Translations under genes and position numbers: made by a program
DNA from: a virus
DNA: 64,000 nt
Virus record (IMG/VR): IMGVR_UViG_3300018018_000001
Coordinates: 117,622 to 181,621 of that record
Reading direction: 5' to 3' (one strand)
The notes under the pieces: generated by a model
Seen by the model: the letters and a program-made list of their open reading frames with translations, nothing else
Database searches by the model: none
What the model was told of the DNA's origin: nothing
Shown: positions 1 to 64,000 of the stretch, in pieces
Layout of the letters: every line of letters starts with the position of its first letter
Numbering within the stretch: the first letter of the stretch is position 1

Positions 1-266
1 CATACCCTATAGAGTTTAAAAGAATAAGAGGATATATCAGGGAAAAGTTTAATTATGAGTGTGTTCTATGTGGAATAACTGAGGATAAAATTGGAAGGAA
101 ACATTCTTGTCATCATGTTGATTATGATAAGAGTAATATTTCTGAAGAAAACCTTACTTTATTATGCCAGGGGGATAATGCTAGAGTAAATACTGATAGA
201 GGCTTTTGGGAAACCCAATTCAAGATACTTAATGGGGTATTTGATCCTAAATTTTTAGGGCTATAA
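1..266 (+). CDS. HNH homing endonuclease, C-terminal part (cut by window edge)
   Basis: The reading frame is open from base 3 to the TAA at 264-266, and its start lies outside the window. The visible protein has the HNH core: CVLCG, then HHVDYDKSN, then LTLLCQGDNARVN, and ends with the W-E-T-QF pattern. The same order is seen in the complete HNH genes at 2866, 5904 and 29353, so this is very likely the end of another NUMOD3-HNH free-standing homing endonuclease. It ends just upstream of the next gene. Confidence 0.85.
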   Translation, partial: YPIEFKRIRGYIREKFNYECVLCGITEDKIGRKHSCHHVDYDKSNISEENLTLLCQGDNARVNTDRGFWETQFKILNGVFDPKFLGL

Positions 267-278
267 AAGGGGGGTAAG

Positions 279-470
279 GTGCTTATAAACCAGAAAAAAG
301 TAAAAGCCTACATTAAGGAACTGAACCCAGATACCCAAGTAGCCACTGACATTTGGCCTACAATCAATGAACAGGTTAAGACCCTTATCAGGTTAGCCCT
401 GAAGCGTAATGGGACCCACAAGAGGCTTACTACAGGGGAATTTGCGATTCTGGACCCATTAAAGTATTAG
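279..470 (+). CDS. Small histone-fold-like protein
   Basis: 63 residues from a GTG start, with the purine-rich GGGGTAAG just upstream. The sequence VKAYIKELNPD... INEQVKTLIRLALKRNG... KRLTTGEFAIL has the helix-strand-long helix layout of the minimal histone fold in small bacterial and archaeal histone-like proteins, with one long central helix and a conserved Lys-Arg then a short C-terminal helix. Inferred role: DNA compaction or transcription control on phage DNA. The protein is short and the match is by pattern only, so an unrelated small DNA-binding protein is possible. Confidence 0.45.
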   Translation: MLINQKKVKAYIKELNPDTQVATDIWPTINEQVKTLIRLALKRNGTHKRLTTGEFAILDPLKY

Positions 471-479
471 GAGGATAAA

Positions 480-734
480 ATGATAATCCCGGAATATTTC
501 TATTATCGTGCATTGAATAATGGAGAGGTTCATGTCTTTTACAAAGAGACAAGAATCTTTATCATGAAGAAGAAATGGATAAAGGATGGATCAGGATTTA
601 CTATGGACTACTGGACTTGCAAATCCACCCTGTCCTATGTCCCTTCATTTAAAGAACCGGATTTTGATAAGGCTAAAGCAATGATTATGAAAGAACTGGA
701 AAAATTCCTTAACCTATTTTCGGAGGATAAATAA
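480..734 (+). CDS. Hypothetical protein
   Basis: 84 residues, ATG start with AGGAGG 6 bases upstream. Rich in Tyr, Phe and Lys; a basic stretch near residues 28-36 and a predicted C-terminal helix (KAMIMKELEKFLNLF). No family recognised. It lies between the histone-like gene and another small unknown gene, all in one run without promoters between. Confidence 0.7.
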   Translation: MIIPEYFYYRALNNGEVHVFYKETRIFIMKKKWIKDGSGFTMDYWTCKSTLSYVPSFKEPDFDKAKAMIMKELEKFLNLFSEDK

Positions 735-736
735 TC

Positions 737-994
737 ATGAGATTAAAAAACCATTTCGAGAAAATGTTTGACGGTATTTATTTAAGCTATAAATCCATAT
801 CCATAACCGATGATGGTAGACTGATTATGAAGACTGTCGGTTGCGGATGCTGCTCTGATGTGGAACCAGTGGATACGGATAACCTCCTGAAGGCGATTAC
901 TGAAACTGAGCACTACCTGAACCATCTTAAGGAATTAAAAAACAGGATTAAGAAAAATGCCCCTCTTCCGAAATTAAAGGAGAAATATAGTTAA
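737..994 (+). CDS. Hypothetical Cys-cluster protein
   Basis: 85 residues, ATG at 737, two bases after the upstream stop and with AGGATAA as the likely ribosome site. A tight cysteine cluster, CGCC, is at about residues 36-39, and the C-terminal half is a charged helix (HYLNHLKELKNRIKK). It could bind a metal, but no family was recognised. Its stop codon falls inside the next promoter. Confidence 0.7.
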   Translation: MRLKNHFEKMFDGIYLSYKSISITDDGRLIMKTVGCGCCSDVEPVDTDNLLKAITETEHYLNHLKELKNRIKKNAPLPKLKEKYS

Positions 995-1024
995 ACTTTT
1001 TATATGTTCCCGCCGATAAGATAA
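992..1024 (+). promoter_or_regulatory. Sigma-28 (FliA)-type promoter
   Basis: TAAACTTT at 992-999 and GCCGATAA at 1012-1019, 12 bases apart, followed by GATAATTAAAGGGAGG and an ATG. Matches the FliA consensus TAAAGTTT-N11-GCCGATAA apart from one base in the first box and one extra spacer base. Confidence 0.75.
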
Positions 1025-1041
1025 TTAAAGGGAGGAATATT

Positions 1042-1149
1042 ATGAACTTAGTAGAATTCTTTGACCCAAGAAACCTGGACCATATTAAGGCTTACAAACA
1101 TCTTTGTGATAAAGGAAAATATGGAAAGAACAAAAGGAATAAAACATAA
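1042..1149 (+). pseudogene. N-terminal fragment of an interrupted phage gene
   Basis: 35 residues from an ATG with GGGAGG at the right distance, directly behind a promoter. It begins MNLVEFFDPRNLDHIKAYKH. The DHIKAY...G pattern resembles the start of small phage proteins of the DHxKAYxHLxxTGxWPxGF type. After the 26th residue or so the sequence turns Lys- and Asn-rich and stops, and the rest of such a gene is absent. The overlapping frame at 1121 encodes a helix-turn-helix typical of homing endonucleases. I infer that a mobile insertion broke this gene and its downstream part was lost. Confidence 0.5.
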
Positions 1150-1303
1150 ATGGAAAAAAGAAAGAAAAATAACTAATGAAATGATTTTAAAAATCACGGA
1201 GTTAAGAAAGAATGGTAAAAAATTAAAAGAAATAAAAAATGAAACAGGAATAAATACCTGTACTATCAGCTTAATTTGCAATAAAAAATATAGATTTAGT
1301 TAA
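1121..1303 (+). CDS. Helix-turn-helix remnant of a homing endonuclease
   Basis: 60 residues from ATG 1121. The sequence ITNEMILKITELRKNGKKLKEIKNETGINTCTISLI has the form of the C-terminal DNA-binding helix-turn-helix of phage HNH enzymes (LTEEDV..IR.L...G.s..EIA...GVS..TIS.I). No nuclease domain remains. The strong AT bias matches the other HNH genes here. It overlaps the truncated gene at 1042 and probably marks an old insertion. It may be expressed as a small DNA-binding protein. Confidence 0.5.
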   Translation: MERTKGIKHKWKKERKITNEMILKITELRKNGKKLKEIKNETGINTCTISLICNKKYRFS

Positions 1304-1310
1304 AAAAGAC

Positions 1311-1343
1311 TAAACTATTTCTATATCCTTGCCGAAGAGATAT
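1311..1343 (+). promoter_or_regulatory. Sigma-28 (FliA)-type promoter
   Basis: TAAACTAT at 1311 and GCCGAAGA at 1331-1338 (12-base spacer), then GATATATAAAGAGG. Drives the AAA+ ATPase gene at 1381. Confidence 0.7.
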
Positions 1344-1380
1344 ATAAAGAGGCACTAAAAACGCAAGGAGGAAAAGGAAA

Positions 1381-2856
1381 ATGGCTTCAAAATTCAATCA
1401 ATATCTTAAAGCGGGGTATCCGGCCATTTGGATTGAAACTCATGAAGAATTCAGGGCTATTGCCACCCTAGCTTTTGAGTCAAATGGATATTCGGTTTTC
1501 TCATGGGATGTAGTCACTGGCCAACGGGACCATGCCACTGATAAGTATACAAAGGAATCCCCTGAAACCCCGATGAAAGAGATTGGCCGAATTCTCCAGA
1601 TGAAACCCGGTAGTGTAGTATTTCTTAAGGATTTTCCCAAGTTTTTTAACAATATTGAAGTCCTTCGTTCAATTAAAAATCTCATTTCTGAGATTAAAGC
1701 TGATGACAGGCATATTATTTTTATCAGTCCTGCGGTAAATATCCCCATTGAATTGGAAAAGGATGTAACCGTATTGCCCTTTACCCTTCCTACCGTTGAT
1801 GAATTGGTCCAGGTAGCGGAGAAGATAGTAAAAGATAACAAGTTTGATTCAGATAAATTTGATAAGAATAATAAACTGATTTCTAAAAAAGTAGAAGTGG
1901 ACCGTAAAACCATTTCAGTGGCCAAAGGGTTAACCCTACAAGAGGCCGAAAATGCAATGGCCAGATCCATAGTGGAAGAAAAGGGATTTTCCCGAAAGAT
2001 CCTGGAAGAAGAAAAACTCCAGTGCATTAAGAAGTCAGGCATGATGGAACTCTTTGAACCCATGCCCGAAGCCGAATTGGTTATGGATGGATTGAAAATG
2101 TATATCCATAGGAGAGTCAAGGGTTTTGAGCCTGATTCTACTATGCCCACTCCTAAGGGAATTCTCTTGGTGGGTATTCCAGGTGGTGGGAAGTCATTGG
2201 CCTCTAAGGTTATCGCCAGTGTTCTGGGTTGCCCTCTGGTTCGTGTAGACATTGGGGCCTTAAAGGGTAGCAAGGTGGGGGAATCCGAAGCCCGTATGAG
2301 ACAGTGTTTAGCCCAAATTGATGCCTTAGGATTCTGTGTAGTGTGGATGGATGAGATTGAAAAAGTCCTGAGCGGTGTTCAATCCAGTGGCCAATCGGAT
2401 GCAGGGACAACCTCTACCATGTTTGGAACCCTGTTAACCTGGATGCAAGAATCAAAATTCCCCCATTACATTGTGGCCACCTGTAATGAAATTCAAGACT
2501 TACTGGCCATTTCCCAAGGTGCCTTGTTAAGACGGTTTGATGATATCTTTTTTGTAGATCTTCCTTCTAAAGAAGAACGTGAAGAAATTATTAAGATTAT
2601 GAATAAGAGATACAGCACTAAATTAAATGGAAATTTAGCGGAAAGAACTCAGGGATGGACTGGAGCAGAAATTGAAAAATATGTTATAGCCAGTATTTAT
2701 GATGGAGAAGAAGAAGCTTTCAATAATGTCCATCCAATTAGTGAACAGAACAAAGAGATCATTGAAAATGCCCGGAAATGGTCTTTACAAAATGCACGTA
2801 TCGCTAATTCAAGAAAAGTGGAAATTAAACCTGAAGGAAGAAAGATTAGAGTGTAG
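1381..2856 (+). CDS. Ycf46-type AAA+ ATPase
   Basis: 491 residues. N-terminal domain (about 1-240) starts FNQYLKAGYPAIWIETHEE, as in Ycf46-like proteins. The AAA+ core has Walker A GIPGGGKS at residues 265-272, Walker B CVVWMDEIE at 319-327, and a later LLRRFD arginine-finger region. ATP-driven remodelling of a protein or nucleoprotein target is expected; the exact substrate is unknown for the family. DUF1257 (Ycf35) and DUF2997 genes follow at 5329 and 5694, and these three are commonly found together. A FliA-type promoter and GGAGG precede the ATG. Confidence 0.85.
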   Translation: MASKFNQYLKAGYPAIWIETHEEFRAIATLAFESNGYSVFSWDVVTGQRDHATDKYTKESPETPMKEIGRILQMKPGSVVFLKDFPKFFNNIEVLRSIKNLISEIKADDRHIIFISPAVNIPIELEKDVTVLPFTLPTVDELVQVAEKIVKDNKFDSDKFDKNNKLISKKVEVDRKTISVAKGLTLQEAENAMARSIVEEKGFSRKILEEEKLQCIKKSGMMELFEPMPEAELVMDGLKMYIHRRVKGFEPDSTMPTPKGILLVGIPGGGKSLASKVIASVLGCPLVRVDIGALKGSKVGESEARMRQCLAQIDALGFCVVWMDEIEKVLSGVQSSGQSDAGTTSTMFGTLLTWMQESKFPHYIVATCNEIQDLLAISQGALLRRFDDIFFVDLPSKEEREEIIKIMNKRYSTKLNGNLAERTQGWTGAEIEKYVIASIYDGEEEAFNNVHPISEQNKEIIENARKWSLQNARIANSRKVEIKPEGRKIRV

Positions 2857-2865
2857 AGAATTAAT

Positions 2866-3495
2866 ATGATTATTTCTAAACTTTGTGAATGTAATTGTGG
2901 CCAATATGCTAAACCTGGAAATAGATTTATTCTTGGTCATAATACAAAAGGGAAAAAGAATCTTACTCTCTCTGAAAGAAATAAGAAACGAAATATGAAG
3001 GGTGAGAATAACCCTATGTTTGGAAATAAAAATCCAATTCGTTCCGAAATGAATAAACAAAATGTGGGTGAAAAGAATCCTTGTTTTAAGAGAAAACATA
3101 CTGAAGATGAATTAAGAAATCTTAGTAAGCTTAATAAAGGTAAAAAGAGACCTTATGTTTCCGAAAGAAATAAAAAATTGGTAGGTAACAAGAATCCAAT
3201 ATTTGGTAAGAAGGGTGAACTTAGTCCAAATTGGAAAGGAGGAATCTCTTTTGAACTTTATGGTCTTGGATTTAATAAAGAGTTAAAGAAATATATTAGA
3301 GAGAAATTTAATCATACTTGTGTTCTTTGCGGTGAGTTTGCAAAGATCCCCCATCATATAGATTATAATAAGAGGAATAATCAGGAAGATAATTTTGTCC
3401 TTTTATGTAATTCATGTAATTCCAAAGTTAATAAGAATAGAATCCAATGGGAAATTTATTTTAGATCATATATTCTAAGATTAAAGGAGGAATAA
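2866..3495 (+). CDS. HNH homing endonuclease with NUMOD3 repeats
   Basis: 209 residues. An N-terminal zinc-binding piece (CECNCGQYAKPG) is followed by several NUMOD3-like DNA-binding repeats (GENNPMFG, GEKNPCF, GNKNPIFGKK) and then the HNH nuclease core (CVLCG, HHIDYNK, LLCNSCNSKVN). A site-specific DNA nickase or cutter that spreads its own gene is expected. It is strongly AT-rich compared with the ATPase gene, and sits 9 bases after its stop and 1 base before the next start, a pattern repeated by most HNH genes here. Confidence 0.92.
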   Translation: MIISKLCECNCGQYAKPGNRFILGHNTKGKKNLTLSERNKKRNMKGENNPMFGNKNPIRSEMNKQNVGEKNPCFKRKHTEDELRNLSKLNKGKKRPYVSERNKKLVGNKNPIFGKKGELSPNWKGGISFELYGLGFNKELKKYIREKFNHTCVLCGEFAKIPHHIDYNKRNNQEDNFVLLCNSCNSKVNKNRIQWEIYFRSYILRLKEE

Positions 3496-3496
3496 A

Positions 3497-3703
3497 ATGC
3501 CAAGGGAAGTATTAAGAGATGAAGTAGAACATGTGGAATTAGAGGTAAGTCAACTGGAGAAAGAGCGGAAAGAACTCAATGCCGAAGCTGAATTTGAACT
3601 TGAGGTTGATTCCTTGACTTTTGAAATAGCGTGGTCCACAAATTTACCTTATGAAGAAGCCAGAAAACAGGCTCTTAAAAAATTAATGAGTAAGGGGGTT
3701 TAA
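3497..3703 (+). CDS. Hypothetical coiled-coil protein
   Basis: 68 residues, ATG with AAGGAGG 6 bases upstream. Glu- and Leu-rich N-terminal half with heptad-like spacing (VEHVELEVSQLEKERKEL), then a more ordinary C-terminal half ending ALKKLMSKGV. Probably a short coiled coil. No family recognised. Confidence 0.65.
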   Translation: MPREVLRDEVEHVELEVSQLEKERKELNAEAEFELEVDSLTFEIAWSTNLPYEEARKQALKKLMSKGV

Positions 3704-3714
3704 GAGGAAGTAAC

Positions 3715-3897
3715 ATGGAGGCAATATATATTTATGTAAGTACGTTGTTCTTTATTTTTGCCGGATTCGTGGTTAAGTGGTCTGCAGGATGGGGGAATAC
3801 GTTTGTAAGGTTTATCGCAATCCTGCTGGCTATCTCAGGGATAGTCTTATCCTTGGCTAAACTGGGGTTTATGCTTCCCCCTCTGATACATCCATAA
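3715..3897 (+). CDS. Small two-helix membrane protein
   Basis: 60 residues. Two hydrophobic segments, about 3-21 (IYIYVSTLFFIFAGFVV) and 33-53 (FIAILLAISGIVLSLAKLGF), are joined by a short loop with Trp and Lys. Likely inserted in the inner membrane. ATG at 3715 with AGAGGAAG upstream. No family recognised. Confidence 0.65.
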   Translation: MEAIYIYVSTLFFIFAGFVVKWSAGWGNTFVRFIAILLAISGIVLSLAKLGFMLPPLIHP

Positions 3898-3911
3898 GGA
3901 GAAAAATCACT

Positions 3912-4259
3912 ATGAAATTTGCAAGTCCAGAACAATACCTTACCGCAGGATGCCTTTTCTTGGTGGGAGAAAAAAAGAACCAAACAATATTCAATGGTCT
4001 TCATGAAAATACAAATGGAAGTATCTGTGAGACTGGTTGCGCCTACATTGATAAATGCCAGGCTTATAGGATTCTTTCCTCAAGGCTCACTGAAACCCCT
4101 GAGGAAAAGAAAATACCCATGCCTACCAATGCCCAGATAGCCGCTAAGCTGGGGGTAACAAAAAGGCAGGTGTCCAAGATGAGAATCAAAGGAACTCTTA
4201 AGGCTGAAATCCTTAAGAGGGGTTTGGAAAACGAATTTAGTAATCTATCACTGATTTAG
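3912..4259 (+). CDS. Small helix-turn-helix protein with Cys cluster
   Basis: 115 residues. The middle has C-x3-C-x5-C (CETGCAYIDKC, about residues 38-48), which may bind a metal. The C-terminal third is a helix-turn-helix, TNAQIAAKLGVTKRQVSKMRIKG, of the kind that reads DNA. A role in phage transcription control is inferred. ATG start with AAGGAG upstream. It is the last gene before the tRNA. Confidence 0.65.
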   Translation: MKFASPEQYLTAGCLFLVGEKKNQTIFNGLHENTNGSICETGCAYIDKCQAYRILSSRLTETPEEKKIPMPTNAQIAAKLGVTKRQVSKMRIKGTLKAEILKRGLENEFSNLSLI

Positions 4260-4389
4260 TGGATTCTCAGGAATACCTAGAAGGTGAGAAAACGGGATGG
4301 GAACCGGAGACCCAGAATAACTACTCGAAGGGCTGATTCCCGTATCTGTAGGTCCTTTATCCCTGTGATTTCCTATTAGAGGGTAGAAT
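4260..4389 (+). other. Gene-free stretch with paired segments before tRNA-Tyr
   Basis: No convincing gene. ACGGGA near 4293 can pair with TCCCGT near 4337, and TGGG...CCCA pairs inside it, so a folded RNA is possible. A GTG-started frame near 4284 would give a 31-residue Arg-rich peptide; I do not find it convincing. Confidence 0.3.
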
Positions 4390-4470
4390 GATAAGGTAGC
4401 CCAGTGGGGAAGGGCAGCAGACTGTAAATTTGTGGCTTCGGCTGTGTAGGTTCAAATCCTACCCTTATCA
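4390..4470 (+). tRNA. tRNA-Tyr (anticodon GTA)
   Basis: 81 nt. Acceptor GATAAGG (4390-4396) pairs with CCTTATC (4463-4469), with A as discriminator. D-arm GCCC/GGGC. Anticodon stem GCAGA/TTTGT (two G-T pairs) encloses the loop CTGTAAA, giving anticodon GTA. A short extra variable arm GGC-TTCG-GCT fits the class II form of bacterial tRNA-Tyr, and the T arm is GTAGG-TTCAAAT-CCTAC. CCA is not encoded, so the CCA-adding enzyme at 37875 or the host's is needed. The flanks AGAAT and ATTCT extend the acceptor helix by five pairs. Confidence 0.9.
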
Positions 4471-4487
4471 TTCTGCTCTTTATTTAA

Positions 4488-4502
4488 TGACATTTTATGT
4501 CA
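4488..4502 (+). promoter_or_regulatory. TGACAT palindrome upstream of FliA-type promoter
   Basis: TGACAT-TTT-ATGTCA, a perfect 6-base inverted repeat ending 15 bases before the TAAA box at 4518. The same element is at 5228, 54630 and 60701 at nearly the same distance. Possible operator or activator site; a weak RNA hairpin is the alternative. Confidence 0.55.
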
Positions 4503-4517
4503 CCATTAAAAAATAAC

Positions 4518-4549
4518 TAAACTTTTTCCAGGAATAGCCGATAAGATAT
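4518..4549 (+). promoter_or_regulatory. Sigma-28 (FliA)-type promoter
   Basis: TAAACTTT at 4518 and GCCGATAA at 4537-4544 (11-base spacer), followed by GATATTTAGAGG and the small gene at 4583. Confidence 0.75.
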
Positions 4550-4582
4550 TTAGAGGCAAGAAAATAACAAGGAGGTAAGAGA

Positions 4583-4732
4583 GTGAAGATTGTTAAACCC
4601 ATCGGATACTTTGAGGACCATCGGCAGAAGAAGTTATTTCTGTTAGACAAAGCCACTTTAACCTTGACTCAGGTTCAGGAAACCATGTTTAAAAAGTGGA
4701 AGGCCATAATTGAGCAAAGGATGGAAAGGTAG
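4583..4732 (+). CDS. Small hypothetical protein
   Basis: 49 residues from GTG with AAGGAGG 7 bases upstream, directly behind a FliA-type promoter. Begins MKIVKPIGYFEDHRQKK; the rest is helical and basic (QETMFKKWKAIIEQRME). No family recognised. The promoter and good ribosome site support it as a real gene. Confidence 0.6.
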   Translation: MKIVKPIGYFEDHRQKKLFLLDKATLTLTQVQETMFKKWKAIIEQRMER

Positions 4733-4736
4733 GAAT

Positions 4737-5249
4737 TTGAAAGAGATTCCTCTAATCCCATTAGTCCCTGAAATGGGCAACCAAAAAGCGATTGTTGACG
4801 ATGAGGATTATGATCGTCTTATAAAATACAAGTGGTATTTGAATGCTCAGGGATACGCAGTCCGGTATATTGAGAAGGATGGGAAGCGGGTCTACATCCG
4901 TATGCACAGGGAAATCTTTAATACCCCTGAAGGTTTGGATACTGACCATAAAGAGAGGAATAATAGGACAGACAACAGGAAGGAAAATCTGAGGTCATGT
5001 ACCCGTGGGGATAATTCAAAAAATTCTAACCCTTGGAGTACTGACAGTAAATTTTGCTCTATTTATAAGGGAGTTACCTGGCATAATAGGAAAAAACATC
5101 CTTGGGTAGCAAGGATTAGGGTTAATAGGAAATATATTCATCTTGGGGTATTCAAAACAGAGATTGAGGCTGCTTTAGCCTATAATGAGGCAGCCAGGAA
5201 GTATTTTAAAGAGTTTGCCTACCAAAATGACATAAAATGTCAACCTTAA
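4737..5249 (+). CDS. HNH homing endonuclease with AP2 domain
   Basis: About 170 residues. I choose the TTG at 4737 because the protein then begins MKEIPLIPL...AIVDDEDY, the usual start of this family, with GGAAAGG upstream; a TTG at 4710 is also possible. HNH core: MHREIF, then DTDHKERNNRTDNRKENL. The C-terminal half is an AP2-type DNA-binding domain (IYKGVTWHNRKKHPWVARI...YIHLGVFKTE...AALAYNEAA). It lies between two FliA-type promoters and its tail runs through the palindrome at 5228. Confidence 0.9.
   Translation: MKEIPLIPLVPEMGNQKAIVDDEDYDRLIKYKWYLNAQGYAVRYIEKDGKRVYIRMHREIFNTPEGLDTDHKERNNRTDNRKENLRSCTRGDNSKNSNPWSTDSKFCSIYKGVTWHNRKKHPWVARIRVNRKYIHLGVFKTEIEAALAYNEAARKYFKEFAYQNDIKCQP
5228..5242 (+). 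promoter_or_regulatory. TGACAT palindrome upstream of FliA-type promoter
   Basis: TGACAT-AAA-ATGTCA ends 14 bases before the TAAA box at 5257. It overlaps the last codons of the HNH-AP2 gene. Confidence 0.55.
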
Positions 5250-5256
5250 AAATAAC

Positions 5257-5288
5257 TAAACTTTTTCTAACTTCTGTCGATAAGATCT
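5257..5288 (+). promoter_or_regulatory. Sigma-28 (FliA)-type promoter
   Basis: TAAACTTT at 5257 and GTCGATAA at 5276-5283 (11-base spacer). Drives the DUF1257 and DUF2997 pair. Confidence 0.7.
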
Positions 5289-5328
5289 ATAGAAGTAAGC
5301 AAAATAAAAGACAAAGGAGGGTACTACA

Positions 5329-5691
5329 ATTTCTCATACAATGAACATCAGAACTGAGATAAGGGACCGGATAGCTCTTGAAGCTGCCTGTAAGGAATTG
5401 GGCATCAAGATCCTTGAAGGTAATAGCCACCATCTTTATGGTGGAACTGAATATGGAATTGGCCTTAAAATCCCTGGCTGGAATTACCCGGTAGTAGTCA
5501 AGGATAATGGGACCTTGGCCTTTGACGATTATAAAGGGTCTTGGGGTAACAAGCAGGACCTTACCAAACTTATGGCCTATTATGGCCTTGAGAAGTCTAA
5601 GGCTGAAGCTGAGGATCAGGGTTACACAGTAGAGGAAAGTTATAATTCCCAAACTCAAGAATTAGAACTTGAAATCACAGTGGAGGAATAA
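5329..5691 (+). CDS. DUF1257 (Ycf35-like) protein, probable ATT start
   Basis: 120 residues if translation begins at ATT 5329; the first ATG is at 5341. The ATT gives M-S-H-T-M-N-I-R-T-E, matching the MSHF-type start of DUF1257 proteins, and lies 8 bases after GGAGG (5316-5320), while the ATG is 20 bases away. The body (AACKELGIKILEG, YGIGLKIPGWNYPVVV, LAFDDYKGSWG) fits the family. Function is unknown, but the family travels with the Ycf46-type ATPase (1381) and DUF2997 (5694). Confidence 0.8.
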   Translation: MSHTMNIRTEIRDRIALEAACKELGIKILEGNSHHLYGGTEYGIGLKIPGWNYPVVVKDNGTLAFDDYKGSWGNKQDLTKLMAYYGLEKSKAEAEDQGYTVEESYNSQTQELELEITVEE

Positions 5692-5693
5692 TC

Positions 5694-5900
5694 ATGTCTA
5701 AAAAAATCAAAATGAGATTTGATCTGAGAACGGGAGAAATAAAGGTGGAAGCAGAAGGATTTATAGGCCCTTCTTGCCAAAAGGCCACTGAATTTCTTAA
5801 AAATACCCTTGGGGAAGTAACCGATTTTACCCAAAAATCGGAATGGTTCGAAGAAAACCTTCAGTTATCTGGCTGTATTGATACTGATCTTTGTGGGTAA
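5694..5900 (+). CDS. DUF2997 protein
   Basis: 68 residues, starting just after the DUF1257 stop with GAGGAATA as ribosome site. The pattern KKIKMRFDLRTGEIKVEAEGFIGPSCQKATEFLKNTLG fits DUF2997, a small protein that accompanies DUF1257 and the Ycf46-type ATPase. Function unknown. The pairing and spacing support a shared operon. Confidence 0.75.
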   Translation: MSKKIKMRFDLRTGEIKVEAEGFIGPSCQKATEFLKNTLGEVTDFTQKSEWFEENLQLSGCIDTDLCG

Positions 5901-5903
5901 GAT

Positions 5904-6527
5904 ATGAATATTTGTGATCATGGTTGCGGACAAGAAGCTAAGTATTATTCTCAACAAACTAAAAAATGGCGTTGTAGTAAATGGCCTAGCTCTTGCCCAG
6001 AACTTAGAAGAAAAGATAGTGAGTCCCATAAAAAGCCTAAACCAGATCTTAAATTATGTGAATGTGGCTGTGGGAATTTTGCTAAGCCGGGTAAGAGATT
6101 TATACATTGGCATCATACAAGAGGAAAGAAAAGACTTGACTTGGCTGGCAAAAAAAGACCAGATCATTCTATCAAAATGACAGGTGAAGGAAATCCAAGG
6201 TTTGGCCAACCTGGTTATTGGAGAGATAAAAATAGGCCAGAATTTTCTGGTGAAAATCATCCTAATTGGCAAGGTGGCGTCTCTTTTGAACCTTATTCTC
6301 CTAAATTTAATAAACAATTTAAGACTATAATAAGAGAAAGAGATAATTACACTTGTCAACTATGTGGAGAATATGGAAACTTTGTTCACCACATAGATTA
6401 CAACAAGGAAAATACCAATCCTAATAATGCATTAACTTTATGCAATCCCGATAATTCTAAGGTAAATTTCAATAGGGACCAGTGGGAAACTTATTTTAGG
6501 CTTTATTTATTGATAAAAAAGAACTAA
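5904..6527 (+). CDS. HNH homing endonuclease with NUMOD3 repeats
   Basis: 207 residues. Two Cys-rich N-terminal pieces (CDHGCGQEAKYYS and CECGCGNFAKPGKRF) may bind zinc. Then NUMOD3-like repeats (GEGNPRFGQPGYW, GENHPNWQGG) and the HNH core (CQLCGEYG, HHIDYNKENTN, LCNPDNSKVN). Close relative of the genes at 1, 2866 and 29353. It starts 3 bases after the DUF2997 stop and its own stop falls in the next promoter. Confidence 0.92.
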   Translation: MNICDHGCGQEAKYYSQQTKKWRCSKWPSSCPELRRKDSESHKKPKPDLKLCECGCGNFAKPGKRFIHWHHTRGKKRLDLAGKKRPDHSIKMTGEGNPRFGQPGYWRDKNRPEFSGENHPNWQGGVSFEPYSPKFNKQFKTIIRERDNYTCQLCGEYGNFVHHIDYNKENTNPNNALTLCNPDNSKVNFNRDQWETYFRLYLLIKKN

Positions 6528-6556
6528 AGTTTTTTAAAAAACTGACGATAAGATAT
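6525..6556 (+). promoter_or_regulatory. Sigma-28 (FliA)-type promoter
   Basis: TAAAGTTT at 6525 (exact consensus first box) and GACGATAA at 6544-6551 (11-base spacer), then GATATATAAACAAAAGGAGG before the gene at 6579. Confidence 0.75.
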
Positions 6557-6578
6557 ATAAACAAAAGGAGGAAACAAA

Positions 6579-7439
6579 ATGGAAACTAACATGCAGGAAA
6601 GGGTACTTGTTGTAAGACTACATATTAGTAGATGGTGTCCCTGGGGTTACGATCAAAAAAAGGCTGCAGAGGTAGCTACCCAAGAGGGTTCCAAGAAGGA
6701 AGATACCCATGTTACCAAGCGGAAAATCAGCAAAGATGCCCTGAAGGATATCAATGATTTGCTGAATCAGGCTTATACCTATCATATCAGTGTCACGATG
6801 CCCTCAGGTGCTGATGGAGATCGGCTGATTACTACCGACCTCTACACCGAATATTGCACCAAGATGAATGAGTTTGAAACCAAGATACCGGCAGCTTTGG
6901 ATAAATTCCTTTCTGAATATCCCACGTGGAAAGAAGAAGCCAGGACCCGCCTCCAGGGATTATTCAAGGAAACCGATTATCCCTCAGTGGAAGAAGTCAA
7001 GAAGAAATTTTCTATCCGCTATTCTTTCCTGCCTCTCCCCTCAGTCAATAACATTGTGGTCAAGTTAGTCAACGGGGATTTGGCCAACGTCCGTAAGAAC
7101 GTGGAAGAGGAAATGTCTAAGATGTCCGAAATCGCCATGAAAAGCCTGTGGGACAAAACCTATGATGCAGTGGCTCACATGGCAGAGATCCTTGGTTCTG
7201 ATGCCCGTTTACACAAGTCCATGCTGGACAACATGAATGGTCTTTGTAATGTCCTGAAGTCCCTGAATTTCACCAACAACCCTGAATTGGAAGAGATGAG
7301 GTTAAAGATTTCAGTCCGTTTGGTTGGCCTTGACCCCAATGACCTTCGTAAATCCAGGAGTGTTAGAGAGGAGGTGGCCCGGGAAGCCAAGTCAATAGCT
7401 TTGGAAATATCACAGAAACGTATGATTCGCCTTGAGTAG
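6579..7439 (+). CDS. DUF3150-like phage protein
   Basis: 286 residues, ATG with AGGAGG. Starts with HISRWCPWGYD, then a charged and helical body with KISKDALKDINDLLNQAY near 48-65, and ends in a helix rich in Arg and Glu. The overall plan resembles DUF3150 proteins of phages and plasmids; I hold this loosely. Function unknown. It is the only gene clearly closed by a strong terminator-like hairpin in this part of the window, so it may be made at high level from its own FliA-type promoter. Confidence 0.7.
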   Translation: METNMQERVLVVRLHISRWCPWGYDQKKAAEVATQEGSKKEDTHVTKRKISKDALKDINDLLNQAYTYHISVTMPSGADGDRLITTDLYTEYCTKMNEFETKIPAALDKFLSEYPTWKEEARTRLQGLFKETDYPSVEEVKKKFSIRYSFLPLPSVNNIVVKLVNGDLANVRKNVEEEMSKMSEIAMKSLWDKTYDAVAHMAEILGSDARLHKSMLDNMNGLCNVLKSLNFTNNPELEEMRLKISVRLVGLDPNDLRKSRSVREEVAREAKSIALEISQKRMIRLE

Positions 7440-7449
7440 TTTACTGAGT

Positions 7450-7527
7450 ATGGGGAGGGGCCTCCAGAGGTCTCTCAAGAGGGTATCCCCTTCAGTACCA
7501 AAGGATTTGCCCCTCCCCATTTTTTTA
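7450..7527 (+). terminator. Rho-independent terminator-like hairpin with long loop
   Basis: ATGGGGAGGGGC (7450-7461) is perfectly complementary to GCCCCTCCCCAT (7509-7520), followed by seven Ts. The 47-base loop contains smaller repeats (CCTCCAGAGG). It sits right after the stop at 7439 and overlaps the apparent start of the next gene. Confidence 0.6.
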
Positions 7528-7746
7528 GACCAATTTAAAGATGCATTCGATAGGGAGGAACACCTTGTTTCGGCTATTAAGCAATACCTCAGGACAGAAG
7601 AACAGAGGAAATGGCTTTATGATCATGATCTTTCAATTGAGGATTGTTTGAATGGAAGGTATCCTGGGGATCTTGAAGAAGAAGTGGCTGAGGTTTTATA
7701 TAAACCCTGGAATGAGATTTTAGGATTTCGTGAGTTTGGATCTTAA
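7450..7746 (+). CDS. Hypothetical protein (start uncertain)
   Basis: About 98 residues from ATG 7450; a TTG at 7432 is also open. The well-formed part is LDQFKDAFDREEHLVSAIKQYL...WLYDHDLSIEDCLNGRYPGDLEEEVAEVL. The first 25 residues are encoded by the hairpin 7450-7527, which is odd for a gene start, so translation may begin later. No family recognised. Confidence 0.6.
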   Translation: MGRGLQRSLKRVSPSVPKDLPLPIFLDQFKDAFDREEHLVSAIKQYLRTEEQRKWLYDHDLSIEDCLNGRYPGDLEEEVAEVLYKPWNEILGFREFGS

Positions 7747-7748
7747 CA

Positions 7749-7946
7749 ATGTTTTCTTATATTTTTTATATATCTCTTGGAATAATTCTTATACTGGGAG
7801 TAATAGTTATTCCGATTTATGTGAATTTGTCTGAGTCTATTAAAGAAGAGTTAGAAAAGTTAGTTAAAACATCAGAGAGGATTAAAAATATTCCAAAAGA
7901 GGTTACAAAAAATCCAAAGATAGATCGTAAGATCAGATTGGACTAA
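7749..7946 (+). CDS. Small membrane-anchored protein
   Basis: 65 residues. One hydrophobic segment, about 2-25 (FSYIFYISLGIILILGVIVIPIYV), then a charged helix (ESIKEELEKLVKTSERIKNI). It fits a membrane anchor with a cytoplasmic coiled tail. Starts 2 bases after the upstream stop. No family recognised. Confidence 0.65.
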   Translation: MFSYIFYISLGIILILGVIVIPIYVNLSESIKEELEKLVKTSERIKNIPKEVTKNPKIDRKIRLD

Positions 7947-7959
7947 AAAGGAGAATGAA

Positions 7960-8253
7960 ATGGCAAAGAGACCCACTTTGAAAGACAAAATTGAGGAAGT
8001 CAAGAAACTGAAGGAAATGAAACCTCATGTGCTCAGGCAGAGTATATTTGGGGATGACCATCATGCCGCTATTGACGCCCAGATTGAAGTCATAGATGAA
8101 TACATGGGACAGGATGACATTGAAGATAGATTCAGTGGTGAGCCAGAAAATGTTTACACAGCGGCTATGGATGCAGCCATATGGTTAGAGGGGGAAGAGA
8201 TAGACGATTTTACAACCCCATCCGAATCCTGGAAAGAACTGGTGAGGATATGA
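7960..8253 (+). CDS. Hypothetical acidic protein
   Basis: 97 residues, ATG with AAGGAG upstream. Basic N-terminal helix (KDKIEEVKKLKEMK), then a strongly acidic body with GDDHHAAIDAQIEVIDEYMG and AAMDAAIWLEGEEIDDF. No family recognised. Its TGA overlaps the ATG of the next gene. Confidence 0.7.
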   Translation: MAKRPTLKDKIEEVKKLKEMKPHVLRQSIFGDDHHAAIDAQIEVIDEYMGQDDIEDRFSGEPENVYTAAMDAAIWLEGEEIDDFTTPSESWKELVRI

Positions 8254-8495
8254 TAACAAATGCATTTCGACTTCAACCGCAAGAAACACCAGGAGGGATT
8301 GAAGATGTTATTATATTTATTATCATGTGGTTTATTTTTGTTGCAATATATCTTCTCCCGACCATTGTTTCTGTCATAAGAAAACACAGGAACATGACCG
8401 CTATCTTTATCCTGAATGTCTTACTTGGTTGGACATTCTTTGGGTGGGTAGTTGCTCTTATTTGGTCAGTATTTAAAGAAAAACCAAAAGATTAA
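8250..8495 (+). CDS. Superinfection immunity-type membrane protein
   Basis: 81 residues. ATG 8250 overlaps the previous TGA. Two membrane segments: IEDVIIFIIMWFIFVAIYLLPTIVSVI and IFILNVLLGWTFFGWVVALIWS, joined by RKHRN. The core LLPTIVSVIRKHRN...ILNVLLGWTFFGWVVALIW matches the family of small inner-membrane proteins typified by phage T4 Imm, which block DNA entry by related phages. The role here is inferred from this match. Confidence 0.8.
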   Translation: MITNAFRLQPQETPGGIEDVIIFIIMWFIFVAIYLLPTIVSVIRKHRNMTAIFILNVLLGWTFFGWVVALIWSVFKEKPKD

Positions 8496-8863
8496 TGATA
8501 ACACTAAATGAAGCTATAAAGCTTTTGAATAAATATGCACCTTTGGGAACCCCGGAAGAGATTGAGAGGGCCATATACAAAGCGGAAGAGATTATAGGTG
8601 AATATAAATCTTTGTGATCTCCTGAGGAAATACAGGAAGCTTTGGAAGGGGCTAGTAATCTTCTTGAAAGATATAAGACTTTTGGAACCCCTGATGAGAT
8701 TGAAGAGGCTTTTGATTTGGCCAAACAAGCCCTTGGGGATTTAAAAAGCTTGGATGGATATTTAAAGAGTCAGGGGATACAGACCCCAAGAGATCCAGTT
8801 ATTCCCAAGACTGCCAAGGAAGTAATTGAAATGATTTCTAAAAGAAAGATCATTTTAGACTAA
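8495..8863 (+). pseudogene. Repeat protein gene interrupted by an in-frame TGA
   Basis: One frame runs from ATG 8495 to TAA 8861-8863, broken only by TGA at 8615-8617. The protein is made of repeats: LGTPEEIERAIYKAEEII, then (stop)SPEEIQEALEGASNLL, then FGTPDEIEEAFDLAKQAL. At the TGA the other repeats have Gly, so a single GGA to TGA change explains it. Either the gene is broken, or the 40-residue N-terminal piece is made alone, or the stop is read through. The downstream part has no good start of its own. No family recognised. Confidence 0.6.
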
Positions 8864-8893
8864 ACTTTTTTTGTCTTTCTGCCGATAAGATAG
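8861..8893 (+). promoter_or_regulatory. Sigma-28 (FliA)-type promoter
   Basis: TAAACTTT at 8861 and GCCGATAA at 8881-8888 (12-base spacer), then GATAGTTAGAGAGGG and ATG at 8908. Begins the replication and recombination gene run. Confidence 0.78.
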
Positions 8894-8907
8894 TTAGAGA
8901 GGGAATT

Positions 8908-9096
8908 ATGAAAATAAGATGGGGAATTCAAATTAGGGATAAGGGACAGGTGGTTAGTATAAATCAATTCTTTTTGGATATCCCTGATGAAGAATTAGCA
9001 GTTTGTGAGACTACAGAGGAAAAGACTTCTTTGATTGAGTATTATGTAAATAAAGAATTTGAATGTAATTCCAATACTTTTTGGGAAGAAGTATGA
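8908..9096 (+). CDS. Hypothetical protein
   Basis: 62 residues, first gene after the promoter at 8861. Begins MKIRWGIQIRDKGQVVSINQFF; the rest is acidic (IPDEELAVCETTEEK). No family recognised. Its TGA overlaps the next ATG. Confidence 0.65.
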   Translation: MKIRWGIQIRDKGQVVSINQFFLDIPDEELAVCETTEEKTSLIEYYVNKEFECNSNTFWEEV

Positions 9097-9209
9097 ATGT
9101 CATTAATACCATAAATGTCTATCCCCTTCTTGGATTATTGATACTGAGTGGTCTGTTAATCATCTATGGGATAGCCAAGATAATAACCTATTTCATTAAT
9201 AGGAGGTAA
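9093..9209 (+). CDS. Small single-helix membrane protein
   Basis: 38 residues, ATG 9093 overlapping the previous stop by ATGA. Nearly all hydrophobic (NVYPLLGLLILSGLLIIYGI) with a basic C-terminus (FINRR). Likely one inner-membrane helix. No family recognised. Confidence 0.55.
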   Translation: MNVINTINVYPLLGLLILSGLLIIYGIAKIITYFINRR

Positions 9210-9211
9210 CT

Positions 9212-9427
9212 GTGTCAAGAGCATTGGTCTACAATAATGCTTCGTGTCTTAAATGTGATTGCATAGAGAAAAGAATGGTCAAGATTGGTGCTTTCATCAT
9301 GTGTAACAAATGCTTTGCGGAGGAATTTATAACCTCTGATCCTGTCTGCCAAGAGCGTAAATTATATCTCAAATGGCTAGAGGTCTACAAAAATAAAATA
9401 GAGGAGGAAGAGAGGGGAAGGTCATGA
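9212..9427 (+). CDS. Small zinc-ribbon-like protein
   Basis: 71 residues from GTG 9212 with AGGAGG upstream. Two cysteine pairs, CLKCDC and CNKC (about residues 12-34), frame a short loop as in zinc ribbons; the C-terminal half is a charged helix. It may bind nucleic acid or protein. No family recognised. Confidence 0.6.
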   Translation: MSRALVYNNASCLKCDCIEKRMVKIGAFIMCNKCFAEEFITSDPVCQERKLYLKWLEVYKNKIEEEERGRS

Positions 9428-9843
9428 AAATCAACGGGAAGATTACTCTTTTGTGTGAAGGGGATAGTGTAAAACTTGAATTGCATGATGATGATTCCAG
9501 CATAACCTTTGTTAGGGTTGAGCTTACTACTAAACAGTTTACCCAAGCTTTGGGCAGACTGGCCCATACTCCATGTAAGTCAATGGAAGTTAGGGGCCTA
9601 GAGCGGGTAGGGACAAAAATGGAAAATAAGGAATTTATTTTTGAGGTTCCTGAGGAATTACCCTATGAGAGAGCAGAACGTAACAAGATCCTTATTCCCA
9701 TTTTGTATAAAATCATTCCTGAAAGTTGGATTGCTGATATGGGTTTCAATTCTCAGAATTCCTTCTTTATGAATAAGGGGAAAAATTTTGCCAGTACCAC
9801 AATTAGGAGATGGGTTAAGATCCCCCTACCTGAAAAGGAATAG
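9424..9843 (+). CDS. Hypothetical protein
   Basis: 139 residues, overlapping the previous stop by 4 bases. N-terminal half has a beta-strand feel (KITLLCEGDSVKLELHDDDSSITFVRVELTTK), as in a small barrel or single-domain fold; the C-terminal half contains ILYKIIPESWIADMGF. No family recognised. Lies just before the split methylase. Confidence 0.7.
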   Translation: MKINGKITLLCEGDSVKLELHDDDSSITFVRVELTTKQFTQALGRLAHTPCKSMEVRGLERVGTKMENKEFIFEVPEELPYERAERNKILIPILYKIIPESWIADMGFNSQNSFFMNKGKNFASTTIRRWVKIPLPEKE

Positions 9844-9848
9844 GGTAA

Positions 9849-10256
9849 ATGATTTTTGAGAAAACTAAAAATTCCTGTTTGTTCCTGGGGGATTCTATAG
9901 AAGTCATGAGGGATAATTTCCCCTCTAATTCCATTGATGGGATAGTTTGTGATCCCCCCTATGGACTAAAATTTATGGGTAAAGGATGGGATTATGGGAT
10001 TCCGGGGATTCCCTATTGGACTGAAATACTTAGAGTGGCCAAGCCCGGGGCATACCTTTTAGCCTTTGGGGGAACCCGTAAGTATCATAGGCTTGCTTGT
10101 GCTATAGAGGATGCTGGTTTTGAGATAAGAGACTGTTTAATGTGGGTATATGGGTCTGGATTCCCCAAGTCCATGGACATAAGCAAGGCGATTAAAAAGG
10201 ATATAGAGGACCAATTAAGAACTCAGGGAGTAATAGGAGAAATTCAGTGGAAATAA
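9849..10256 (+). CDS. Adenine-N6 DNA methyltransferase, N-terminal half (split gene)
   Basis: 135 residues. Carries the catalytic motif DPPYG (about 35-39), plus GDSIEVM and FGGTRKYHRLA...DCLMWVYGSGFPKS typical of phage N6-adenine methylases of the beta order (catalytic motif first, SAM-binding motif last). It stops after EIQWK. The rest is at 10681, and an HNH gene lies between. Joining the AAA codon at 10251-10253 to GTA at 10696 would give a continuous protein (EIQWK then VTIFGKDYEI). Whether the two halves assemble as a split enzyme is unknown. Confidence 0.85.
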   Translation: MIFEKTKNSCLFLGDSIEVMRDNFPSNSIDGIVCDPPYGLKFMGKGWDYGIPGIPYWTEILRVAKPGAYLLAFGGTRKYHRLACAIEDAGFEIRDCLMWVYGSGFPKSMDISKAIKKDIEDQLRTQGVIGEIQWK

Positions 10257-10699
10257 TCTGTGATAATAAGCTTTGCGGAAAAATTTTTAAATATAAATAT
10301 GGACTAGCACACTTTAAAAAAAGTTTATCTCATTGTTGCTCAAGAAAATGTCAAAATACTACTCATGGATTGACAGGAACTAAATATAAGGAAATTTGGG
10401 ATCGTACAAAGAGAAGAGCTAAAAAGAACGAAGTTATTTTTACTTTGACTATCTATGATATCCCCCCAATTCCAGAGAGATGCCCAATTTTAGGTATTAA
10501 AATTGTAGCAAATACGAAAGCGGGACCAATTGATTCCAGCCCTTCAATAGATAGAATTATACCTTCTTTTGGATATATTCCTGGAAATGTCAGAATCATA
10601 AGTAATAGAGCTAATAGAATACGTTCTGATGCTACTTCTAAAGAATTACATTTACTTGCAGAGGATCTTGAAAGGATAGAATGTCAATATTTAAAGTAA
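10247..10699 (+). CDS. HNH-type homing endonuclease inside the methylase gene
   Basis: 150 residues from GTG 10247. N-terminal zinc-finger-like cysteines (CDNKLCGKIF...HCCSRKC) followed by KYKEIWDRTKRRAKKNE and an HNH-like nuclease C-terminus (CPILGIKI, SPSIDRIIPSFGYIPGNVRIISNRANRIRSD). It overlaps the upstream half of the methylase by 10 bases and the downstream half by 19, so almost the whole 442-base insertion is coding. That leaves no room for a self-splicing intron. The high AT content matches the other mobile genes. Confidence 0.85.
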   Translation: MEIICDNKLCGKIFKYKYGLAHFKKSLSHCCSRKCQNTTHGLTGTKYKEIWDRTKRRAKKNEVIFTLTIYDIPPIPERCPILGIKIVANTKAGPIDSSPSIDRIIPSFGYIPGNVRIISNRANRIRSDATSKELHLLAEDLERIECQYLK

Positions 10700-11739
10700 C
10701 TATTTTTGGAAAAGATTATGAAATTAAGCAAGATTCAGATGGTAAGTTTATAATGCCTGAGGAATTAAGACAGGAAGGAAAAGGTACTGGGCTGAAGCCA
10801 GGATGGGAACCTATCATCCTTGCCCGTAAGCCTGTGGAAGGGACGGTAGCGGAGAATATCCTCAAGTGGGGAACAGGAGGATTGAATATTGATGCTTGTC
10901 GAATTTCGGGAGAAACACCCTCTGTAGAGAGAAGGAAAAATAAGGCACCAGGGGAAAGTATTGGATCAACTGGATGGATAACCCCAGCTAGACCAGAATC
11001 TTATAATGAACAAAGACCTGGAGAACAATTAGGACGTTTCCCTGCCAATTTACTTCTTGACTGTATTTGTAATGAGGTAATTGAGACTGAAGAGATAAGG
11101 GTAGAGGGTAGGACAATCAGGACTCACAATAAAATCTATGGGGGTGGGAAGGGAACAAATGTAGGGGATGACCCCGGCCACAAAATAAATAATAAGGTTT
11201 TGATTCATACCAATCCCGATTGCCCTTGTTATATGGTGGATAAACAAGGTTATGAAATGGGAGTCCATAATGCTGGCCATGAAAGACATGGTATGAGAGA
11301 TATAACAGGAGAAACTAAAGGAATATTTCCTGCCCATGGAAAGGGTGGTCATAGATTTGGGGATTCAGGTGGTGCCTCTAGGTTTTTCTACAGTTCCAAG
11401 TCCAGTAGGACAGAGAGGAATCAGGGAACAGAGGGTCTTTATTGGAAAAAGGCCGATAAATCGTTTATTAGGATTGAGGTAGGGGAATATGAGGGGTTAA
11501 GGGACGATTGTAGGGCCAGGGGCAACGTACACCCCACTGTTAAGCCAATTGGCCTCTGCCGATACCTCTGCCGATTGATTATCCCTCCTGGGGGCATTAT
11601 TTTGGACCCTTTCATGGGATCTGGGTCTACAGGGGTAGCCGCAGTCCAAGAAGGATTCAAGTTTGAGGGAATTGATAATGATCCTGTGAGTTTCGAGATT
11701 TCTAAGGCCCGTATGCATTTTTTTGAAGAAAAGGTGTAA
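10681..11739 (+). CDS. Adenine-N6 DNA methyltransferase, C-terminal half (split gene)
   Basis: 352 residues from ATG 10681. The sequence from KVTIFGKDYEI onwards continues the methylase: KPGWEPIILARKP, VAENILKWGTGGLNIDACRI, GRFPANLLLD, then near the end NVHPTVKPIGLCRYL and the SAM-binding motif DPFMGSGSTGVAA. All the expected C-terminal methylase blocks are present. ATG 10681 lies within the last codons of the HNH gene, so translation is probably coupled to it. It ends in the 45-base repeat at 11725. Confidence 0.85.
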   Translation: MSIFKVTIFGKDYEIKQDSDGKFIMPEELRQEGKGTGLKPGWEPIILARKPVEGTVAENILKWGTGGLNIDACRISGETPSVERRKNKAPGESIGSTGWITPARPESYNEQRPGEQLGRFPANLLLDCICNEVIETEEIRVEGRTIRTHNKIYGGGKGTNVGDDPGHKINNKVLIHTNPDCPCYMVDKQGYEMGVHNAGHERHGMRDITGETKGIFPAHGKGGHRFGDSGGASRFFYSSKSSRTERNQGTEGLYWKKADKSFIRIEVGEYEGLRDDCRARGNVHPTVKPIGLCRYLCRLIIPPGGIILDPFMGSGSTGVAAVQEGFKFEGIDNDPVSFEISKARMHFFEEKV

Positions 11740-11769
11740 TAGTAAGACCACTTTGGTGTTATTATATAG
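11725..11769 (+). promoter_or_regulatory. 45-base repeat, promoter-like (copy 1)
   Basis: GAAGAAAAGGTGTAATAGTAA, three variable bases, then CACTTTGGTGTTATTATATAG. The same element is at 16222-16266 with only three or four differences. Both copies cover the end of a gene (EEKV stop) and lie about 30 bases before the next ribosome site. The TATTATATAG end looks like a -10 region or a phage-type promoter. Unlike the FliA-type sites. Confidence 0.5.
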
Positions 11770-11797
11770 GGTAGACTAAAAAATTAAGGGAGGATTT

Positions 11798-11995
11798 ATG
11801 AAGACCATTTACAAAGTAGTGCCGATGGAAACAGATGGATCAGTTCTGGATACTGAGAAATTCTTTAATGAATTCGGTGCCACTGGGTGGGAATTGCAGC
11901 ATATAAAGACAGATCGGACAGATGAAAAGGGCAAGCCGATTGAGGATCTTTGCGTATTTATGAAACGTGTCAAAACAGAGGAAAAGAAAGCCTAA
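11798..11995 (+). CDS. Small protein with DUF4177-like pattern
   Basis: 65 residues, ATG with GGGAGGA upstream. YKVVPMETDG...DTEKFFNEFGATGWELQHIKTDR...VFMKR resembles DUF4177-type small proteins (a compact beta-alpha fold with the GWEL motif). Function unknown. Its stop overlaps the start of the SbcD-like gene. Confidence 0.6.
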   Translation: MKTIYKVVPMETDGSVLDTEKFFNEFGATGWELQHIKTDRTDEKGKPIEDLCVFMKRVKTEEKKA

Positions 11996-13008
11996 TGAAA
12001 ATACTTGCATATGCCGACCAACATTTCAGAGAGTTTGGTTCTTTTGCTCCTTGGAACCGGGTAGACTCCAACGGCCTAACTCCTGAACTTAATAACTTAA
12101 TCAAGGGTTGCCGTTTTGTGGCTAATATGATTGCCGAATTGCAACCAGACATGGTTGTAAACCTGGGAGATATAATTAATAACCAAGAAACTGTGAGCGT
12201 GAAAACTTTGCATGGTATTCATCTTGGCCTGAAAATGATTAATAAAGCATGCGGGAAAACTCCCCATTATTGTATTCCAGGCCAACACGATTGCCTTAGC
12301 GAAACTCAAGGCATATATTCAATTAGCCCTTTGGTAGGATACTTTACCGACATTTTTACTGAGGTCATGCATGTAATCATGAAGGATGGTAGGACAGTAG
12401 CTTTCATTCCTTACATGTCTGATCCAGAAAAGATGTATAAGACTTTAGTTTCTTTGCCCTCAGAAATCAAGCTTGTCTTTTGCCACCATGATTTTGCTGG
12501 AGCTAAATATGAAAATGGGCATGAATCAGAATCAGCAACCTCTTCTGATTTCCCATTTACGATAATCGCAGGGGATATTCATTTGCCCCAATCAGTGGGA
12601 TCTGTAATCTATGCAGGATCTTTAGTCCAAAACAAGTTTCAGCAGTACAAGCTTAATGATAATGGTGTTCTTCTTTATGATACTGAAACTAGGCTCTATA
12701 ATCGGTTCCAAAATACAATGAGCAAACACTACGTTGTGGTTAATGACCTGGAAAGCCTGGGAAACCTTGATCCTGATAAAGCCATTCTGAAGGTGGTTTC
12801 AGATATTCCCAAAGAGGAAATAGAAAAGATTCTCTCAAAGTATGAATATGTATATTTCCCTCACAAGACCAAAGAGGAAGGTGATGGTGAGCGGTCGTAT
12901 TCAGAATTGAATGTGGAGAATCCGGTAGAAGCCCTGCGGAATTTTATTTCTCAGGATAAACCTGAAGCCCTTGAAACATTTAATAAGATAGTAAGAAAGG
13001 AGAAGTAA
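11995..13008 (+). CDS. SbcD/Mre11-like (T4 gp47-like) recombination nuclease
   Basis: 337 residues from ATG 11995 (TAATG overlap with the previous gene). Metallophosphoesterase motifs are clear: ADQHF (motif I, usually D-x-H), VNLGDII (GD), PGQHD (GNHD-like), FCHHDF and AGDIHLPQ (GH-type). This fits the nuclease subunit of the SbcCD/gp46-gp47 complex, which processes DNA ends for recombination-dependent replication. Its partner is at 13918. Confidence 0.88.
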   Translation: MKILAYADQHFREFGSFAPWNRVDSNGLTPELNNLIKGCRFVANMIAELQPDMVVNLGDIINNQETVSVKTLHGIHLGLKMINKACGKTPHYCIPGQHDCLSETQGIYSISPLVGYFTDIFTEVMHVIMKDGRTVAFIPYMSDPEKMYKTLVSLPSEIKLVFCHHDFAGAKYENGHESESATSSDFPFTIIAGDIHLPQSVGSVIYAGSLVQNKFQQYKLNDNGVLLYDTETRLYNRFQNTMSKHYVVVNDLESLGNLDPDKAILKVVSDIPKEEIEKILSKYEYVYFPHKTKEEGDGERSYSELNVENPVEALRNFISQDKPEALETFNKIVRKEK

Positions 13009-13009
13009 T

Positions 13010-13339
13010 ATGATTCATAGAATGGATTTCATTAACCCTGAATTTTATCCAGGAATAGGTGTCTCTGTCAGAAGAGGGGATAAGTGGTACAATAAAGCCA
13101 GGGTTGGGGATACTGTAGAATTGACACTAAAGGGATGTGAAAATCCAGTAAATTCCGCTAAGATTGTGGGAATAGCCTATCTCCCCTTTATTTTGATTCC
13201 AGAACAATTCCTTTCCTATGAGCATGACTTGACTTGTGATAACTTTGTGGGCCTATTAGAGGCCATGAAGAAGGCTTATCCCGATTTCTCAGCAGAGGAA
13301 TTAGTGACAATAGTTATATTCATGATTGATTCTGAATGA
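13010..13339 (+). CDS. Hypothetical protein
   Basis: 109 residues, ATG 2 bases after the SbcD-like stop with AAGGAG inside that gene's end. MDFINPEFYPGIGVSVRRGDKWY...GDTVELTLKGCENPVNSAKIVGIAYLPF suggests a small beta-rich fold, perhaps RNA-binding like ASCH proteins. C-terminal part includes YPDFSAEELVTIVIF. Not firmly recognised. Confidence 0.65.
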   Translation: MIHRMDFINPEFYPGIGVSVRRGDKWYNKARVGDTVELTLKGCENPVNSAKIVGIAYLPFILIPEQFLSYEHDLTCDNFVGLLEAMKKAYPDFSAEELVTIVIFMIDSE

Positions 13340-13485
13340 TCTTGAAAGACGGGCTCTATCGGGTAGTAACCGATTATTTTGTAGCTGGATTCATTATCAA
13401 GAATGGGAGGGTAATAAAGTGGGCTCCTATTCTTAATAGGAAAATTGACTACTGGATCTTTCAAGCGGAATGGGTTTGTGATTAA
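13336..13485 (+). CDS. Small phage protein with the GxVxxWAPILxxxIDYW pattern
   Basis: 49 residues, ATG overlapping the previous TGA. LYRVVTDYFVAGFIIKNG...KWAPILNRKIDYWI resembles small proteins found in many tailed phages (FVAGFVV.DGRV...CAPILRR...). Function unknown. The ATGA and TAATG overlaps on both sides support it as a real gene. Confidence 0.6.
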   Translation: MILKDGLYRVVTDYFVAGFIIKNGRVIKWAPILNRKIDYWIFQAEWVCD

Positions 13486-13598
13486 TGAATAAAGTTGATA
13501 AAGAAATATTTAGATTTAGTGGTTGGTGTTTTATTATTGGAGCCTTTGTTATAGGAATAATTTTATTTATTGTTAATTTCATAATTTTAGCTACCTAA
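13485..13598 (+). CDS. Small membrane protein
   Basis: 37 residues, ATG 13485 (TAATG overlap). One long hydrophobic segment (FSGWCFIIGAFVIGIILFIVNFIILA) after a short charged start. Likely a single inner-membrane helix. No family recognised. Confidence 0.5.
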   Translation: MNKVDKEIFRFSGWCFIIGAFVIGIILFIVNFIILAT

Positions 13599-13614
13599 TA
13601 ATGGGGAGGAAAAA

Positions 13615-13899
13615 ATGATTATTGAAAACTCTTATGGAAATGGACCAAATAAAATGCACTCCTTAAAAACAGAGCACTCTTGTTGGAGAGCTATTTATGA
13701 TGGTATAAAATCATTTGAATATAGAAAGAATGATCGAAACTATAAAGTAGGGGATACACTCCTTCTTATGGATTACTACCCTGAAACAGAGAGCACTGGT
13801 GGAGAAATTCATGCTGATATAACATATATCCTTTACGGGGGAAAACTTGGAATACCAGAAGGGTATTGTATTATGCAACTAAAAATTATTGCTAAGTAA
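13615..13899 (+). CDS. DUF3850 (ASCH/PUA-like) protein
   Basis: 94 residues, ATG with GGGGAGGA upstream. HSLKTEHSCWRAIYDGIKSFEYRKNDRNYKVGDTLLLMDY...ADITYILYGG...GIPEGYCIMQLKI matches DUF3850, an ASCH-like fold expected to bind RNA or a modified nucleotide. The E-x-R-K-N-D-R core is intact. Sits between the two subunit genes of the SbcCD-like complex. Confidence 0.82.
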   Translation: MIIENSYGNGPNKMHSLKTEHSCWRAIYDGIKSFEYRKNDRNYKVGDTLLLMDYYPETESTGGEIHADITYILYGGKLGIPEGYCIMQLKIIAK

Positions 13900-13917
13900 A
13901 GAGAGAAAATAATAAAA

Positions 13918-15696
13918 TTGATTAAGTTTCGTGAATTTGGGGGTAAGGATGTATTCCAGTATGAGAATTTTAATCTAAAAATTACTCCTGGGAAACATCT
14001 TATCATTGGTAAGAATCTATCTGAAGCTAACGCAAATTCCAATGGATCTGGAAAATCCTCTATTCCTGAAACCCTTGATTGGATTTTGTTTAAGAAATCT
14101 TCTGAAGGTGCAGGGAAAGATGGGATGGATATTTCCAGGAATTGGAAGGGAGGTTCTTCAGGTTCAGTAAAATTCTTTGCCAATGAGCATAACTATGAAA
14201 TTGATAGATATGGAAAGGCTAAAGGAAAAGACAAATGCTTGGACAATGCCGTTAAGCTTTTGGAAGATGGTGACGATATCTCCCAAAGGCTACCTACCCA
14301 AGTTGATGATGAGATAATTAAACTCATTGGAATGGATTATGATATCGCCTCTATGACCATTACTGTCCTGCAGGGTCTACCATCCAATTTCTCTACCCTT
14401 ATGCCTACTGTCCGTAAGGGATATATTGAAAACATGGTGGGGTTTTCTGTTTGGGATGATATTAAGAAACTCCTGGATAAATTCCTATCAGCCGAAAATG
14501 TTAAGATAGATGACAAGACAAGTAAATTCCAGGCTGAGCGTGAAAAAATGATCAACCTGAATTCGAGACTCCAAGCCTTGAAGGATGCCGGGAAAACCCA
14601 AAAAGATCAAATCATGGCCGATATAAAGAAGATCAAAGCGGATTTATTCCCTGTCCTTACGGCTTTAGAAGGAATTGCCAAGGATAGAGTTGAAATTTCC
14701 AAAAAGTTTTTGGGGGAACAGAAAACTGAAGAATTGAAAAAGACTAAGCTTTTCGGAATGACTATCCTAAACGAATCCAAATCTACAATATCTAATTTGG
14801 ATTCTACTATTATGTCTTTATCCAGTAGAGCAAATGATTTTCGTAAAATACTTAGCACTAAAATATGTCCAACTTGTAAACAAAATTTTCCTGAATCCAC
14901 AATTAAGGATGCAGAAGAATCAGTTATTGAACTTGATGCCAAAAATGAGAGGGTAAAGAGTACCAAACCTTTCTTTGTTGAAATCAGGGATAAGCTTGAG
15001 ATTATCGAGAGAGAGGATACCAAGCTGAGCACTACCAAGACCATGCTTGAAAACCAGATCCTTTCTTTGGTCAGTTCATTGGAAAAGGAGGATGAGACAG
15101 GGGAGATTTCTAAGCTGGAAACCGCTCTTACTGCTCTTACTGATACGGTTAACTTGATTAGCGTTAGCATGGCCGAAATCAACAAGGAAATTGGCTACCT
15201 CACTTACCTGAGTGACTTGCTCAAGCCTTCCTCCAAGTTTCGGAGTTCTACCCTGGAAAAATATTTAAAGTATATAAATTCAGATATTTTGGGCCGAATT
15301 TGCCCAATTATACTTGACAAAATAGGGGTTGATCTGGTAATATCAACTGATAAGCGTGGATCAGGGGTTGACCTCCAGATTACAAAAGATGGTAAGGTAA
15401 TCCCATATAAATCCAGGTCAGGGGGAGAGAAAAGGAGAATTGACGTTGCTCTTATCCTTGCCTTCCAAAGATTCCTTTTGGAAATCTACTCAGTATCTAC
15501 TAACCTACTTTTCTTCGATGAAATTATGGACCCTTTGGACAATAGAGGGGTTGAGACAGTTTTGAATTGCATCGACATTCTCTTTCCAGAAAACATGGCT
15601 ATCTATATCATAACCCATAAAGAGGCTTTCAAAGATCTTTTTGACGATGTGATAACGGTAGTTAAACAGAATGATATAAGCAAAATAGAGGGGTGA
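13918..15696 (+). CDS. SbcC/Rad50-like (T4 gp46-like) recombination ATPase
   Basis: 592 residues from TTG 13918. ABC-type SMC ATPase: Walker A NSNGSGKSS (about 41-49), long coiled-coil arms, zinc hook CPTC (about 319-322), signature SGGEKRRIDVA (near 501-511) and Walker B LLFFDEIMDP (near 533-542). Works with the SbcD-like nuclease at 11995 to open and trim DNA ends. Length fits gp46-type phage versions, which are shorter than bacterial SbcC. The weak TTG start may set its level relative to gp47. Confidence 0.9.
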   Translation: MIKFREFGGKDVFQYENFNLKITPGKHLIIGKNLSEANANSNGSGKSSIPETLDWILFKKSSEGAGKDGMDISRNWKGGSSGSVKFFANEHNYEIDRYGKAKGKDKCLDNAVKLLEDGDDISQRLPTQVDDEIIKLIGMDYDIASMTITVLQGLPSNFSTLMPTVRKGYIENMVGFSVWDDIKKLLDKFLSAENVKIDDKTSKFQAEREKMINLNSRLQALKDAGKTQKDQIMADIKKIKADLFPVLTALEGIAKDRVEISKKFLGEQKTEELKKTKLFGMTILNESKSTISNLDSTIMSLSSRANDFRKILSTKICPTCKQNFPESTIKDAEESVIELDAKNERVKSTKPFFVEIRDKLEIIEREDTKLSTTKTMLENQILSLVSSLEKEDETGEISKLETALTALTDTVNLISVSMAEINKEIGYLTYLSDLLKPSSKFRSSTLEKYLKYINSDILGRICPIILDKIGVDLVISTDKRGSGVDLQITKDGKVIPYKSRSGGEKRRIDVALILAFQRFLLEIYSVSTNLLFFDEIMDPLDNRGVETVLNCIDILFPENMAIYIITHKEAFKDLFDDVITVVKQNDISKIEG

Positions 15697-15699
15697 GGT

Positions 15700-16236
15700 A
15701 TGCCAAAAAAAGGGGCTCAGACAGGAAATCAGTTTGAAAGGGATATTGCCAGAAAATTGGGGGAGGCAATCTATAAGGATAAGGATGCTATTTGGAGGAC
15801 ACACGGTAGCGGTGGTTGGAAGAGGGCAAAAGATAATAAGAGTGGGATTCATCCAGGAGATCTTTATCCAGTAAAACAGGTTCCCTTCCCCTTCGAGTTT
15901 GTGGTAGAATGCAAAGACCGAAGAGGGTGGTCCCTGGATGACTTCATGAATCTTAACAAAAAGAATAAGATTCTTTCATGGTGGGAAAAGCTGCTAAATG
16001 ATATTCAACTTGCCGGGGAACAATACCTATCCCATTATCCAGTGATCATTATAACCAAGCCCTATTTTGCTGAATTAGCTATCCTTTCTCTGAATGAACA
16101 CCAGTATCCGTTTGATAATTTAAGTTTTCATCATATGCGCTTTGATCGTTTTATTATTATGTTTTTCAATGACTTTTGCAATTTCTTAGAAAAAAGATAC
16201 AAAGAAAAATTTACTCCAACTGAAGAAAAGGTGTAA
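15700..16236 (+). CDS. PD-(D/E)XK nuclease, Holliday-junction-resolvase-like
   Basis: 178 residues. GNQFERDIARKL (E), HGSGGWKRAKDNKSGIHPGDLYP (D) and FEFVVECKDR (E-x-K) are the pattern of the RecB/Hjc nuclease fold. Position after SbcC and before the ssDNA-binding protein suggests a role in resolving recombination or replication branches; another structure-specific nuclease is possible. The C-terminal half has FFNDFCNFLEKRYKEKF. Its last codons lie inside the second 45-base repeat. Confidence 0.72.
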   Translation: MPKKGAQTGNQFERDIARKLGEAIYKDKDAIWRTHGSGGWKRAKDNKSGIHPGDLYPVKQVPFPFEFVVECKDRRGWSLDDFMNLNKKNKILSWWEKLLNDIQLAGEQYLSHYPVIIITKPYFAELAILSLNEHQYPFDNLSFHHMRFDRFIIMFFNDFCNFLEKRYKEKFTPTEEKV

Positions 16237-16266
16237 TAGTAAAGGCACTTTGGTGTTATTATATAG
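16222..16266 (+). promoter_or_regulatory. 45-base repeat, promoter-like (copy 2)
   Basis: Second copy of the element at 11725. It covers the EEKV-stop end of the nuclease gene and the TGGTGTTATTATATAG box, and is followed by AAAGGGAGG and ATG 16293. Confidence 0.5.
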
Positions 16267-16292
16267 TATGGAAAAAATAAAGGGAGGTAGAT

Positions 16293-16832
16293 ATGGACAC
16301 AGATAGGTATGAGGAAGTGCAACCAGCGGATTATACTCTGTTAACAAAAGTCAGGGAAGAGAAATTTGCATTCTTGAATGATGCCAATATCAAGATTCTC
16401 CTTGACACAAAGAAAAAGATTTCCGAAAAGAAGCTTGTCCTGGCCAAAATTCACAAGCCCAATGAATTGGTTAAACATTTTGTTGAGGAAGGGGTTAACT
16501 ACATTATCATAGCGGATAAGGTAGTTTGGGATGTAGCCCCTGAAATGGATAAGATAAGGCTCTTTCGACATGAGCTTAGACATGCTTACATTTCGGCTAC
16601 TGGCGGCTTCGATTTAGTAGGACATGACTTTGAGGATTTCTATGAGGAAGCCAAACTGAATTCCGATGATCCCGATTGGAAACGAAGAATTGCCACCCTT
16701 GCGGAAGATATTTATACCCAAAGGGAAGAGCAAGCAAAGGCAGCTAAAAAGTCAGGAAGGAAACCTGGAAGGCCCCGAAAAGAGGAATCTAAGAGTGCTG
16801 AACAGAGTGCTCAGGAAAAGATGTTCACGTAG
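16293..16832 (+). CDS. Putative phage metallopeptidase with AT-hook-like tail
   Basis: 179 residues. The HExxH zinc motif is present as FRHELRHAYI, preceded by NYIIIADKVVWD and followed by GHDFEDF, matching the putative phage metallopeptidase family. The C-terminus has a Lys- and Arg-rich AT-hook-like segment (KKSGRKPGRPRKEE), which suggests DNA association. The substrate is unknown. Two other HExxH proteins are encoded at 24705 and 56989. Confidence 0.75.
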   Translation: MDTDRYEEVQPADYTLLTKVREEKFAFLNDANIKILLDTKKKISEKKLVLAKIHKPNELVKHFVEEGVNYIIIADKVVWDVAPEMDKIRLFRHELRHAYISATGGFDLVGHDFEDFYEEAKLNSDDPDWKRRIATLAEDIYTQREEQAKAAKKSGRKPGRPRKEESKSAEQSAQEKMFT

Positions 16833-16841
16833 GGGGTCTAT

Positions 16842-17108
16842 TTGGAATACAACCTAAAGGGGGTTATAGATTTAATTCCCCTGGAAATTAGAAAGAAAAC
16901 TCCAGGAATTGGAAAGGTGGTATCTCTCATTCTCTCTTTGATTGTTAGTTTAAAGGATGGAGATAGGATTTCAATTCCTGGGATTACCATGGAAAAGTAT
17001 TTGGATAACTTACTGGTTATTGATTCAAAAGTAAGTCCAATGGACATGCTAAAAACCTTTGAGGAAAACAATCTTCTGGGCGGGAATGATAAGAGGTTAA
17101 TGTCATGA
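16842..17108 (+). CDS. Hypothetical protein
   Basis: 88 residues from TTG 16842 with AGGGGG upstream. LKGVIDLIPLEIRKKTPGIGKVVSLILSLIVSLKDGDRISIPGITMEKYLDNLLV looks like a single alpha-beta domain. No family recognised. The last codons overlap the next ATG by 4 bases. Confidence 0.6.
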   Translation: MEYNLKGVIDLIPLEIRKKTPGIGKVVSLILSLIVSLKDGDRISIPGITMEKYLDNLLVIDSKVSPMDMLKTFEENNLLGGNDKRLMS

Positions 17109-17320
17109 AAATATTAATTGCATTATTTTTTAGTCTTTTAATTATTTATTCCTGTTCTGGTGGGGTAACAAAAGATGGGATAGACAAAGCTGAAAAGCTT
17201 TGTAAAGATCATGGTGGCATTAATAATTTAGAATCATTTCTATTAACTGACTCAGACAATTCGATTGTCTATTGTAAGGATGGGGTTGTATTCAAGGCTT
17301 GGTATAATTATAAAAAATAA
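17105..17320 (+). CDS. Small lipoprotein
   Basis: 71 residues. Signal with lipobox: MKILIALFFSLLIIYSCSG, cleavage expected before Cys17. The mature part has two more cysteines (AEKLCKDHGG, SIVYCKDG) that could form a disulfide outside the cytoplasm. ATG overlaps the previous stop. Cell-envelope role inferred; it sits oddly among recombination genes. Confidence 0.65.
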   Translation: MKILIALFFSLLIIYSCSGGVTKDGIDKAEKLCKDHGGINNLESFLLTDSDNSIVYCKDGVVFKAWYNYKK

Positions 17321-17336
17321 AGGGAGGGTGTAAAAG

Positions 17337-18356
17337 ATGGACATTGAAAAAGCAAGACAGCAGTTAGCCGAAAGGCAAAAGAGACAGAAGGAAGAGGGCA
17401 GGGGTAGAACTTTCTATACTCTCCCAAAACAGGGAAGGGCTGTAGTCCGTTATTTGCCTCAACCCGATGGTGGTCTGGGTGTGGTTACGGGAGCACACTT
17501 TAACATTCCTGGAGTTGATAGGGGGTTGGCGCAATGCCTTAAAGAGCATTGGGGTAATCCTTGTCCTATCCATCAAGTTTGTGCTAACTTTGAGAAATTC
17601 ATCGACCTGAAGGAATACCTTGTTAATGCTCAAGGATATGCCGCAGTCTTGGTTCTGGAAGATTCTGAAAATCCTCAAGCAGTAAATCCCAAGGTTCCCA
17701 AAATCATGAGACAGTCTTCTTTTGGGTATGAAACAATCTTGTCTTGGGTTTTGGATAAGTCAGTAAATGATATTACTGATCCAAGAACTGGTTGTGCTGT
17801 AACTTATTCAAGGGAGAAAAAGAGTGATAAATGGGATAGGAAATATAATCGTGGTTCTTTTCCTATTGCTGCTACAGAGGAAGAGATTCAGGAAATTCTC
17901 AAGAAGGTTCCCGACCTGAGTAAAGTTATCAAGCCTCCTACAGATAAGGAAATTGAGACTTGTAAGAAGGGTGCGGAAGCCCTCTATGACTTATTGATGA
18001 AAAAAATGGGGGAAGCTAAAACTCAAGATGCCGCTAAATTTTCTCCCCCTCCTGCCCAGCCCGTAAAGGCCCCTGAACAAGAAAAACCTGTAGCTGAAGT
18101 CCCAAAGCCTGTGGAAGCGGCTAAGCCCCCAGAGCCAGTAAAGCCTGTGGAGGTTACTCAACCTGTTCAAGAAGTGGCTAAAGCCTCTGAGGTTCCCCCT
18201 GTGGCCCCTACTGTATCCAAACCTGGGGTTGAGAAACCCAAAGGTGCTCCTGAGTGCTTTGGGAATAAAGTGGTTCATGATGCTCCTGAGAATGCTAAGA
18301 AGTGTCTCTGTTGCATGAATGAGTTTCATTGCCAATTGGCTATTAAGCAAGCTTAA
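17337..18356 (+). CDS. gp32-like single-stranded DNA-binding protein
   Basis: 339 residues. N-terminal basic helix, then GRAVVRYLPQPDG and the cysteine-histidine set CLKEHWGNPCPIHQVC (about 63-78), the layout of the zinc-containing OB fold of T4 gp32-like proteins. A Pro- and Val-rich linker (about 235-300) leads to a C-terminal Cys cluster (CFGNKVV...KKCLCCMNEFHC) instead of the usual acidic tail. Expected to coat ssDNA and recruit replication and recombination proteins. Followed by RecA-like and helicase genes. Confidence 0.8.
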   Translation: MDIEKARQQLAERQKRQKEEGRGRTFYTLPKQGRAVVRYLPQPDGGLGVVTGAHFNIPGVDRGLAQCLKEHWGNPCPIHQVCANFEKFIDLKEYLVNAQGYAAVLVLEDSENPQAVNPKVPKIMRQSSFGYETILSWVLDKSVNDITDPRTGCAVTYSREKKSDKWDRKYNRGSFPIAATEEEIQEILKKVPDLSKVIKPPTDKEIETCKKGAEALYDLLMKKMGEAKTQDAAKFSPPPAQPVKAPEQEKPVAEVPKPVEAAKPPEPVKPVEVTQPVQEVAKASEVPPVAPTVSKPGVEKPKGAPECFGNKVVHDAPENAKKCLCCMNEFHCQLAIKQA

Positions 18357-18375
18357 TGATAAGGGAGAGGGATTC

Positions 18376-18489
18376 ATAAGTCATTTTACACTATCAGAAG
18401 ACCAAGCTACATGGTGGAGGACGTTTAGCAACTGCCAATACCAAAAAGCAATGGAATCCTGGAAGCATAGTGCAGAATCCCTCTCCTGA
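18376..18489 (+). CDS. Possible small Trp-rich protein with ATA start
   Basis: 37 residues if ATA at 18376 is the start: ISHFTLSEDQATWWRTFSNC, continuing to AMESWKHSAESLS. GGGAGAGGG is just upstream, but no ATG, GTG or TTG is in frame. The same stretch holds an 11-base inverted repeat, GGAGAGGGATT (18364-18374) and AATCCCTCTCC (18476-18486), with CACTAT/ATAGTG pairing inside, so a structured RNA is the alternative. Confidence 0.3.
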   Translation: MSHFTLSEDQATWWRTFSNCQYQKAMESWKHSAESLS

Positions 18490-18503
18490 TTTAGGTGTAT
18501 TTT

Positions 18504-18686
18504 ATGAGTTGATGGTCTAAATTATGTTTTAGTTGGTGTGGAATATTCTTTATTCAAATATTCCTTGTTATACTAGGAGTTATTCCACTATCTAATACAT
18601 GGTTTTTTATTAATTGGATAGGTTTTATGATAGTTTCTATTTCTTTATTGATACATAGATTAACTTTTGGTAAATATGTGCGGTGA
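18504..18686 (+). pseudogene. Small membrane protein gene with TGA as third codon
   Basis: The frame ATG-AGT-TGA-TGG continues open to TGA 18684-18686. Beyond the early stop it encodes WSKLCFSWCGIFFIQIF, a second hydrophobic run and LIHRLTFGKYVR, a clear two-helix membrane protein. ATG 18504 has AGGTG 7 bases upstream, and there is no other usable start in the first half. Either a nonsense mutation or readthrough. No family recognised. Confidence 0.4.
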
Positions 18687-18690
18687 TAAG

Positions 18691-18774
18691 ATGGATTTAT
18701 TCTTTATGTTTATACTCCCATCAATAGGACTATTATCATGGGCTATCACTGCTTGTATTTTAGATTTTTATTAA
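18691..18774 (+). CDS. Very small membrane protein
   Basis: 27 residues, MDLFFMFILPSIGLLSWAI and a short polar end. One membrane helix. GATAAG lies just upstream of ATG; no strong ribosome site. Tentative. Confidence 0.35.
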   Translation: MDLFFMFILPSIGLLSWAITACILDFY

Positions 18775-18783
18775 GGAGACAAC

Positions 18784-20094
18784 ATGATTCCTGAAACAAT
18801 GTTTGAGGATAAAGATAAGAAATTGGGGGTCAAAACAGCAGAGGATGATTTATTCTCTGACGTTGCACGTATAATTCCTTTTAACGTGCCTACTTTGGAT
18901 ATTGTCTTGGGTGGCGGATTATACACAGGAAAAATCTATGAGGTTATGGGGTGGGAGTCAAGTGGTAAATCCACCCTTGCCCTGGAAGCTACCAAAGCCT
19001 TTTCCAAGTATTGGATTAGCCAGAAGGACAATAATTATCTAATCCTATGGATTGAAACCGAATCTGCAGTGGATAAGGCAAGAGCATTATTTATGGGTTG
19101 TGATTTGACCAATTTTCTCTTTCGTGAAGCTGAAACAGTAGAAGTTGGATTTGAAATTATGGATTATTATTTAAAGAAATGCCAGCTTAACGGATTCCAT
19201 TTACTTATTATTTGGGACACAATTGCCGCTGCTCCTACCAATGCTGAAATAGCAGAACCTACTAAAAAGAAATCCAAGGATGAGGATGGGGAAGAGAAAG
19301 AAACATCAGGACAGTATCAAGGTGGGTTAGCAGAAAAAGCAAGAATTATTCGATACAATTTGAGAAAGCTTACTCAACCTTTAGCCCAAACAGATTCCAT
19401 AATGTTTATTGTAAATCAACTCTATCATGTCCCTCAGAAGAGCAGATTCAAAGGGGCAGAGACAGAGAGATCCCCGGGTGGGGAAGGATTCCATTTCCAT
19501 GCATCAGCCCGGTTGAAAACTACCAAGAAAGAGGATTTGACTAAGGTAGCCCCTGATGGTCAGACTTATTCTGAGGGAATCCTTACAGAAGTATTTACTC
19601 ATAAAAATAAATTGACTTTACCCAAGCAAAGGGCTATATTGGTTATGAAAGGGGAAACTGGAATTGACAAATTTGAAACTCTGGTACGGTATCTCAGGAC
19701 TGCTAAACTAATAGATATGTCTAAATCTCCTTGGGCTACTTTAAATTTCCCTACAGTAATCAAACATGAGGAAAAAATAGGAATAGAGGTAAAAGAAATC
19801 AAATTCCAGAATGCCAAGCAATTACAAGAAGTGGCCAATGAAACTCCTGGTTTGGAAGATTATATGGATTACTTGGTTTACCGCTCTTACTCCTATATCA
19901 GTCCACTGATTAAGGTAAAGATTATCAGAAAGCTGTGGGGATATGAGGAAAGATTTTTGGGTAAACGGGAAACCCTTCTTACCGACAGAGAAAAAGAAGT
20001 GGCCATAATGCTGGATAAAATGAACCAAGAGGATTTTGGCCCTCAAATTGAGGAAGAGAAAACTAAGAAAAGGCGCAAAGGAAATGAAACTTAA
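18784..20094 (+). CDS. RecA/UvsX-like recombinase
   Basis: 436 residues, ATG with AAGGAG upstream. RecA core: IPFNVPTLDIVLGGGLYTGKIYEVMG, Walker A GWESSGKST (residues 56-64), WIETESAVD, and the Walker B-like LLIIWDTIAA (near 140-149), then FIVNQLYHVP and GGEGFHFHAS as in DNA-binding loop regions. It is longer than Escherichia coli RecA because of a C-terminal domain (about 340-436). Strand exchange for recombination-dependent replication is expected, together with the gp32-like and UvsW-like proteins next to it. Confidence 0.9.
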   Translation: MIPETMFEDKDKKLGVKTAEDDLFSDVARIIPFNVPTLDIVLGGGLYTGKIYEVMGWESSGKSTLALEATKAFSKYWISQKDNNYLILWIETESAVDKARALFMGCDLTNFLFREAETVEVGFEIMDYYLKKCQLNGFHLLIIWDTIAAAPTNAEIAEPTKKKSKDEDGEEKETSGQYQGGLAEKARIIRYNLRKLTQPLAQTDSIMFIVNQLYHVPQKSRFKGAETERSPGGEGFHFHASARLKTTKKEDLTKVAPDGQTYSEGILTEVFTHKNKLTLPKQRAILVMKGETGIDKFETLVRYLRTAKLIDMSKSPWATLNFPTVIKHEEKIGIEVKEIKFQNAKQLQEVANETPGLEDYMDYLVYRSYSYISPLIKVKIIRKLWGYEERFLGKRETLLTDREKEVAIMLDKMNQEDFGPQIEEEKTKKRRKGNET

Positions 20095-20560
20095 AAATTA
20101 TACTTCGGGGGTTTCGGCGGATAAATCAGTTGCCTCTATTGAAAAGATTCTAGTTCAACATGGGGCTATTAATATTATGAAAGAGTATGGACCCACTGGT
20201 GAGTTATCCGCTATTGCTTTCATGATTAAGGATGTAAAAATGAGATCCCTGGATAATCGGGAAGGTTTAATGTCTTTCAAACTCTATGCCCGGGCTGATG
20301 TAGTGGAAAAACTTTTGCGGGAGGAATATGTTAGACCAAGAAAAGGGACATTCAAAAAGATAGAGGAACAGGCAAGCAAGACTGCTTGGAAGATTCTTTA
20401 TGATGCTGTTGCTGCTCAAATGGCTTTGGTAGATTTAGGACAAAGGGAGGTGTTAGCTGTTTTCCTTGCTGATTCCTATGATACCAAGAAACGAATGACA
20501 TTTTTTGAAAAGATACAAAGTGGCCAATTAAAACAACTCATGACAGGTACTGGGGAATAG
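20084..20560 (+). CDS. Hypothetical protein next to RecA-like gene
   Basis: 158 residues from ATG 20084, which overlaps the end of the recombinase gene by 11 bases. MKLKNYTSGVSADKSVASIEKILVQHGAINIMKEYG...GELSAIAFMI suggests a small alpha-beta domain; the second half is helical (KTAWKILYDAVAAQMALVDLGQ). The same pattern (KxYTSxVxxxKSIxxIExxLxxxGA) occurs in proteins near phage replication genes. Function unknown. Confidence 0.7.
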   Translation: MKLKNYTSGVSADKSVASIEKILVQHGAINIMKEYGPTGELSAIAFMIKDVKMRSLDNREGLMSFKLYARADVVEKLLREEYVRPRKGTFKKIEEQASKTAWKILYDAVAAQMALVDLGQREVLAVFLADSYDTKKRMTFFEKIQSGQLKQLMTGTGE

Positions 20561-20563
20561 AAT

Positions 20564-21055
20564 GTGCCTAAAAGTAAATATTATCAAAAAAATAAAAAGA
20601 AGAATTTAGATTATAGTAGAGAATGGAGAAAAAATAATCCAGGAAGAATGAGTGAATTATATAAAATATGGGCAGAAAAGAATCCAAATAAAATTAAAAA
20701 CTATAAAGGAAAGTTCTATGAAAAAAATAAAGATTATGTAAATGAACGTCAGAAAGAAAATAATAAAATATTGTTTGAAAAGGTGTTAGATCATTATGGA
20801 CACCAATGTTCTATACCAGAGTGTAGTAATACTGAAGATCTTTGTATAGATCATATTAATGGAGAAAATGTCGATTACAAATACAGATATGGTAGTAAGC
20901 TTTGGAGATGGATTATAAAAAATAATTTTCCTTCAGGATTTAGAATTCTTTGCCATTATTGTAATATTTTAGATGGTTATCTTCGTAAACACCCTAAACT
21001 TAAAATTAATGGGATTGATGACTTAATAAAAAGGTGCTTTAAAAATGAGAGGTAG
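20564..21055 (+). CDS. HNH homing endonuclease (DHYGH family)
   Basis: 163 residues from GTG 20564, 3 bases after the upstream stop. Lys- and Asn-rich N-terminal helix, then the core VLDHYGHQC...C, DHINGE, WIIKNNFPSGFRILCHYCNILDGYLR and KINGIDDLI. This is the second HNH group in the window, shared with 37385, 44735, 57555 and the remnant at 60321. It overlaps the helicase start by 11 bases. Confidence 0.9.
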   Translation: MPKSKYYQKNKKKNLDYSREWRKNNPGRMSELYKIWAEKNPNKIKNYKGKFYEKNKDYVNERQKENNKILFEKVLDHYGHQCSIPECSNTEDLCIDHINGENVDYKYRYGSKLWRWIIKNNFPSGFRILCHYCNILDGYLRKHPKLKINGIDDLIKRCFKNER

Positions 21056-22523
21056 AATTGATGGAAAAAGATTGATATTTACTAATTTTAGTTCTGATGA
21101 GATAGATAAAGTAAGATCTCTTCTTACATGGCCAGGAGATGAATATTCTGAAACCGAAACTATATTATTTGAGGAAAATGGTACATTTTTTACTTTCTGG
21201 GGTCTTTATAATATCTTAAAAAATAAAGTAAAGCTGGAAGTCTTTGGGATTCCCGATTTAGACGTTGGAGAGTTTGGAGAAGTTCCCGAAGATATTCTCA
21301 AAGGAATTAAGCTTTATGATTTCCAAAGAGCGGCTATACGGAAGGGTCTTATCCTCAAAAGAGGGATAGAGGTAATCCCCACCTCAGGTGGTAAGACTGA
21401 AATAATTCTGGCCACTATTTCTATACTCTTTAATAGCAACAAAATAAGCAAGGTTTTAATTATCGTCCCTACAGTGTCACTTGTGGAACAGTTCTATTCC
21501 AGAGCCCTTCTGCGGGGGTTCCCCCAAGGATCAGTGGGCAGGGTGCATGGAACCAACCAAGAATTGGACTGCCCAGTAATTGTAGGGACGATAAACTCTT
21601 TAGTAAAAGGGTACAGAGAGGGTGGCAGGATAAAGGATTTTATAGAGAAAGCTGATGCTGCTTTCTTTGATGAATGTCAGCATATTCAGGCCCCAACCTG
21701 GATTGAGCTTGCTTTTGGTATAACCAATGCTCAATACACTCTTTGCTTTTCGGGATCTCCATTCCAGAATGATGACGATATTCTGGAACTATCTAGTGAT
21801 ACTCAGGTTTATGGAATTGCTGGTGCTCCTATATTTTCTATCCCTTTAAGCTACCTTGTCAGTCTGGGATTGGTGGCTGAACCTTTTGTATTTTTCAAAT
21901 CCCTTCCTGGAAGGATTAGCAAGTTCCCTGGAAACTACCGAAAGATTTATAATCAAGGGATTAGTGAAAATAGCCAAAGAAATATACTGGTCCATGGGGC
22001 ATCCCAAGTATTTAAGGAATATGGATTCCCTACTCTTATCCCTGTCCAGTTAAAGGAACATGCTCTTGAGTTGCTTTATCGTCTGAAAGATCCAAGGGCA
22101 ATTTATGTTTCAGGTGGTGCTCATGCTGTTACCTTTGATGACAATGCCAATGAGAATGAATTTATCATAGACTATAGTGCATTCAGAGAATCTTTTGAAG
22201 CCGGCCAGTATGATACCTTAATTGCCACAAAGGTATTCGGAGAGGGCATTGATCTTCCTGCTATCCAGGGAATGATTATGGCCGGGGGTGGCGGTGGCAA
22301 ACGTGGAAAGATTTCTTTACGTCAGTGGATAGGAAGGATAATCCGAAAGAAAAAAGACAAGGTTAACAGGGTCTATTGTTATGATTTTATTGACCGATAT
22401 CATGTCTACCTCTATTCCCAATATCTGAGAAGGCGAAAGCTTTATGACGAATTAGGAATTAAGATAGTGGATGACGAATTGACTTTCAACCGATTGTTGG
22501 CCAGTCATGCCGAAAAAAGATAA
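21045..22523 (+). CDS. UvsW-like superfamily 2 DNA helicase
   Basis: 492 residues. Motif I PTSGGKT (residues 112-118), motif Ia LIIVPTVSLVEQF, motif II DECQ (209-212), motif III CFSGSPF, then the second domain with TLIATKVFGEGIDLPAIQGMI (motif V) and QWIGRIIRKK (motif VI). The order and the N-terminal domain fit T4 UvsW-like helicases, which move branches and rescue stalled forks. ATG lies within the end of the HNH gene. Confidence 0.88.
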   Translation: MRGRIDGKRLIFTNFSSDEIDKVRSLLTWPGDEYSETETILFEENGTFFTFWGLYNILKNKVKLEVFGIPDLDVGEFGEVPEDILKGIKLYDFQRAAIRKGLILKRGIEVIPTSGGKTEIILATISILFNSNKISKVLIIVPTVSLVEQFYSRALLRGFPQGSVGRVHGTNQELDCPVIVGTINSLVKGYREGGRIKDFIEKADAAFFDECQHIQAPTWIELAFGITNAQYTLCFSGSPFQNDDDILELSSDTQVYGIAGAPIFSIPLSYLVSLGLVAEPFVFFKSLPGRISKFPGNYRKIYNQGISENSQRNILVHGASQVFKEYGFPTLIPVQLKEHALELLYRLKDPRAIYVSGGAHAVTFDDNANENEFIIDYSAFRESFEAGQYDTLIATKVFGEGIDLPAIQGMIMAGGGGGKRGKISLRQWIGRIIRKKKDKVNRVYCYDFIDRYHVYLYSQYLRRRKLYDELGIKIVDDELTFNRLLASHAEKR

Positions 22524-22525
22524 AT

Positions 22526-22741
22526 ATGAATCCATTGGATTTGTGGTTTAATAAAATGCCAAAAGGAAAGAGAGTAAGAATTAAAGGTCAATCTTATGTT
22601 AAATTAACTATGAAGTCACTATTAGGACATTTGGAAAATGATTTAAGGATAGGTATAAACGAGCATGTAATAGAGACTAAAATAACTAAGAAAGGTCATT
22701 ACTTTGTTATTCGACCTTTATGCCAGTTAGAAATAAAATAA
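22526..22741 (+). CDS. Small basic hypothetical protein
   Basis: 71 residues, 2 bases after the helicase stop. LDLWFNKMPKGKRVRIKGQSYVKLTMKSLLGHLENDL, then a short strand-rich end. Positive charge suggests nucleic acid contact. No family recognised. Confidence 0.55.
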   Translation: MNPLDLWFNKMPKGKRVRIKGQSYVKLTMKSLLGHLENDLRIGINEHVIETKITKKGHYFVIRPLCQLEIK

Positions 22742-22950
22742 AAGTTAGTTGGGGAAAAAGGTTATTATGGTATGCTCCTTGTAAAAGATGCAAGCTTAAA
22801 GGAAAGTATAAAGATTGCACTTGTGGGGTTAGTCTTCGTGTTGATTGGATGCAAAGTCAAAAGTTACATTCAATAACTTGGAGGGGGATTGGACATAATA
22901 AAATTAAGAAATCATGTAAAATTATGCAAAAGGAATCTAAAATCAGATAA
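22720..22950 (+). CDS. Small Cys-rich protein
   Basis: 76 residues, overlapping the previous gene by 22 bases. CKRCKLKGKYKDCTCG (about 21-36) is a likely zinc site. Basic throughout. No family recognised. Its second half overlaps the frame at 22889, so the true end or start in this crowded stretch is uncertain. Confidence 0.45.
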   Translation: MPVRNKIKVSWGKRLLWYAPCKRCKLKGKYKDCTCGVSLRVDWMQSQKLHSITWRGIGHNKIKKSCKIMQKESKIR

Positions 22951-23254
22951 GGTTAAATGCTGCGCCACTTGCCCTTTTGAAGAAGATATACTACTTATTT
23001 ACCCTGAATTAAAATCACTTTTTGAAAGAAAAAGAAAGTTTCTTAAAAAATGAAATCAGGTTTTTTGTTTAAATAGCCGAAAGTGGGTTGATTTCATTTG
23101 GATACTTCCTAAATCATGCCCACACTTAGAGGAGAAATGGTGTCAAGATGAAAAATGTGCATACTATGAGAATAGGGAAATGTCCAAATATGCAAAAAGG
23201 AAACTTAAAATATTAAAGAGTTTTGGGAGGGAAAATGAATCAGAGCAGGGCTAA
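22889..23254 (+). pseudogene. Small Cys protein gene with in-frame TGA
   Basis: From TTG 22889 (GGAGGGGG just upstream) the frame runs to TAA 23252-23254, broken once by TGA at 23051-23053. First part: CKRN...KCCATCPFEEDILLIYPELKSLFERK. Second part: WILPKSCPHLEEKWCQDEKCAYYENREMSKYAKRK. Both halves are Cys-bearing and in the same frame, but they could also be two unrelated small genes, with the second lacking a start. The TGA is inside an inverted repeat (23048-23099). Confidence 0.4.
23048..23099 (+). repeat. 11-base inverted repeat around an in-frame TGA
   Basis: AAATGAAATCA (23048-23058) is perfectly complementary to TGATTTCATTT (23089-23099), with a 30-base loop. No T-run follows, so it is not a standard terminator. 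Confidence 0.5.
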
Positions 23255-23414
23255 GAAAATAAGGAAAATGGTTTACAGGGGGAAGACCAAGGAGGAGAAA
23301 GTTACTGAGTATAAGGCTATTCAAAAAAATAAAGGGGTTCAGCTACTTTGTACTGGACTTAGAGAAATTTATAAAAAGCTAAAGAAGAGCACAAGGAGAA
23401 ACTATGGAAGATGA
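23235..23414 (+). CDS. Small basic hypothetical protein
   Basis: 59 residues from ATG 23235, with GGGAGGG upstream (a TTG at 23223 is less likely). MNQSRAKKIRKMVYRGKTKEEKVTEYKAIQKNKGVQLLCTGLREIYKKLKK resembles short Lys/Arg-rich phage proteins that start with an RAKxIRKxxYG element. Nucleic acid binding is inferred. Overlaps the HIRAN gene by 11 bases. Confidence 0.6.
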   Translation: MNQSRAKKIRKMVYRGKTKEEKVTEYKAIQKNKGVQLLCTGLREIYKKLKKSTRRNYGR

Positions 23415-23727
23415 CAAAATCACCGATCTGTTGTTAAAGGTAACTGGAGTTTCTTTTCCCAATCTTGATGGTTCTTCCAGGCAGGAAATCCTGGGCAATA
23501 TGTCTGACAATGCCTCCATATCTCTTGTACGTGAACCTGAGAATGAATATGACCCAAACGCCATTATGGTCATGGCTGATAAGAAACAAGTGGGATACGT
23601 GAGCAAGGAAGAGAATATAATGATTGCCCCTTTGATGGATTCTGGTGCTTTATTTGAGGCAGAGGTTTGGGAAAAATCCCAGTATAAAGGGACATGGTAT
23701 CTTCATATCATAATTCGTGAGGTTTAA
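23404..23727 (+). CDS. HIRAN-domain protein
   Basis: 107 residues. KVTGVSFPNLDGSSRQEILG...ISLVREPENEYDPNAIMVMADKKQVGYVSKEENIMIAPL is a complete HIRAN domain, a fold that binds DNA 3' ends or damaged DNA and is often fused to helicases. Here it stands alone, with a C-terminal strand WYLHIIIREV. It follows the recombination genes, which suits a role at stalled forks or DNA ends. Confidence 0.85.
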   Translation: MEDDKITDLLLKVTGVSFPNLDGSSRQEILGNMSDNASISLVREPENEYDPNAIMVMADKKQVGYVSKEENIMIAPLMDSGALFEAEVWEKSQYKGTWYLHIIIREV

Positions 23728-23728
23728 A

Positions 23729-23911
23729 ATGGCTACTATAATTACAAAATCTCCACTTGTCAGCAAATGCTGCAAAGCTTTGGTGTCCATTAAGCCAGAT
23801 AAAGAATTTTATCATAGTGAGCAAGAAGCCCAAATTACAATGTGGCATGAATGTACCGCTTGCGGGAAACCCTGTGATGTGGAAGAGGTAGAAGATGAGA
23901 AAATCAGATAG
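23729..23911 (+). CDS. Small zinc-ribbon protein
   Basis: 60 residues from ATG 23729. SKCCKALVSI and HECTACGKPCDV give C-x0-C and C-x2-C-x3-C groups, a zinc-ribbon pattern. Acidic C-terminus. Function unknown; overlaps the next gene by 17 bases. Confidence 0.6.
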   Translation: MATIITKSPLVSKCCKALVSIKPDKEFYHSEQEAQITMWHECTACGKPCDVEEVEDEKIR

Positions 23912-24083
23912 AAAAATGTTTTGGTCAATGTTCTCTTTTATTGTAAATCTTTTGTGGGATATAAGAGATTATATATCTGTGATTCCCCCCCATCAAGACA
24001 ATGGATGGCCAGTAAATCATTATTCCAAAAAAGAATATGATAAACTTGAATCAAAGTCCAGGGAATGGATTGAGGAGGAATAG
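23895..24083 (+). CDS. Small hypothetical protein, possibly membrane-associated
   Basis: 62 residues. The N-terminal part MFWSMFSFIVNLLWDIRDYISV is hydrophobic; the C-terminal half is polar (HYSKKEYDKLESKSREWIEEE). No family recognised. Shares its last base with the GTG of the GIY-YIG gene. Confidence 0.55.
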   Translation: MRKSDRKMFWSMFSFIVNLLWDIRDYISVIPPHQDNGWPVNHYSKKEYDKLESKSREWIEEE

Positions 24084-24721
24084 TGATTTTTGGTAGAATT
24101 TATATAGTTACAAATAAAATAAATGGTAAGAATTATGTTGGTAAAACAACCAAAGAATTAAGATTTAGAAAGGCTGAACACTTTAGTTTCTCCAGAAATA
24201 GTAGTATGATTTTCCATAAAGCACTTAGAAAATATGGTAAGGAAAATTTTGAATGGGAAGAAATTTCTTGGGCAGGATCTATTGAGGAACTTAATAAATA
24301 TGAAATAATAATGATTGATTTTTATAAAACTAAAGTACCTAATGGATATAATGTTACTGATGGTGGAGAAGGTGGTGGCTCAAATCCTTCAGAAGAAGTA
24401 AGAAAGAAAAGGGGCAGTGGGTGGAGAGGAAAAAAGAATCCAGATCAATCTATAAGAATGAGAGGAAATAAATTTTCCAAAGGAAAAAAGTTCCTTCATA
24501 CTTCAGAAAGAAACAAAAAGCAAATTGGAGATAAGAATCCTTTTTATGGGAAATTTCATACTGAAGAAACCAAAGCAATAAATAGAGATAAACATAAAGG
24601 TAAACACTCAAAAACAGAATTTAAGGGAGGTAGTGATCATCCATTTTTTGGAAAGAAAAGGCCAGAACATGCAGAAATAATGAAAGAATATCATCGGAGG
24701 AGAAATGAAATTAATTCCTAG
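24083..24721 (+). CDS. GIY-YIG homing endonuclease with NUMOD3 repeats
   Basis: 212 residues from GTG 24083 with GAGGAGG upstream. The GIY-YIG core reads GRIYIVTNKINGKNYVGKTT, with the catalytic Arg in LRFRKAEH, and Glu later (KYEIIMIDFY). The C-terminal half is a chain of NUMOD3-like DNA-binding motifs (GKKNPDQS, GDKNPFYGKFHTEE, SDHPFFGKK). Free-standing homing nuclease of the Seg type. Overlaps the next start by 17 bases. Confidence 0.92.
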   Translation: MIFGRIYIVTNKINGKNYVGKTTKELRFRKAEHFSFSRNSSMIFHKALRKYGKENFEWEEISWAGSIEELNKYEIIMIDFYKTKVPNGYNVTDGGEGGGSNPSEEVRKKRGSGWRGKKNPDQSIRMRGNKFSKGKKFLHTSERNKKQIGDKNPFYGKFHTEETKAINRDKHKGKHSKTEFKGGSDHPFFGKKRPEHAEIMKEYHRRRNEINS

Positions 24722-25328
24722 CAAATTTTTATTGGATTCTATTAATATTATCCAAAAAGAATTGTTTAATAAAGATATTAAATTTATTATAAAGATATTT
24801 CCTTCTGATTCTTGGGGGTGTCCTAACAAAGTTCCTATTATTGGAGTTCACTATTCTTTTTATTATCCAATATTTAAAGCATTTGAAGAAGATGGAATTA
24901 TCACTCAAAAAGAACCAATTCTAAAGATCATTCGTCATGAGGTTGGACATTGTATTAACTATGCTTATAAATTTTATGAGATGAAAGATTGGTCTGAAAT
25001 TTTTGGAAATTTTAACAAGCCTTATAAACACCCTAATAGTCATTCTAATGAATTCAAACCTAATCTTAATTCTAGGGATTTTGTTAAGAACTTAAGTGAT
25101 TATAATTCCTGCTACTCTCAGATTCACCCTGATGAGGACTTTGCAGAAACTTTTGCTATTTGGTTGTCTAATACTGAAAACTCATGGACTTGTAAGTATG
25201 CAGATTGGAAAGGGGCATTACATAAGCTTAACTACGTAAATTGTCTTATTAATAGTTGGAAAAATGCTAAACCCAAAGTTAAGAGCGGGAAGAAAGATAA
25301 ACCCTATCGGTTTGTAAAACTGAGTTGA
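24705..25328 (+). CDS. Putative zinc metallopeptidase
   Basis: 207 residues, ATG inside the end of the GIY-YIG gene. The HExxH motif is IIRHEVGHCIN (about 87-91 for HEVGH), with a downstream acidic zinc ligand in HPDEDFAETFAIWL. Lys-rich tail. This plan matches putative zinc-binding metallopeptidases of large phages. The AT-rich composition is like that of the nuclease before it. Its stop is only 10 bases before the tRNA-Pro. Confidence 0.75.
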   Translation: MKLIPSKFLLDSINIIQKELFNKDIKFIIKIFPSDSWGCPNKVPIIGVHYSFYYPIFKAFEEDGIITQKEPILKIIRHEVGHCINYAYKFYEMKDWSEIFGNFNKPYKHPNSHSNEFKPNLNSRDFVKNLSDYNSCYSQIHPDEDFAETFAIWLSNTENSWTCKYADWKGALHKLNYVNCLINSWKNAKPKVKSGKKDKPYRFVKLS

Positions 25329-25337
25329 GTGGAGAGC

Positions 25338-25412
25338 CAGGGTATAGCCTAAGCTGGCCGTAGGTCCTGGGTTTGGAACCCAGTTACGGAGGTTCAATTC
25401 CTCCTGCCCTGA
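25338..25412 (+). tRNA. tRNA-Pro (anticodon TGG)
   Basis: 75 nt. Acceptor CAGGGTA (25338-25344) with TGCCCTG (25405-25411, one G-T pair), D-arm GCCT/AGGT, anticodon stem CTGGG/CCCAG around TTTGGAA (anticodon TGG), T arm GGAGG-TTCAATT-CCTCC, discriminator A. CCA is not encoded. GTGGA upstream and TCCAC downstream can pair outside the acceptor stem. Confidence 0.9.
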
Positions 25413-25438
25413 CTGTCCACTTAAAAAGGAAACAGAAA

Positions 25439-26344
25439 ATGGCTTACCAATATTCTTTAGTAGATGCAAATTATTTAGCCCATAGGTCAGTCTATAAGGG
25501 TTCTCATTTACAAACCTCTCAAGGGATTCCTACAGGGGGGATTTTTATTTTTCTGAAGTCTCTTTGGTATCTGAGGGAATTAGGTAATGAAATGATCCTT
25601 GTCTTTGACGGAGGGCATAGTCCCTACCGAAAAGTCCTTTACCTTGAGTACAAGGTAAGGGACGAAAAGGAACTCAAGATTCAAAAGATTCTCAAGTTTA
25701 CCTTTGACACTCTCATGGATATTACCCCTAAATTGGGTTTCCCTACCCTCAGAATGGAACAAACAGAGGCGGATGACGTTCTCTACCTCTTAGCCAAGCA
25801 TATGCGAACCTGGGGCATTATAGCCTTGTCTGGGGATGATGATTTCCTACAATTGACCAAATTGGACATTGACGTTTATAATCCCCGTACTGATGAGCAC
25901 TGGAATAGGGAAAAATTCACCAAAGAGTGGGGATTTGCCCCTGAGTATTTCTCCCTTTGGAAATCTTTGGTGGGGGATGATTCCGACAAAATTTTGGGAG
26001 TCCCAAGGTTAGGAATGGGTAAGAAATTTCCTGAGTTAGGTGATAAGTGGAAGGCTGCTCCATATATTATCAAACAGTTAAAAGAACCCTCCCTTTCGGG
26101 ATTATATGACTGGGCTGTAGCCAATCCAGATCCCCTTGGTAACAAAATCATTAATCATTTCCAGATAGTAAAGAGAAACTACCTCTTAATGGACTTGGAT
26201 CATTGTGAGGTTTCCCTTGATTCAGTCCTGGAAGAACTTAAGATTTCTACCCAAAAAGCCGAAAAGAACCTTGGTTATATTACAAAAATCTTTAAGGATC
26301 TTGAGTTCAAGGAGTTAGCCATGTGGTTAACTTACCTATCCTAA
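25439..26344 (+). CDS. 5'-3' exonuclease / flap endonuclease (T4 RNase H-like)
   Basis: 301 residues from ATG 25439. Metal-binding acidic residues typical of the family: YSLVDANYLAHRS, ILVFDGGHSPYRKVLY, EQTEADDVLYLLAKH and IALSGDDDFLQL, then LVGDDSDKILGVPRLG (helix-hairpin-helix region). Removes RNA primers and 5' flaps in lagging-strand synthesis. Lies near the likely origin and the primase gene. Confidence 0.9.
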   Translation: MAYQYSLVDANYLAHRSVYKGSHLQTSQGIPTGGIFIFLKSLWYLRELGNEMILVFDGGHSPYRKVLYLEYKVRDEKELKIQKILKFTFDTLMDITPKLGFPTLRMEQTEADDVLYLLAKHMRTWGIIALSGDDDFLQLTKLDIDVYNPRTDEHWNREKFTKEWGFAPEYFSLWKSLVGDDSDKILGVPRLGMGKKFPELGDKWKAAPYIIKQLKEPSLSGLYDWAVANPDPLGNKIINHFQIVKRNYLLMDLDHCEVSLDSVLEELKISTQKAEKNLGYITKIFKDLEFKELAMWLTYLS

Positions 26345-26351
26345 AGGGGGA

Positions 26352-26918
26352 ATGGTGAAAAAATATCAGGTAATGGTTATTGATCCTCCGTGGAATATCA
26401 AGAAGTTAACCCGAAAAGTAAGGCCAAATCAAGTCAAGATGGACTATTCCACCATGACTGTTGATGAAATAGCCGCCTTGCCCCTTGCAGCAATTTCTGA
26501 TGATTCATGTTGGTGCTTTCTCTGGACTATCCAAAAATTCCTATTCAATGCCAAACCCATCCTTGAGGGGTGGGGATTCAATCACCTTTTGACCATGACA
26601 TGGGAAAAAACCTATGGCCGATCTGCAGGGATGCCCTTATATGGATTCCTATGGAATGTAGAATTTATCCTTGTTGGTTACAAGAAGAAACCCGACCTCT
26701 GGCCAATCAGAAAATTAATACCCGCCGCTTTCAATGCAGAAAATATTAAGCATTCACAAAAGCCAGATAGATTTTATGAATTAATTAATCCTTTGGGAGA
26801 AAATAGGATTGATATTTTTGCCAGAAAGAAACGTCCTGGGTGGGATACTATTGGGGATGGAATTAGCGGAAAAGATATTCGACAAGAGATAGCCGAATTA
26901 TCAGGAGAGGTAAAATGA
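26352..26918 (+). CDS. MT-A70-family adenine methyltransferase
   Basis: 188 residues. The catalytic motif DPPW (about 11-14) in VMVIDPPWNIKK, then DYSTMTVDEIAALPL, CFLWTIQKFL, GWGFNHLLTMTWEK, HSQKPDRFYELINPLG and RIDIFARKKRPGWD: the MT-A70 pattern of N6-adenine modification of DNA or RNA. It is the third methylase in the window (others 9849/10681 and 30400), perhaps for protection against host restriction. Confidence 0.9.
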   Translation: MVKKYQVMVIDPPWNIKKLTRKVRPNQVKMDYSTMTVDEIAALPLAAISDDSCWCFLWTIQKFLFNAKPILEGWGFNHLLTMTWEKTYGRSAGMPLYGFLWNVEFILVGYKKKPDLWPIRKLIPAAFNAENIKHSQKPDRFYELINPLGENRIDIFARKKRPGWDTIGDGISGKDIRQEIAELSGEVK

Positions 26919-26922
26919 GGGG

Positions 26923-27140
26923 TGTAATGGAGCATTACACGTTACCTTTTTTAAACCCAAATCAGGTGTGTAATGGAGCATTACACACTACCTTTTTTGA
27001 CAAAATCAAGAGTGTAATGGAGCATTACAGTGTCTTTTTTGCAACAAAAATGAATGTAATGGAGCATTACATACCCAAATTCAGGGGATTAAAAATGGAC
27101 TGCGTAATAGCATTACACGAAGTTGTAATGCAGCATTACG
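26923..27140 (+). repeat. Palindromic iteron array, candidate replication origin
   Basis: Four exact copies of TGTAATGGAGCATTACA start at 26923, 26969, 27013 and 27055, a shortened copy (CGTAATAG-CATTACA) is at 27102 and a variant (TGTAATGCAGCATTACG) at 27124. Spacing is 42-47 bases, about four DNA turns, then 22. Three copies are followed by a T-run (CTTTTTT). A half site is near 27193. An AT-rich block and the primase-helicase gene follow directly, as expected for an origin. Confidence 0.7.
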
Positions 27141-27210
27141 TAATGATTTTTAAAAATCAAAACTATATTAAAGAGTTAGAGAGTTCAGAAGCGTGTAATG
27201 AAATGAGTGC

Positions 27211-27346
27211 TTAATAGTATTATTATTAATAGTATATATTATTATATATACTCTCTAGTAATTACTAGTAACTACTATTATATAGGTAGGTAGGATGGTA
27301 GGTATGGTAGTAGGTAGCTTCTATATATTAGCTGAAAGGGGATTGA
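27211..27346 (+). other. AT-rich block and GGTAG repeats, possible unwinding element
   Basis: 27211-27286 is almost pure A and T with many TAT, TAATAG and TACTAGTA steps. From 27284 to 27318 there is a run of short GGTA/GGTAG repeats. No gene fits. It lies between the iterons and the primase-helicase start. Confidence 0.55.
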
Positions 27347-29353
27347 GTGTATACAATAAAACCAAATTTTGAGAATATAGAATTAATATTCAAAGATGAC
27401 TTGGATAAACCTATTTGGATTTGTTGGCAAGAGATTCCTCCCTCTGAGGCTGAAATTAAAAAGGCTGAAGTCCTAATGAGAGAAGCCAAGCCTGTTAAGA
27501 TGCCGATTGATCCCAATACTGGATTCCAGGCAAAGACCAATGACGAAAAGACATGGGGAACATACTGGGTAGCGAAAGCATATTACCAATCTAACCCTGA
27601 TAAAATGTCCGGTTTAGGTCTAAATTATTATGGTAAGGGGGATAAGGATAAAAATTCTCATATCCTTTCTTTTGACCTGGATGACATTAAGAATGAATCA
27701 GGAGAGATTAAGGCTACCGTGATTAGGATTATTACTAAACTCTTGTCCTGGACTGAATTAACCCCTTCAGGAAAGGGGTGTAGGATCTATGTGAGAGAAA
27801 ATTGGATGAAAGGAGGGAGAAAAGCAGGGATATTCAAAGATTTTAATGAAAAGGGGGAACCAGAAGAGCAGAAAATAGAATTTTTTGGTGAGGGGAATCA
27901 CTATGTAACAATTACGGGTGTTCCTATTCCTAAAATAAATGGATTTGATAACAATAAAATAGAAAAAAGACCAAAAGATTTGACAGAGATGATTTATCAA
28001 AAAGTGTTCCCCCCTATTGTTAAATCCAATGAAGTTAAAGAGAAAGATGTAGAGATAACAGAATCCTATTTGGCCGAAGAACTTAGCTCTATTGGTTTTG
28101 AATATAAGCAAGAGTGGGGTATGGATCAGGGTGGAAAATCGGGATTCAAATTTAAGATTACTTGCCCTTGGGGATCAGAGGAGGGAACAGAACATGAAAG
28201 CGGTGTAAATAACTTAGGAGATGCTTTTATTTTTGTACCTGAAGACCATCGAAGGCCATGGTTTCATTGTTCCCACGCCACTTGTAAAGATAAATATTCA
28301 TGGGAAGACTTTTGTAGAAAAGTATTTGGCTATATTCTTTCCGATGGATCTTTGAATAGGAACATAATGTCCTGGATTAATGATCATCCAGGGGAAATGT
28401 TTGACCATCGTTTTCTTCAAAATGAATTTCATATTTTTTCTGAAAGTGAAAAAAATAATTTACGTGTTACTTTGTTTAGAGCTAAGAAAGATAATATAAT
28501 TGAACAACTTTCAAAATCCGGTAATTATCGGGTTATTTCAACAAAGGTGGTGGAAATGCCATTAGCTAAAAATGAGAAAAAGTCTTTTAAGATAGCTTTG
28601 CCATTGAATATTAATCTCTTAGGGACGTTTAAGCCTGAGAGGATTATTCTGGTACAAGGGGAAGTTAATGCAGGAAAAACTGCTTTTAACTTTAGCCTTA
28701 TTAAACCCAATTATAGGATAACTCCTATTCATTATTTTAGTAATTCCGAAATTGATGCAGAGGATATTGAAAGCAGAATGGCTTATCTGTTTTGTGAGAA
28801 ACCAATGGAATACTGGCAAGATAAAAATAATCTTAGTTTCCATAGAATAGAAATTGAAACTGAATTTGCTGATGTAGTTAGGTTGTATAAAGATTCCATT
28901 ATTATTTGCGATTACTTTGATGCCTCAAAGGATTATACTCAAGCCGCTCATCAAATGGCCAGAATCCATGATAAGTTACAAGGAACAGGGAATATGGCAA
29001 TAGTGTCAGTCCAGATTAATATTAACAAAGAAGTCAAGGATAATTTTGCATTGAGGGCATATGGAGGACCAAGTTTGACAACAAGACCTTCTACTGTCTT
29101 TAACTTAGTTAAAAGTAGTGGATACAATGTTCTTTATGTCCAAAAATTTAAACAAGTAGATCCTGTAGTCTACAAATTATTCTATGACAACCGATGGTGC
29201 CGGCCGTATAGAGTTTATGCCGAAGGTGGATTTATTGAAAAGACAACAGAGTATTGGGAACACCGTGGAGATAAAGAAGATGAGATCCCATTTAAACTAT
29301 CTGACGATAAGGAGAATTGGGGAAAGACTCCACCCCAAGTTACGGGGGGATAA
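27347..29353 (+). CDS. Primase-polymerase / helicase replication protein
   Basis: 668 residues from GTG 27347 with GAAAGGGGA upstream. N-terminal part resembles primase-polymerase domains (ILSFDLDDI near 105-113; TPSGKGCRIYV; FFGEGNHYVTITG). A zinc-like centre WFHCSHATC is near 300-310. The C-terminal part is a RecA-type ATPase with Walker A GEVNAGKT (residues 438-445) and a likely Walker B SIIICDYFDAS. Priming and unwinding at the nearby origin is inferred. Confidence 0.78.
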   Translation: MYTIKPNFENIELIFKDDLDKPIWICWQEIPPSEAEIKKAEVLMREAKPVKMPIDPNTGFQAKTNDEKTWGTYWVAKAYYQSNPDKMSGLGLNYYGKGDKDKNSHILSFDLDDIKNESGEIKATVIRIITKLLSWTELTPSGKGCRIYVRENWMKGGRKAGIFKDFNEKGEPEEQKIEFFGEGNHYVTITGVPIPKINGFDNNKIEKRPKDLTEMIYQKVFPPIVKSNEVKEKDVEITESYLAEELSSIGFEYKQEWGMDQGGKSGFKFKITCPWGSEEGTEHESGVNNLGDAFIFVPEDHRRPWFHCSHATCKDKYSWEDFCRKVFGYILSDGSLNRNIMSWINDHPGEMFDHRFLQNEFHIFSESEKNNLRVTLFRAKKDNIIEQLSKSGNYRVISTKVVEMPLAKNEKKSFKIALPLNINLLGTFKPERIILVQGEVNAGKTAFNFSLIKPNYRITPIHYFSNSEIDAEDIESRMAYLFCEKPMEYWQDKNNLSFHRIEIETEFADVVRLYKDSIIICDYFDASKDYTQAAHQMARIHDKLQGTGNMAIVSVQININKEVKDNFALRAYGGPSLTTRPSTVFNLVKSSGYNVLYVQKFKQVDPVVYKLFYDNRWCRPYRVYAEGGFIEKTTEYWEHRGDKEDEIPFKLSDDKENWGKTPPQVTGG

Positions 29354-30090
29354 TGAAAACCAAAGAGTTTAAATTATGTGAATGCAATTGTGGTAATTAT
29401 GCCAAACCAGGAAATAGATTTATTAATGGGCATAATAGAATAGGGAAGAAAAATATTGAAGCTGCTTCTAGGATAGGTAATAAAAATCCAATGTTTGGTA
29501 GAACTGGTAAAAATAGTCCTATATTTAATAGGAAACATACTAAAGATGAATTGAGAGAGATGAGTGAATCTCAAAAAGGTGAGAAAGGTTATTGGTTTGG
29601 AAAGAAAAATTTTGATCATTCTGTTAGAATGTTAGGAGAGAAGAGTCCAAGATTTGGTAAACCTGGCTATTGGGCAGGAAAGAAAAGACCAGATATTTCA
29701 GCTAAACCTAGTCCTATGCTTGGAAAGAAAAATCCTATTGTTTCTATTTTAATGAAAGAAAAAACAGGTGATAAGAATAATAATTGGAATGGAGGGTCCT
29801 CTTTTGAACCTTATAGTTTAGAGTGGACTAATGAATTAAAAAATAAAATTAGAGAAAGGGATCATTATATTTGTCAACTTTGTAAAAAATATGGAAATAC
29901 TATTCATCATATTGATTATAATAAGAAGCATTGTGATTTTAGTAATTTAATTAATTTATGTAGAAGTTGCAATGTTAAAGTAAATAAGAATAGAATTCAA
30001 TGGGAAATTTATTTTAGACTATATATGGTTATAAATCAGAAAGGAGAGAGAAATGAAAGTGGAACTCGAAGCACCAAAGAAAATTCTTGA
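29353..30090 (+). CDS. HNH homing endonuclease with NUMOD3 repeats
   Basis: 245 residues from ATG 29353 (TAATG overlap with the primase stop). CECNCGNYAKPGNRFINGHN, four or more NUMOD3-like repeats (GNKNPMFGRTG, GEKGYWFGKKN, GEKSPRFGKPGYW), then the HNH core (CQLCKKYG, HHIDYNK, LCRSCNVKVN). Closest in plan to 2866 and 5904. The tail overlaps the next gene by 38 bases. Confidence 0.92.
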   Translation: MKTKEFKLCECNCGNYAKPGNRFINGHNRIGKKNIEAASRIGNKNPMFGRTGKNSPIFNRKHTKDELREMSESQKGEKGYWFGKKNFDHSVRMLGEKSPRFGKPGYWAGKKRPDISAKPSPMLGKKNPIVSILMKEKTGDKNNNWNGGSSFEPYSLEWTNELKNKIRERDHYICQLCKKYGNTIHHIDYNKKHCDFSNLINLCRSCNVKVNKNRIQWEIYFRLYMVINQKGERNESGTRSTKENS

Positions 30091-30226
30091 GACAACGATT
30101 CCTGAATCCAGGCCCCATGGTGGTGTGGCTCCTATGTCTGGATGCCCTGTTTGTGAGGCGTTGGAAAAAATTTATCGCAAGGATAAGAAGAGAAAACCTT
30201 TTATGCCTGATAAGGATAGGGAGTAA
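30053..30226 (+). CDS. Small hypothetical protein with CxxC
   Basis: 57 residues from ATG 30053 with AAGGAGAGAG upstream. Contains SGCPVCEALEKIYRK and a basic tail (KDKKRKPFMPDKDRE). It starts inside the HNH gene end, so the HNH insertion probably sits just before it. No family recognised. Confidence 0.6.
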   Translation: MKVELEAPKKILETTIPESRPHGGVAPMSGCPVCEALEKIYRKDKKRKPFMPDKDRE

Positions 30227-30229
30227 ATT

Positions 30230-30415
30230 TTGATTGTAAGAAACTCTATAGGAAATTTGGTTTGCCCAATGAAAAAGATTCCATGCACCTACAAGAAGGG
30301 GAATGGTAGGTGTAAGAAATATTCCGTTAGGGTAAAAGAGATATTAGGGAAACAGGTTTGCCTCAATGTCAGAAAAAGATCGATTAAGGAGTGTTCAATA
30401 TGGGATCTGGAATAG
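30230..30415 (+). CDS. Small Cys-rich basic protein
   Basis: 61 residues from TTG 30230. Cysteines at CPMKKIPCTY, GRCKKY, VCLN and KECSIW could form a metal site. Basic. No family recognised. The end overlaps the methylase start by 16 bases. Confidence 0.5.
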   Translation: MIVRNSIGNLVCPMKKIPCTYKKGNGRCKKYSVRVKEILGKQVCLNVRKRSIKECSIWDLE

Positions 30416-30930
30416 GTGGTCATCAAAGAACGTATCAAGGTAGAACCAATGAATGGTTTACCCCGAAATGGATTATAGACAAGCTTGGGCAATTTGATTT
30501 GGACCCCTGCTCCTCTGATAGAAGGCCATTTGATATTGCGCCTAGATGGTTTACAAAAGAGGATAATGGGTTGAGTAAGGAATGGCTTGGTATGGTATTT
30601 GTTAATCCACCTTATGGCCCTGAGACTAAGCTGTGGCTTAAAAAGCTTAAAGAGTATGGGAATGGGATAGCTCTTGTCTTTGCCCTGACTGAAACCAAAA
30701 TGTTCTTTGACCATGTTTGGAATGACTGTTCTGCAATCCTGTTTATCAAAAAGAGGGTTTCCTTTACCGATTGCACAGGGGATGAAGGGCAGAGTTCCAA
30801 TGGTGGCCCCTCTGTTTTGATTGCTTATGGAGAGCAAGCGGCTGAAAGATTGGAGAAATCAGGGATTGAGGGAAAGTTTATTAATATGAAAAGAAAAGGA
30901 TTATTTGAATTTAAGGTTAAGTTTCTATGA
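30400..30930 (+). CDS. Phage N6-adenine DNA methyltransferase (Dam-type)
   Basis: 176 residues. ATG 30400 has AAGGAG 8 bases upstream; GTG 30391 is the other choice. NEWFTPKWIIDKLGQFDLDPCSS, then the catalytic NPPYGP (about 69-74) and ALVFALTETKMFFDHVW fit the phage DNA N-6-adenine-methyltransferase family. Likely modifies phage DNA to escape restriction. Overlaps the next gene by 4 bases. Confidence 0.88.
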   Translation: MGSGIGGHQRTYQGRTNEWFTPKWIIDKLGQFDLDPCSSDRRPFDIAPRWFTKEDNGLSKEWLGMVFVNPPYGPETKLWLKKLKEYGNGIALVFALTETKMFFDHVWNDCSAILFIKKRVSFTDCTGDEGQSSNGGPSVLIAYGEQAAERLEKSGIEGKFINMKRKGLFEFKVKFL

Positions 30931-31535
30931 TTGATAAAAATTATCGTTTAAATGTAGGTAGGGCAGGTGAATTTTTAGTTGCTGCTGATTTAATTTTAAA
31001 GGGATTTAGGGCTTTCCCTACTTCTGAGGGTCTTTCTTATGATATTATTTTAGAAACTAAAAATCATATTTTTTTAAAAATTCAAGTAAAGTCAACAATT
31101 GGAAAAAGAAAAAGAAGTAAACAGAATGGACAAAAGGGTGAATCTCCTTTTAGATATATTTTTCATGGAAAAAGAAGTGGAAAGCATGGAAAAAATTGTT
31201 ATACAGATAAGGAAGTAGATATTTTTGCTTTTATTGCTCTTGATAGCAAAGAAATTGGTTATATTCCTATTGATTTTATTCAAGATCAAATGCCTTTCCT
31301 TCCTGAGGGTTCAAAAGTTTCTAGGTCTGTTGATGATATAAAAATTAAAATATTTGAACTAAAGAGTAAAGGACTTACACTAACTGAAATTTCTAAAAGA
31401 TTGGGTAAACATATAAGCTGGGTTTGCAGGGTTTCTCAGGGTAAAGAAAATAATTCTATTAAGGAGAGACATTTATCTGATTTTCCAATAGATAAAGCTG
31501 TTGAATATATCTTATCAAAGAAAGAGCATAAATAA
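30927..31535 (+). CDS. PD-(D/E)XK homing-type endonuclease with HTH
   Basis: 202 residues. GRAGEFLVAADLILKGFRAF (E), SYDIILET (D) and FLKIQVKST (Q-x-K) form the nuclease core of the intron-associated PD-(D/E)XK type. The C-terminal part is a helix-turn-helix (GLTLTEISKRLGKHISWVCRVSQG). Strong AT bias and ATGA/TAATG overlaps on both sides match the mobile HNH genes, so I read it as another free-standing homing nuclease. Confidence 0.8.
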   Translation: MIDKNYRLNVGRAGEFLVAADLILKGFRAFPTSEGLSYDIILETKNHIFLKIQVKSTIGKRKRSKQNGQKGESPFRYIFHGKRSGKHGKNCYTDKEVDIFAFIALDSKEIGYIPIDFIQDQMPFLPEGSKVSRSVDDIKIKIFELKSKGLTLTEISKRLGKHISWVCRVSQGKENNSIKERHLSDFPIDKAVEYILSKKEHK

Positions 31536-32050
31536 TGACTGCTAATGATATTATTAAGGAATTACCACGTTTAGGAAGTTATAGGTCTATTCTAATTCCT
31601 GAATTTACTTGGGGAGATCTTAGAATAGATGCTTTACTAATAAATTTTGATAAACGATTAATAAGAGGTTTTGAAATTAAAGTCAATAGGGGGGATTTTA
31701 TTAAAGACGAAAAATGGGCTTTGTATTCTCAGTTCTGTTCATCCCTCATTATTGCTTGCCCCGCTGAATTGATAAAACCTGAAGAGGTTGAAAAGCCATT
31801 TGGATTACTTTGGGTTTATGAGAATATAGGACCCAGAGGAGTGGAATTTGATTGGATAAAGAGGCCAAAGAACTTTCAAAAAAGAAACTCCCTTGCATGG
31901 TTGTGGACTTATCTTAAAGTCATGGAGGAAGAGTTTCCAAGAATGTCTGAAGAGTTGGAAAGAGTAAAGAGGGATAATAAATATTTACAGAATGCACTAA
32001 ACAAATTAGAGGATTTTGCCAATAAAAGAGAGGAGGAATCATGCCTATAA
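31535..32050 (+). CDS. MmcB-like PD-(D/E)XK nuclease-fold protein
   Basis: 171 residues. RIDALLINFDKRLIRGFEIKVNRGDFIKDEKWALYSQFCSSLIIACPAELI matches the MmcB/DUF2161-like DNA-repair nuclease fold (D, E-x-K, then the strand-helix end). C-terminal coiled coil (EELERVKRDNKYLQNALNKLEDF). Possible role in DNA repair or degrading host DNA; the substrate is unknown. Confidence 0.75.
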   Translation: MTANDIIKELPRLGSYRSILIPEFTWGDLRIDALLINFDKRLIRGFEIKVNRGDFIKDEKWALYSQFCSSLIIACPAELIKPEEVEKPFGLLWVYENIGPRGVEFDWIKRPKNFQKRNSLAWLWTYLKVMEEEFPRMSEELERVKRDNKYLQNALNKLEDFANKREEESCL

Positions 32051-32349
32051 AATATAAAAGAATTGAAACTTTTATTTTAGAACCAGAGGAAAAGAAATGT
32101 AACCGATGTAAGAGAGCGTTTAAATATAATTCAGATAACATGATTGAATGGCAGGAATTTTTTCATGTTGAGTTTGAAGGTGGTTATGGTTCCATTTTTG
32201 GAGATGAAGCCAAAGTTACACTTGATCTTTGTCAAACTTGTGTTAGAGTGGTTTTAGGAGAATACCTTGAGGTTAGTTCTGATTGGATGGATCAAGTTAA
32301 TCAAGATAGGGAACAAGAAGAAATAAAATTTAGAAGGGAAAATGGATGA
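32041..32349 (+). CDS. Zinc-ribbon hypothetical protein
   Basis: 102 residues from ATG 32041. Cysteines CNRC (about 20-23) and CQTC (about 64-67) are spaced as in a zinc ribbon with a long insert rich in Gly, Phe and Glu. Starts inside the MmcB-like gene (AGGAGG upstream). Function unknown. Confidence 0.65.
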   Translation: MPIKYKRIETFILEPEEKKCNRCKRAFKYNSDNMIEWQEFFHVEFEGGYGSIFGDEAKVTLDLCQTCVRVVLGEYLEVSSDWMDQVNQDREQEEIKFRRENG

Positions 32350-32620
32350 TATTTATATTGGTCGTTGGAATCCAAGAATTCCTATTGATAGTAAATATCG
32401 AAACCCTTTTAAGATAGGGATTGACGGTGATAGGTTGGAATGTCTTAAGAAGTTCAAGGAATATTTCTATTCCAATTCTGCTCTTATGATTGATGCAGTA
32501 CAGGAACTTAAGGGAAAAATATTGGGTTGCTGGTGCAAAGAAGAGGGTAAGTCTGAAATGGAAACTCTTTGTCATGGGGATATTCTTGCCGCTTATGTGG
32601 ATAACTTTACGGAGGGTTAA
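32342..32620 (+). CDS. DUF4326 protein
   Basis: 92 residues, overlapping the previous stop by 8 bases. DIYIGRWNPRIP...KYRNPFKIGIDGDRLECLKKFKEYF...ELKGKILGCWCKE...CHGDILAAYVD is the complete DUF4326 pattern. The function of this family is not established; it often accompanies nucleotide metabolism in phages. Its last base is the first of the polymerase ATG. Confidence 0.85.
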   Translation: MDDIYIGRWNPRIPIDSKYRNPFKIGIDGDRLECLKKFKEYFYSNSALMIDAVQELKGKILGCWCKEEGKSEMETLCHGDILAAYVDNFTEG

Positions 32621-35600
32621 TGGGGAATTCACCTGCTATTTGTGATGATTGTGAAAAGTGTTTACTCTGTTATCAGGATATAAAGCATCCAGGTCTTGGT
32701 GGCCGTGGAAACTTAAATGATCCTATCCTTGTTGGGATTGGGGAGGCCCCTGGACCTGATGAGGATATAGAAGGAACAATTTTCATTGGTAAAGCAGGGA
32801 AAGAGTTGGAATTGCTTTTGGGTGATAAACTTCCTCTGATATATCTTACTAATGCCTTAAAGTGTTTGCCCCTCAAGAGGTTTGATGATCCTTCACAAGG
32901 TTTCCGTACTCCTGAGGCTTTGGAAATCTTTTCTTGCCGCTCACTTTTATTCAAAGAGCTTAAGGCTTTTGATCCCAATAAAGTTATCTTGATGCCAATG
33001 GGAGCAATAGCATATCAATCCATATTTGGTTTCCCTCCTGATCCTGGAATTCTGTCAGTAGCCGGGATGCCTATGAGAGTAAAAATAAATAACACAGAAT
33101 TTTTGGTAGTACCTAATGTTCATCCCTCTTGGGTTGCCAGAGCCCCTAAAGAAAGAGAGGGAAAATTTAGAGGTATTTTGAACAGGGCTTGGGGCCTTGC
33201 TAAAGAAGGAAATTTATCAACTGTGAGTATCGAGAGTAAGGGAGCAGACTATGAAATTCTAAACCCTAATAGAGCTATCCAGGAACTTGAATTTATCCTG
33301 GCAAATAAAGAAAATCTTCCATACATAATAGTGGATTTGGAAACTACTTCTTTGGATTATTGGAAAGCCAAAATCCTTATGATTAACTTTGCTCATTCTC
33401 TTAATCCCAAGGGGTTTTCAATACCGCTCAGAGTTACTAATGAAAATCATCATCCTGATAAATATCCATACCAGGTTCCAATAATTCCTTGGGATATTAC
33501 TCCTGAACAGGTTTCTAAGATAATAGGGTTGTTTATAAAGATTCTTGAAAGTGTTCCTCTTGTCGGCCATAATCTCAAATATGATTTGTTGATTCTGCTT
33601 TGGAATAAATGGATAGCAAATTTAGATAATGTTGTTGTGTTTGATGATACTATGATTCTTCTCCATTTGATTTACAATCAGAAATTAGGCAATTTGAAAC
33701 TCAAGGATTGCTGTAAAAAATTGTTTAATATAGTAGATGATTGGGATAAGAAAGTTACAAGCTACCTGGAGTTGTTCCGATTAAAGGAGGATAAAACTAA
33801 CTATGCCCTTTTGCCTACGTCCATTCTTGGGGAATATGGGGCTTTGGATGCTTATTACAATCGGAAGTTACATGACCATCTTCTTGAGGACTTCCCTAAG
33901 GATTTGACAGAGCTAAGAGAATTTATTACTTATCTAACAATTGTCTTGACCGAATCTGAGATTTCGGGAATAGCCTTGGATGAGGATGTTCATAAATTCC
34001 TTGCGAACACCTATGGAGATATGCTGGATAAGATGTTTGACAAGGCTTTATCCTTTCCTATGGTTAAGAAATATATTGAGGCTAACATAGGTTCTGTGAG
34101 AGAGGCAAATGAAAAGCCTAGAAAGAAAAAGAAGCTATCCGAAGAGGAAATGGTAGCTGAAGTATTTACGATGACAAAACGGTTGGCCCTTGTGGATGTA
34201 ATGTATGACAAAGAATATTTGGGTATGCCTGTACTCAAGAAAACCAAGGGGGGAAAGGATAGGTCTGCCAAAGCCCCTTCCACTGACCAAGAAGCCGTGG
34301 AATTACTCCATCTTTATCCTAAGCTGAATGAGGACCAGAGAATCTTTATTGATAACCTGGCTGATTACCGAACCATAGACAAATTGAAATCCACCTATGT
34401 AGATCCTGTCATGAACCAGTTTGTGGATAATCTTTACCGTCAAGAGTTCATGATTCCAGGGACCATAACTGGTAGACTTTGTTTAGTTGGTAGTACAAAA
34501 ATTTCATTACTAAATGGTGAAGAAATAGAAATTGATAAATTACCAATAAATGAAAAAATATATTTATATGGTTGTCTTCAAGATGGTGGCATAATTCCTG
34601 TTGAAGCTATATCAATTGGGGAAACTAAGAAAGTTACTATTATTGCAGAAGTTATATTAGATAATGGTTGTATTGAAAGATGCACTCTTGACCATTCTTG
34701 GATGTTAAGAGATGGGTCTTATAAAGAAGCCCAGTATCTTAATCCTGGTGATTCTTTAATGCCTTTATACAGAGAAACTAAAAAAATAGGAGAATATAAA
34801 GATTATGAAGTTATTATAAATAATAAAAATGGTAAAAAAATTCTTACTCATAAATTAGTAGCTAATTATTTTAATAGAGATCAAAAATTGGAGGTTAGGA
34901 AAAATACCAAAGATAAATACTTGGTTATTCATCATGACGATTTTAATAGAAAAAATAATTACCCTAAAAATTTAATTTGGATGGGGGAACATGATCATTG
35001 GATACTTCACGCCTCTCTTGGTAAGGCGGACTTACTTCTAAAATATGTTTGTTCTGATGAGGGTAGAAAAAAATCTAGTGAAAGATTATTGAAAAGATGG
35101 TCTGACCTAGAATATAGAGAAAAACAAATAAAGATTCTTAGAAATAATGGTCTTAAAAGTTGGGAGTCAGAAGATAGAAGAAACAAGCAAGTCCAGATTG
35201 GTAGAAATAATGCCCATTTTATGCTTACCCCTAAATTTAGGGAAAAGTCTTTAAAATTATCTATTCCTATAAATTCTAAAAGATGGAAAGAGTTGTGGGG
35301 CATTGATGAAAAGTGGAGACAAGATTGTATTAATAGAATTAAAGAAATATGGAATAATGAAGAATATAGAGAAAAAATGTCTTCCATTGCTAAAGATACA
35401 ATTAGGAAGCAACTTCAAGATCCTATATTTGTAGAAAAATCAAGATTAGCTGCTATAAAATGTGGTACTGAAGTGTTTAATAGAGTAATAAATAAACTAT
35501 GTCCTAAATGTGGTAAGATATTTGTTAAACAAGCAGCTTTAAATGGGCATCTTGGCTACTGTGGTAAAGGATTAAATAATAAGAAAGATTATTTAAATGA

Positions 35601-36801
35601 CGTTGTTAATCAGTCTTGCCCTAAATGTGGGAAAACTTTTTTAATTAAAGGCAGCTATATTGGGCATGTGAACAGTTGTAAACACAACCATAGAGTAGTG
35701 TCTGTCAAAATAATAAAATTAGAAAATCCCATCTCTGTTTATGAAATTGCTTATTCTAAAACAAATAATTTTGCACTTTCATCCGGAGTTTTTGTCCACA
35801 ATTCTTCGGGATTCCATACTCTCCCCCGTGAGTCAGATATTAAGAGAATGTATACAAGTCGATGGAGGGAAAAAGGTGGCTTGATTTTGGGATTCGATTT
35901 TTCACAATTGGAACTGAGAGTTTTGGCCTGTCTATCCCAAGAGCCTAAAATGATTGAAGCTTTTATCAATCATGTGGACATTCATGCCAAGACAGGGGGG
36001 GAGATTGCGGGTAAGTCTTGGGATAAGATAACTCCTGATGAGCGTTCTATCGGAAAGACCACAAATTTTGCAATTGTGTACGGAAAAACTGCTGATACCC
36101 TGAAAGATGACTTGCATGTGTCCAGGGAAAGAGCGCAGCAGATTATTGACAGTGTGCTAGGGGGTTATGATAAAGTAGCGTCCTGGATGGAAGCAAGGCA
36201 CAAGGAACTGGAAAATATAGGGGGAATCAAGACGATTTTTGGTAGGGAGATTCCCATTCCAGAGTTCTACCTTCAGGGCAGAACCTTTGAGTTAGAGGCC
36301 CAGAGAAAGTCTGTAAATTATCCAATACAATCAACGGCTTCCGATTTGGCTAATAGTGGCTTAGTGAGATTATATAAGAAATTCAAGATGTTACATTTAC
36401 AGAGTATAATTCTTGCCGCTATCCATGATGCTGCTTATTCCGATCTTAAGCCTGGAGAATTATTCGTTTCTATAGCCATGATGAAGAAAATTCTTGAGGC
36501 TGAGACTATGAGGATGTATCCTTGGATTATTTGTCCTATTGAAATAGACATTTCTATGGGTACATCATTGGGAAGTTCTATAAAATTAGAGGTAGAAGAA
36601 CTTGAGGAAAATCGAGCACTTCTAAAGGGAAAGGGACTTAGGAAGGATTTTAATATGCTTATGAATGTGGGACAAGAGGCTTATAACATGAAATTCTACC
36701 TGGAAAAGGAAAAGCCTGTAGATTCAGATTACTTCACTTTAGATCGTGTCTTGGGGGATACTGTTGAGTGGAAAGGAAGGCTAGAAGTATCCAATAAATG
36801 A
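32620..36801 (+). CDS. Family A DNA polymerase with N-terminal UDG-like domain and intein
   Basis: 1393 residues, about 952 after intein removal. Residues 1-200 are a uracil-DNA-glycosylase family 4/5-like domain (CLLCYQ, GEAPGPDEDIEGTIFIGKAG, PNVHPSW). Next a 3'-5' exonuclease (IVDLETTSLD, VGHNLKYDLLILL, GEYGALDAYYN). Then the polymerase: TGRL at 617-620 joins SSG at 1062 after splicing; motif A FDFSQLELR (Asp1093); motif B R1142, K1146, NFAIVYG (Tyr1154); motif C IHDAA (Asp1270). Motif C has Ala where the family has Glu (HDE), and motif B has NFA not NFG. Main replicative polymerase is inferred. Confidence 0.93.
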   Translation: MGNSPAICDDCEKCLLCYQDIKHPGLGGRGNLNDPILVGIGEAPGPDEDIEGTIFIGKAGKELELLLGDKLPLIYLTNALKCLPLKRFDDPSQGFRTPEALEIFSCRSLLFKELKAFDPNKVILMPMGAIAYQSIFGFPPDPGILSVAGMPMRVKINNTEFLVVPNVHPSWVARAPKEREGKFRGILNRAWGLAKEGNLSTVSIESKGADYEILNPNRAIQELEFILANKENLPYIIVDLETTSLDYWKAKILMINFAHSLNPKGFSIPLRVTNENHHPDKYPYQVPIIPWDITPEQVSKIIGLFIKILESVPLVGHNLKYDLLILLWNKWIANLDNVVVFDDTMILLHLIYNQKLGNLKLKDCCKKLFNIVDDWDKKVTSYLELFRLKEDKTNYALLPTSILGEYGALDAYYNRKLHDHLLEDFPKDLTELREFITYLTIVLTESEISGIALDEDVHKFLANTYGDMLDKMFDKALSFPMVKKYIEANIGSVREANEKPRKKKKLSEEEMVAEVFTMTKRLALVDVMYDKEYLGMPVLKKTKGGKDRSAKAPSTDQEAVELLHLYPKLNEDQRIFIDNLADYRTIDKLKSTYVDPVMNQFVDNLYRQEFMIPGTITGRLCLVGSTKISLLNGEEIEIDKLPINEKIYLYGCLQDGGIIPVEAISIGETKKVTIIAEVILDNGCIERCTLDHSWMLRDGSYKEAQYLNPGDSLMPLYRETKKIGEYKDYEVIINNKNGKKILTHKLVANYFNRDQKLEVRKNTKDKYLVIHHDDFNRKNNYPKNLIWMGEHDHWILHASLGKADLLLKYVCSDEGRKKSSERLLKRWSDLEYREKQIKILRNNGLKSWESEDRRNKQVQIGRNNAHFMLTPKFREKSLKLSIPINSKRWKELWGIDEKWRQDCINRIKEIWNNEEYREKMSSIAKDTIRKQLQDPIFVEKSRLAAIKCGTEVFNRVINKLCPKCGKIFVKQAALNGHLGYCGKGLNNKKDYLNDVVNQSCPKCGKTFLIKGSYIGHVNSCKHNHRVVSVKIIKLENPISVYEIAYSKTNNFALSSGVFVHNSSGFHTLPRESDIKRMYTSRWREKGGLILGFDFSQLELRVLACLSQEPKMIEAFINHVDIHAKTGGEIAGKSWDKITPDERSIGKTTNFAIVYGKTADTLKDDLHVSRERAQQIIDSVLGGYDKVASWMEARHKELENIGGIKTIFGREIPIPEFYLQGRTFELEAQRKSVNYPIQSTASDLANSGLVRLYKKFKMLHLQSIILAAIHDAAYSDLKPGELFVSIAMMKKILEAETMRMYPWIICPIEIDISMGTSLGSSIKLEVEELEENRALLKGKGLRKDFNMLMNVGQEAYNMKFYLEKEKPVDSDYFTLDRVLGDTVEWKGRLEVSNK
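34480..35802 (+). other. Intein with HNH endonuclease inside the DNA polymerase
   Basis: 441 residues, polymerase residues 621-1061. Starts Cys (CLVGSTKISLLNGEEI), has block B-like CTLDHSWM, and ends VYEIAYSKTNNFALSSGVFVHN, followed by Ser as +1 residue. The insertion point is inside the conserved TGRL-SS motif. The middle carries an HNH-like homing module (IHHDDFNRKNNYPKNL), NUMOD-like helical repeats (KSSERLLKRWSDLEYREK) and two zinc fingers (CPKCGK...H, twice). All splice residues look intact, so it should be active. Confidence 0.92.
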
Positions 36802-36802
36802 C

Positions 36803-36835
36803 TAAACTTTCCCCCTTATTATGCCGAAGAGATAA
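36803..36835 (+). promoter_or_regulatory. Sigma-28 (FliA)-type promoter
   Basis: TAAACTTT at 36803 and GCCGAAGA at 36823-36830 (12-base spacer), starting right after the polymerase stop and followed by AAAGGGAGG. Confidence 0.72.
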
Positions 36836-36851
36836 TCAAAGGGAGGGACCA

Positions 36852-37076
36852 ATGGCAAACTCAAACAAAATGAATATCGAATGGCATAAGGCGTGTTTGT
36901 ATAATTCCATGATTACCGAAAATAATCTTGTAAAGGAAATTGAGAGAAGGCAAGCAGAGTTAAAAAGAACACATGAGAGTAATTTGTTTTATGCCCACCA
37001 GATTGCAACTGCTGAGGCAGAGAAAAGGGATTCTTTTGATCGTGACAGATTCATGGTAAAAAGGGGAACCAAATGA
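36852..37076 (+). CDS. Hypothetical coiled-coil protein
   Basis: 74 residues from ATG 36852 with GGGAGG upstream, first gene of the operon at 36803. Mostly charged helix (NNLVKEIERRQAELKRTHESNLFYAHQIATAEAEKRD). No family recognised. Overlaps the next gene by 4 bases. Confidence 0.6.
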   Translation: MANSNKMNIEWHKACLYNSMITENNLVKEIERRQAELKRTHESNLFYAHQIATAEAEKRDSFDRDRFMVKRGTK

Positions 37077-37378
37077 GTAGCAATATTGTTGGTTTTATAC
37101 TTTTTGTCTTGAATTTTTTTGACGGTATTGCAACCTATGGTATGGTAAAGCAATTTGGTTTAATGACAGAAATGAATCCTTTAATGAGATCTCTGATGGT
37201 TATTTTATCTCCTGAGGGGTGGTTACCACTTAAAATTATGGTGGGTTTCTTGTTGTGGTGTTACTTGTCTTTTAGGTGTAATAGATTATCTTTTATTCCT
37301 ACAGTAGGCTTTGGTATTGCTGCACTAGCTCTTTCTGTTGTTGATTCTATCCATGTTTTAAATTTTCTTTTTCCTTGA
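37073..37378 (+). CDS. DUF5658-like membrane protein
   Basis: 101 residues with three hydrophobic segments: IVGFILFVLNFFDGIATYGMV, LPLKIMVGFLLWCYLSF and VGFGIAALALSVVDSIHVLNF. The NFFDGIAT...EMNPLM pattern resembles DUF5658 (D-x-x-x-T ... E-x-N-P). Function unknown; inner membrane expected. Confidence 0.65.
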   Translation: MSSNIVGFILFVLNFFDGIATYGMVKQFGLMTEMNPLMRSLMVILSPEGWLPLKIMVGFLLWCYLSFRCNRLSFIPTVGFGIAALALSVVDSIHVLNFLFP

Positions 37379-37384
37379 GGAAAT

Positions 37385-37888
37385 ATGCTAACCTTAGAAG
37401 AAAGAAGAAAATGGAGATTGGAAAATTTGGAAAAAGAAAGACTACGTGGTAGAAAATCATATTATAAGCATAAAAATAAAAGATCAGCCCAGAGTATTAA
37501 ATGGAAGAAAGATAACCCAGGTAAAGTAAAAAGTTATCATTATAAGTATTATCAGGCGCATAAGGAAAAAAGAAAAATTATAGTACAGGAAAAAAATAAA
37601 GAATTGTTTAATGAAATATTAAATTATTATGGTCATCAATGTTCTATAATTGATTGCGGGGGTATAGAAAATCTCCGTGTAGATCATATTGGTGGGAAGG
37701 ATAATGGAGATGGATATTTGAAGGGGCATAAACTTTGGAGATGGTTGAAGAAAAACAATTTCCCTCCTGGATTTCGTATCCTTTGTCAACGTTGTAATGC
37801 TTTAGATGGGTATCTTCGTAACTCACCATTTGGAATTAATGGGATTGATAAACTTATTGAATTGGTAAAAAACAATGAAAATAAATAA
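37385..37888 (+). CDS. HNH homing endonuclease (DHYGH family)
   Basis: 167 residues. Basic N-terminal helices, then LNYYGHQCSIIDC, VDHIGGKDNG, WLKKNNFPPGFRILCQRCNALDGYLR and GINGIDKLI. Same family as 20564, 44735 and 57555. It starts 6 bases after the membrane protein and overlaps the CCA-adding enzyme start by 14 bases. Confidence 0.9.
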   Translation: MLTLEERRKWRLENLEKERLRGRKSYYKHKNKRSAQSIKWKKDNPGKVKSYHYKYYQAHKEKRKIIVQEKNKELFNEILNYYGHQCSIIDCGGIENLRVDHIGGKDNGDGYLKGHKLWRWLKKNNFPPGFRILCQRCNALDGYLRNSPFGINGIDKLIELVKNNENK

Positions 37889-39239
37889 TCTTAGTCCATC
37901 AGCACTTAAAATTTTTGAAGTTCTTCATAAAAAAGGTTATGAAGCTTTTGTTGTTGGCGGTTTTGTTAGAGATTCTATTTTAAGAATTCCTTCCACTGAT
38001 ATAGATATTGTTACTTCAGCTTTACCAGATCAAATTATAGAATTATTCCCTAATGATAAAGTTGACTTGGTGGGTAAATCTTTTGGAGTAGTATTAGTTA
38101 ATGGTATTGAAGTGGCTTCCTATCGTAATGATAAATATTTTGGCTTATCTGATAAAAATTCAATTATAGAATTTGGTACTCTTGATACTGATGCTGCAAG
38201 GCGTGATTTTACAATTAATTCAATATTTTTTGATCCAATTAGTGGAGTTATTTTTGATCCTAATAAGGGGATGAGAGATATTAGAAATAAAATAATCAAG
38301 TTTGTGGGAAATCCAAAAGATAGAATATTTGAGGACCCAAACCGCATGATAAGAGCCTGTCGATTTAGATCACAAATTGGTGGAATTTTTCATCCTGATA
38401 CTTTTAATGCCCTAAGGGAGTTTGCTCACTTCTTAGATGCTCATGTGGCAGTAGAAAGGATTAGAATGGAAATTATAAAAGCTATGAAAACTAAAAAGTC
38501 AAGTGATTTCTTTAACGCTCTCAGAGAGATTGATGCCCTCCGGTATATATTTCCATCTCTTAATTCTTGTGTAGAAGTGGGAGGGGGAATTCATCATGGT
38601 GAAGATGTTTATACCCACAATTTAATTTCTGGTAATGACATTTCTCCTAAGTTCCCCCTTATTAAACTATCTGGATTTCTTCATGACGTAGGGAAGCCTA
38701 TTTCCAAGCGATTAAACCCCAATACCGGGAATGTTTGGTTTGAAGGCCATGCTGACACAGGGGTTGAAATACTGGAACAGGAATTGAGAGACTTGACTTT
38801 TTCCAATGAGGAAATTGCCACGATTACTGGATTGGTGAAGCTTCATATGAGGATTTCTTTTGGTATGGGTCCTAAGGCTATCCGTAAACTCCTCCGAAAT
38901 TTGTGTGAGTCTGGATTGTCTTATAGGGATCTTCTTAGGCTTAGACATGCAGATATGGTGGCCAACCTTAGGAAATCTTTTAATCCCAAAAGCTTTAAGG
39001 ACGCTGTGAGAAAGTTTAGGAGAGAGATTGTTGGAAACAAGAATGAACCCTTTAACTTAAAGTCCCTTAAGGTTAATGGAAAGGATGTAATGGATACTCT
39101 GAGTATCCAGCCCGGGCCAAATGTAGGAAAGATTCTCAATACCCTTTTTGAAGAAGTCCTGGAAGATCCTTCCAGGGATGAAAAGGACTTCCTTATTGAG
39201 CGGATAAAGATTATTTGGGAAGAGTGGTGGAGAAAGTAA
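37875..39239 (+). CDS. tRNA nucleotidyltransferase (CCA-adding enzyme) with HD domain
   Basis: 454 residues. Class II nucleotidyltransferase: AFVVGGFVRDSIL, STDIDIVTSA (DxD), RRDFTINSI, then RMIRACRFRSQIG, and an HD phosphohydrolase domain (KLSGFLHDVGKPISKR, GHADTG). It adds or repairs the 3' CCA of tRNAs. Neither tRNA gene in this window encodes CCA, so a phage copy fits. The HD domain may give phosphatase activity, as in Escherichia coli Cca. Confidence 0.92.
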   Translation: MKINNLSPSALKIFEVLHKKGYEAFVVGGFVRDSILRIPSTDIDIVTSALPDQIIELFPNDKVDLVGKSFGVVLVNGIEVASYRNDKYFGLSDKNSIIEFGTLDTDAARRDFTINSIFFDPISGVIFDPNKGMRDIRNKIIKFVGNPKDRIFEDPNRMIRACRFRSQIGGIFHPDTFNALREFAHFLDAHVAVERIRMEIIKAMKTKKSSDFFNALREIDALRYIFPSLNSCVEVGGGIHHGEDVYTHNLISGNDISPKFPLIKLSGFLHDVGKPISKRLNPNTGNVWFEGHADTGVEILEQELRDLTFSNEEIATITGLVKLHMRISFGMGPKAIRKLLRNLCESGLSYRDLLRLRHADMVANLRKSFNPKSFKDAVRKFRREIVGNKNEPFNLKSLKVNGKDVMDTLSIQPGPNVGKILNTLFEEVLEDPSRDEKDFLIERIKIIWEEWWRK

Positions 39240-39481
39240 TGGAAACTGATGGATACGGGAATGTGAAATGTCCCAAATGTAAAAAATTTTATGCAGAGTC
39301 ATTTGAAGAATGCCCTAATTGTTGCTCTCATGATGAATTAGAATTAGATGAAGAGTGGCAGGGGGATGATGATACTGGTGGGTGGGGGGTTAGTTTTGTG
39401 TGCTCTAGGTGTGGTAAAAATTATGATTGGGATAGGGATTATATAATTAATCACTATAAATTAGTCCGTAAGGAGAAATAA
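39239..39481 (+). CDS. Small zinc-ribbon protein
   Basis: 80 residues from ATG 39239 (TAATG overlap). Three cysteine pairs: CPKC, CPNCC and CSRC, separated by an acidic linker. Likely one or two zinc ribbons that bind nucleic acid or protein. Overlaps the next ATG by one base. Confidence 0.65.
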   Translation: METDGYGNVKCPKCKKFYAESFEECPNCCSHDELELDEEWQGDDDTGGWGVSFVCSRCGKNYDWDRDYIINHYKLVRKEK

Positions 39482-40089
39482 TGAATAGAGATGTGGTAAA
39501 GGAGTATCAGGGGGAAGTGGAATTTTTTTGTAAGAATATTAGGGGAGTTATTAATCACCTGGATTCTGTCTATTCCATGAAAGATATTGAGAATGACTTA
39601 TGGGTATTAGTTTTTGAAACTGTCAGGGATTATGGGGATGCTGTGAATATATTCCTCATTAGAAAACGGTTCCGTAACCATTTGATTAGACTTCTTAGGG
39701 GGCGTGCAGTCAGAATAAATGTCCTTCCCAAAATACAAGATAATGGAGAGATGGTAGACATTATTGAAAATTCAATTGAGGCTTTATACTCTCATTTTAT
39801 CCATACCCCTGATGATATTTTTGATGGTAATGAACTCTTGAGGTTGGTTGACTCCTGGGTTTCGGAACAGGATGATAATACAAAGAGGGTTATAAGGGAA
39901 CTCCTTACCCCCTCCCCTGAAGTTCTGGAGAAGTGGGAAGAGATAGCAAAAAAGACTAAGATGTATAGAAATTGTAAGAGAATTCCCGCTTCTGTAGTAT
40001 CTAGGATTCTTGGAATAAAATTCAGGGAACATGTTAGAATAATGAGAAATATGAAAAACTATTTGAGAATGAAGGGTTATGAGGTATGA
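39481..40089 (+). CDS. Possible divergent sigma-70-family factor
   Basis: 202 residues. MKDIENDLWVLVFETVRDYG...RKRFRNHLIRLLRGRAVRI (about 33-78) looks like sigma region 2 (acidic DLxQE-type helix then an Arg-rich helix ending in LRxR). The C-terminus, RIPASVVSRILGIKFREHVRIMRNMKNYL (about 167-196), looks like the region 4 helix-turn-helix. I infer a sigma-like protein; it could instead be another small DNA-binding protein. It would be a natural partner for the FliA-type promoters in this window. Confidence 0.45.
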   Translation: MNRDVVKEYQGEVEFFCKNIRGVINHLDSVYSMKDIENDLWVLVFETVRDYGDAVNIFLIRKRFRNHLIRLLRGRAVRINVLPKIQDNGEMVDIIENSIEALYSHFIHTPDDIFDGNELLRLVDSWVSEQDDNTKRVIRELLTPSPEVLEKWEEIAKKTKMYRNCKRIPASVVSRILGIKFREHVRIMRNMKNYLRMKGYEV

Positions 40090-40090
40090 A

Positions 40091-40837
40091 ATGATTGAAA
40101 AAATGAAACATGATAGTCTTGGGAATCGGATGAAGATGTATGAAAATACTTATCGCTATCATCTTCTCCGAAAAGTGCCTGTAATTGTTCGTGTAGATGG
40201 TAGAGCTTTTCATTCTCTTACCCGACATATGAGTAAACCTTTTGATCCTGGATTTATGGATTCAATGATTTCTGCTGCTATCCATACTGCTGAGGGTATG
40301 CAGGGATTCAAGCTTGGTTACGTTCAATCTGATGAGTCTTCATTTCTTCTCCATGATTTTGACCATGATGAAACTGAGGCTTGGTTTGATTACAATATTA
40401 ATAAGGTTGTTAGCATTTCAGCTTCTACAATGTCTGTTTATTTTAATTTAGCTTTGAGCCGTTATACCCAAGATTTTGGGAGTCTGGGGGTTTTTGACGG
40501 TCGATCTCATAATATTCCTAATGAAGATACTCCCAATTATTTCTTCTGGAGGTATCAGGATTGCAAGAGGAATAGCCTTCAGATGTATTGTCAGTCATTC
40601 TTTTCTCACAAGCAATTGCATGGTAAGGGGTGGTCAGATCAACATGTAATGCTTCATGGGATTGGAAAGAATTGGACTACTGGCCTCTCTTGGAGAGAGA
40701 AAAATGGGACGTTCATTTTTCCAGGTGGGAAAACTTCAAATGACTTTGTAAATCCAAATTATTATGATATTGATTACATGCAAATAGATAAATGGATTAA
40801 TAAAAATCCTTTTAAGGTGGAGGCCAGTAATGGGTGA
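40091..40837 (+). CDS. Thg1-like protein (tRNA-His guanylyltransferase family)
   Basis: 248 residues from ATG 40091 with GAGG just upstream (ATG 40079 is also open). VPVIVRVDGRAFHSLTRHMSKPFDPGFMDSM...GFKLGYVQSDESSFLLHDF...KVVSISASTMSVYFN gives the two-metal Asp site and the SDE motif of the Thg1/TLP family, which add nucleotides in the 3' to 5' direction. In bacteria such proteins repair tRNA 5' ends. With the CCA-adding enzyme, RNA ligase (53090) and RlaP (48010), it suggests tRNA repair. Confidence 0.9.
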   Translation: MIEKMKHDSLGNRMKMYENTYRYHLLRKVPVIVRVDGRAFHSLTRHMSKPFDPGFMDSMISAAIHTAEGMQGFKLGYVQSDESSFLLHDFDHDETEAWFDYNINKVVSISASTMSVYFNLALSRYTQDFGSLGVFDGRSHNIPNEDTPNYFFWRYQDCKRNSLQMYCQSFFSHKQLHGKGWSDQHVMLHGIGKNWTTGLSWREKNGTFIFPGGKTSNDFVNPNYYDIDYMQIDKWINKNPFKVEASNG

Positions 40838-41054
40838 TGGTGCTGATGATGCAATGGAAAGGGATTTTGATTCCTATTGGGAAGAGGGTTTTCGTGATCC
40901 AGATGATTGCCCTGAATATGTTCCTTCCCAACCCCGTTATGCTGGTGATCCATGTCCCAAAGGTTGTGATGGTACTTTGGTATTGAGAAAGAATAGGACC
41001 ACTGGGGTTGAATTTTTAGGATGTTCTTCATTCCCTAAGTGTAAGGGATATTAA
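40830..41054 (+). CDS. Topoisomerase-type zinc-finger protein
   Basis: 74 residues. Acidic N-terminus, then CPKGCDGTLVLRKNRTTGVEFLGCSSFPKCKGY, the four-cysteine zinc finger found at the C-terminus of type IA topoisomerases. Here it stands alone. DNA binding is inferred. Overlaps the Thg1-like gene by 8 bases. Confidence 0.75.
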   Translation: MGDGADDAMERDFDSYWEEGFRDPDDCPEYVPSQPRYAGDPCPKGCDGTLVLRKNRTTGVEFLGCSSFPKCKGY

Positions 41055-41070
41055 TAAAAAGGAGGAAAGT

Positions 41071-41286
41071 ATGGAAGGTATGAAAAGAATTAAATTAGGA
41101 ATGCTATGTGTTCTGTTGCTGGCCATGATGTTTATGGCTAACTCTTGTGGAAGCTGTTCAAGAGGAATAGCTAACCTTACAGGCTATGATAAAATTTGTA
41201 TAGATGGGGTGGAGTATCTTCAGTTTCCCTCTGGAGTTACCCCGGCATATTTCCCTGATGGAAGAATAAAGACTTGTGGTAAATGA
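41071..41286 (+). CDS. Small lipoprotein
   Basis: 71 residues. Signal MKRIKLGMLCVLLLAMMFMANSCGSC with a lipobox-like ANSC; cleavage before Cys. The mature part is short with a conserved-looking GVEYLQFPSGVTPAYFPDGRIKTC, and two cysteines may pair. Envelope location inferred; AAGGAGG upstream. Confidence 0.6.
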   Translation: MEGMKRIKLGMLCVLLLAMMFMANSCGSCSRGIANLTGYDKICIDGVEYLQFPSGVTPAYFPDGRIKTCGK

Positions 41287-41669
41287 GAGTGGACTTACAA
41301 ACTCTAAAAAATAAAGCCATAGAGATTTCTAAGGAATCTCCTCATCGAATAAAGATGGGAGCAGCTATCTTTAAGGGGAAGAGGTTAATATCCTTGGGGT
41401 ATAATCATCCCTTGAAATCGGCTAAGCATCTTCATCCCCGATACCAGAGATGGAAGGGAAGTATTCACGCTGAGGTGGATGCAATACTTAAAGCCAAGAC
41501 TGATTTGACCCGTTGCAGTATTATAGTGGTTAGGGTTAATCGGTTTGGGATATTTAGGACTGCTAAGCCTTGTGAACGATGCCTTTCATATATTGAGGCA
41601 GTGGGCATAAAGAAAGTTTATTACACAAGTAACTATTGTGAATTCTTTTTGGAAGAAATATCCTTATAG
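41283..41669 (+). CDS. Cytidine/deoxycytidylate deaminase-like protein
   Basis: 128 residues. The zinc-deaminase motifs are intact: HAEVDAI (H-A-E, about 60-62) and PCERC (about 98-102), with GAAIFKGKRLISLGYNH before and SYIEAVGIKKVYYTS after. Acts on cytosine in a nucleotide or nucleic acid; the length and order resemble phage dCMP-deaminase-like proteins. May feed the nucleotide pool for replication. Confidence 0.82.
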   Translation: MRVDLQTLKNKAIEISKESPHRIKMGAAIFKGKRLISLGYNHPLKSAKHLHPRYQRWKGSIHAEVDAILKAKTDLTRCSIIVVRVNRFGIFRTAKPCERCLSYIEAVGIKKVYYTSNYCEFFLEEISL

Positions 41670-41678
41670 GAGGGCAGA

Positions 41679-41921
41679 ATGAGATTTCAGGAAGCTAAAG
41701 AAAAATTGGAGTCCATGATTGGGGAAAGATATAGCCATATATCTTATAAGCTAACCTTTTGTAATAAATATAATCCCCCACTTGTTGAATCTCAATGTGA
41801 GGTTTACGTGGAAGGTTTTGGGATAATTTTTGCACCTACTTGGGAAAAGGTTTTTGACCAATTGAATTCCGTTATGGAGGGAAGGAAACCACCCAAGACA
41901 GAAGAGATACCTGAAATATGA
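41679..41921 (+). CDS. Hypothetical protein
   Basis: 80 residues, ATG with AGGAGGG upstream. YSHISYKLTFCNKYNPPLVESQCEVYVEGFGIIFAPTWEKVFDQL is a small strand-rich domain seen in phages next to nucleotide genes. No named family. Overlaps NADAR by 4 bases. Confidence 0.6.
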   Translation: MRFQEAKEKLESMIGERYSHISYKLTFCNKYNPPLVESQCEVYVEGFGIIFAPTWEKVFDQLNSVMEGRKPPKTEEIPEI

Positions 41922-42268
41922 TTACCCAAATAACAAGATATAGGGGGGATAAAAGATTCCTCTCTAACTTTTATGAGATTGGGATTTATTATAAGGGGGT
42001 TACTTATAAGACCCTTGAACATGCGTTCCAAGCACAAAAGACTTTGAGCCTATCCGAAAAGGCTTGGGTAGCAATAGCGGAAAAGCCTGGGGATGCCAAG
42101 TATAGAGGTAGCCAGGTTCATGTAAGAGAGGATTGGGATCAGGTTAAGGATGGGATCATGCTTGACCTCTTGAAAATAAAATTCTCTAATTCTGAATTGC
42201 TGAGGAAGCTTAAAGAGACAGGTAATTCCGAATTGATTGAGGGTAACTATTGGCATGATAATTGGTAA
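41918..42268 (+). CDS. NADAR-family protein (YbiA-like)
   Basis: 116 residues. RFLSNFYEIGIYYKGVTYKTLEHAFQAQKTL...VREDWDQVKDGIMLDLLKIKFSNSELLRKLKETGNSELIEGNYWHDNW matches NADAR, a fold that handles ADP-ribose or NAD-derived adducts and is linked to reversing ADP-ribosylation. It ends just at the W-x-D-x-W motif. A role in counteracting host NAD- or ADP-ribose-based defence is an inference. Confidence 0.88.
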   Translation: MITQITRYRGDKRFLSNFYEIGIYYKGVTYKTLEHAFQAQKTLSLSEKAWVAIAEKPGDAKYRGSQVHVREDWDQVKDGIMLDLLKIKFSNSELLRKLKETGNSELIEGNYWHDNW

Positions 42269-42386
42269 ATTGTTTGAGGTTCGTTCAAAAAGTTTAATAA
42301 AAAATCCTCATTATGATATTTTAAATTACCAAGGGTATAGTGAGGAGGAAGCTGTGGCTACTTTTATGGAAAGTGAGGATACATGA
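42255..42386 (+). CDS. Small hypothetical protein
   Basis: 43 residues from ATG 42255, inside the end of NADAR. MIIGKLFEVRSKSLIKNPHYDIL then an acidic end. No family recognised; supported by the chain of small overlaps on both sides. Confidence 0.45.
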   Translation: MIIGKLFEVRSKSLIKNPHYDILNYQGYSEEEAVATFMESEDT

Positions 42387-42508
42387 AAAGACTTACAGGG
42401 GGAATTGATATAGTTCCTTTTATCACCGTGTTTCTTTATGGCCTTTTCGTACTTGTTTTAATGGTGGCAATCTATTCTGCTATTTCCAAGTTAAAAAGAA
42501 AAAGATAG
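42383..42508 (+). CDS. Small membrane protein
   Basis: 41 residues (ATGA overlap). One helix, IVPFITVFLYGLFVLVLMVAIYSAI, then a very basic end (KLKRKR). Single inner-membrane helix expected. No family recognised. Confidence 0.5.
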   Translation: MKRLTGGIDIVPFITVFLYGLFVLVLMVAIYSAISKLKRKR

Positions 42509-42517
42509 GAATTTTTA

Positions 42518-43948
42518 ATGGAATTACGATATAACTTTCCCGAAATGGAAAATCGGATTTCAACTGCATATGCTTGCTTTTGTTTCGAGCATGGTAAGGG
42601 CCAAGCTAGTGAGGGTACTAAAACTGAACTGTATGAGGCAATAAAAGTCCTTACAGATGTCATTCTGCAGGATAGAAACCTGAATACGAAGAGGATGAAT
42701 AAAGAGGAAATCGCTTATGAGTACACGGTGGATTTGTATGAAAGGTTAGTGACTGGGGCTCTCAAGCCCAAAAGAAGAGATGGTTTGTTGTGGGGTCCTC
42801 TTGATCGCTTTGCCTGGAATGAATACATAAGACAGAATATAAAACGGACGATAGATAATATGGGAAAGAATACTCTATGGTCTGACATAATAATAGAGCT
42901 TGATGCTGTCCCCAGTGAAGAGGATTTAAAGGACCGTACTCAAGATGTTTGGTTTGAAAAGGAAGATTCATTAAACACAAATATTGACAAGGATAAATTA
43001 TCGGTTAAGATTTATAAATATCTTCAGGGTTTTTATGTGGATGAGGAAATAAACAGGCTTTGGCCTTTGGCATCGGAATTATATTTCAGAGATGGGGATA
43101 AAGCTATTCCTGATAATCTTCCTGATTACATAACCAATTTCATGAGAATTGGTTTAGGGGGAGCACGTAGGTTGGCTAAGCAATACAATATAAGATTCCC
43201 CCTGGATGAGGTTTCAGTCAAGGCCCTTAAACAGGCCGAAAAGTCCATGGCTTTCTCTACCCTGTTCCTTTCCGAAGTAATTGATGAGAAACAGATTGAC
43301 AGAAATTTATTACTGGCTTGTGATATCAATACCCTTTATACTTTGTCCCATTTATCAGGGGGGAGAAAGGTTGAGATCCCTACCATTAGGAAACTGGAGA
43401 GCGTTCAAGCGGCTGTTAAAATAGTTTCCAGAATGATAATAGATGGTAAGAATTTCCCGGATCTTAGGTATGAGAAGGGCAAGGAAAAACTGGATGGATT
43501 GATAGATTTAACGGTAGGGGAGTTTAATCTCATATTTGCGAATAAAAAGGATACACGCTATATTGCCTCAAAAATGATTGAAACCTATAACTTACATCCT
43601 TATGATACTAAAGGAGATCCTACAATTGACCTCCTGATTGTGGCAAGCAAGGCCCTTAACACGGTAGCGGCCCGATTACCTGATGCAGTGGATAAAAGTG
43701 TCCCTCTTAAGGATAGAATCAGGATGTTTAATGCTCTGGGTAGTATGCAGAGCAAGCTTTTGACAAGAACATCCAAGGCTTACAAATCTATACCTGAAAA
43801 GATGTTTTCTGATGATTTGAATAAGTCAAAAAACATTAATGTTATTGAGAAGTTAAAAGAGAATATCCAGAAGGGAATTGAGTCTGGAGCACCATCTTTT
43901 TTGATAAAAAAAGAGGAAGCAATGATAATTTTAAGGCTTTTGGACTAA
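42518..43948 (+). CDS. Large helical protein with sigma-region-2-like N-terminus
   Basis: 476 residues. Near 62-115: EEIAYEYTVDLYERLVTG...RFAWNEYIRQNIKRTIDNMGK resembles sigma region 2 (helix-loop-helix with a Tyr-Ile-Arg-x-x-Ile core). The rest is helical and not recognised; near 290-320 is RKVEIPTIRKLESVQAAVKIV, and no HNH or ATPase motif is seen. It might be a phage transcription factor, but the similarity is weak. It ends at the start of a FliA-type promoter. Confidence 0.6.
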   Translation: MELRYNFPEMENRISTAYACFCFEHGKGQASEGTKTELYEAIKVLTDVILQDRNLNTKRMNKEEIAYEYTVDLYERLVTGALKPKRRDGLLWGPLDRFAWNEYIRQNIKRTIDNMGKNTLWSDIIIELDAVPSEEDLKDRTQDVWFEKEDSLNTNIDKDKLSVKIYKYLQGFYVDEEINRLWPLASELYFRDGDKAIPDNLPDYITNFMRIGLGGARRLAKQYNIRFPLDEVSVKALKQAEKSMAFSTLFLSEVIDEKQIDRNLLLACDINTLYTLSHLSGGRKVEIPTIRKLESVQAAVKIVSRMIIDGKNFPDLRYEKGKEKLDGLIDLTVGEFNLIFANKKDTRYIASKMIETYNLHPYDTKGDPTIDLLIVASKALNTVAARLPDAVDKSVPLKDRIRMFNALGSMQSKLLTRTSKAYKSIPEKMFSDDLNKSKNINVIEKLKENIQKGIESGAPSFLIKKEEAMIILRLLD

Positions 43949-43978
43949 ACTTTTCCCTAGAAAGTGCCGAAGAGACAT
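43946..43978 (+). promoter_or_regulatory. Sigma-28 (FliA)-type promoter
   Basis: TAAACTTT at 43946 and GCCGAAGA at 43966-43973 (12-base spacer), then AAAGGGAGG and ATG 43995. Confidence 0.72.
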
Positions 43979-43994
43979 TCAAAGGGAGGATAAA

Positions 43995-44138
43995 ATGACC
44001 CCCAACAGAATTCATGAGTGGATTGACAAGTTAATCAAAAAAGAGATAGATTCAAGGGAAATTATTGAGGCAGAAATAGTGGAAGTGTGTGAATTTAAGC
44101 TATTAACTGCTCCTAAAAGGATTGACATTTACGTTTAG
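43995..44138 (+). CDS. Small hypothetical protein
   Basis: 47 residues directly behind a FliA-type promoter with GGGAGG. MTPNRIHEWIDKLIKKEIDSREIIEAEIVEV, then a short strand. No family recognised; the promoter and ribosome site support it. Confidence 0.6.
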   Translation: MTPNRIHEWIDKLIKKEIDSREIIEAEIVEVCEFKLLTAPKRIDIYV

Positions 44139-44149
44139 GGAGGGATATT

Positions 44150-44236
44150 ATGAGCAAGATTTGGTGTTATTTATTAATTAATATTGCTGCGTTTTTGTAC
44201 GGATTTTATATTCTCTATCCACTCTGTAGTCATTAA
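44150..44236 (+). CDS. Very small membrane protein
   Basis: 28 residues, WCYLLINIAAFLYGFYILY. GGGAGGGA upstream of ATG 44150. One membrane helix. No family recognised. Confidence 0.45.
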   Translation: MSKIWCYLLINIAAFLYGFYILYPLCSH

Positions 44237-44246
44237 GGAGGGTACA

Positions 44247-44348
44247 ATGAATGGCACATTGACTGGCAATTTTGTTACAGGAATATTTGTAGGTTTAGGA
44301 CTCGCAGGAATAGCTTTAGGTGTGCTGAGGCTATTTGGTATTATTTAA
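44247..44348 (+). CDS. Very small membrane protein
   Basis: 33 residues, FVTGIFVGLGLAGIALGVLRLFGII, a Gly-rich helix. AAGGAGGG upstream of ATG. One membrane helix; the Gly spacing would allow helix packing. No family recognised. Confidence 0.5.
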   Translation: MNGTLTGNFVTGIFVGLGLAGIALGVLRLFGII

Positions 44349-44353
44349 GGAGA

Positions 44354-44443
44354 ATGATCATGATATTCGATATTTTCCTATATGGCTTTGCCGTTAACTG
44401 TGTGTTTTTCCTAATCGGGGGAAGAGTAAGTGGTTTGTTTTAA
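44354..44443 (+). CDS. Very small membrane protein
   Basis: 29 residues, IFDIFLYGFAVNCVFFLIGGRV. AAGGAG upstream of ATG 44354. Overlaps the start of the next gene by 14 bases. Third tiny membrane protein in a row here. Confidence 0.45.
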   Translation: MIMIFDIFLYGFAVNCVFFLIGGRVSGLF

Positions 44444-44738
44444 TTGTAACTTTGATATTCCCATAACTGCCGAAAATTATGCAGAGGTTGTGGAATGTCC
44501 CTCTTGCCATGCCCTCTACTCAGAGATGGTTTCTTTTAAAGACTCTCTTGCCTTTGTCCTTCTCGAATACCGTGAAGGAAAAATTCTCTATGAAGATGTT
44601 AGGGCCTTTTATTTTACTGTTTTGATTTCCAAGGAGGATAATCTCTACCTGGATTCCCGTAAAGGGTGGTTTGATCCAGTGACAAAGAAGATGGTTCATC
44701 GTGAGGATATAGAGGGGTTGGAGGAAAATTTAGAATGA
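44430..44738 (+). CDS. Small zinc-ribbon protein
   Basis: 102 residues from GTG 44430 with GGGGGAAGAG upstream. CFNCNF and CPSCHAL (about 3-28) make a zinc-ribbon head; the rest (SLAFVLLEYREGKILYEDVRAFYFTVL) is a separate helical part. No family recognised. Confidence 0.6.
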   Translation: MVCFNCNFDIPITAENYAEVVECPSCHALYSEMVSFKDSLAFVLLEYREGKILYEDVRAFYFTVLISKEDNLYLDSRKGWFDPVTKKMVHREDIEGLEENLE

Positions 44739-45178
44739 CTTATGACACTGTTCAAAGAAGAGAATATCATTTGAAAAATAAAGAAAAAGAAAATTCCTAT
44801 AGTAAAAAATATTATTGGGATAATACAGAAAGGGAAAAATCTCAATCTATTAAAAGATATAAGGATTTATATGAGGGGGTATTGAATCATTATGGACACC
44901 AATGCCCAATATGTGGGAGCATGGAAAAACTTGGAGTAGATCATATTGGTGGATGGAATGGTAATGGTAAGTATTTAGATGGTCATCAGCTTTGGTTTTG
45001 GCTTAAGAAAAATAATTACCCAAAAGAATTTCGTATTCTTTGCCGGAAATGTAATTTATTAGATGGTTATCTGAGGAAACATAAAAGACTTGGGATTAAT
45101 GGAATTGATGCATTGATAAAATTAAAAAATAAGGAAGATTTTTCTCTTGAAGAGGAAATAAAAGTAAAAAAAGAGTAA
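44735..45178 (+). CDS. HNH homing endonuclease (DHYGH family)
   Basis: 147 residues, ATGA overlap with the previous stop. LNHYGHQCPICGS, VDHIGGWNGNGKY, WLKKNNYPKEFRILCRKCNLLDGYLR and GINGIDALI. Same family as 20564, 37385 and 57555. Ends just before a FliA-type promoter. Confidence 0.9.
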   Translation: MTYDTVQRREYHLKNKEKENSYSKKYYWDNTEREKSQSIKRYKDLYEGVLNHYGHQCPICGSMEKLGVDHIGGWNGNGKYLDGHQLWFWLKKNNYPKEFRILCRKCNLLDGYLRKHKRLGINGIDALIKLKNKEDFSLEEEIKVKKE

Positions 45179-45185
45179 AAAGTGC

Positions 45186-45218
45186 TAAACTTTTTCTGCA
45201 GACTTGACGAAAAGACTG
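45186..45218 (+). promoter_or_regulatory. Sigma-28 (FliA)-type promoter, weaker match
   Basis: TAAACTTT at 45186 and GACGAAAA at 45206-45213 (12-base spacer). The second box is the weakest of the set. Lies 170 bases before the signal-peptide protein, with a leader between. Confidence 0.55.
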
Positions 45219-45384
45219 ACAGAAAGGCTCACATATTAGTTACCTGATTCATTACTACTTAAATTAAGCCAGGAAGGAGGTGGTGATGAAATGGTTGGTA
45301 AAGTGGTAATGAGGATAGTGACTAATGAAAGTGGCCAAAATAAACGCTCTTCGGAGCGAAAAAACCAAAAAAGGAGATAGTACA
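45219..45384 (+). other. Leader with UUCG hairpin upstream of the secreted protein
   Basis: No solid gene. A strong ribosome site (GGAGGTGGTG) precedes a 7-codon frame at about 45287 that could be a leader peptide. A perfect hairpin, CGCTC-TTCG-GAGCG, is at 45345-45358, about 10 bases before the AAAGGAG of the next gene; it may control translation or RNA stability. Confidence 0.4.
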
Positions 45385-46056
45385 ATGAAGAAGATGTTTG
45401 CTTTGATTTTAGCGTTGGTGATGGTGGCCTTTGCGGGTTCCGCTATGGCTTGTGGATTTGGCCAGGATTGTGGCCTTGATTACAGTGGTATTACTATTAC
45501 TGGAAACGCCAGCCAGTCAAGTCTGGGGCAGATTTCCAAGAGTATTGGTACTGGTGCCAACGGAGCGGGTGCTGGTGCAAGTTTTGACCAGACTAGCACT
45601 GGAACCTATACCGCCACCTTCAGCGGGAAAGACAAGCTGAATGCTGATGGACAGGCTGCTGCTGATGGTTTTGCCAAAATTACGAGTGACCTGGATAAAA
45701 TCTCTAACGGTTATCAGGCCAGTGTGAATGGAACCCTTAATAATTCCGCTGAGGCTCTTGTTACCTCTAATGGAACGTGCAAAGATATGAACGCTATTGC
45801 ACAGGGTACTGGAACCCTTAACACCGCCACGGTTGCTGGTATCGGCCTTGACACCCCCAATTATGTGTTAGGTACAACCTCAACTATAGGGACTTTCAAT
45901 TACGTAATTGATCCTACCAAGAGTGTTCAGGGATCTGGATATTTGAATGGTTCTGGAATGACCACGGTTCAAACGGTGGGCCGTGATGATGGTGGAATGC
46001 AGGTTTCTACTCATGCACAATCTAACGCAGGTGCAAGTGTAAAGCTGCTGAAGTAA
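45385..46056 (+). CDS. Secreted protein with Sec signal peptide
   Basis: 223 residues from ATG 45385 (AAAGGAG upstream). Signal: MKKMFALILALVMVAFAGSAMA, cleavage likely after AMA. The mature part is Gly-, Ser-, Thr- and Asn-rich with strand-like repeats (GITITGNASQSSLGQIS, GTYTATFSGKDKL, VQGSGYLNGSGMTTVQTVG), like a surface or fibre-type beta structure. No family recognised. Followed by a strong terminator, so probably a well-expressed exported protein. Confidence 0.75.
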   Translation: MKKMFALILALVMVAFAGSAMACGFGQDCGLDYSGITITGNASQSSLGQISKSIGTGANGAGAGASFDQTSTGTYTATFSGKDKLNADGQAAADGFAKITSDLDKISNGYQASVNGTLNNSAEALVTSNGTCKDMNAIAQGTGTLNTATVAGIGLDTPNYVLGTTSTIGTFNYVIDPTKSVQGSGYLNGSGMTTVQTVGRDDGGMQVSTHAQSNAGASVKLLK

Positions 46057-46075
46057 TTCCTTCATCAATTTGTTT

Positions 46076-46105
46076 TTGAGGGTGAGATATCTCACCCTCA
46101 ATTTT
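46076..46105 (+). terminator. Terminator-like palindrome
   Basis: TTGAGGGTGAGAT and ATCTCACCCTCAA form a perfect 13-base inverted repeat (46076-46101) followed by TTTT. Sits between two signal-peptide genes and could act on both strands. Confidence 0.65.
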
Positions 46106-46125
46106 ACAAAAGGAGAACGTGAAGT

Positions 46126-46962
46126 ATGAAAAGAATTGCTGTATTTTTTATTTTGATAATGCTGGTATTTGCACCGTCAGCTTTTTCTCAAACTGTTAGC
46201 GCAACAAATTCTGCACAGTCTCAGATTGGGATAGTTTCCAATCCAAGTATTACACAGAATTATCCTGCTGCTAATGAGGGACAAGGCCGATGGTTCGTAT
46301 CTCCAGTGCAACCCTACAATGCCCCTGTTCTTCCATATCTTGGCCCCTGGAGTTCTGGGTCCAATATCATTGAGGACTTGAGGGTATTGCCTGAAGTGAT
46401 TACAAGGGAACAGGCTTTGAAGATGTATAAGGGTGGGGTAGAGGCCAGAATTAGTAAAATGGCCGACTTTTCCTACCAGTTTGAAACCTGTAAACTGATG
46501 AATCAGTTACCCATGAAAGAGCTTCTAGCCAATGATGGGAAGCCTGTTGTTCAATTATTCCCAGTTTTGGACCAGAATGGGAAAGCCATTCTTGATAAGG
46601 ATGGTAAGCCCTTGATGCAGCAGAAGTCTGTCATGGTTCCCGATGAATCAAAATTCAAGAGGGTGGCCTTTATTTTCCTACAGGGAGATGCAAATGCTAC
46701 TACTGTTGACGTAATTGCTAAAGCCATTATCGAAGCTACCAATGATAATATGGGTGCTACTGGCATCTACCTAGTTAAGAAAGTAACTTCTACCGCTACC
46801 AGATCCACAGGATGGGGGGTAGGATTTAGTGGTGTTGCCGGACAACTTGGTGGCCAGGGTGCAACCAATTCTCAAGCTGGTGCCTTTGGTACAGGCTATA
46901 ACAGAGCCACTGCTGAACCTCTTTACAAAGAGGGGATGGTGGTATTAGCCGTTCAAGAGTAA
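46126..46962 (+). CDS. Secreted hypothetical protein with Sec signal peptide
   Basis: 278 residues. Signal MKRIAVFFILIMLVFAPSAFSQ. The first mature part is Gln-, Asn- and Pro-rich, then EDLRVLPEVITREQALKMYKGG, and a Gly-rich end (STGWGVGFSGVAGQLGGQG). The C-terminal GVGF...GQ region resembles proteins with outer-membrane or surface roles. No family recognised. Export from the cytoplasm is clear; function unknown. Confidence 0.72.
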   Translation: MKRIAVFFILIMLVFAPSAFSQTVSATNSAQSQIGIVSNPSITQNYPAANEGQGRWFVSPVQPYNAPVLPYLGPWSSGSNIIEDLRVLPEVITREQALKMYKGGVEARISKMADFSYQFETCKLMNQLPMKELLANDGKPVVQLFPVLDQNGKAILDKDGKPLMQQKSVMVPDESKFKRVAFIFLQGDANATTVDVIAKAIIEATNDNMGATGIYLVKKVTSTATRSTGWGVGFSGVAGQLGGQGATNSQAGAFGTGYNRATAEPLYKEGMVVLAVQE

Positions 46963-46969
46963 TTTAACA

Positions 46970-47251
46970 ATGAAAACACTATCTTGGGCCTTCATATTGG
47001 TAATTCTTTTAACCCCATCATTGGCCTTAGCGATAGACCAATGCTCTGATAACAGGGAAGTTAGAATACTGATGAGGGAAGTAAAGAATTGTCAGGATCT
47101 ATTATCCTCAGATAAAAGCCTTACGGCTAAAGCTAGGATGGACTTACAAAGTCATATATCCAAGACTACCAAGAAGGCCCAAGAGTTGTGTGCTGAAGAG
47201 AAAAGGATTAAGCTTGAAATACTGAAATCTAATATTATGGGTAAAAAATGA
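46970..47251 (+). CDS. Secreted small protein
   Basis: 93 residues. Signal MKTLSWAFILVILLTPSLALA. The mature part has cysteines at QCSDNREV, NCQDLL and LCAEEKR and helical charge (ARMDLQSHISKTTKKAQEL); disulfides possible in the periplasm. Starts 8 bases after the previous stop. Confidence 0.65.
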   Translation: MKTLSWAFILVILLTPSLALAIDQCSDNREVRILMREVKNCQDLLSSDKSLTAKARMDLQSHISKTTKKAQELCAEEKRIKLEILKSNIMGKK

Positions 47252-47391
47252 TTCTTAATTTTTTCCATGTTTATTATGTTCCTCTTAAGATGGTGTCTGA
47301 TTTGGTGGTAACTATTGTTGCCATATTAGGATTTTTCTACCTTAGGGGTGTCTATAAAATCCTAAAAAATCTTAACAAGAAAAAATTCTAA
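47248..47391 (+). CDS. Small membrane protein
   Basis: 47 residues (ATGA overlap). One helix, MVSDLVVTIVAILGFFYLRG, then a very basic end (VYKILKNLNKKKF). No family recognised. Confidence 0.5.
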   Translation: MILNFFHVYYVPLKMVSDLVVTIVAILGFFYLRGVYKILKNLNKKKF

Positions 47392-47421
47392 ACTTTCCCT
47401 GTTATCCTGCCGATAAGAATA
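47389..47421 (+). promoter_or_regulatory. Sigma-28 (FliA)-type promoter
   Basis: TAAACTTT at 47389 and GCCGATAA at 47409-47416 (12-base spacer); the TAAA box overlaps the previous stop codon. Confidence 0.75.
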
Positions 47422-47477
47422 TTAGAGAGTTAAATAATTAAAATGACTGAAATTCAAAGAATTAAAAGGAGATAACT

Positions 47478-47807
47478 ATGGGAATTAGATGTTATCAAGA
47501 GATTGGTTTAAAACCTGAAGCAAGGAAGTTTCTCCATGAGAATTGTAAAATGCTTCCTAATTTAGTTTGTCCTGATTGTGGTAAAGTGATTTCTATGAAA
47601 ATGGATTGTGAGGTTTATGAGCAGAGAGAGGATTTTTATGAGAATGGACCAAATCTAAAAAAGTATGCCCTGAAGGATGGGACAGTGGCTTTTGAGGTAG
47701 TCCAGGCTGAACCTTGGAGCAGTGGTCCTGTTGCCTTTTTCTATCTTGAGATTGATGGAAAAAAAATGTTTACCTGGAGTGAATCCGAAATAAGTGACAA
47801 TTTATGA
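47478..47807 (+). CDS. Hypothetical protein with zinc-ribbon-like start
   Basis: 109 residues, ATG with AAGGAG upstream. CPDCGKVISMKMDCEVYE (about 31-48) is a zinc-ribbon-like knuckle; then GPNLKKYALKDGTVAFEVVQAEPWSSGPVAFFYLEIDGKKMF, a strand-rich part. No family recognised. First gene after the promoter at 47389. Confidence 0.62.
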   Translation: MGIRCYQEIGLKPEARKFLHENCKMLPNLVCPDCGKVISMKMDCEVYEQREDFYENGPNLKKYALKDGTVAFEVVQAEPWSSGPVAFFYLEIDGKKMFTWSESEISDNL

Positions 47808-48013
47808 TTGGTGAGTGTATGATTTGCCATATGGTTCAAGAGGTAAGGCACCTTCCCCTGTATGTCCGGGGGAGTGAGGGATTAGACGTATGCCATTTTT
47901 GTGAGATGGTCTTGGTGGAAGCGATTAGGGAAATGATAAATATTGCTAACAGATCCAGGTTGGTTGTCCATAAGAGAATTCATGAAGTGGCCAAAGAGGA
48001 TAAAAAATTATGA
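47804..48013 (+). CDS. Small zinc-ribbon protein
   Basis: 69 residues (4-base overlap). CMICHMVQEV and CHFCEMVL make two cysteine pairs as in a zinc ribbon, followed by a helix (LVEAIREMINIANRSRL). No family recognised. Confidence 0.6.
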   Translation: MIGECMICHMVQEVRHLPLYVRGSEGLDVCHFCEMVLVEAIREMINIANRSRLVVHKRIHEVAKEDKKL

Positions 48014-48906
48014 GTATGCTTCTTAAAAGACTTCAGGATAAAAATCTAATATCTCCACCGTCCTTTCTAGTCTCTAGTACCCAGTATCTTGTCCTGATGG
48101 GATCTGAGGCATACGGAGTGGCGATTGATAAGTCTGACCGGGACGTTTATGGGTTCTGCATACCAAATAAGGACATTATTTTCCCTCATTTGGCTGGGGA
48201 AATTTTAGGGTTTGGGAAGCAAATAAATAGATTTGAGCAGTTTCAGCAGCATCATGTTGAGGATAAAGAGACTAAGAATATGTATGACCTGTCAATTTAT
48301 AATATTGTTAGGTATTTTCATCTTGTGATGGAGGGGAATCCTAATATGCAAGACTCTCTCTGGGTTCCTCAAAGATGCACTCTTCATATTACTAGGGTTG
48401 GGCAAATGGTAAGGGATAGTAGAAAGATGTTTCTGAGTAAAGCTTGCTACCATAAATTCCGGGGATATGCATTTTCTCAGCTTCATAAGGCTGATACAAA
48501 GGTTCCAATTGGAAAGAGAAAAGAGACTATCGCTGAATTTGGAACGGACACGAAGTTCCTCTATCATGTAATAAGATTGCTTCTGGAATGTGAGCAAATA
48601 TTGGAAACTGGTGAACTTAATTTGGAGAGAGATAGAGAGATGTTAAAAGAAATTCGTAGAGGAGGATGGACTCTTGAACAAATAAAGGATTATTTTACTG
48701 CTAAAGAGAGATCCTTAGAGGAATTATATAATAAAAGTACATTACCTTGGGGTCCAGATGAAGATAAGATTAAGGACTTACTTTTGGCTTGTTTAGAGGA
48801 ATATTTTGGTTCGTTAGATAAAACTATTGTAAGACCTGATTCTTATAAGAAGTTAGTACAAGAACTTGGATCTTTGTTTGAAAAGCATAAAGGTGCATTA
48901 CAATGA
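48010..48906 (+). CDS. RlaP/YcgL-type nucleotidyltransferase
   Basis: 298 residues. GSEAYGVAIDKSDRDVYGFCIP (about 31-52) is the G-S...S-D-x-D active site of the RlaP (PF10127) branch of the polymerase-beta superfamily. These enzymes are often encoded near RNA ligases and are thought to work in RNA repair. An RNA ligase is at 53090 here. The C-terminal half is helical (YHVIRLLLECEQILETGELNL). Substrate not known. Confidence 0.85.
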   Translation: MSMLLKRLQDKNLISPPSFLVSSTQYLVLMGSEAYGVAIDKSDRDVYGFCIPNKDIIFPHLAGEILGFGKQINRFEQFQQHHVEDKETKNMYDLSIYNIVRYFHLVMEGNPNMQDSLWVPQRCTLHITRVGQMVRDSRKMFLSKACYHKFRGYAFSQLHKADTKVPIGKRKETIAEFGTDTKFLYHVIRLLLECEQILETGELNLERDREMLKEIRRGGWTLEQIKDYFTAKERSLEELYNKSTLPWGPDEDKIKDLLLACLEEYFGSLDKTIVRPDSYKKLVQELGSLFEKHKGALQ

Positions 48907-48940
48907 GAGAAATTCCTATTGTAAATATTCAAAGAATAGC

Positions 48941-48973
48941 TAAAGTTTTTCCCCTTTCTGGCCGATAAGATAG
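48941..48973 (+). promoter_or_regulatory. Sigma-28 (FliA)-type promoter, both boxes exact
   Basis: TAAAGTTT at 48941 and GCCGATAA at 48961-48968, both identical to the Escherichia coli FliA consensus, with a 12-base spacer. The best single match in the window. Confidence 0.8.
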
Positions 48974-49000
48974 GTAGAGGATAAACAAAGGAGATTAAAA

Positions 49001-49189
49001 ATGGAAAAAATGTTTTTGCATAGTAAATGTTGTGGTGGGCACTGGGAGTTAGCTAGGAATGAGGATGGTAGCTATGACTTAGAGTACCTAGAATGTGGTA
49101 AACCAGTTGGACCAAGTGTGAAAGTTACTGGCCCAGAATTGGGAGATTGCGAATGTGAGGAGTGTAAAAAAACAAGGAAATATAACTAA
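49001..49189 (+). CDS. Small Cys-rich protein
   Basis: 62 residues, ATG with AAGGAG upstream. Cysteines at KCCGGHW, LECGKP and GDCECEECKK form a likely zinc site. Acidic. No family recognised. Confidence 0.6.
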   Translation: MEKMFLHSKCCGGHWELARNEDGSYDLEYLECGKPVGPSVKVTGPELGDCECEECKKTRKYN

Positions 49190-49203
49190 ATGGGAGTAAG
49201 AAA

Positions 49204-49596
49204 ATGACAAAAGATGAACAAGTAGTAATGCTAAAGAAAGTTCAAGATTGGTTAATGAAAGATCTTGAAGTTGATGCTGAAGAACTTGATTTTCAAGTGG
49301 AGGAAGATTTTGTTTTCCTTTATAGTACATGGATGTTTAATATTTCTATCCATGAGGATGAACTATTAGTTTCTTTTGACTTGGATGTTCAACCTGATAC
49401 TTCTGCTATTGTTATTAGATCTTTGTTGAAGGGTGGATTTGATCCTACAATTTGTGAGTGCTACTGGATTTGCCCAAATTGTAATGATACCCATTGGGGT
49501 GATGAAGCATATGAGAATAGAGAAAGACTAAGATATATTGAATATGGGTCAAACACAGAAACGGGAGAAGAGAAAGAGCAAGAATTTCACTGCTGA
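49204..49596 (+). CDS. Hypothetical acidic protein
   Basis: 130 residues, ATG with GGGAGTAAG upstream. Long acidic strands (ELDFQVEEDFVFLYSTWMFNISIHEDELLVSFDLDV) and a late C-x-C-x2-C-x2-C (CECYWICPNC) that may bind metal. No family recognised. Confidence 0.65.
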   Translation: MTKDEQVVMLKKVQDWLMKDLEVDAEELDFQVEEDFVFLYSTWMFNISIHEDELLVSFDLDVQPDTSAIVIRSLLKGGFDPTICECYWICPNCNDTHWGDEAYENRERLRYIEYGSNTETGEEKEQEFHC

Positions 49597-49606
49597 GAAA
49601 GTTAAA

Positions 49607-49861
49607 ATGGAAGAAAAAGTAATTTTCAATAGGGAATATTTCTTGGATCAGGTGGTTCACTTCAGGGAAATGATGGGAACCAAAACCTTCTGGGCTGATT
49701 TGGAAAGGGCATCCAGAGGCATGTATGCAATGATTCATTTGTATGCCAACTATTCCAGGGATAAGAGTTATGAGGCTGAGGACGAAACAACAATGAGGGC
49801 TTTGACTATTGAATATGATCGAAGATTGGCTTTGGTCATGCTAAGAGAAATATTATGTTAA
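49607..49861 (+). CDS. Hypothetical protein
   Basis: 85 residues from ATG 49607; ATG 49544 would add a Lys-rich extension overlapping the previous gene. REYFLDQVVHFREMMGTKTFWADLERASRGMYAMIHLYANYSRD is helical, ending with LALVMLREILC. No family recognised. Confidence 0.6.
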   Translation: MEEKVIFNREYFLDQVVHFREMMGTKTFWADLERASRGMYAMIHLYANYSRDKSYEAEDETTMRALTIEYDRRLALVMLREILC

Positions 49862-50115
49862 ATAGAGAACAAAGAAAGAGGATAATAGAATATTTAATTG
49901 AAAATTATGGAAGAGACTTTGATAAGTGGAAGCCTGTAGCAGTACAAAAAGTAAGTGAAACTGAGTATAATGAAATTAGTTTTAATCTTTTTATTTGTGA
50001 GGAAAAAATATCTAAATATACAGTTTTTGAAGATGGACCATTTAGAGATAAAAGGGAAGCAGAAAGAATTCTCAAAAAAATGAAAGTTGGAGAAATAAAA
50101 TTGATTTTGTTATGA
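49855..50115 (+). CDS. Hypothetical protein
   Basis: 86 residues, overlapping the previous stop by 7 bases. QRKRIIEYLIENYGRDFDKWKPVAVQKVSETEYNEISFNLFIC, then a helix (DKREAERILKKMKVGE). Basic and AT-rich. No family recognised. Confidence 0.58.
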   Translation: MLNREQRKRIIEYLIENYGRDFDKWKPVAVQKVSETEYNEISFNLFICEEKISKYTVFEDGPFRDKREAERILKKMKVGEIKLILL

Positions 50116-50879
50116 AAAAGAAATTAAAAAGACCATCCTGTTCTAAATGTGGGGAAAAACCTCAGAGTTGTGGACAGATCTGGTATTGTCCAAGATGTAG
50201 AAAATCTTGGAAAAAAATATATCATCCTAAGAAAATAATTCCTTCACCTTCTTGTAAGTATTGTGGTAGTGAACACACTCAGAGCCATGGAAGACACTGG
50301 CGTTGTTATAAGTGTAGGAAGTCCTGGTCTAAAAATCCAAAACCTAGAAAAAGGAAGTATGGTCCACCTTGTTTTCATTGTAAAAGTAGAGATACACAGA
50401 GTAAAGGACCAGAGAGTTGGTTGTGTTTGACTTGTAAAAGAACCTTTCCAAAAAACCCCCGGCCAGACCCAATAATTGGTCCTCCTTGCTCTTGTGGATC
50501 TAAAAGAGTTCATCTTATTCATTCTTCTACTGGAGAAAGGTGGCACTGTTTAGATTGTAGGAAATCTCAGTATGTAAATCTAAAACCAAAAAAAATAATA
50601 CCCGCTCCCTCTTGTAAATGTGGATCTTCTGATACACATTCAAAAGGTGATTCTTGGGTATGTTATACATGCCATAAAACATGGAAAAAAGAGTATAAAC
50701 TAAAAATATATGCTATAAAAAAAGGTCCTGTATTGTGTAAGTGTGGGTCTTCTCATACAGGATCAGCAGGTAATTGTCAATGGAGATGCCATGATTGTGG
50801 GATAAGTTGGATGAAATATCCTATTAGATACATTCCCCCAACTCTTGAAGAAACTATTAAACCTATAATTTGGAGGTAG
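50112..50879 (+). CDS. Tandem zinc-ribbon protein (about six ribbons)
   Basis: 255 residues made almost entirely of repeated zinc ribbons: C-x2-C ... W-x-C-x2-C-x-K-x-W, for example CSKCGEKPQSCGQIWYCPRC, then a Lys-Pro linker and the same again at about 48, 83, 120, 158 and 205. Such ribbons are normally single and occur in transposase-type DNA-binding heads; a chain of six is unusual. DNA or RNA binding at several contacts is inferred. AT-rich like the mobile genes. Confidence 0.75.
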   Translation: MKKKLKRPSCSKCGEKPQSCGQIWYCPRCRKSWKKIYHPKKIIPSPSCKYCGSEHTQSHGRHWRCYKCRKSWSKNPKPRKRKYGPPCFHCKSRDTQSKGPESWLCLTCKRTFPKNPRPDPIIGPPCSCGSKRVHLIHSSTGERWHCLDCRKSQYVNLKPKKIIPAPSCKCGSSDTHSKGDSWVCYTCHKTWKKEYKLKIYAIKKGPVLCKCGSSHTGSAGNCQWRCHDCGISWMKYPIRYIPPTLEETIKPIIWR

Positions 50880-50881
50880 TT

Positions 50882-51694
50882 ATGAGTTACAAAGTTAAGG
50901 AATTTAAAAAGAAATATGTCAGGAGATTTGCCGGAGTTGCCGATTTGCATGTTGGATCAGGTTACGCAATTCTTCCCAAAATGGTGAGTTTAAGAGAGGG
51001 AGGAAGTCTCTATCCAAGTCCAGAGGAAGAATTAATTTGGTCCTATTGGAAAGATTTTAATGATCAATGTAATGAACTTGAGGTTGATACTGCCATTATT
51101 AATGGAGATATTATTCATGGAACTAATCACAAAGATGATGGCCGGAGTGTTATTTTTGGTAAGATAAATCTTCAAATTGAAGTGGCTGTAGAAATATTAA
51201 GACCATTTTGTAATGGAAGGCAATCGTGGTTTTTTCAAGGTTCTGAATATCATTCAGGAAGTCCTAATAATGATTTTGAAGAAAACATTTGTAAAGAACT
51301 CAAGGGAGAATGGTTTGGTCAATCGGCAACAATAGGAATTAAGCCAATTAATAAGGTTATTCAAATTACTCATGCTACTAGTACATCTCCTAAAGAAGAA
51401 ATTAAGACTGTAGATGCAAATAAAGGCGTTGAGAAAGGCCCCAAAATAGATTTGCTTATCAAAGCGCATAAACATGGCTATTTTTGTTTCCAAACTGATT
51501 CGGCAACAGTAGTTCAACTACCTTGTTGGACTGGATTTGAGCCTTCAAGAATTACAAGAAAAAGAGAAAATGAATATCTATATACTCATACTATTGGTGG
51601 GGTATTATTCCTCTTTGACGAAAAAGGAAATCTGGAAGTTAAACCTATTCTGAAAACAAGAAAAGGTGAGCCTTATAGGGTGGTAAAGAAATAG
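50882..51694 (+). CDS. Metallophosphoesterase
   Basis: 270 residues from ATG 50882 (GGAGG 5 bases upstream). GVADLHVGSG (motif I), INGDIIHG (GD motif), FFQGSEYHSG (GNHE position altered) and KAHKHGYFCF (GH motif). The fold is that of calcineurin-like phosphoesterases; it could act on DNA, RNA or a small phosphodiester. It is unlike the SbcD-like protein at 11995. Ends 1 base before the next promoter box. Confidence 0.78.
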   Translation: MSYKVKEFKKKYVRRFAGVADLHVGSGYAILPKMVSLREGGSLYPSPEEELIWSYWKDFNDQCNELEVDTAIINGDIIHGTNHKDDGRSVIFGKINLQIEVAVEILRPFCNGRQSWFFQGSEYHSGSPNNDFEENICKELKGEWFGQSATIGIKPINKVIQITHATSTSPKEEIKTVDANKGVEKGPKIDLLIKAHKHGYFCFQTDSATVVQLPCWTGFEPSRITRKRENEYLYTHTIGGVLFLFDEKGNLEVKPILKTRKGEPYRVVKK

Positions 51695-51695
51695 C

Positions 51696-51728
51696 TAAAC
51701 TTTCTTATTAATTATTCCGATAAGACAT
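51696..51728 (+). promoter_or_regulatory. Sigma-28 (FliA)-type promoter
   Basis: TAAACTTT at 51696 and TCCGATAA at 51716-51723 (12-base spacer), then GACATATAGAGGGAGG. Drives three lipoprotein genes. Confidence 0.72.
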
Positions 51729-51745
51729 ATAGAGGGAGGCAGAAA

Positions 51746-51913
51746 ATGAAAAGAATGATTGGTTTAGTTTTAGTAACTTTGATACTGTCAGGATGTGCTA
51801 TAGCCATTAATGCCCCGGCAAGTATCCATGTATTCAACCATGACTTATGTGATAGTCAAAACCATGGCTCTAAAATGGAGACAGGTAAAATTAAAAAAGG
51901 AGATACAAAGTGA
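51746..51913 (+). CDS. Small lipoprotein
   Basis: 55 residues, ATG with GGGAGG. Lipobox LSGC (Cys17) after MKRMIGLVLVTLI. Mature part contains NAPASIHVFNHDLCDSQNHG. Shares its TGA with the GTG of the next lipoprotein gene. Envelope role inferred. Confidence 0.65.
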   Translation: MKRMIGLVLVTLILSGCAIAINAPASIHVFNHDLCDSQNHGSKMETGKIKKGDTK

Positions 51914-52419
51914 AAAAATGGTTTGGAATTTGTTTGGTGATGGGAGCATTTTTAATGTCAGGGTGTTCTACTTATGTAGGAAGAGTAGCGGGAACACTAC
52001 CTAAAATAAATTCTGGTGATGATTATGTAACCATACATATTCTCCGAAAGTCTGGTCATATGGGATGTGAGTATGGAGAATCTATAAGAATAAATGGACA
52101 GGTGATTTATATCCTTGGCTGCGGAGAACGAATTGTTTTTCGTGTTCCTGTTGGACAAGATTTAGGGATGTCAATATCCGGGAAGTTAATTATAGCAAGC
52201 AAAAACCAGACAGATAAGGTCGCCCGAAATTACAATGTCAATATTAAGCACCCACAAAAAGATCAGCACTATTTCTTTGGATGCGATTGTCACCCGGGAG
52301 CATGTTGGTTTGGTAAAGTTACTCAAGAAGAATATGAAAAAGCAGACTTTTTGGAACTTGATGAACCTTCTGATATTTCTGAGGAAAGGAATTTAAGTGG
52401 AGAGAAGGAAATAAAATGA
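51910..52419 (+). CDS. Lipoprotein
   Basis: 169 residues from GTG 51910. Lipobox MSGC (Cys19) in WFGICLVMGAFLMSGCS. Mature part: GDDYVTIHILRKSGHMGCEYGESIRINGQVIYILGCGERIVFRVPVG, a strand-rich domain, with Cys/His later (FFGCDCHPGACWFG). The DUF2846-like plan of the next gene (host-envelope lipoproteins) is partly shared. Function unknown. Confidence 0.7.
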   Translation: MKKWFGICLVMGAFLMSGCSTYVGRVAGTLPKINSGDDYVTIHILRKSGHMGCEYGESIRINGQVIYILGCGERIVFRVPVGQDLGMSISGKLIIASKNQTDKVARNYNVNIKHPQKDQHYFFGCDCHPGACWFGKVTQEEYEKADFLELDEPSDISEERNLSGEKEIK

Positions 52420-52874
52420 AGAAAATGATTATGATAGTAATGGTATTGACAATGCTCATTGGTGGATGTGCTACCAGTGGATTAAGATTTAGTGAAACAA
52501 ATATTGGAAAAGTGCCTGAAGATCCTGAACAAGGAAGAGTATTCTTTTATCGTCCTTCATCTTTTGGGTCAGCAATACAACCAGAAGTTATGCTTAATAA
52601 TGAAGGAGTGGGTGAAGCAATATCTTGGGGGTTTTTCTATGTTGATCGGCCAGCAGGAGATTATACTGTGTTAATTCAAACAGAAGTAGTCAAAAAGTGT
52701 AAATTTGTATTGGAAAAAGGTCATACGATTTATATTAAAATTTCTTCAGGATTAGGGTTTATTATGGCAAGAATAAGTCCAGAAATAGTTGATGAAGTAA
52801 CTGCTCTTGATGAATTAAAAAGTTTAAGATATATAGGTGATCAAGAAATTAAATCTAAGGAGGGATTAAAATGA
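52416..52874 (+). CDS. DUF2846-like lipoprotein
   Basis: 152 residues (4-base overlap). Lipobox IGGC (Cys18). Mature: GRVFFYRPSSFGSAIQPEVMLNNEGVGEAISWGFFYVDRPAGDYTVLIQTE resembles DUF2846 (RVYFYRP...NG...G...YFYVDVPPGEHTV). Function unknown; outer-membrane location likely. Third exported protein of this promoter. Confidence 0.72.
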   Translation: MKKMIMIVMVLTMLIGGCATSGLRFSETNIGKVPEDPEQGRVFFYRPSSFGSAIQPEVMLNNEGVGEAISWGFFYVDRPAGDYTVLIQTEVVKKCKFVLEKGHTIYIKISSGLGFIMARISPEIVDEVTALDELKSLRYIGDQEIKSKEGLK

Positions 52875-53071
52875 TTGGAGGAATTATTGGTGGAATTGTT
52901 TGTATATGTGGTGGAATTTATCTTGCCAGTATAAAGGCAGCAGCAGTGAATAGCATAATTGAATCTCTTGCGAATGGTATAGGTTGGTATTGTATGGGAA
53001 AAGGAATTTGTCTTATTTCCCAAGCAATACAGTTATCCAGGATTGGAAATCTTCTTGAAAACAAAAAATAA
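52871..53071 (+). CDS. Small hydrophobic protein
   Basis: 66 residues (4-base overlap). MIGGIIGGIVCICGGIYLASIKAAAVNSIIESLANGIGWYCMGKGICLI is Gly- and Ile-rich with two membrane-like helices. No family recognised. May be part of the envelope operon. Confidence 0.55.
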   Translation: MIGGIIGGIVCICGGIYLASIKAAAVNSIIESLANGIGWYCMGKGICLISQAIQLSRIGNLLENKK

Positions 53072-53089
53072 ATAAGGAGAATAAAAACA

Positions 53090-53977
53090 ATGAGTTACAT
53101 GGACATGGATCAGCTTTACAAAAACAGGGACATAATGCTATTTCGGGAAGCCTATGCCCTTGAAAAAATTCATGGGACCAGTGCTCATATCATTTGGAAA
53201 TCCCCCATTGTGGAAGGATGGAAAGAAGGAAAGGTTTCTTTATTCCCTGGAGGTTCTGATTATCCATCTTTCTCTGCTCTATTCAATCTTGAGGATCTTA
53301 AGGCCAAGTTTACTGAGCGTTTCCTTGATCGGGATGTTGTTATATATGGAGAGGTGTACGGTGGAAAGATGATGGACATGAGTGACACCTATGGACCCAA
53401 ATTGAAATTCATTGTCTTTGAAGTCAAGATAGGGGAGCATAGCTTTCTTAATGTTCCTCATGCAGAAAAGGTGGCCCTGGAATTCGGCCTTGAGTTTGTT
53501 CCCTATGAAAAGATTTCTACTGACATAGCCTCCCTGGATGCCGAAAGGGATGCTCCTTCTATCCAAGCTATTAGAAATGGTATGGGTTATGATAAGAAGA
53601 GGGAGGGAATAGTCCTGAGGCCCCTGATTGAGGTTAGAAAGAACAATGGCCAGCGGGTAATCTCAAAGCACAAGGCAGAAGATTTCAAGGAAACCAAGAC
53701 CCCACGTAAGCTTGATGCTGAGAAGCTTGCTATCCTGTCTAAGGCAGAGGATATAGCCGAAGAGTGGGCTACCCCAATGCGCCTTGTTCATGTCCTGGAT
53801 AAATTCCCCATAACTGCTGGCATGGAGCAGCTTGGGGAAATCATAGTGGCTATGATAAAGGACATTGAAAAGGAAGCTGGTGGAGAGGTAGAGAATTTCA
53901 AGGAAGCCAGGAAGGCTATTGGAAAGAAAACTGCAGAAATGTTTAAGGAAAGGTTTAAAAGTGGATTGCAGCCATGA
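53090..53977 (+). CDS. RNA ligase (T4 Rnl2-like)
   Basis: 295 residues. The nucleotidyltransferase motif I is EKIHGTSAH (Lys is the AMP attachment residue), then DRDVVIYGEVYGG (motif III), FIVFEVKI (IIIa) and REGIVLRPLIEV (IV) with SKHKAEDFKE (V). All motifs of ATP-dependent RNA ligases are present, with a helical C-terminal domain. It would seal broken RNA, for instance tRNAs cut by host anticodon nucleases, perhaps with RlaP (48010) and Thg1-like (40091). Confidence 0.9.
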   Translation: MSYMDMDQLYKNRDIMLFREAYALEKIHGTSAHIIWKSPIVEGWKEGKVSLFPGGSDYPSFSALFNLEDLKAKFTERFLDRDVVIYGEVYGGKMMDMSDTYGPKLKFIVFEVKIGEHSFLNVPHAEKVALEFGLEFVPYEKISTDIASLDAERDAPSIQAIRNGMGYDKKREGIVLRPLIEVRKNNGQRVISKHKAEDFKETKTPRKLDAEKLAILSKAEDIAEEWATPMRLVHVLDKFPITAGMEQLGEIIVAMIKDIEKEAGGEVENFKEARKAIGKKTAEMFKERFKSGLQP

Positions 53978-54207
53978 AAGAATTGAACTTTGATTCTGAA
54001 CTCTGCAGGGTTTGTCAAGAGCACATGGTTTGTGATGCCCAGTCAGAAGAGGTAGTGGAGGAAATGGCTGAGCTTACATTCTTTAATGAATTTTGTTCTC
54101 CTTGCTTTGACCGATGCCCTTGTTGCGGATGTGAGGTTTCTGATGAAACACGGGAGGACAAAGATTATGAATTAAGGGCAATTAACTATATGAGGGAGGA
54201 TGACTAA
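53974..54207 (+). CDS. Small zinc-finger protein
   Basis: 77 residues (4-base overlap). CRVCQE, CSPCFD and CPCCGCEV make a cysteine set typical of small zinc proteins; acidic. No family recognised. Confidence 0.6.
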   Translation: MKELNFDSELCRVCQEHMVCDAQSEEVVEEMAELTFFNEFCSPCFDRCPCCGCEVSDETREDKDYELRAINYMREDD

Positions 54208-54446
54208 TGCCTGAGTTAAAGAATTTTGAGAAAGTACCAATTTCCCAAAGGCTTTTAAATTCATTGAAAGGTTTTGGTGGGATGTTTTCCAGGAATGAAG
54301 AAGTCAATCCGATGAAACCTATAACTTCTAAGGAGAGGAAAAAGAGAAACAAGATGCAGAGAATGAAAGCAGAATCCCGAAGGGCAAATAGGCCGGTAAA
54401 GAAAAACAGGCCCGTACCAAAGCCTGGAAAGAAGAGATATTTATAA
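54207..54446 (+). CDS. Small basic hypothetical protein
   Basis: 79 residues. The end is very basic (KERKKRNKMQRMKAESRRANRPVKKNRPV), which suggests nucleic acid contact. One-base overlaps on both sides. No family recognised. Confidence 0.55.
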   Translation: MPELKNFEKVPISQRLLNSLKGFGGMFSRNEEVNPMKPITSKERKKRNKMQRMKAESRRANRPVKKNRPVPKPGKKRYL

Positions 54447-54637
54447 TGGATTGGGAAATGATTGATGGATTCCATTTTAGGTTAAAGGTTCCAGGGGGGT
54501 GGATATTTAAAGTCCTGGAGGAGGTAGTCCATAATCATCCCAATCATGGATTTACTCCTGGATGGGATTGGAGAGTGGCAATATGTTTCATTCCAGATCC
54601 CGATCATCTTTGGATAGTGGAAAAGAAAGTGACATAA
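54446..54637 (+). CDS. Small hypothetical protein
   Basis: 63 residues. MIDGFHFRLKVPGGWIFKVLEEV...GWDWRVAICFIPDPDHLW is Trp- and His-rich and strand-like. No family recognised. Its last codons lie in the TGACAT palindrome. Confidence 0.6.
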   Translation: MDWEMIDGFHFRLKVPGGWIFKVLEEVVHNHPNHGFTPGWDWRVAICFIPDPDHLWIVEKKVT

Positions 54638-54644
54638 AATGTCA
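54630..54644 (+). promoter_or_regulatory. TGACAT palindrome upstream of FliA-type promoter
   Basis: TGACAT-AAA-ATGTCA, ending 15 bases before the TAAA box at 54660; identical to the copy at 5228. Confidence 0.55.
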
Positions 54645-54659
54645 CTATTAAAATATTCC

Positions 54660-54692
54660 TAAACTATTTCTATCCTCTTGCCGAAGAGATAT
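54660..54692 (+). promoter_or_regulatory. Sigma-28 (FliA)-type promoter
   Basis: TAAACTAT at 54660 and GCCGAAGA at 54680-54687 (12-base spacer), very close to the copy at 1311, then GATATATAAAGGGAGG. Confidence 0.72.
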
Positions 54693-54708
54693 ATAAAGGG
54701 AGGGAAAA

Positions 54709-54918
54709 ATGACTGAGAAACAATTAATAAGTATGACTTTTGAGGAATTGGTGGATAATGTATCCAGGGACCTTCACTCTGCATTGTTAGAGGGTGGTGG
54801 TAAAGAGTTTAAGGCAAGAGTCCATCTATGGCTTGGTCAGGCCATTTACTGGAGTAAGGAATCTAAGGAGGCTCAAAGTGGCAAAGGGAAAAAAGACTGT
54901 AAAGGTAGCAGAAATTAG
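54709..54918 (+). CDS. Small hypothetical protein
   Basis: 69 residues behind a FliA-type promoter with GGGAGG. TEKQLISMTFEELVDNVSRDLHSALLEGGGKEFKARVHLWLGQAIYW is helical. No family recognised. Overlaps the next gene by 41 bases. Confidence 0.6.
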   Translation: MTEKQLISMTFEELVDNVSRDLHSALLEGGGKEFKARVHLWLGQAIYWSKESKEAQSGKGKKDCKGSRN

Positions 54919-55153
54919 GTCCAGGGTTAATAATCTCTTAGCAAGGGAGAATCTCTCTCAGGAAACCAAATCTGTTCTTTGCAGCATTCTTGAATCAATC
55001 CTGATGGATACCAATAATTACCATGGATTCAATCATATCTACTGGTGTAATAAGGGTTGTAAAGAATGGGAAGATGCTGGTAAGCCTGAGGATGAAACCA
55101 AGAATCAGTTCATCATTGGAAACCTTGGAGAGTATGCCCGAAGCTATTATTAG
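54878..55153 (+). CDS. Hypothetical protein
   Basis: 91 residues. GTG 54878 is chosen for its AAGGAGG 6 bases upstream. AKGKKTVKVAEIRSRVNNLLARENLSQETKSVLCSILESILMDTNNYHGF then a Trp- and Cys-bearing part (YWCNKGCKEW). Resembles small phage proteins with the RVNxxLAxxxxSxExRxGxxxxLExxL...Y.GF pattern. Function unknown. Confidence 0.62.
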   Translation: MAKGKKTVKVAEIRSRVNNLLARENLSQETKSVLCSILESILMDTNNYHGFNHIYWCNKGCKEWEDAGKPEDETKNQFIIGNLGEYARSYY

Positions 55154-55161
55154 GAGGTAAC

Positions 55162-55440
55162 ATGGATAGCAGATGTAAATATGTCATGTTCGATGATTTT
55201 AATCCTCAGCTTTTTCATGAGGGTCTTACCCATGAGCATATTGCCAATATATTCCAATATACTTATCATAAACCGACTTCAGCGGAGTTTGTCCAGATAT
55301 ACCTTAAGAGAAATGAGGATGGTTCTACTGAGATTGACATTTGCACTTATGGGGAATCCGTATTCCTGAAGCTTAAATCCAAGCCAGAAGACGCTGATAT
55401 AATCAAAAGGATGTTTGGGTTAAAGGAGATAGAATTCTAA
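55162..55440 (+). CDS. Hypothetical protein
   Basis: 92 residues, ATG with AGGAGG upstream. FDDFNPQLFHEGLTHEHIANIFQYTYHKPTSAEFVQIYLKRNEDGSTEIDICTYGESVFLKL is a small alpha-beta domain. No family recognised. Shares one base with the next ATG. Confidence 0.62.
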   Translation: MDSRCKYVMFDDFNPQLFHEGLTHEHIANIFQYTYHKPTSAEFVQIYLKRNEDGSTEIDICTYGESVFLKLKSKPEDADIIKRMFGLKEIEF

Positions 55441-56012
55441 TGCCTAAGATTCTTGATTTAATGAGAAAAAGATTTGGAAAGTTAGTTGTTATTGATAGGG
55501 GGAAAAGAAGAACTCCTAACGGGGCTATGTATTGGTTATGTAAATGCGATTGTGGAAAAGAGAAAGAAATTCCAAGTAGATGCTTGGTTACTGGAGATAG
55601 CAAGAGTTGTGGTTGTGCATACAAGCTTCCAGATGGTGAATCAATGTTTCGTGTTTATCTAGGTAGGATAAAGAGAAATGCTAAAATTCGTAATCTTTCT
55701 TTTCTCCTTTCTGACGAAGAGGTTAGGTCTCTTAGTAAACAAAACTGTCATTATTGCGGTTTAGAACCAAAACAAAAGGCTCATCAGAAATATTCTAATG
55801 GTGATTATATTTATAATGGTATTGATAGGATTAATAACTCCAAGGGATATGAAATTGAAAACGTGGTTCCATGTTGTGTAACATGCAATTATGCTAAAAA
55901 AGGAATGTCTTATGATGAATTTATTTTGTGGATAGATAGGGTGCATAATAATCTATCTAAAGTATTTGGGAAAAGAATGTCTGTAATTTCTTTTTTAAAG
56001 GAAAATAAGTGA
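55440..56012 (+). CDS. HNH homing endonuclease (third type)
   Basis: 190 residues. N-terminal domain KRFGKLVVIDRGKRR...YWLCKCDCGKEKEIPSRCLVTGDSKSCGC is the zinc-binding head common in phage HNH enzymes; then CHYCGLEPKQKA, YNGIDRINNSKGYEIENVVPCCVTCNYAKKGMSYDEF is the nuclease core. It fits exactly between two genes with 1- and 4-base overlaps. Confidence 0.88.
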   Translation: MPKILDLMRKRFGKLVVIDRGKRRTPNGAMYWLCKCDCGKEKEIPSRCLVTGDSKSCGCAYKLPDGESMFRVYLGRIKRNAKIRNLSFLLSDEEVRSLSKQNCHYCGLEPKQKAHQKYSNGDYIYNGIDRINNSKGYEIENVVPCCVTCNYAKKGMSYDEFILWIDRVHNNLSKVFGKRMSVISFLKENK

Positions 56013-56548
56013 TCCCTACTAGAATATTCTTTACCAAGGGTGTTGGATTCCATAAGGATCAGCTGATCTCTTTTGAAGCTGCCCTGAGGGATGCTAAGAT
56101 TGCTCCTTATAATTTGGTTAAGGTATCCAGTATCCTTCCCCCTAAGTGTGAGATAGTCAAGAGAGAGATAGGGATAGGTCTTCTTGCTCCAGGTCAAATT
56201 GTTAATGTAGTCTTGGCCAGGAATGAGGTTAAAGAGAATAGGAGGCTTATCTCTGCGGCTATTGGTGTGGCTATTCCAAAGGATAATCAGGTGCATGGAT
56301 ATTTATCGGAGCTTCATTCTGAGGGGTTAAATGAAAGAGAGTCCCGGGATTGGGCTGAAGATAGAGCTGCAGAATTGTTGGCTTCTACCCTTGGAATTCA
56401 GTTTAATTCGGATAAGGCTTGGGATGTTGATAAGGATATTTTCAGGATAGGCAAGAGGGTGGTTAAGACCAAAAGCATATGCCAGTCTGCGATTTGTAAA
56501 AAGAATTTGTGGACAACCGTAGTGGCAGCGGCTGTATTTGTTCCCTAA
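56009..56548 (+). CDS. Pyruvoyl-dependent arginine decarboxylase
   Basis: 179 residues from GTG 56009. NLVKVSSILPP holds the self-cleavage site: the chain is cut between Ser40 and Ser41 to form the pyruvoyl group. Also GVGFHKDQLISFEAALRDAKI, LLAPGQIVNVV and ISAAIGVAIPKD, as in archaeal and bacterial PvlArgDC. Converts arginine to agmatine plus CO2, the first step toward polyamines, which can neutralise packaged DNA or alter host physiology. Rare in a phage. It ends at a promoter box. Confidence 0.88.
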   Translation: MIPTRIFFTKGVGFHKDQLISFEAALRDAKIAPYNLVKVSSILPPKCEIVKREIGIGLLAPGQIVNVVLARNEVKENRRLISAAIGVAIPKDNQVHGYLSELHSEGLNERESRDWAEDRAAELLASTLGIQFNSDKAWDVDKDIFRIGKRVVKTKSICQSAICKKNLWTTVVAAAVFVP

Positions 56549-56578
56549 ACTTTTTATCTGTTTCTGCCGATAAGATAA
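56546..56578 (+). promoter_or_regulatory. Sigma-28 (FliA)-type promoter
   Basis: TAAACTTT at 56546 and GCCGATAA at 56566-56573 (12-base spacer); overlaps the decarboxylase stop. Nearly identical to the copy at 992, including GATAATTAA downstream. Confidence 0.78.
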
Positions 56579-56593
56579 TTAAGGGAAGGAATT

Positions 56594-56989
56594 ATGAATA
56601 GACAGGAAATGATTGACAATCTCATGTGGAATAGCGGGGGAACAGGATATGGAATTTGTTCTTTTTCCATTGCAGGGGCTATGATTTGGAATGACATGAG
56701 ACCCAAGACTCCAGAGGATGATTTGAAATCAGTGGTTGCCATTATGGAACCTAAGGATCTTTACACTGATGAGGAATTAGAGAAATTGGTAGCTTTTTCC
56801 AAGGAGAAAACAGCCCGGTATGATGAAATGTATAGGTGGCGAATGGGTTGTAATCTTATATTTATTGGGAAAAGTGAAAGGGTTGAGAAGGGTGAATTTT
56901 ATTGGCTCAGGAAAAGGCAATCCTGGAATATGGGACCTATGCATTCCAATACACTTGATGAAGCTTTAGAAGTAATGGGTAAAAATTAA
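56594..56989 (+). CDS. Hypothetical protein
   Basis: 131 residues behind a FliA-type promoter with GGAAGG. MIDNLMWNSGGTGYGICSFSIAGAMIWNDM, PEDDLKSVVAIMEPKDLYTDEELEKL. No family recognised; the Gly-rich start could bind a nucleotide, but no P-loop is present. Confidence 0.62.
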   Translation: MNRQEMIDNLMWNSGGTGYGICSFSIAGAMIWNDMRPKTPEDDLKSVVAIMEPKDLYTDEELEKLVAFSKEKTARYDEMYRWRMGCNLIFIGKSERVEKGEFYWLRKRQSWNMGPMHSNTLDEALEVMGKN

Positions 56990-57558
56990 TGGTAAAATTA
57001 TATAATCTATCATCCATTCCCTCTGAGGTTTTGATGCCTGTCCTCCAAATAGCCAAGAGAGCGGCTAAGTGCAGGGGAAATATCATTGTTAAAGTTACTA
57101 AAGGTGGGAGATACACTACATCCAAGGCTATTATGTGTAGTTGGGTTGCTAAATTTTTCTTATCCAAAAGGAGTTATACTAAATCAAGTGATAAAACCAA
57201 ACTTAAAAAGGGTAGAGTCTACACTGATGGGGGTTGCGTCATTATGTCTCCCCGGAGCAAGTCCGACCCACTGGAATTTGCTCTTAGTATATTTGAGACT
57301 GCTATTCATGAGTTTGCCCATATTCGTGACCGTCAAGATGGTAAAAGTTTTACGGATTATAACAAGATGTGGAAGAACAGGCCCCATGAGAGAAGAGCAG
57401 TGGCGGCTACTCAGGATGCTCTAAATGAAATTGAGAAACAAAAAATAAGAAAAGAGAAAAAAGATGAGGCGATATTGAATTTAGCTGTTGCATTGGAGGC
57501 AATGAAAAAAAAGAGAATCCAGGTAAAAATGAATCCTATTGTCATAATTCATATTTGA
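56989..57558 (+). CDS. Putative metallopeptidase (HExxH)
   Basis: 189 residues. IFETAIHEFAHIRDRQDGKSF has the HExxH zinc motif (HEFAH, about 108-112), and PHERRAVAATQDALNEI downstream carries a possible third ligand Glu. The N-terminal part is basic. C-terminal coiled part (EKQKIRKEKKDEAILNL). Third HExxH protein of the window; targets unknown. Confidence 0.7.
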   Translation: MVKLYNLSSIPSEVLMPVLQIAKRAAKCRGNIIVKVTKGGRYTTSKAIMCSWVAKFFLSKRSYTKSSDKTKLKKGRVYTDGGCVIMSPRSKSDPLEFALSIFETAIHEFAHIRDRQDGKSFTDYNKMWKNRPHERRAVAATQDALNEIEKQKIRKEKKDEAILNLAVALEAMKKKRIQVKMNPIVIIHI

Positions 57559-57884
57559 AAAATAAAAAGAAAAGAATTGATCAACAACGTAAAAATGATA
57601 AAATACTATTTAGTGAAATATTAGACCATTATGGTCATAAGTGTATTTGTGGAAGTATTGAACACTTAGTAGTAGATCATATTGGAGGTAAAAATAAAAT
57701 TCCATGTAAACGTCAAACAGGAGATACCCTTTGGAGATATCTTAAGAAAAATAATTTTCCACCAGGATTTAGAATTCTTTGTCATTCATGTAATATTATA
57801 GATGGATTTCTACGAAAGAATAAAAATCTTAGAATAAATGGAATTGATGATTTGATTAAATTAAGAGATATTGTAAGGAGGTAG
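57555..57884 (+). CDS. HNH homing endonuclease (DHYGH family, short)
   Basis: 109 residues from TTG 57555 (4-base overlap). The long basic N-terminus of its relatives is missing; the core is complete: ILDHYGHKCICGS, VDHIGGKN, YLKKNNFPPGFRILCHSCNIIDGFLR, RINGIDDLI. Probably active as a nuclease but with less DNA-binding surface. Confidence 0.85.
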   Translation: MKNKKKRIDQQRKNDKILFSEILDHYGHKCICGSIEHLVVDHIGGKNKIPCKRQTGDTLWRYLKKNNFPPGFRILCHSCNIIDGFLRKNKNLRINGIDDLIKLRDIVRR

Positions 57885-57888
57885 AAAA

Positions 57889-58083
57889 ATGGGTAATCCA
57901 CAATTCAAGATAACAATGATAATGGAAACCACTAAGGAACCTTTTAACAGGCAGGTGGAATATCTTACTAGAATGGATATGGCTATGATACTTTCAGACT
58001 TAATCAAAAGGCAAAAAGACATAAAGAAAGTTACAGTTATCGACTTTGAAAAGCTAGAGGTTAGGGATGAAAAAAAGGGTTAA
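57889..58083 (+). CDS. Small hypothetical protein
   Basis: 64 residues, ATG with AAGGAGG. FKITMIMETTKEPFNRQVEYLTRMDMAMILSDLIKRQKDIKKVTVIDFEKLEV has a beta-alpha-beta feel. No family recognised. Overlaps the next gene by 17 bases. Confidence 0.58.
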   Translation: MGNPQFKITMIMETTKEPFNRQVEYLTRMDMAMILSDLIKRQKDIKKVTVIDFEKLEVRDEKKG

Positions 58084-58474
58084 CCGAAGCCGGGTCAGGG
58101 TCTTACTGGAGGAATTCAATAGGTATCCTGAGATTATTATTCAATACCTGGAATCCTCTGTCTGTTTTACCTTCCCTGAATTGATAGATCCTATTGATAA
58201 AGGTGAATTTCACTGTATGTTTTCTTATGAAGGACTTTCTGAGGCTGAAGGAGACTTTAGATCTTTTATAATCAGAGCGGGTAATAAGTTAGGGGATTGT
58301 GATTTGGAAGAGGTGGCACATAAGTTTTTGATGAGTAGAAATGGAATCCCTGGATTCTGGAATCATTATCCCAAGGTGTTGGCTGATAAACTGGATAGGA
58401 TCTGCAGACGATTTCCTAAAGTATCTGTAAAAAGAAACACGGAGGGATTATTCTATTATGTCCAGACTAGATGA
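58067..58474 (+). CDS. Hypothetical protein
   Basis: 135 residues. RVRVLLEEFNRYPEIIIQYLESSVCFTFPELIDPIDKGEFHCMFSYEGLSEAEGDFRSFIIRAGNKLG. Basic N-terminus, mixed alpha-beta body. No family recognised. Overlaps the next start by 17 bases. Confidence 0.62.
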   Translation: MKKRVNRSRVRVLLEEFNRYPEIIIQYLESSVCFTFPELIDPIDKGEFHCMFSYEGLSEAEGDFRSFIIRAGNKLGDCDLEEVAHKFLMSRNGIPGFWNHYPKVLADKLDRICRRFPKVSVKRNTEGLFYYVQTR

Positions 58475-58948
58475 AGAATTTGATATTGTGAGAGAGACAG
58501 ATTTCTTCCTGGCCATTACCACTTTAAAGGTTGGCCTAATAGATGCTATCTTTGGTCCTCAGGGTGGTATCTTTATTTTGGATGATCGTGAATGTCTTGT
58601 CTATCATAGACCTCATTCAAAATATAGAGGAATCTATCTATCAGTTGATAACATTATGAGCTTCCATTGGAAATGGCTCATAGACCGATTTAAAAGAGCC
58701 GTGGACGTTACCCCCCTAAAGAAACTCCTAAACCTTCTCAGGATTCTGCCGATAAGACAAGTAAGAGTAAAAGCCTGGATGATCAGATTTCAGATCTTTG
58801 TGACCATTGTACTCTTGGTAGGTGTTCAGGCCCATGTGATGAATATTCAAGATTACTTGATGAGGATAGTAAAAAGAAAAAGACACCTAAAGAAAGATTT
58901 GGAACAATGGAGTTTGATTCAGATGGTAAATCCCATATGAATGACTAA
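58458..58948 (+). pseudogene. Hypothetical protein gene with an apparent -1 frameshift
   Basis: The first frame gives LDEEFDIVRETDFFLAITTLKVGLIDAIFG...NIMSFHWKWLIDRF, then from about 58698 it turns into unlikely sequence and ends at 58940. The -1 frame from about 58694 continues more naturally (PPKETPKPSQDSADK, then CDHCTLGRCSGPCDEY, acidic tail) to TAA 58946-58948. A missing base in the A-run of TTTAAAAGAG (58689-58698) would join them. It may be a mutation, a sequence error or programmed shifting. No family recognised. Confidence 0.5.
58729..58760 (+). promoter_or_regulatory. Sigma-28 (FliA)-type promoter match inside a gene
   Basis: TAAACCTT at 58729 and GCCGATAA at 58748-58755 (11-base spacer). 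It lies in coding sequence (encoding PKPSQDSADK) and may be accidental. Confidence 0.35.
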
Positions 58949-58965
58949 GTAGGAGGCCAGGTCAA

Positions 58966-59163
58966 ATGGATAAGGGAGTTTGTCCATATTGTGGTAAAGA
59001 ATTTGAGGTTGGCAAGGGGGATTATGGTTATGGAATGCTATGTCCTCATTGCAAGAGAAAGATAGATGTATTTCCTGACCCAGTTTGGATTGAAACCAGT
59101 TGGGGAACTTTAGGAGTATCAAAACATTTTCTTTCAGATGTAATTGGAGGATTAAACAAATGA
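58966..59163 (+). CDS. Small zinc-ribbon protein
   Basis: 65 residues. CPYCGKEFEVGKGDYGYGMLCPHCKRKIDV (about 6-35) is a clear zinc ribbon. Acts probably as a nucleic acid or protein adapter. 4-base overlap with the next gene. Confidence 0.65.
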   Translation: MDKGVCPYCGKEFEVGKGDYGYGMLCPHCKRKIDVFPDPVWIETSWGTLGVSKHFLSDVIGGLNK

Positions 59164-59471
59164 AGATTGATGCAAGTGATTTTCTGCCTATTGTTCCCCA
59201 GTGCATGGGTTGTTCTAAGGTTGACCCTCAAGATTTGCCCGATACCAAACCTGTTGAGATTATTGAGGTTCCCATGAATGTATCCCCGGAAATGCCTAAG
59301 CCTGTTTTGGAAGTGCCTGAGACAAGAAGGTGCATGACTTTTCTCAGCCCGGAATCTAAATGGATGAATGGCCGAAAATGCCCTGTGGCTACCCATCTTG
59401 CGAAAGAGGAAAAGAAAGAAGTTAAATACGTGGACCCGATTAAGAAATCCAAGAGAAGTATGGGGAAATAA
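59160..59471 (+). CDS. Hypothetical protein with Pro-rich middle
   Basis: 103 residues from ATG 59160. CMGCSKVD near 19-24, then a Pro-, Val- and Glu-rich stretch (DTKPVEIIEVPMNVSPEMPKPVLEVPE) and RRCMTFLSPESKWMNGRKCPVATH. Cysteines may bind metal. No family recognised. Confidence 0.58.
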   Translation: MKIDASDFLPIVPQCMGCSKVDPQDLPDTKPVEIIEVPMNVSPEMPKPVLEVPETRRCMTFLSPESKWMNGRKCPVATHLAKEEKKEVKYVDPIKKSKRSMGK

Positions 59472-59933
59472 TTGGATAGTAGAATAAAGAAATATAGAAA
59501 TAATCATCCAGAAAAGGTTAAAAAGTGGAAAAAAGACCACTATAAAAATAATAAAGAAAAAATTCTCAAGAGAATGAAGGAGTGGTATTGGAAACTATGG
59601 TTAGATACAATAGATCATTATGGGGGTAAGTGTTCTTGTTGTGGGGAAAGTAACCCAATGTTTCTAACTATGGATCATATTAATAATGATGGATACATTT
59701 GGAGAAGAAATATTTATAAGGAAAGAGGGTATAATAATAAAAGAGGAACACGTGGAGTAAGCACTACAGTACATTTAATTTGGATTAGAAAGAATAATTA
59801 TCCTAAAGATTTACAGTTATTATGCTTTAATTGTAATTGTGGTAAAAATAGAAATAAGGGGGTTTGCCCTCATTATGGGATAATAGAATATTTGGAACAG
59901 ATTAGGAGAGAAAATGAAAAAGCAAAAGATTGA
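59472..59933 (+). CDS. HNH-type endonuclease (divergent)
   Basis: 153 residues from TTG 59472, straight after the previous stop. Basic start, then TIDHYGGKCSCCGES, LTMDHINNDG, WIRKNNYPKDLQLLCFNCNCGKNRNKGVCPH. Core matches the DHYG family, but the C-terminal end differs. AT-rich like the other mobile genes. Overlaps the next gene by 20 bases. Confidence 0.85.
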   Translation: MDSRIKKYRNNHPEKVKKWKKDHYKNNKEKILKRMKEWYWKLWLDTIDHYGGKCSCCGESNPMFLTMDHINNDGYIWRRNIYKERGYNNKRGTRGVSTTVHLIWIRKNNYPKDLQLLCFNCNCGKNRNKGVCPHYGIIEYLEQIRRENEKAKD

Positions 59934-60075
59934 TGGACCCCACAAGTGCCTTGGTTGTGATAAGCGTATTCCCAGAAGATATGCTGAAAGCCATAAGAAA
60001 GATTGCCCTCATACCAATTTGACTGAGACTGTAAAGAGATTGCAAGAGAAAGGTTTTAGAGGGAGGGGAGAATGA
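59914..60075 (+). CDS. Small zinc-finger-like protein
   Basis: 53 residues from ATG 59914, inside the end of the HNH gene with GGAGAG upstream. HKCLGCDKRIPRRYAESHKKDCPH has a C2HC-like set. Basic. No family recognised. Confidence 0.55.
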   Translation: MKKQKIDGPHKCLGCDKRIPRRYAESHKKDCPHTNLTETVKRLQEKGFRGRGE

Positions 60076-60185
60076 TTTATTTATTAATTTCTATGACTAT
60101 CATTGGTTTGGGTCTTTATTTTATCCTGATTGCAAGGTCTGGATCTGATGAACATGTACCCCATCCTGAGGAGAAAAGATCATGA
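60072..60185 (+). CDS. Small membrane protein
   Basis: 37 residues (ATGA overlap). One helix, MIYLLISMTIIGLGLYFILIA, then SGSDEHVPHPEEKRS. Single membrane anchor. No family recognised. Confidence 0.5.
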   Translation: MIYLLISMTIIGLGLYFILIARSGSDEHVPHPEEKRS

Positions 60186-60319
60186 ATAGGAAAGATAAAA
60201 ATCTAAAAAGGGCAAGACTGTCTGAGGGTAAAGTTTATGCTACAGCAGTTGATCCCAAGAGGAATCGAAGGAAACGGAAAACTAAAAAAGGAAAAATAAT
60301 ACTATTTAGAGATTTCTGA
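60182..60319 (+). CDS. Small very basic protein
   Basis: 45 residues (ATGA overlap). DKNLKRARLSEGK...DPKRNRRKRKTKKGK, about one third Lys and Arg; nucleic acid binding likely. No family recognised. Confidence 0.48.
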   Translation: MNRKDKNLKRARLSEGKVYATAVDPKRNRRKRKTKKGKIILFRDF

Positions 60320-60320
60320 T

Positions 60321-60703
60321 ATGTCTATAAAAATAGAAAAAGTTTGTGAGGATTGTAATTCTTTATATACTCCTACAAGTAATCATCAAAAGAGATGTAT
60401 TTCTTGCAGAAGAAAAAGAAAGAATTATAATAGAAAATGTTACTATCAAAAAAATAGAAAGAAATTATTAGCTAATGTGCTGCTACTGAAAATCTTGGGG
60501 TAGACCACATTGGTGGGTATGATGGTAAAAGTCCAAGAGGTAAAACAAAACTCTGGATATGGCTTAAGAAAAATAATTTTCCTCCTGGGTTCCGAATTCT
60601 TTGTGATAGATGTAACTTTTTAGATGGGCAACTTCGTAATCATCCTGCTTTAGGGGTTAATGGAATTGATGACTTAATTAGATTAAAGAAGTTGGATAAG
60701 TGA
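60321..60703 (+). pseudogene. HNH homing endonuclease remnant (DHYGH family)
   Basis: The first part (CEDCNSLYTPTSNHQKRCISC...KNRKKLLAN) and the last part in another frame (ATENLGVDHIGG, WLKKNNFPPGFRILCDRCNFLDGQLR, GVNGIDDLIRL) belong to one HNH gene, but the DHYG-C-x2-C block between them is gone and the frame changes near 60475. A short deletion explains this. The nuclease is expected to be inactive. Confidence 0.82.
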
Positions 60704-60715
60704 CAGAAAATGTCA
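60701..60715 (+). promoter_or_regulatory. TGACA palindrome upstream of FliA-type promoter
   Basis: TGACA-GAAAA-TGTCA, ending 13 bases before the TAAA box at 60729. A slightly altered copy of the palindromes at 4488, 5228 and 54630. Confidence 0.5.
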
Positions 60716-60728
60716 CTAAAGAAATAGC

Positions 60729-60761
60729 TAAACTTTCTCCTTGGATATGCCGAAGAGATAT
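60729..60761 (+). promoter_or_regulatory. Sigma-28 (FliA)-type promoter
   Basis: TAAACTTT at 60729 and GCCGAAGA at 60749-60756 (12-base spacer), then GATATATAAAGGGAGAGG and ATG 60778. Confidence 0.73.
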
Positions 60762-60777
60762 ATAAAGGGAGAGGAAA

Positions 60778-61152
60778 ATGAAACTGGATTTTAATGATAT
60801 TCTAATCGGAATCAAATCAGGAAGATATACAAATCAGAGAGTTCTACCTTTGAAAGTGTATGATAAATCAAAGTATTCTGATTATAATCAGGACGAAAAG
60901 TTATTTTTCCTGGAGCAGGAAAGAGTAGATAGCTTATTCTTTTTTGACTGCCGGAAAGCTTTTGAAGGGTATATTCAACATTTGACTAATGACCAATGGA
61001 AATTGGTTTTAGATTATATCCTATCAGGAATTACAGGAGTTACCCGTGAAGGTCTTCTTACCAAGTTATCTGAATTTGCACCATTGGCCGAACAATTCTT
61101 ATTTATGAATCGGACAAGGAGAGTTCATCGAAGTAGAGAATTGAGTTTATGA
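60778..61152 (+). CDS. Hypothetical protein
   Basis: 124 residues behind a FliA-type promoter. DFNDILIGIKSGRYTNQRVLPLKVYDKS, FFLEQERVDSLFFFDCRKAFEGYIQHL, then helices. No family recognised. 4-base overlap with the next gene. Confidence 0.62.
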   Translation: MKLDFNDILIGIKSGRYTNQRVLPLKVYDKSKYSDYNQDEKLFFLEQERVDSLFFFDCRKAFEGYIQHLTNDQWKLVLDYILSGITGVTREGLLTKLSEFAPLAEQFLFMNRTRRVHRSRELSL

Positions 61153-61307
61153 CTTGGAGAGAATCCGGAGTAGTACTTGGAAAAAGGTGGGAAAATGAGA
61201 TGAGGGAATTCCGGACCAAAAAATTACCTCCCGAAAGACTGCCTCTCATTGCTGCAGGTCTTTCATTACTTCGGATTCTCAGAGGGAAATATGAAAACTG
61301 TAGATGA
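61149..61307 (+). CDS. Small basic hypothetical protein
   Basis: 52 residues (ATGA overlap). TWRESGVVLGKRWENEMREFRTKKLPPERLPLIAAGLSLLRILRG. Basic helices. No family recognised; overlaps the next gene by 17 bases. Confidence 0.5.
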   Translation: MTWRESGVVLGKRWENEMREFRTKKLPPERLPLIAAGLSLLRILRGKYENCR

Positions 61308-61554
61308 AATTATTTCCTCTTGGTCTGCCAGTGAGAGGGAGAAATTTTCTGACTTGATTAAGGAATGTAAGGAAAGAGAGAAAAATATTAATGAGTGCTC
61401 TAGCGGTATGAGAATTTTTCTAGCAGATCTTGACGATGAGATCAAGCATTTTTTAGAGGTTAATGAAACTTTGAAAAAAGAGTCCCAAAATCTTTTGGAA
61501 ACATGCCTTGAGACTCTTTTAAAAATTTCTCCAGCGGGAAAGGTTCCTAATTGA
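61291..61554 (+). CDS. Hypothetical helical protein
   Basis: 87 residues from ATG 61291. TVDEIISSWSASEREKFSDLIKECKEREKNI and DLDDEIKHFLEVNETLKKESQNLLETCLETLLKI: two charged coiled-coil-like helices. No family recognised. Confidence 0.6.
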   Translation: MKTVDEIISSWSASEREKFSDLIKECKEREKNINECSSGMRIFLADLDDEIKHFLEVNETLKKESQNLLETCLETLLKISPAGKVPN

Positions 61555-61555
61555 A

Positions 61556-61924
61556 ATGAGAACAATTATTTTTCTTATGGGAATATTTCTTATGACAAGC
61601 ATATGCCAAGCGGCAGATCCCTGGAGTGAGCGGGATAAATACCTGGAGGCCACTTACTTTGTATTCCATCTTACAGATTGGGCGCAGACAAGAGATATAG
61701 AATCCCGCTCAAATGAGGGGTATTATGAAACTAATAAAGTATTGGGTAAACACCCCTCACTGGATCAAGTGAATGGATATTTTATTGCAACTGGTCTTCT
61801 TCACCTGGGGATTGTTCATTTATTGCCGAAAGAATATCGTCCATGGTTCCAGATCATTACTATTGGGGTTGAGGTTGGTTGTGATGTTCATAATTATTCT
61901 GCTGGAGTAAGACTTAAGTTTTAA
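61556..61924 (+). CDS. Secreted or membrane-linked hypothetical protein
   Basis: 122 residues. Signal MRTIIFLMGIFLMTSICQAA. Mature part: RDKYLEATYFVFHLTDWAQTRDIESR...YYETNKVLGKHPSLDQVNGYFIATGLLHLGIVHLLPKEYRPWFQIITIGVEVGCDVHNYSAGVRL, a hydrophobic body with several helices. The D-W-x-Q-T...E-x-N...LG pattern also occurs in exported phage proteins of unknown role. Confidence 0.65.
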   Translation: MRTIIFLMGIFLMTSICQAADPWSERDKYLEATYFVFHLTDWAQTRDIESRSNEGYYETNKVLGKHPSLDQVNGYFIATGLLHLGIVHLLPKEYRPWFQIITIGVEVGCDVHNYSAGVRLKF

Positions 61925-61949
61925 AATAAAAATAAGAAAGGAGAAGAGT

Positions 61950-62309
61950 ATGAAGAAATTAGCATTACTGTTGGTGGTGGTTTTGATTTTAGCTTTTGGG
62001 TATACGAAAGCGGAAGCGGCCCGATACAAGATTATGGACAATAAGGGTGGTGTCAGTTTCTACTTGGATGGAAGCAGTATCATGAATGAGAAAAATGAAT
62101 TTGTTAGCAATACTGGGGTGGTTATGACCCATTCTAATAAATTCATGATGTCTCAATCGCAACCGGGATGGCTACCTGTTATTTGGATAATGATTCCTTA
62201 TCAGAATGATGTTATTTTCTTAAGGGCTATGATTGACAATGATAAGGGAACCTATAGGTTATACACTGTAGGGAATAGAATTTGGGGGAAGCTTGTGAGG
62301 GTCCAGTGA
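61950..62309 (+). CDS. Secreted hypothetical protein
   Basis: 119 residues, ATG with AAGGAGAAG. Signal MKKLALLLVVVLILAFGYTKAEAA. Mature part YKIMDNKGGVSFYLDGSSIMNEKNEFVSNTGVVMTH has a beta-domain look, with WGKLVRVQ at the end. Periplasmic or surface role inferred. Confidence 0.65.
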   Translation: MKKLALLLVVVLILAFGYTKAEAARYKIMDNKGGVSFYLDGSSIMNEKNEFVSNTGVVMTHSNKFMMSQSQPGWLPVIWIMIPYQNDVIFLRAMIDNDKGTYRLYTVGNRIWGKLVRVQ

Positions 62310-62449
62310 TAAGATTTATCCTTTTGGTCATAATATTTTGCTTGACTTTTTCTTGTGCAAGCGTTAAGATGATCAAAGATTGTCCAGATGCATATTTGAT
62401 TGACCGAAATGGAATGGAAAGACAGGAATTAAAGATCATATGCTGGTAA
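62306..62449 (+). CDS. Small lipoprotein
   Basis: 47 residues from GTG 62306 (4-base overlap). Lipobox FSC (Cys17) in ILLVIIFCLTFSCAS. Mature part has CPDAYLIDRNG and a final CW. Envelope role inferred. Confidence 0.55.
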   Translation: MIRFILLVIIFCLTFSCASVKMIKDCPDAYLIDRNGMERQELKIICW

Positions 62450-62461
62450 GGAGGTAGAGAG

Positions 62462-62965
62462 ATGAAAAGACTATTGTTTGTGGTTTTGGTTTTGGCTTTT
62501 GTGTTGCCGGGGTGCCGTGGAGCGTTTCCATTTCTTTTTGGTGCTGCGGCTGGTTCCTTGATTACTTATGAAGCCACAAGGCCCCGTACTGTGGTAGTGG
62601 CTCCTGCACAATCTGTTCCCCCTTGTCCTCCAGATACTCCCCCTGAGGAATGCCTAAATGCGAATGCTGGTGTTCCTCCTGAAGGGTATATCCTTTATCC
62701 AGGGACTTCATATTATTACTATCCTTATAGTCCGTATCCTCTGTTCTGGTATGGAGGGTATTTTTATGGATTCTGGGGGGGATATTGGCATGGAAGATAT
62801 GGTTATCATGGATATTGGGGTGCTCCTCATTATATGCCCAGAGGTATGAGTGGATTCCATAGAGGCTATACTCCAAGAGGAGGGGGATATAGAGGAGGTG
62901 GGGGTGGTAGAGGGTACGGTGGTGGACATGGAGGTGGCCATGGTGGTCATGGAGGACACCGTTAA
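62462..62965 (+). CDS. Gly/Tyr/His-rich lipoprotein
   Basis: 167 residues, ATG with AAGGAGG. Lipobox LPGC (Cys18) after MKRLLFVVLVLAFV. Then a Pro-rich part and a low-complexity tail of Gly, Tyr, Trp and His (WYGGYFYGFWGGYWHGRYGYHGYWG, HGGGHGGHGGHR split over the last 70 residues). Like small outer-membrane lipoproteins of bacteria; may bind metal through His. Confidence 0.7.
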   Translation: MKRLLFVVLVLAFVLPGCRGAFPFLFGAAAGSLITYEATRPRTVVVAPAQSVPPCPPDTPPEECLNANAGVPPEGYILYPGTSYYYYPYSPYPLFWYGGYFYGFWGGYWHGRYGYHGYWGAPHYMPRGMSGFHRGYTPRGGGYRGGGGGRGYGGGHGGGHGGHGGHR

Positions 62966-63183
62966 TGCTTGAAATTTGGGAAAAAGCTATTTTTTTAGAG
63001 AGATTCATGCGAAAGTATGTTCCCAAAGGATGGGTTGTGCCTATTAGTAATGTTTGTTTTATTCCTTATATTTCTGATAAAGAGTATGAGGATATAGAGA
63101 AGGGAGTCATACCTAAATCATTGGATCAACCTTATTATCGAGAAGCGATTGCTGAATTTTTAAAAGAGGTAGAAAATGAATGA
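62965..63183 (+). CDS. Hypothetical protein
   Basis: 72 residues (one-base overlap). MLEIWEKAIFLERFMRKYVPKGWVVPISNVCFIPYISDKEYEDIEKG. Mixed alpha-beta. No family recognised. Overlaps the next gene by 8 bases. Confidence 0.58.
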   Translation: MLEIWEKAIFLERFMRKYVPKGWVVPISNVCFIPYISDKEYEDIEKGVIPKSLDQPYYREAIAEFLKEVENE

Positions 63184-63460
63184 TGGAACAGGGGGGAAAA
63201 TAAAATCTCCTATGACCGGCCTCTTGGTTGCCTCCCAAGAGGTGGGAGAGCCTCCTTGCAATAAGCCCTCCTGTTCCCCTCCTACTGAAGAAGAAAGAGC
63301 AAGGATGACTCTTAAGGCTATGATGGATACTTGTAGCCTTGCTACTTCCGATATGCCGGAGGGTTTCTTTAGGTATGTTAAATTTGGAGAGATGATTTGG
63401 AAAGCCTTTGAGTTGGGAAGGATTTATGAAAAGAACAGGATCAAAGATGAAAATGAATAG
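63176..63460 (+). CDS. Hypothetical protein
   Basis: 94 residues. Pro-, Gly- and Ser-rich first half (GKIKSPMTGLLVASQEVGEPPCNKPSCSPPTEEE), helical second half (KFGEMIWKAFELGRIYEKNRI). No family recognised. Overlaps the next gene by 8 bases. Confidence 0.58.
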   Translation: MNDGTGGKIKSPMTGLLVASQEVGEPPCNKPSCSPPTEEERARMTLKAMMDTCSLATSDMPEGFFRYVKFGEMIWKAFELGRIYEKNRIKDENE

Positions 63461-63560
63461 AGTCAAGATCCGAATACCCGTTTCACTGAGGCCCTCCAAA
63501 GTCATAGTGCCGAAGAATGTTTACAAAAGGAAAGAGGGGAAGAGAGTTGAAATCGAATAA
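63453..63560 (+). CDS. Small basic protein
   Basis: 35 residues. MNRVKIRIPVSLRPSKVIVPKNVYKRKEGKRVEIE; resembles short phage proteins with a PxKVxxxKKxYxRK core. Nucleic acid binding possible. Supported by overlaps on both sides. Confidence 0.5.
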   Translation: MNRVKIRIPVSLRPSKVIVPKNVYKRKEGKRVEIE

Positions 63561-63660
63561 TTTTAAAGAGTTACTTGAGAAGTTTAGGAAAGCTATAGAC
63601 AAAAGAATAAAGGAATTACAAAAACTAAAAGAGGATATTAAGAAGGTGAGGGAATCATGA
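63547..63660 (+). CDS. Small coiled-coil protein
   Basis: 37 residues from TTG 63547. KELLEKFRKAIDKRIKELQKLKEDIKKV is a charged coil. No family recognised. Overlaps the next ATG by 4 bases. Confidence 0.45.
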   Translation: MKSNNFKELLEKFRKAIDKRIKELQKLKEDIKKVRES

Positions 63661-63878
63661 ATCAGAGACATTCTTTTTTTCATATTGAAGCGGGAAGGAC
63701 TGGTGACATTTGGGTAGATGATTGCTACTACAGTTTCTTGCAATTTAGAAGAGATTTTTCCAAATTGCTTGAGATAAAGAAAGAGTTCAGAGTTGTCAAA
63801 GCTTGTTCCCTTGTAACAGATGGTCAAGTAAATAAGATCAAGATCCTGATTAAGGATAACGGAGGGACTCTGGTATGA
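63657..63878 (+). CDS. Hypothetical protein
   Basis: 73 residues. QRHSFFHIEAGRTGDIWVDDCYYSFLQFRRDFSKLLEIKKEFRVVKACSLVTDGQVNKIKILIKDNG, a small alpha-beta domain. No family recognised. 4-base overlap with the next gene. Confidence 0.6.
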   Translation: MNQRHSFFHIEAGRTGDIWVDDCYYSFLQFRRDFSKLLEIKKEFRVVKACSLVTDGQVNKIKILIKDNGGTLV

Positions 63879-64000
63879 AAGGTTTCTGCGGTTACTGCAT
63901 GAGACCTAATGCCCCTAATTTAAAGGATGTTCAGATTAGAAAATTCTTTGGGCATTGTCATTCTCATTTACGATGGTATTCTTCAATGCCTATGTGTTCT
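63875..64000 (+). CDS. Hypothetical Cys-rich protein, start only (cut by window edge)
   Basis: 42 residues are visible from ATG 63875. CGYCMRPNAPNLKDVQIRKFFGHCHSHLRW has C-x2-C and C-x-H spacing like a zinc finger. The rest lies outside the window. Confidence 0.55.
   Translation, partial: MKGFCGYCMRPNAPNLKDVQIRKFFGHCHSHLRWYSSMPMCS

Follow-up and report, generated by a model that had tools for sequence, protein, structure and literature searches.

A 64,000-nucleotide stretch of viral DNA (the window), which makes up the right-hand terminal part of a virus record of 181,621 bp, was reported in an earlier note to carry fifteen intergenic promoters of the flagellar sigma-28 (FliA) type, and the question is whether these sites are real and, if so, which sigma factor reads them. 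The reported boxes are present at 15 of 15 coordinates. In a leave-one-out (LOO) analysis, a two-box matrix scored 27.0-38.1 bits at all fifteen, far above background: the best non-site place in the window reached 17.2 bits, and 100 second-order Markov sequences modelled on the window gave a mean maximum of 11.4 bits and a highest value of 18.1, which disposes of the suggestion that shuffled DNA might hold the motif at the same density. A sixteenth site, absent from the earlier note, lies at 58729 (TAAACCTT-N11-GCCGATAAGA) and scored 31.1 bits without being in the training set. The claim that every site is on the + strand is true for all 16. When no motif was given beforehand, the upstream 8-letter words most enriched in the window included CTAAACTT, TAAACTTT, ATAAGATA and CGATAAGA. 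Chance matching in AT-rich DNA, for which we found nothing in favour, has a negligible probability: a strict pattern allowing at most 3 mismatches gave 11 matches where 0.01 were expected, and this count, together with the gap of 31 against 17 bits and the ceiling of 18.1 bits in the sampled sequences, refutes it.

The motif itself needed some correction. The first box had been given as TAAA(C/G)T(T/A)T; at its fifth base 13 of the 15 sites have C and 2 have G, so that the usual first box is TAAACTTT, not TAAAGTTT. Spacers of 11 and 12 both occur, as described, with 12 in 12 of the 15 sites and 11 in 3. The copy at 48941 does match the consensus in both boxes, although its spacer is 12 and not N11. 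Further letters are conserved, namely a C ahead of TAAA (14/15) and GA past the second box (15/15). The string GATATATAAAGGGAGG, said usually to follow, is complete after only one of the 15 sites; AAAGGGAGG follows 4 and GATA 11.

Reading along the window on the + strand, with LOO scores in brackets, the first promoter, 992..1019 (TAAACTTT-N12-GCCGATAA; 31.9 bits), overlaps the stop codon of ORF 737-994, the first start being at 1042, and 1311..1338 (TAAACTAT-N12-GCCGAAGA; 33.8 bits) precedes an AAA ATPase-like gene, 1381-2856. Downstream of a tRNA-Tyr gene (4389-4471) is 4518..4544 (TAAACTTT-N11-GCCGATAA; 38.1 bits), followed by 5257..5283 (TAAACTTT-N11-GTCGATAA; 27.0 bits) and by 6525..6551 (TAAAGTTT-N11-GACGATAA; 30.9 bits), ahead of gene 6579-7439. 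The promoter at 8861..8888 (TAAACTTT-N12-GCCGATAA; 38.1 bits), ahead of gene 8908-9096, precedes a 28-kb block with replication genes, and the next site does not come until 36803..36830 (TAAACTTT-N12-GCCGAAGA; 34.5 bits), ahead of a start at 36852, with a DNA polymerase gene directly upstream and genes for tRNA nucleotidyltransferase and tRNA-His guanylyltransferase downstream. Then come 43946..43973 (TAAACTTT-N12-GCCGAAGA; 33.9 bits), overlapping the stop of ORF 42518-43948; 45186..45213 (TAAACTTT-N12-GACGAAAA; 29.0 bits), where the next called gene is at 45385; 47389..47416 (TAAACTTT-N12-GCCGATAA; 27.4 bits), ahead of gene 47478-47807; and 48941..48968 (TAAAGTTT-N12-GCCGATAA; 34.7 bits), ahead of gene 49001-49189. 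Genes from 51746 onward, with lipoprotein-like starts, follow 51696..51723 (TAAACTTT-N12-TCCGATAA; 29.5 bits). The last sites are 54660..54687 (TAAACTAT-N12-GCCGAAGA; 33.8 bits), ahead of a start at 54709; 56546..56573 (TAAACTTT-N12-GCCGATAA; 38.1 bits), which overlaps the stop of ORF 56009-56548 and is followed by gene 56594-56989; the sixteenth, 58729..58755 (TAAACCTT-N11-GCCGATAA), inside ORF 58458-58940; and 60729..60756 (TAAACTTT-N12-GCCGAAGA; 36.1 bits), ahead of gene 60778-61152.

All fifteen noted sites are indeed outside called genes, but six overlap the stop codon of the upstream gene or sit no more than 2 bases from it, and the start codon expected downstream fails at 45186, where none with a ribosome-binding site lies within the range examined. 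The placing of replication and tRNA-repair genes behind FliA-type promoters is borne out by the identities of the downstream genes; that of envelope genes has as its basis the lipoprotein-like starts, read by eye only. Four promoters have a palindrome or near-palindrome just upstream: TGACATTTTATGTCA at 4488..4502 (beginning 30 bp ahead of the 4518 promoter), TGACATAAAATGTCA at 5228..5242 (29 bp ahead of 5257) and again at 54630..54644 (30 bp ahead of 54660), and the near-palindrome TGACAGAAAATGTCA at 60701..60715 (28 bp ahead of 60729). These are possible operators.

Conservation extends past both boxes toward the ribosome-binding site, as it might if the repeats were some other conserved cassette between genes, serving for instance in processing or recombination. 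We regard this as very improbable in view of the two-box layout, the weakly conserved spacer, the A-rich stretch upstream and the position just ahead of genes, and of a matching sigma factor encoded in the same genome. The earlier note also saw no ordinary sigma-70 promoter set of this kind, and in the parts of the window scanned (40 of 64 kb), sigma-70-type sites did not exceed the shuffled level (57 vs 61.2, sd 8.9; 51 vs 56.5, sd 9.7).

What, then, reads the sites? A FliA-like factor had been proposed, supplied either by motile host cells or by the phage. The search for sigma region 2 and 4 profiles was positive outside the window, at record positions 28570-29313, where a gene encodes a protein of 247 aa. 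Its best NCBIfam model is TIGR02479 (FliA_WhiG; 174.1 bits, 3e-51), the runners-up being first other FliA/WhiG models and then the general sigma-70 superfamily (89.5 bits), SigBFG (74 bits) and RpoD (57 bits). The score does not reach the curated TIGR02479 cut-off of 189.6 bits, and the protein seems best described as a divergent relative, of FliA type rather than a certified FliA/WhiG member. Sigma regions 2, 3 and 4 (PF04542, PF04539 and PF04545) are all above the Pfam cut-offs, with the PF04539 match spanning only positions 2-40 of 78, and the region 2 match is the single one in the whole record. E. coli FliA (PDB) aligns at 1.2e-27 over residues 22-228, with 33% identity over residues 20-227. 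A single-sequence AlphaFold2 model was unusable (pLDDT 50.7). Promoters of the TAAA-N15/16-GCCGATAA type expected of the FliA/WhiG family are present in the same record, 16 in the window and five further ones elsewhere. The phage sigma very probably reads these promoters.

With a FliA/WhiG-type sigma of its own, the phage has no need to rely on motile host cells, though host FliA could still help. That host FliA (sigma-28) is itself the reader, leaving the phage sigma redundant or for other genes, appears improbable. The boxes do fit the FliA consensus; moreover, one or two FliA-type sites occur in each of four other viral contigs that lack a TIGR02479 match, and a fifth has one site and a weak match only, which makes it plausible that phages use host FliA. 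Here, however, TAAACTTT and a spacer of 12 predominate, each a departure from the E. coli form quoted in the earlier note, and no other set of sites was found for the FliA-type sigma that the phage encodes.

The phage sigma gene has structural genes around it and lies within 62 kb that hold no FliA-type site on the + strand and one on the - strand. The N-terminal 12 residues of the sigma, MDKSQNILKLLE, fit a tag shared by 17 other proteins of the structural region and present on none of the 116 window proteins. In a tag matrix the held-out sigma scored 12.2 bits, against a mean of -17.3 (sd 7.0, maximum -1.8) for the window proteins; the tagged set, sigma included, was chosen by eye before scoring, and two doubtful candidates (50028 and 78432) were kept out of the matrix by eye. 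Left-out scores were below 0 for 4 of the 17 tagged members, one falling below the best window protein. An ending [LIVFM]xE at residues 11-16 occurs in 18/18 tagged, 17/116 window and 14/90 other proteins, and the narrower [LI]xE in 14 of the 18. Past the tag, no pair among 153 is similar. Within the tags 166 of 353 same-residue pairs use different codons; conservation therefore acts on the protein. One of the 17 is ferritin-like.

The tag was then sought on other sigma factors. In 26 other sigma genes (FliA query) and E. coli FliA, it scored -26.7 to -2.3 at the likeliest starts and 1.8 bits at most at any start; L090, L091, L093 and L095 (of 27 loci) were left out as short fragments, and the 26, four of which came from a separate search, include apparent copies (L076-L078 and L084-L085) and a few weak relatives. 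The phage also encodes a gp21-type prohead protease (PF03420, 33.8 bits, cut-off 27), missed by a first whole-record PF03420 search, and a gp23-type capsid protein (PF07068, 51.8 bits, cut-off 24.4). In T4, as excerpts from PMC9026906 describe, targeting propeptides of 10-19 residues are cleaved after [L/I]-X-E, and the internal proteins are small and basic. The net charge (K+R-D-E) is -8 for the sigma body and -21 to +10 for the other tagged proteins.

The position of the sigma gene among structural genes and its capsid-targeting-like N-terminus make it likely that the mechanism differs from that of the earlier note. From what is directly observed, namely the promoter array, the sigma gene and its family, the shared tag, the protease and capsid genes and the lack of forward FliA-type sites in the 62 kb of structural region, and with early and late classes assigned by gene content, we propose the following. 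The sites would serve as promoters for a regulon of the phage, and host core RNA polymerase would read them when it carries the phage FliA/WhiG-type sigma. The sigma would be produced late, together with the structural genes; its N-terminal tag would direct it to the inside of the prohead, and there the T4-type protease would cleave it after LLE, ahead of region 2, which starts at residue 23. Ejected with the next genome, the mature sigma would without delay switch on early and middle genes, among them those for replication and tRNA repair. Because it would direct host RNA polymerase immediately, few or no early promoters for host sigma-70 would be needed. Packaging and ejection of the sigma is probable on present evidence, and we hold the explanation as a whole, a late-made, head-packed and ejected sigma driving phage early promoters, to be likely to the same degree. 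That a tagged FliA-type sigma enters with the DNA and drives flagellar-type early promoters phage-wide from the first moment is favoured slightly.

The alternative to be weighed here keeps the phage sigma as reader of the promoters but has its gene expressed after infection, so that it acts as a middle-gene switch, the tag likeness having some other cause. This is the classical model for phage sigma factors. In its favour, the sigma gene is equipped with a ribosome-binding site of its own, its transcription may be separate, given a terminator-like hairpin immediately ahead of the preceding gene, and many genes nearby are untagged. Yet there is no FliA-type site at record 18-57 kb, sigma-70-type sites at 18-38 kb are not above the shuffled level (65 vs 72.6, sd 10.7), the surroundings include tail-fibre-like as well as tagged genes, and the held-out tag score stands far outside the window proteins. 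We consider synthesis after infection rather unlikely. The upstream words of 86 structural genes yielded no convincing promoter motif.

Other genomes were searched for the same arrangement. FliA-type sigma genes occur at 27 loci in viral contigs, one being this phage; the 266,887 flanking bases held no comparable site array, only 9 weak scattered matches. The pattern TAAA-N14/17-GCCGATA matched 10 times in this record (reversed control 2) and 0 or 1 time in each of seven other whole records with a FliA-like match. No sigma-promoter pairing was found in an independent relative, both contigs matching this phage being 99.98-99.99% identical copies, and no capsid-protein relatives were confirmed in viral contigs. 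Alignment A1, with two rows cut short at the N-terminus, served as search query only. Rhizobium phage RHph_Y65, the nearest capsid relative tested, has no sigma region 2 match and, in 47 of its 207 kb, no tag family: of 53 annotated features there, 52 were scored, and the highest value was 4.6 bits. Sigma-like matches were seen in Pseudomonas phage Lauda and Vibrio phage GR7B. A promoter-pattern scan of genome contigs at gap 10-11 gave 11 stretches with one match each and did not identify the host; 1 of the 11 resembles this phage's proteins (L061, 5e-5).

It is usually the main host sigma factor that directs transcription of early phage genes. If the proposal is true, bringing a specificity subunit inside the head would give phages a third strategy, next to host sigma-70 and virion RNA polymerases and less elaborate than the second of these. 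The phage would then also be the source of a self-contained pair of sigma and promoter, the latter in about 20 natural versions, and the 17 other putative ejected proteins would be candidates for host takeover. It is to the combination that the earlier note's "new regulatory strategy" applies; phage-encoded sigma factors as such are known: T4 gp55 and SPO1 gp28 are examples, and known phage sigmas redirect the host core enzyme, as proposed here, to serve middle or late genes. Group 2 jumbo phages encode sigma factors (PMC7824862, in part), and the sporulation-like sigmas of Bacillota phages act, according to portions of PMC9429907, on host sporulation, unlike the role proposed here; the portions of these two sources drawn on describe none of FliA type with a FliA-type regulon, and none as ejected. 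Literature searches turned up no ejected sigma factor.

Compared with FliA/WhiG factors, and E. coli FliA in particular, the phage protein has the same three regions in about 250 aa and goes with promoters of the same TAAA-spacer-GCCGATAA form. It differs in being phage-borne, in having its sites ahead of phage genes, mostly with C rather than G at base 5 and a spacer of 12 rather than 11, in its capsid-targeting-like N-terminus, in its score under the TIGR02479 cut-off and in that no match to the FlgM anti-sigma (PF04316) was found in the phage record. With T4 the phage shares the gp21-type protease, the gp23-type capsid and, as far as extracts of PMC9026906 describe the internal proteins and Alt, a short tag with [L/I]xE at its end on the N-termini of unrelated proteins, a likeness of form. 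Alt, which is ejected and modifies RNA polymerase (same extracts), is a precedent; the cargo predicted to be packaged here is a complete sigma factor. N4 and jumbo phages carry transcription machinery in the virion as virion RNA polymerases (PMC4496689 and PMC7598289, each in part), whereas this phage would carry no polymerase but a subunit that sets the specificity of the host's.

The earlier note had proposed that this DNA carries an array of 15 promoters of the flagellar sigma (FliA) type, and each of them was found again with its position and both boxes as described. When every site was scored against a two-box matrix built from the other 14, the scores ranged from 27.0 to 38.1 bits; the best unrelated place in the window reached 17.2 bits with the same matrix. 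A density no higher than that of random DNA had been raised as a concern, and 100 second-order Markov sequences peaked at 18.1 bits, below all 15 sites. A further site at 58729 (+) lies within an ORF, and the claimed + strand orientation holds for 16 of 16 sites with this one included. As sequence, the array is certain; that its sites act as promoters is very likely. The conserved unit extends past the two boxes and consists of an A-rich stretch, a C (in 14 of 15 sites), TAAACTTT, a spacer that opens T/C-rich and is 12 bases long (11 in three of the 15), the second box GCCGA(T/A)(A/G)A, a GA directly after it in all 15 sites, and A/G-rich sequence. The tail GATATATAAAGGGAGG, held to be the usual follower, stands complete behind only one of the 15. 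The stop codon of the upstream gene is overlapped, or no more than 2 bases away, at six sites, and the second box lies 19-27 bases from the start codon at nine of 16. If RNA starts some 7 bases beyond that box, distances this short would leave a transcript leader that is little more than a ribosome-binding site. TGACA-N5-TGTCA palindromes at window positions 4488, 5228, 54630 and 60701 each begin 28-30 bp ahead of a FliA-type promoter; six other record stretches scanned held none, compared with four in the window, and the palindromes may serve as an operator for some of the promoters in the regulon.

The search for sigma regions 2 and 4 suggested in the earlier note led outside the window, to a gene at 28570-29313 of the record whose 247-aa product matched both, and region 3 in part only; this is the one sigma-70 region 2 match in the record. 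Among specific sigma models FliA_WhiG was the best family by far, with a score below its curated cut-off. Residues 20-227 align with E. coli FliA at 33% identity, and in this pairwise alignment D81, R84, R91 and R94 of the E. coli protein, which we take to be important for the GCCG part of the promoter, are unchanged. Several residues of the -35 helix differ, with S to G, H to R and S to D among the changes. It is only a guess that these relate to the C that mostly replaces G at the fifth base of the first box. We consider it likely that the phage's own FliA-type sigma reads the array. Phage-encoded sigma factors are well known (PMC7824862; PMC9429907), and the text of the latter paper does not mention 'flagell', 'sigD' or 'flia'. 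The open-licence literature, in part among the best 20 of 139, 12 of 88 and 10 of 11 matches, yielded neither phage FliA promoters nor packaged or ejected sigma factors. Our verdict is that the phage sigma itself is of a known kind and that the variant seen here is new.

The window takes up positions 117,622-181,621 of a virus record 181,621 bases long. The whole-phage matrix scan that had been called for covered 138,621 bases of the record in separate stretches and gave 21 sites above 20 bits, 16 of them within the window; pattern search alone, applied to the other 43,000 bases, found no FliA-type site. Outside the window the sites are at record positions 116588 and 116873 on the + strand and at 99987, 96560 (23.6 bits) and 57677 on the - strand. 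The last, a perfect consensus, lies immediately upstream of the protease gene and is oriented against the structural genes. The 120 bases behind it contain no start of an ORF longer than 70 codons, so that it could be a source of antisense or small RNA. Genes for protease, capsid, sheath and tail-fibre-like proteins lie between 18 and 80 kb of the record, where 87 of 91 called genes are on the + strand, and on that strand the matrix scan found no FliA-type site. Genes on the window side encode DNA polymerase (1393 aa, window positions 32620-36801; it has a family 4 uracil-DNA-glycosylase domain at its N-terminus and contains an intein-like insert), primase, UvsX, helicase, SbcC and SbcD. Also there, downstream of FliA-type promoters, are genes for tRNA nucleotidyltransferase (window positions 37875-39239), tRNA-His guanylyltransferase (40091-40837) and RNA ligase (53090-53977), which together form a tRNA-repair set. 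In both regions many genes interspersed among the others have starts that by eye resemble homing endonucleases of several types (GIY-YIG-like, HNH-like, a CYYGCGQ family). The sigma gene sits among structural genes, and its expression would be expected to go along with theirs; FliA-type promoters, in contrast, precede replication-side genes, an arrangement understandable if the sigma does its work in the next cell.

The sigma begins with MDKSQNILKLLE. Across the protein starts of genes called outside the window, the pattern M-x-K-[AS]-...-[ILVF]-[LM]-...-E recurs on other structural-region proteins, and three of the tagged genes (27490, 28218 and 29576) lie close to that of the sigma. With a tag matrix from the 17 other proteins, the sigma, held out, scored 12.2 bits and the highest of 116 window proteins -1.8 bits, in a test that was not blind since the family, sigma included, had first been picked by eye; four members fell below 0 bits when left out of the matrix. 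[LIVFM]xE ends at residues 11-16 in 18 of 18 tagged proteins, compared with 17 of 116 window and 14 of 90 other phage proteins, and in order-shuffled tag starts it occurred in a mean of 4.5 of 18 (maximum 12; 2000 trials). No pair of tagged proteins among 153 showed likeness beyond the tag at E 0.01 and codons were unlike in 166 of 353 same-residue pairs within tags; thus the tag is no copied piece of DNA. By score, neither E. coli FliA nor any of 26 other sigma genes retrieved with a FliA query carries the tag at its N-terminus. A Pfam scan of 10 other tagged proteins matched one, of 96 aa (record 51204-51494; 1204-1494 of stretch L043), to ferritin-like families: EncFtn-like at 28.8 bits (cut-off 27), rubrerythrin at 28.9 (22.8) and COQ7 at 30.6 (23.5). 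This protein is putatively head-packaged, and a ferritin-like cargo of that kind would be unusual for a phage.

With 43.8% identity, the capsid protein is related to that of Rhizobium phages such as RHph_Y65. Y65 gave no sigma region 2 match and, in the 47 kb examined, no tag family. Two viral contigs, L010 and L014, match the phage at 99.98-99.99% identity and are thus the same phage. Pattern search found one or two FliA-type sites in each of five other viral contigs; on these the TIGR02479 profile had no match in four and a weak one (28.9 bits) in the fifth. Contigs L023 and L029 (IMGVR 3300032018_000004) and L022 and L028 (3300027627_000003) have two sites each of the TAAAGTTT form, gave no TIGR02479 match and are candidates for true dependence on host FliA. 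The surroundings of 27 FliA-type sigma loci in viral contigs held no site array. The combination is thus known from a single phage.

On balance, we lean towards the sigma being ejected from the virion. In T4, tags of 10-19 residues direct proteins to the interior of the head, with cleavage after [L/I]-X-E, and T4 relatives, too, show poor conservation of their internal proteins (PMC9026906). The phage tag is likewise N-terminal, with [LIVFM]xE at its end, and the same genome has a gp21-type protease gene, which adjoins a gp23-type capsid gene.

Follow-up and report, generated by a model that had tools for sequence, protein, structure and literature searches.

Where does a large contractile-tailed phage begin to copy its genome, and does an array of identical palindromes lying in front of its primase-helicase gene mark the place? 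The question is raised by an uncultured bacterial virus whose IMG/VR record, 181,621 bp long, is classed as linear without end repeats. The stretch analysed here, called the window, comprises 64,000 nucleotides (record positions 117,622–181,621), and coordinates are those of the window unless given as record positions. Genes lie on the plus strand along the record except between about 92 and 116 kb. The proteins scanned include, for structure and packaging, a tail sheath, a head maturation protease and a likely large terminase, and for replication and metabolism a ribonucleotide reductase, a family A DNA polymerase, a UvsX-like recombinase, SSB, SbcC/D, a helicase and a 5′–3′ exonuclease; judged from this gene set, the virus is a contractile-tailed phage. 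No close relative was found in the collections searched; the nearest, a 16.9-kb contig, has a sheath 75% identical.

The array is surrounded by replication genes (exonuclease, primase-helicase, polymerase, recombinase and SSB), its immediate neighbours being a methyltransferase gene and the PrimPol-helicase gene. The gap between these two, 26919–27346, measures 428 bp, where the median intergenic gap of the window is about one base, and it is the largest in the record if an overlapping 99-codon ORF is not a gene. An apparent gap of 1,001 bp at record position 92461 proved to be an artefact of a strand cut-off; a plus-strand ORF is present there. The region is laid out as follows.

26352–26918, plus strand: MT-A70 adenine methyltransferase gene, stopping five bases 5′ of the array.
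26915–27214, plus strand: putative 99-codon ORF that spans the array; its codon score is borderline and it has no homologue.
26923–26939, plus strand: iteron 1, TGTAATGGAGCATTACA, exact match, 8-bp arms with flank.
26969–26985, plus strand: iteron 2, TGTAATGGAGCATTACA, exact match, 10-bp arms with flank.
27013–27029, plus strand: iteron 3, TGTAATGGAGCATTACA, exact match, 7-bp arms.
27055–27071, plus strand: iteron 4, TGTAATGGAGCATTACA, exact match, 8-bp arms with flank.
26940–27054, plus strand: spacers between iterons 1–4, each with a T6 tract (26947, 26993, 27035).
27104–27116, plus strand: variant site GTAATAGCATTAC, its centre two bases shorter.
27124–27140, plus strand: variant site TGTAATGCAGCATTACG.
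27193–27200, plus strand: half-site TGTAATGA, with GTAATG at 27195, adjoining the AT block.
27204–27285, no strand: AT-rich block, candidate DNA unwinding element, 18% G+C.
27286–27319, plus strand: GTAG/GGTAG cluster, the densest in the record.
27347–29353, plus strand: primase-helicase gene, candidate initiator, with PrimPol N-terminus, winged helix and RecA-like ATPase.

An earlier note on this DNA had described four identical 17-base palindromes at spacings of 42–46 bases, two variants, a block of nearly pure A and T, GGTAG repeats and then a primase-helicase gene, and all of these are present where it placed them, with the composition of the AT block slightly overstated. Several other elements were noticed. 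Homing-type endonucleases (GIY-YIG, HNH with NUMOD3, LAGLIDADG), one of them directly 3′ of the primase-helicase gene, and an HNH match within the 1393-aa polymerase ORF, which may represent an intein or insert, were seen at 24083–24721, 29317–30090 and 32620–36801 and at 17217–19415 of L018. A 401-aa ORF (L015, 16127–17332) contains at least 12 imperfect tandem repeats of 42 bp, or 14 residues, each.

The four palindromes are spaced 46, 44 and 42 bases apart. Matches to the 17-mer with up to three mismatches on either strand number 11, against 0.26 expected from dinucleotide shuffles, and a long inverted repeat can arise from the two variant sites. In pairwise comparison the first three spacers are 60–78% identical whilst the 17-base core is the same four times over, so the core looks selected; the pattern suggests selection on these 17 bp. 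No fifth exact copy of TGTAATGGAGCATTACA occurs across the 181.6-kb record, and a scan of all 181,621 bp, exact or loose, gave no other palindrome array, making this the sole palindromic iteron array of the phage. The occurrence of the palindromes in front of unrelated genes, which the earlier note had named as an argument against an origin, was thus not observed record-wide. That note had also taken the near four-turn spacing to suggest a dimeric protein on one face of the DNA. At 10.5 bp per turn the site centres are 4.38, 4.19, 4.00 and 4.48 turns apart; sites 3 and 4 alone are in true helical phase, and site 1 is about 0.57 turn off both of them, which leaves the one-face reading weak.

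Two other kinds of repeat were considered and rejected. A CRISPR-like array is ruled out by the likeness of the spacers (60–78%) and their common T6 tracts, and a mobile or dispersed repeat in this phage by the lack of any other array in the record. Tannerella and Prevotellaceae assemblies (L005–L012) carry dispersed elements with tandem palindromes, GTAATGGCGCATTAC, at a period of about 21 bp, and the flanks of the Tannerella elements reappear from contig to contig, with the look of terminal inverted repeats (GGGCAACCGCATCAAAA / TTTTGATGCGGTTGCCC). A direct relationship to the GTAATGNNGCATTAC arrays of Bacteroidetes assemblies is unsupported, as those have shorter periods and different flanks and apparently form dispersed elements.

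By nearest-neighbour energy, no 60- or 80-bp stretch anywhere in the record is less stable than the one in the AT block, at 27211, and the block ranks third for low duplex stability at 100 bp. It also holds an eight-fold TAN run (27212–27235), the only run of eight in the record. The adjacent GTAG/GGTAG cluster is a possible site of strand-specific binding or priming. As these features overlap or adjoin each other, they do not count as independent evidence. No DnaA box (TTATCCACA or TTWTNCACA) is present in 26300–27700, so the region does not conform to a DnaA-dependent origin.

The first gene 3′ of the array encodes a product of 668 residues. At the N-terminus it matches phage primases as well as the NrS-1 primase of solved structure, whilst the C-terminal half is a RecA-like ATPase also present in a protein of the Methanosarcina virus MetMV, a homologue that itself matches Prim-Pol and DnaB_C. 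The template motif of NrS-1 PrimPol is TTTGGTTA, and this motif is missing from the array region. Between primase and ATPase, residues ~333–397 are predicted to fold as helix-strand-helix-helix-strand-strand. The full-length model was poor (pLDDT 32) and for that reason only its winged-helix part was used; this core reached a pLDDT of about 90 when modelled alone with two relatives from viral contigs, and is the sole part modelled with confidence. In Foldseek searches of the PDB it matched the operator-binding domains of GntR, FadR and AraR, Z-alpha and the winged helices of MCM, and among predicted viral proteins a phage DNA primase. These matches combine probabilities near 1 with E-values that are weak, which the small size of the fold would lead one to expect; searching PDB chains with the sequence of this part gave no match. 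The winged helix is a frequent reader of operators and iterons.

Taken together, near-identical repeats at regular spacing (four exact copies and two variants at 42–46 bp), an adjoining AT-rich element predicted from its energy to melt readily and an adjoining gene for a candidate initiator with a predicted winged helix have the form of an iteron origin, and this anatomy with its genome-wide uniqueness favours that reading. The best explanation is that array and AT block are probably the replication origin of the phage, of the lambda-type kind that pairs iterons with an unwinding element. The earlier note's proposal of a probable origin is partly supported, by anatomy, uniqueness, melting minimum and the adjacent replication gene. 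Counted against it are the incomplete helical phasing, the missing DnaA box, the similar appearance that an operator array would have and, as set out below, the course of the strand skew and the lack of such an array in the scanned stretches of relatives.

Considering the arrangement of these elements, we infer a course of binding, melting, initiation and fork direction. A dimeric or oligomeric protein would bind the four identical palindromes, and more weakly the two variants, and would bend or wrap the spacers with their A/T tracts, upon which the adjoining AT block would melt. The primase-helicase encoded just downstream could then load onto the exposed strand, prime, and hand over to the family A DNA polymerase of the phage. 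The most economical reader of the palindromes would be the primase-helicase itself, acting through its internal winged helix. It is our leading candidate, which remains a tentative guess, and a separate small DNA-binding protein is equally possible. Another candidate DNA-binding protein by its sequence, encoded at 30927–31535, about 3.6 kb downstream of the array, combines a PD-(D/E)XK nuclease domain with an HTH and has a weak KorB-like match. That a single PrimPol–winged helix–RecA-like helicase recognises the palindromic iterons, opens the AT element, loads itself and primes is, as a complete scheme, conceivable and on balance somewhat doubtful.

Strand composition was one check that the earlier note had put forward. 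GC skew shows no sign change at the array and flips instead near 92.5 and 116.5 kb; as the skew follows gene strand, it is uninformative about the origin. Four-fold-site skew in plus-strand genes is −0.23 to the left and −0.07 to the right of the array, a step of the kind that forks moving away from it would produce, and its best change point lies near 61.4 kb of the window, away from the array. At record positions ~116.5–116.9 kb (L019, 16510–16911) there is a divergent intergenic region with a switch from minus- to plus-strand genes, a GC-skew sign change and two strong sigma28-like promoters, which by skew alone would be a rival place for an origin. Searches for relatives used the array, the 99-aa ORF, the methyltransferase, the primase-helicase, the polymerase and the tail sheath as queries. 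No record carrying the array was found in the IMG/VR, phage and plasmid collections searched, and scanning stretches of MetMV, XAJ2, Kmi2C, Molly_3 and IMG/VR records, which are related through the helicase, primase or polymerase, revealed no palindromic array.

The strongest competitor to a replication origin is an array of operators, on which a phage or host regulator bound to the palindromes would control a promoter in the AT block and with it the primase-helicase operon, by autoregulation or as a replication switch. Dimeric regulators usually have operators of palindromic form, the array stands directly upstream of a gene, and hexamers resembling −10 elements are found in the AT block (27198–27226 and 27211–27240). 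However, promoter-like sites are not enriched (16, against 17.5 in shuffles), the recognisable sigma28-like promoters of the phage are located elsewhere and have no palindromes, and six sites over 220 bp together with the melting minimum of the record exceed what an operator needs. We consider regulation as the main role of the array unlikely, whilst an origin that doubles as an operator is compatible with the same evidence. About 17–20 near-perfect motifs of the sigma28/FliA type, CTAAACTTT-N12-GCCGATAAGATA, were observed, with a second class that ends GCCGAAGAGA; the count was 20, against about 6 in shuffles. They occur at window positions 1012, 4537, 5276, 6544, 8881, 36823, 43966, 45206, 47409, 48961, 51716, 56566, 58748 and 60749 and at record positions 116608, 116893 and 57657 (minus strand), and from these motifs the phage seems to use flagellar-type promoters.

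The inverted repeats could also be read in RNA, as an array of terminators or attenuators whose hairpins and T runs would halt or delay transcription in the interval from the methyltransferase gene to the primase-helicase gene. Copy 2, with a folding energy of −13.4 kcal/mol, precedes ACC and T6, and folding of the entire region is stronger than that of shuffles (z −5.7), as it would be for any set of inverted repeats. The stems of copies 1, 3 and 4 are short and A-U-rich, however, and the T runs start 5–7 bases past the palindrome or, for copy 4, are missing. Since an intrinsic terminator has a G+C-rich hairpin each time with a T run immediately after it, and only copy 2 approaches this, such an array is improbable. 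All copies share the unpaired centre GAG and one stem sequence, which points instead to sequence-specific recognition.

A further alternative is that the 99-codon ORF is a real small gene and the repeats a by-product of coding, or that an origin lies inside the ORF as in lambda. The ORF has a GGAGAGG resembling a ribosome-binding site, an ATGA overlap with the preceding stop and no stop over 99 codons, and its codon score of 0.04 is above that of most chance ORFs (mean −0.13, sd 0.14). That score is nevertheless below those of most neighbouring genes, the ORF yielded neither a family match nor a tblastn match, and the spacings of 46 and 44 shift the repeats between frames. Because the frame changes from one repeat to the next, the repeat is kept as DNA rather than protein. 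We hold translation to be an improbable account of the array; a coding ORF would in any case be compatible with an origin.

A partition centromere or packaging site, which repeated palindromes could also form and to which the KorB-like match of the 30927–31535 protein might point (very weak, E 0.009, below the cut-off), is most improbable of all for a gene set of a contractile-tailed phage, with no ParA/ParB pair among the proteins scanned and some 100 kb separating the array from the likely large terminase gene (record ~43.4–45.3 kb).

Should the replication origin be confirmed with the primase-helicase as its reader, it would represent self-contained initiation by one protein, and the origin reader of this large contractile-tailed phage would be a winged helix set between its primase and helicase. 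Few large virulent phages have mapped origins, T4 and ICP1 being examples in the literature. The candidate is compact, comprising repeat, melting element and candidate initiator gene, and this makes origin recognition by a PrimPol-helicase testable with short DNA and one protein.

Known systems share parts of this arrangement. The pairing of an initiator helicase with iterons beside its gene is established in mobile elements (PMC7581432). SaPI Rep and SCCmec Cch2-CCPol are of this kind, with an initiator helicase that has its own DNA-binding domain, gene-adjacent iterons and a dedicated primase-polymerase (PMC7581432), but their iterons are short direct repeats downstream of the gene for a different helicase, which binds through a C-terminal domain, whereas the palindromes of this phage are long and placed upstream, and its winged helix is internal. 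The replication protein ORF904 of pRN1 likewise joins PrimPol, helicase and winged helix, and its origin is beside its gene (PMC4234260), as the candidate origin is here. That origin takes the form of a 100-nt stem-loop, which lies downstream of the gene and has no iterons (PMC4234260), unlike the upstream iterons described here, and the pRN1 helicase is of SF3 with a C-terminal winged helix, in place of an internal one joined to a RecA-like ATPase. The origin of PLE, the satellite of ICP1, also has a few semi-palindromic iterons, which are read by the dimeric N-terminal domain of its initiator (PMC8263062, PMC7145576); there are three of them, of ~30 bp, and the initiator is of the RepA_N type, a type not seen among the proteins scanned here.

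The closest likeness in layout is to the lambda and Stx-phage ori, in which four 19-bp iterons, imperfect inverted repeats, stand beside an AT-rich tract, with bending by A-tracts, near replication genes, and which shows that an origin can sit inside coding sequence (PMC7466680). Lambda ori, however, is embedded in O, the initiator gene, and depends on a helicase loader, whereas the iterons here are 42–46 bp apart and upstream of a PrimPol-helicase gene, the overlapping 99-aa ORF having no family match. Neither an O-like protein among those scanned nor sequence kinship with lambda ori was found, and since the array does not lie within an O-type initiator gene accompanied by a P-type loader, we do not file the array as a lambda-type member. 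By analogy of parts, the array may at most work in the manner of lambda ori.
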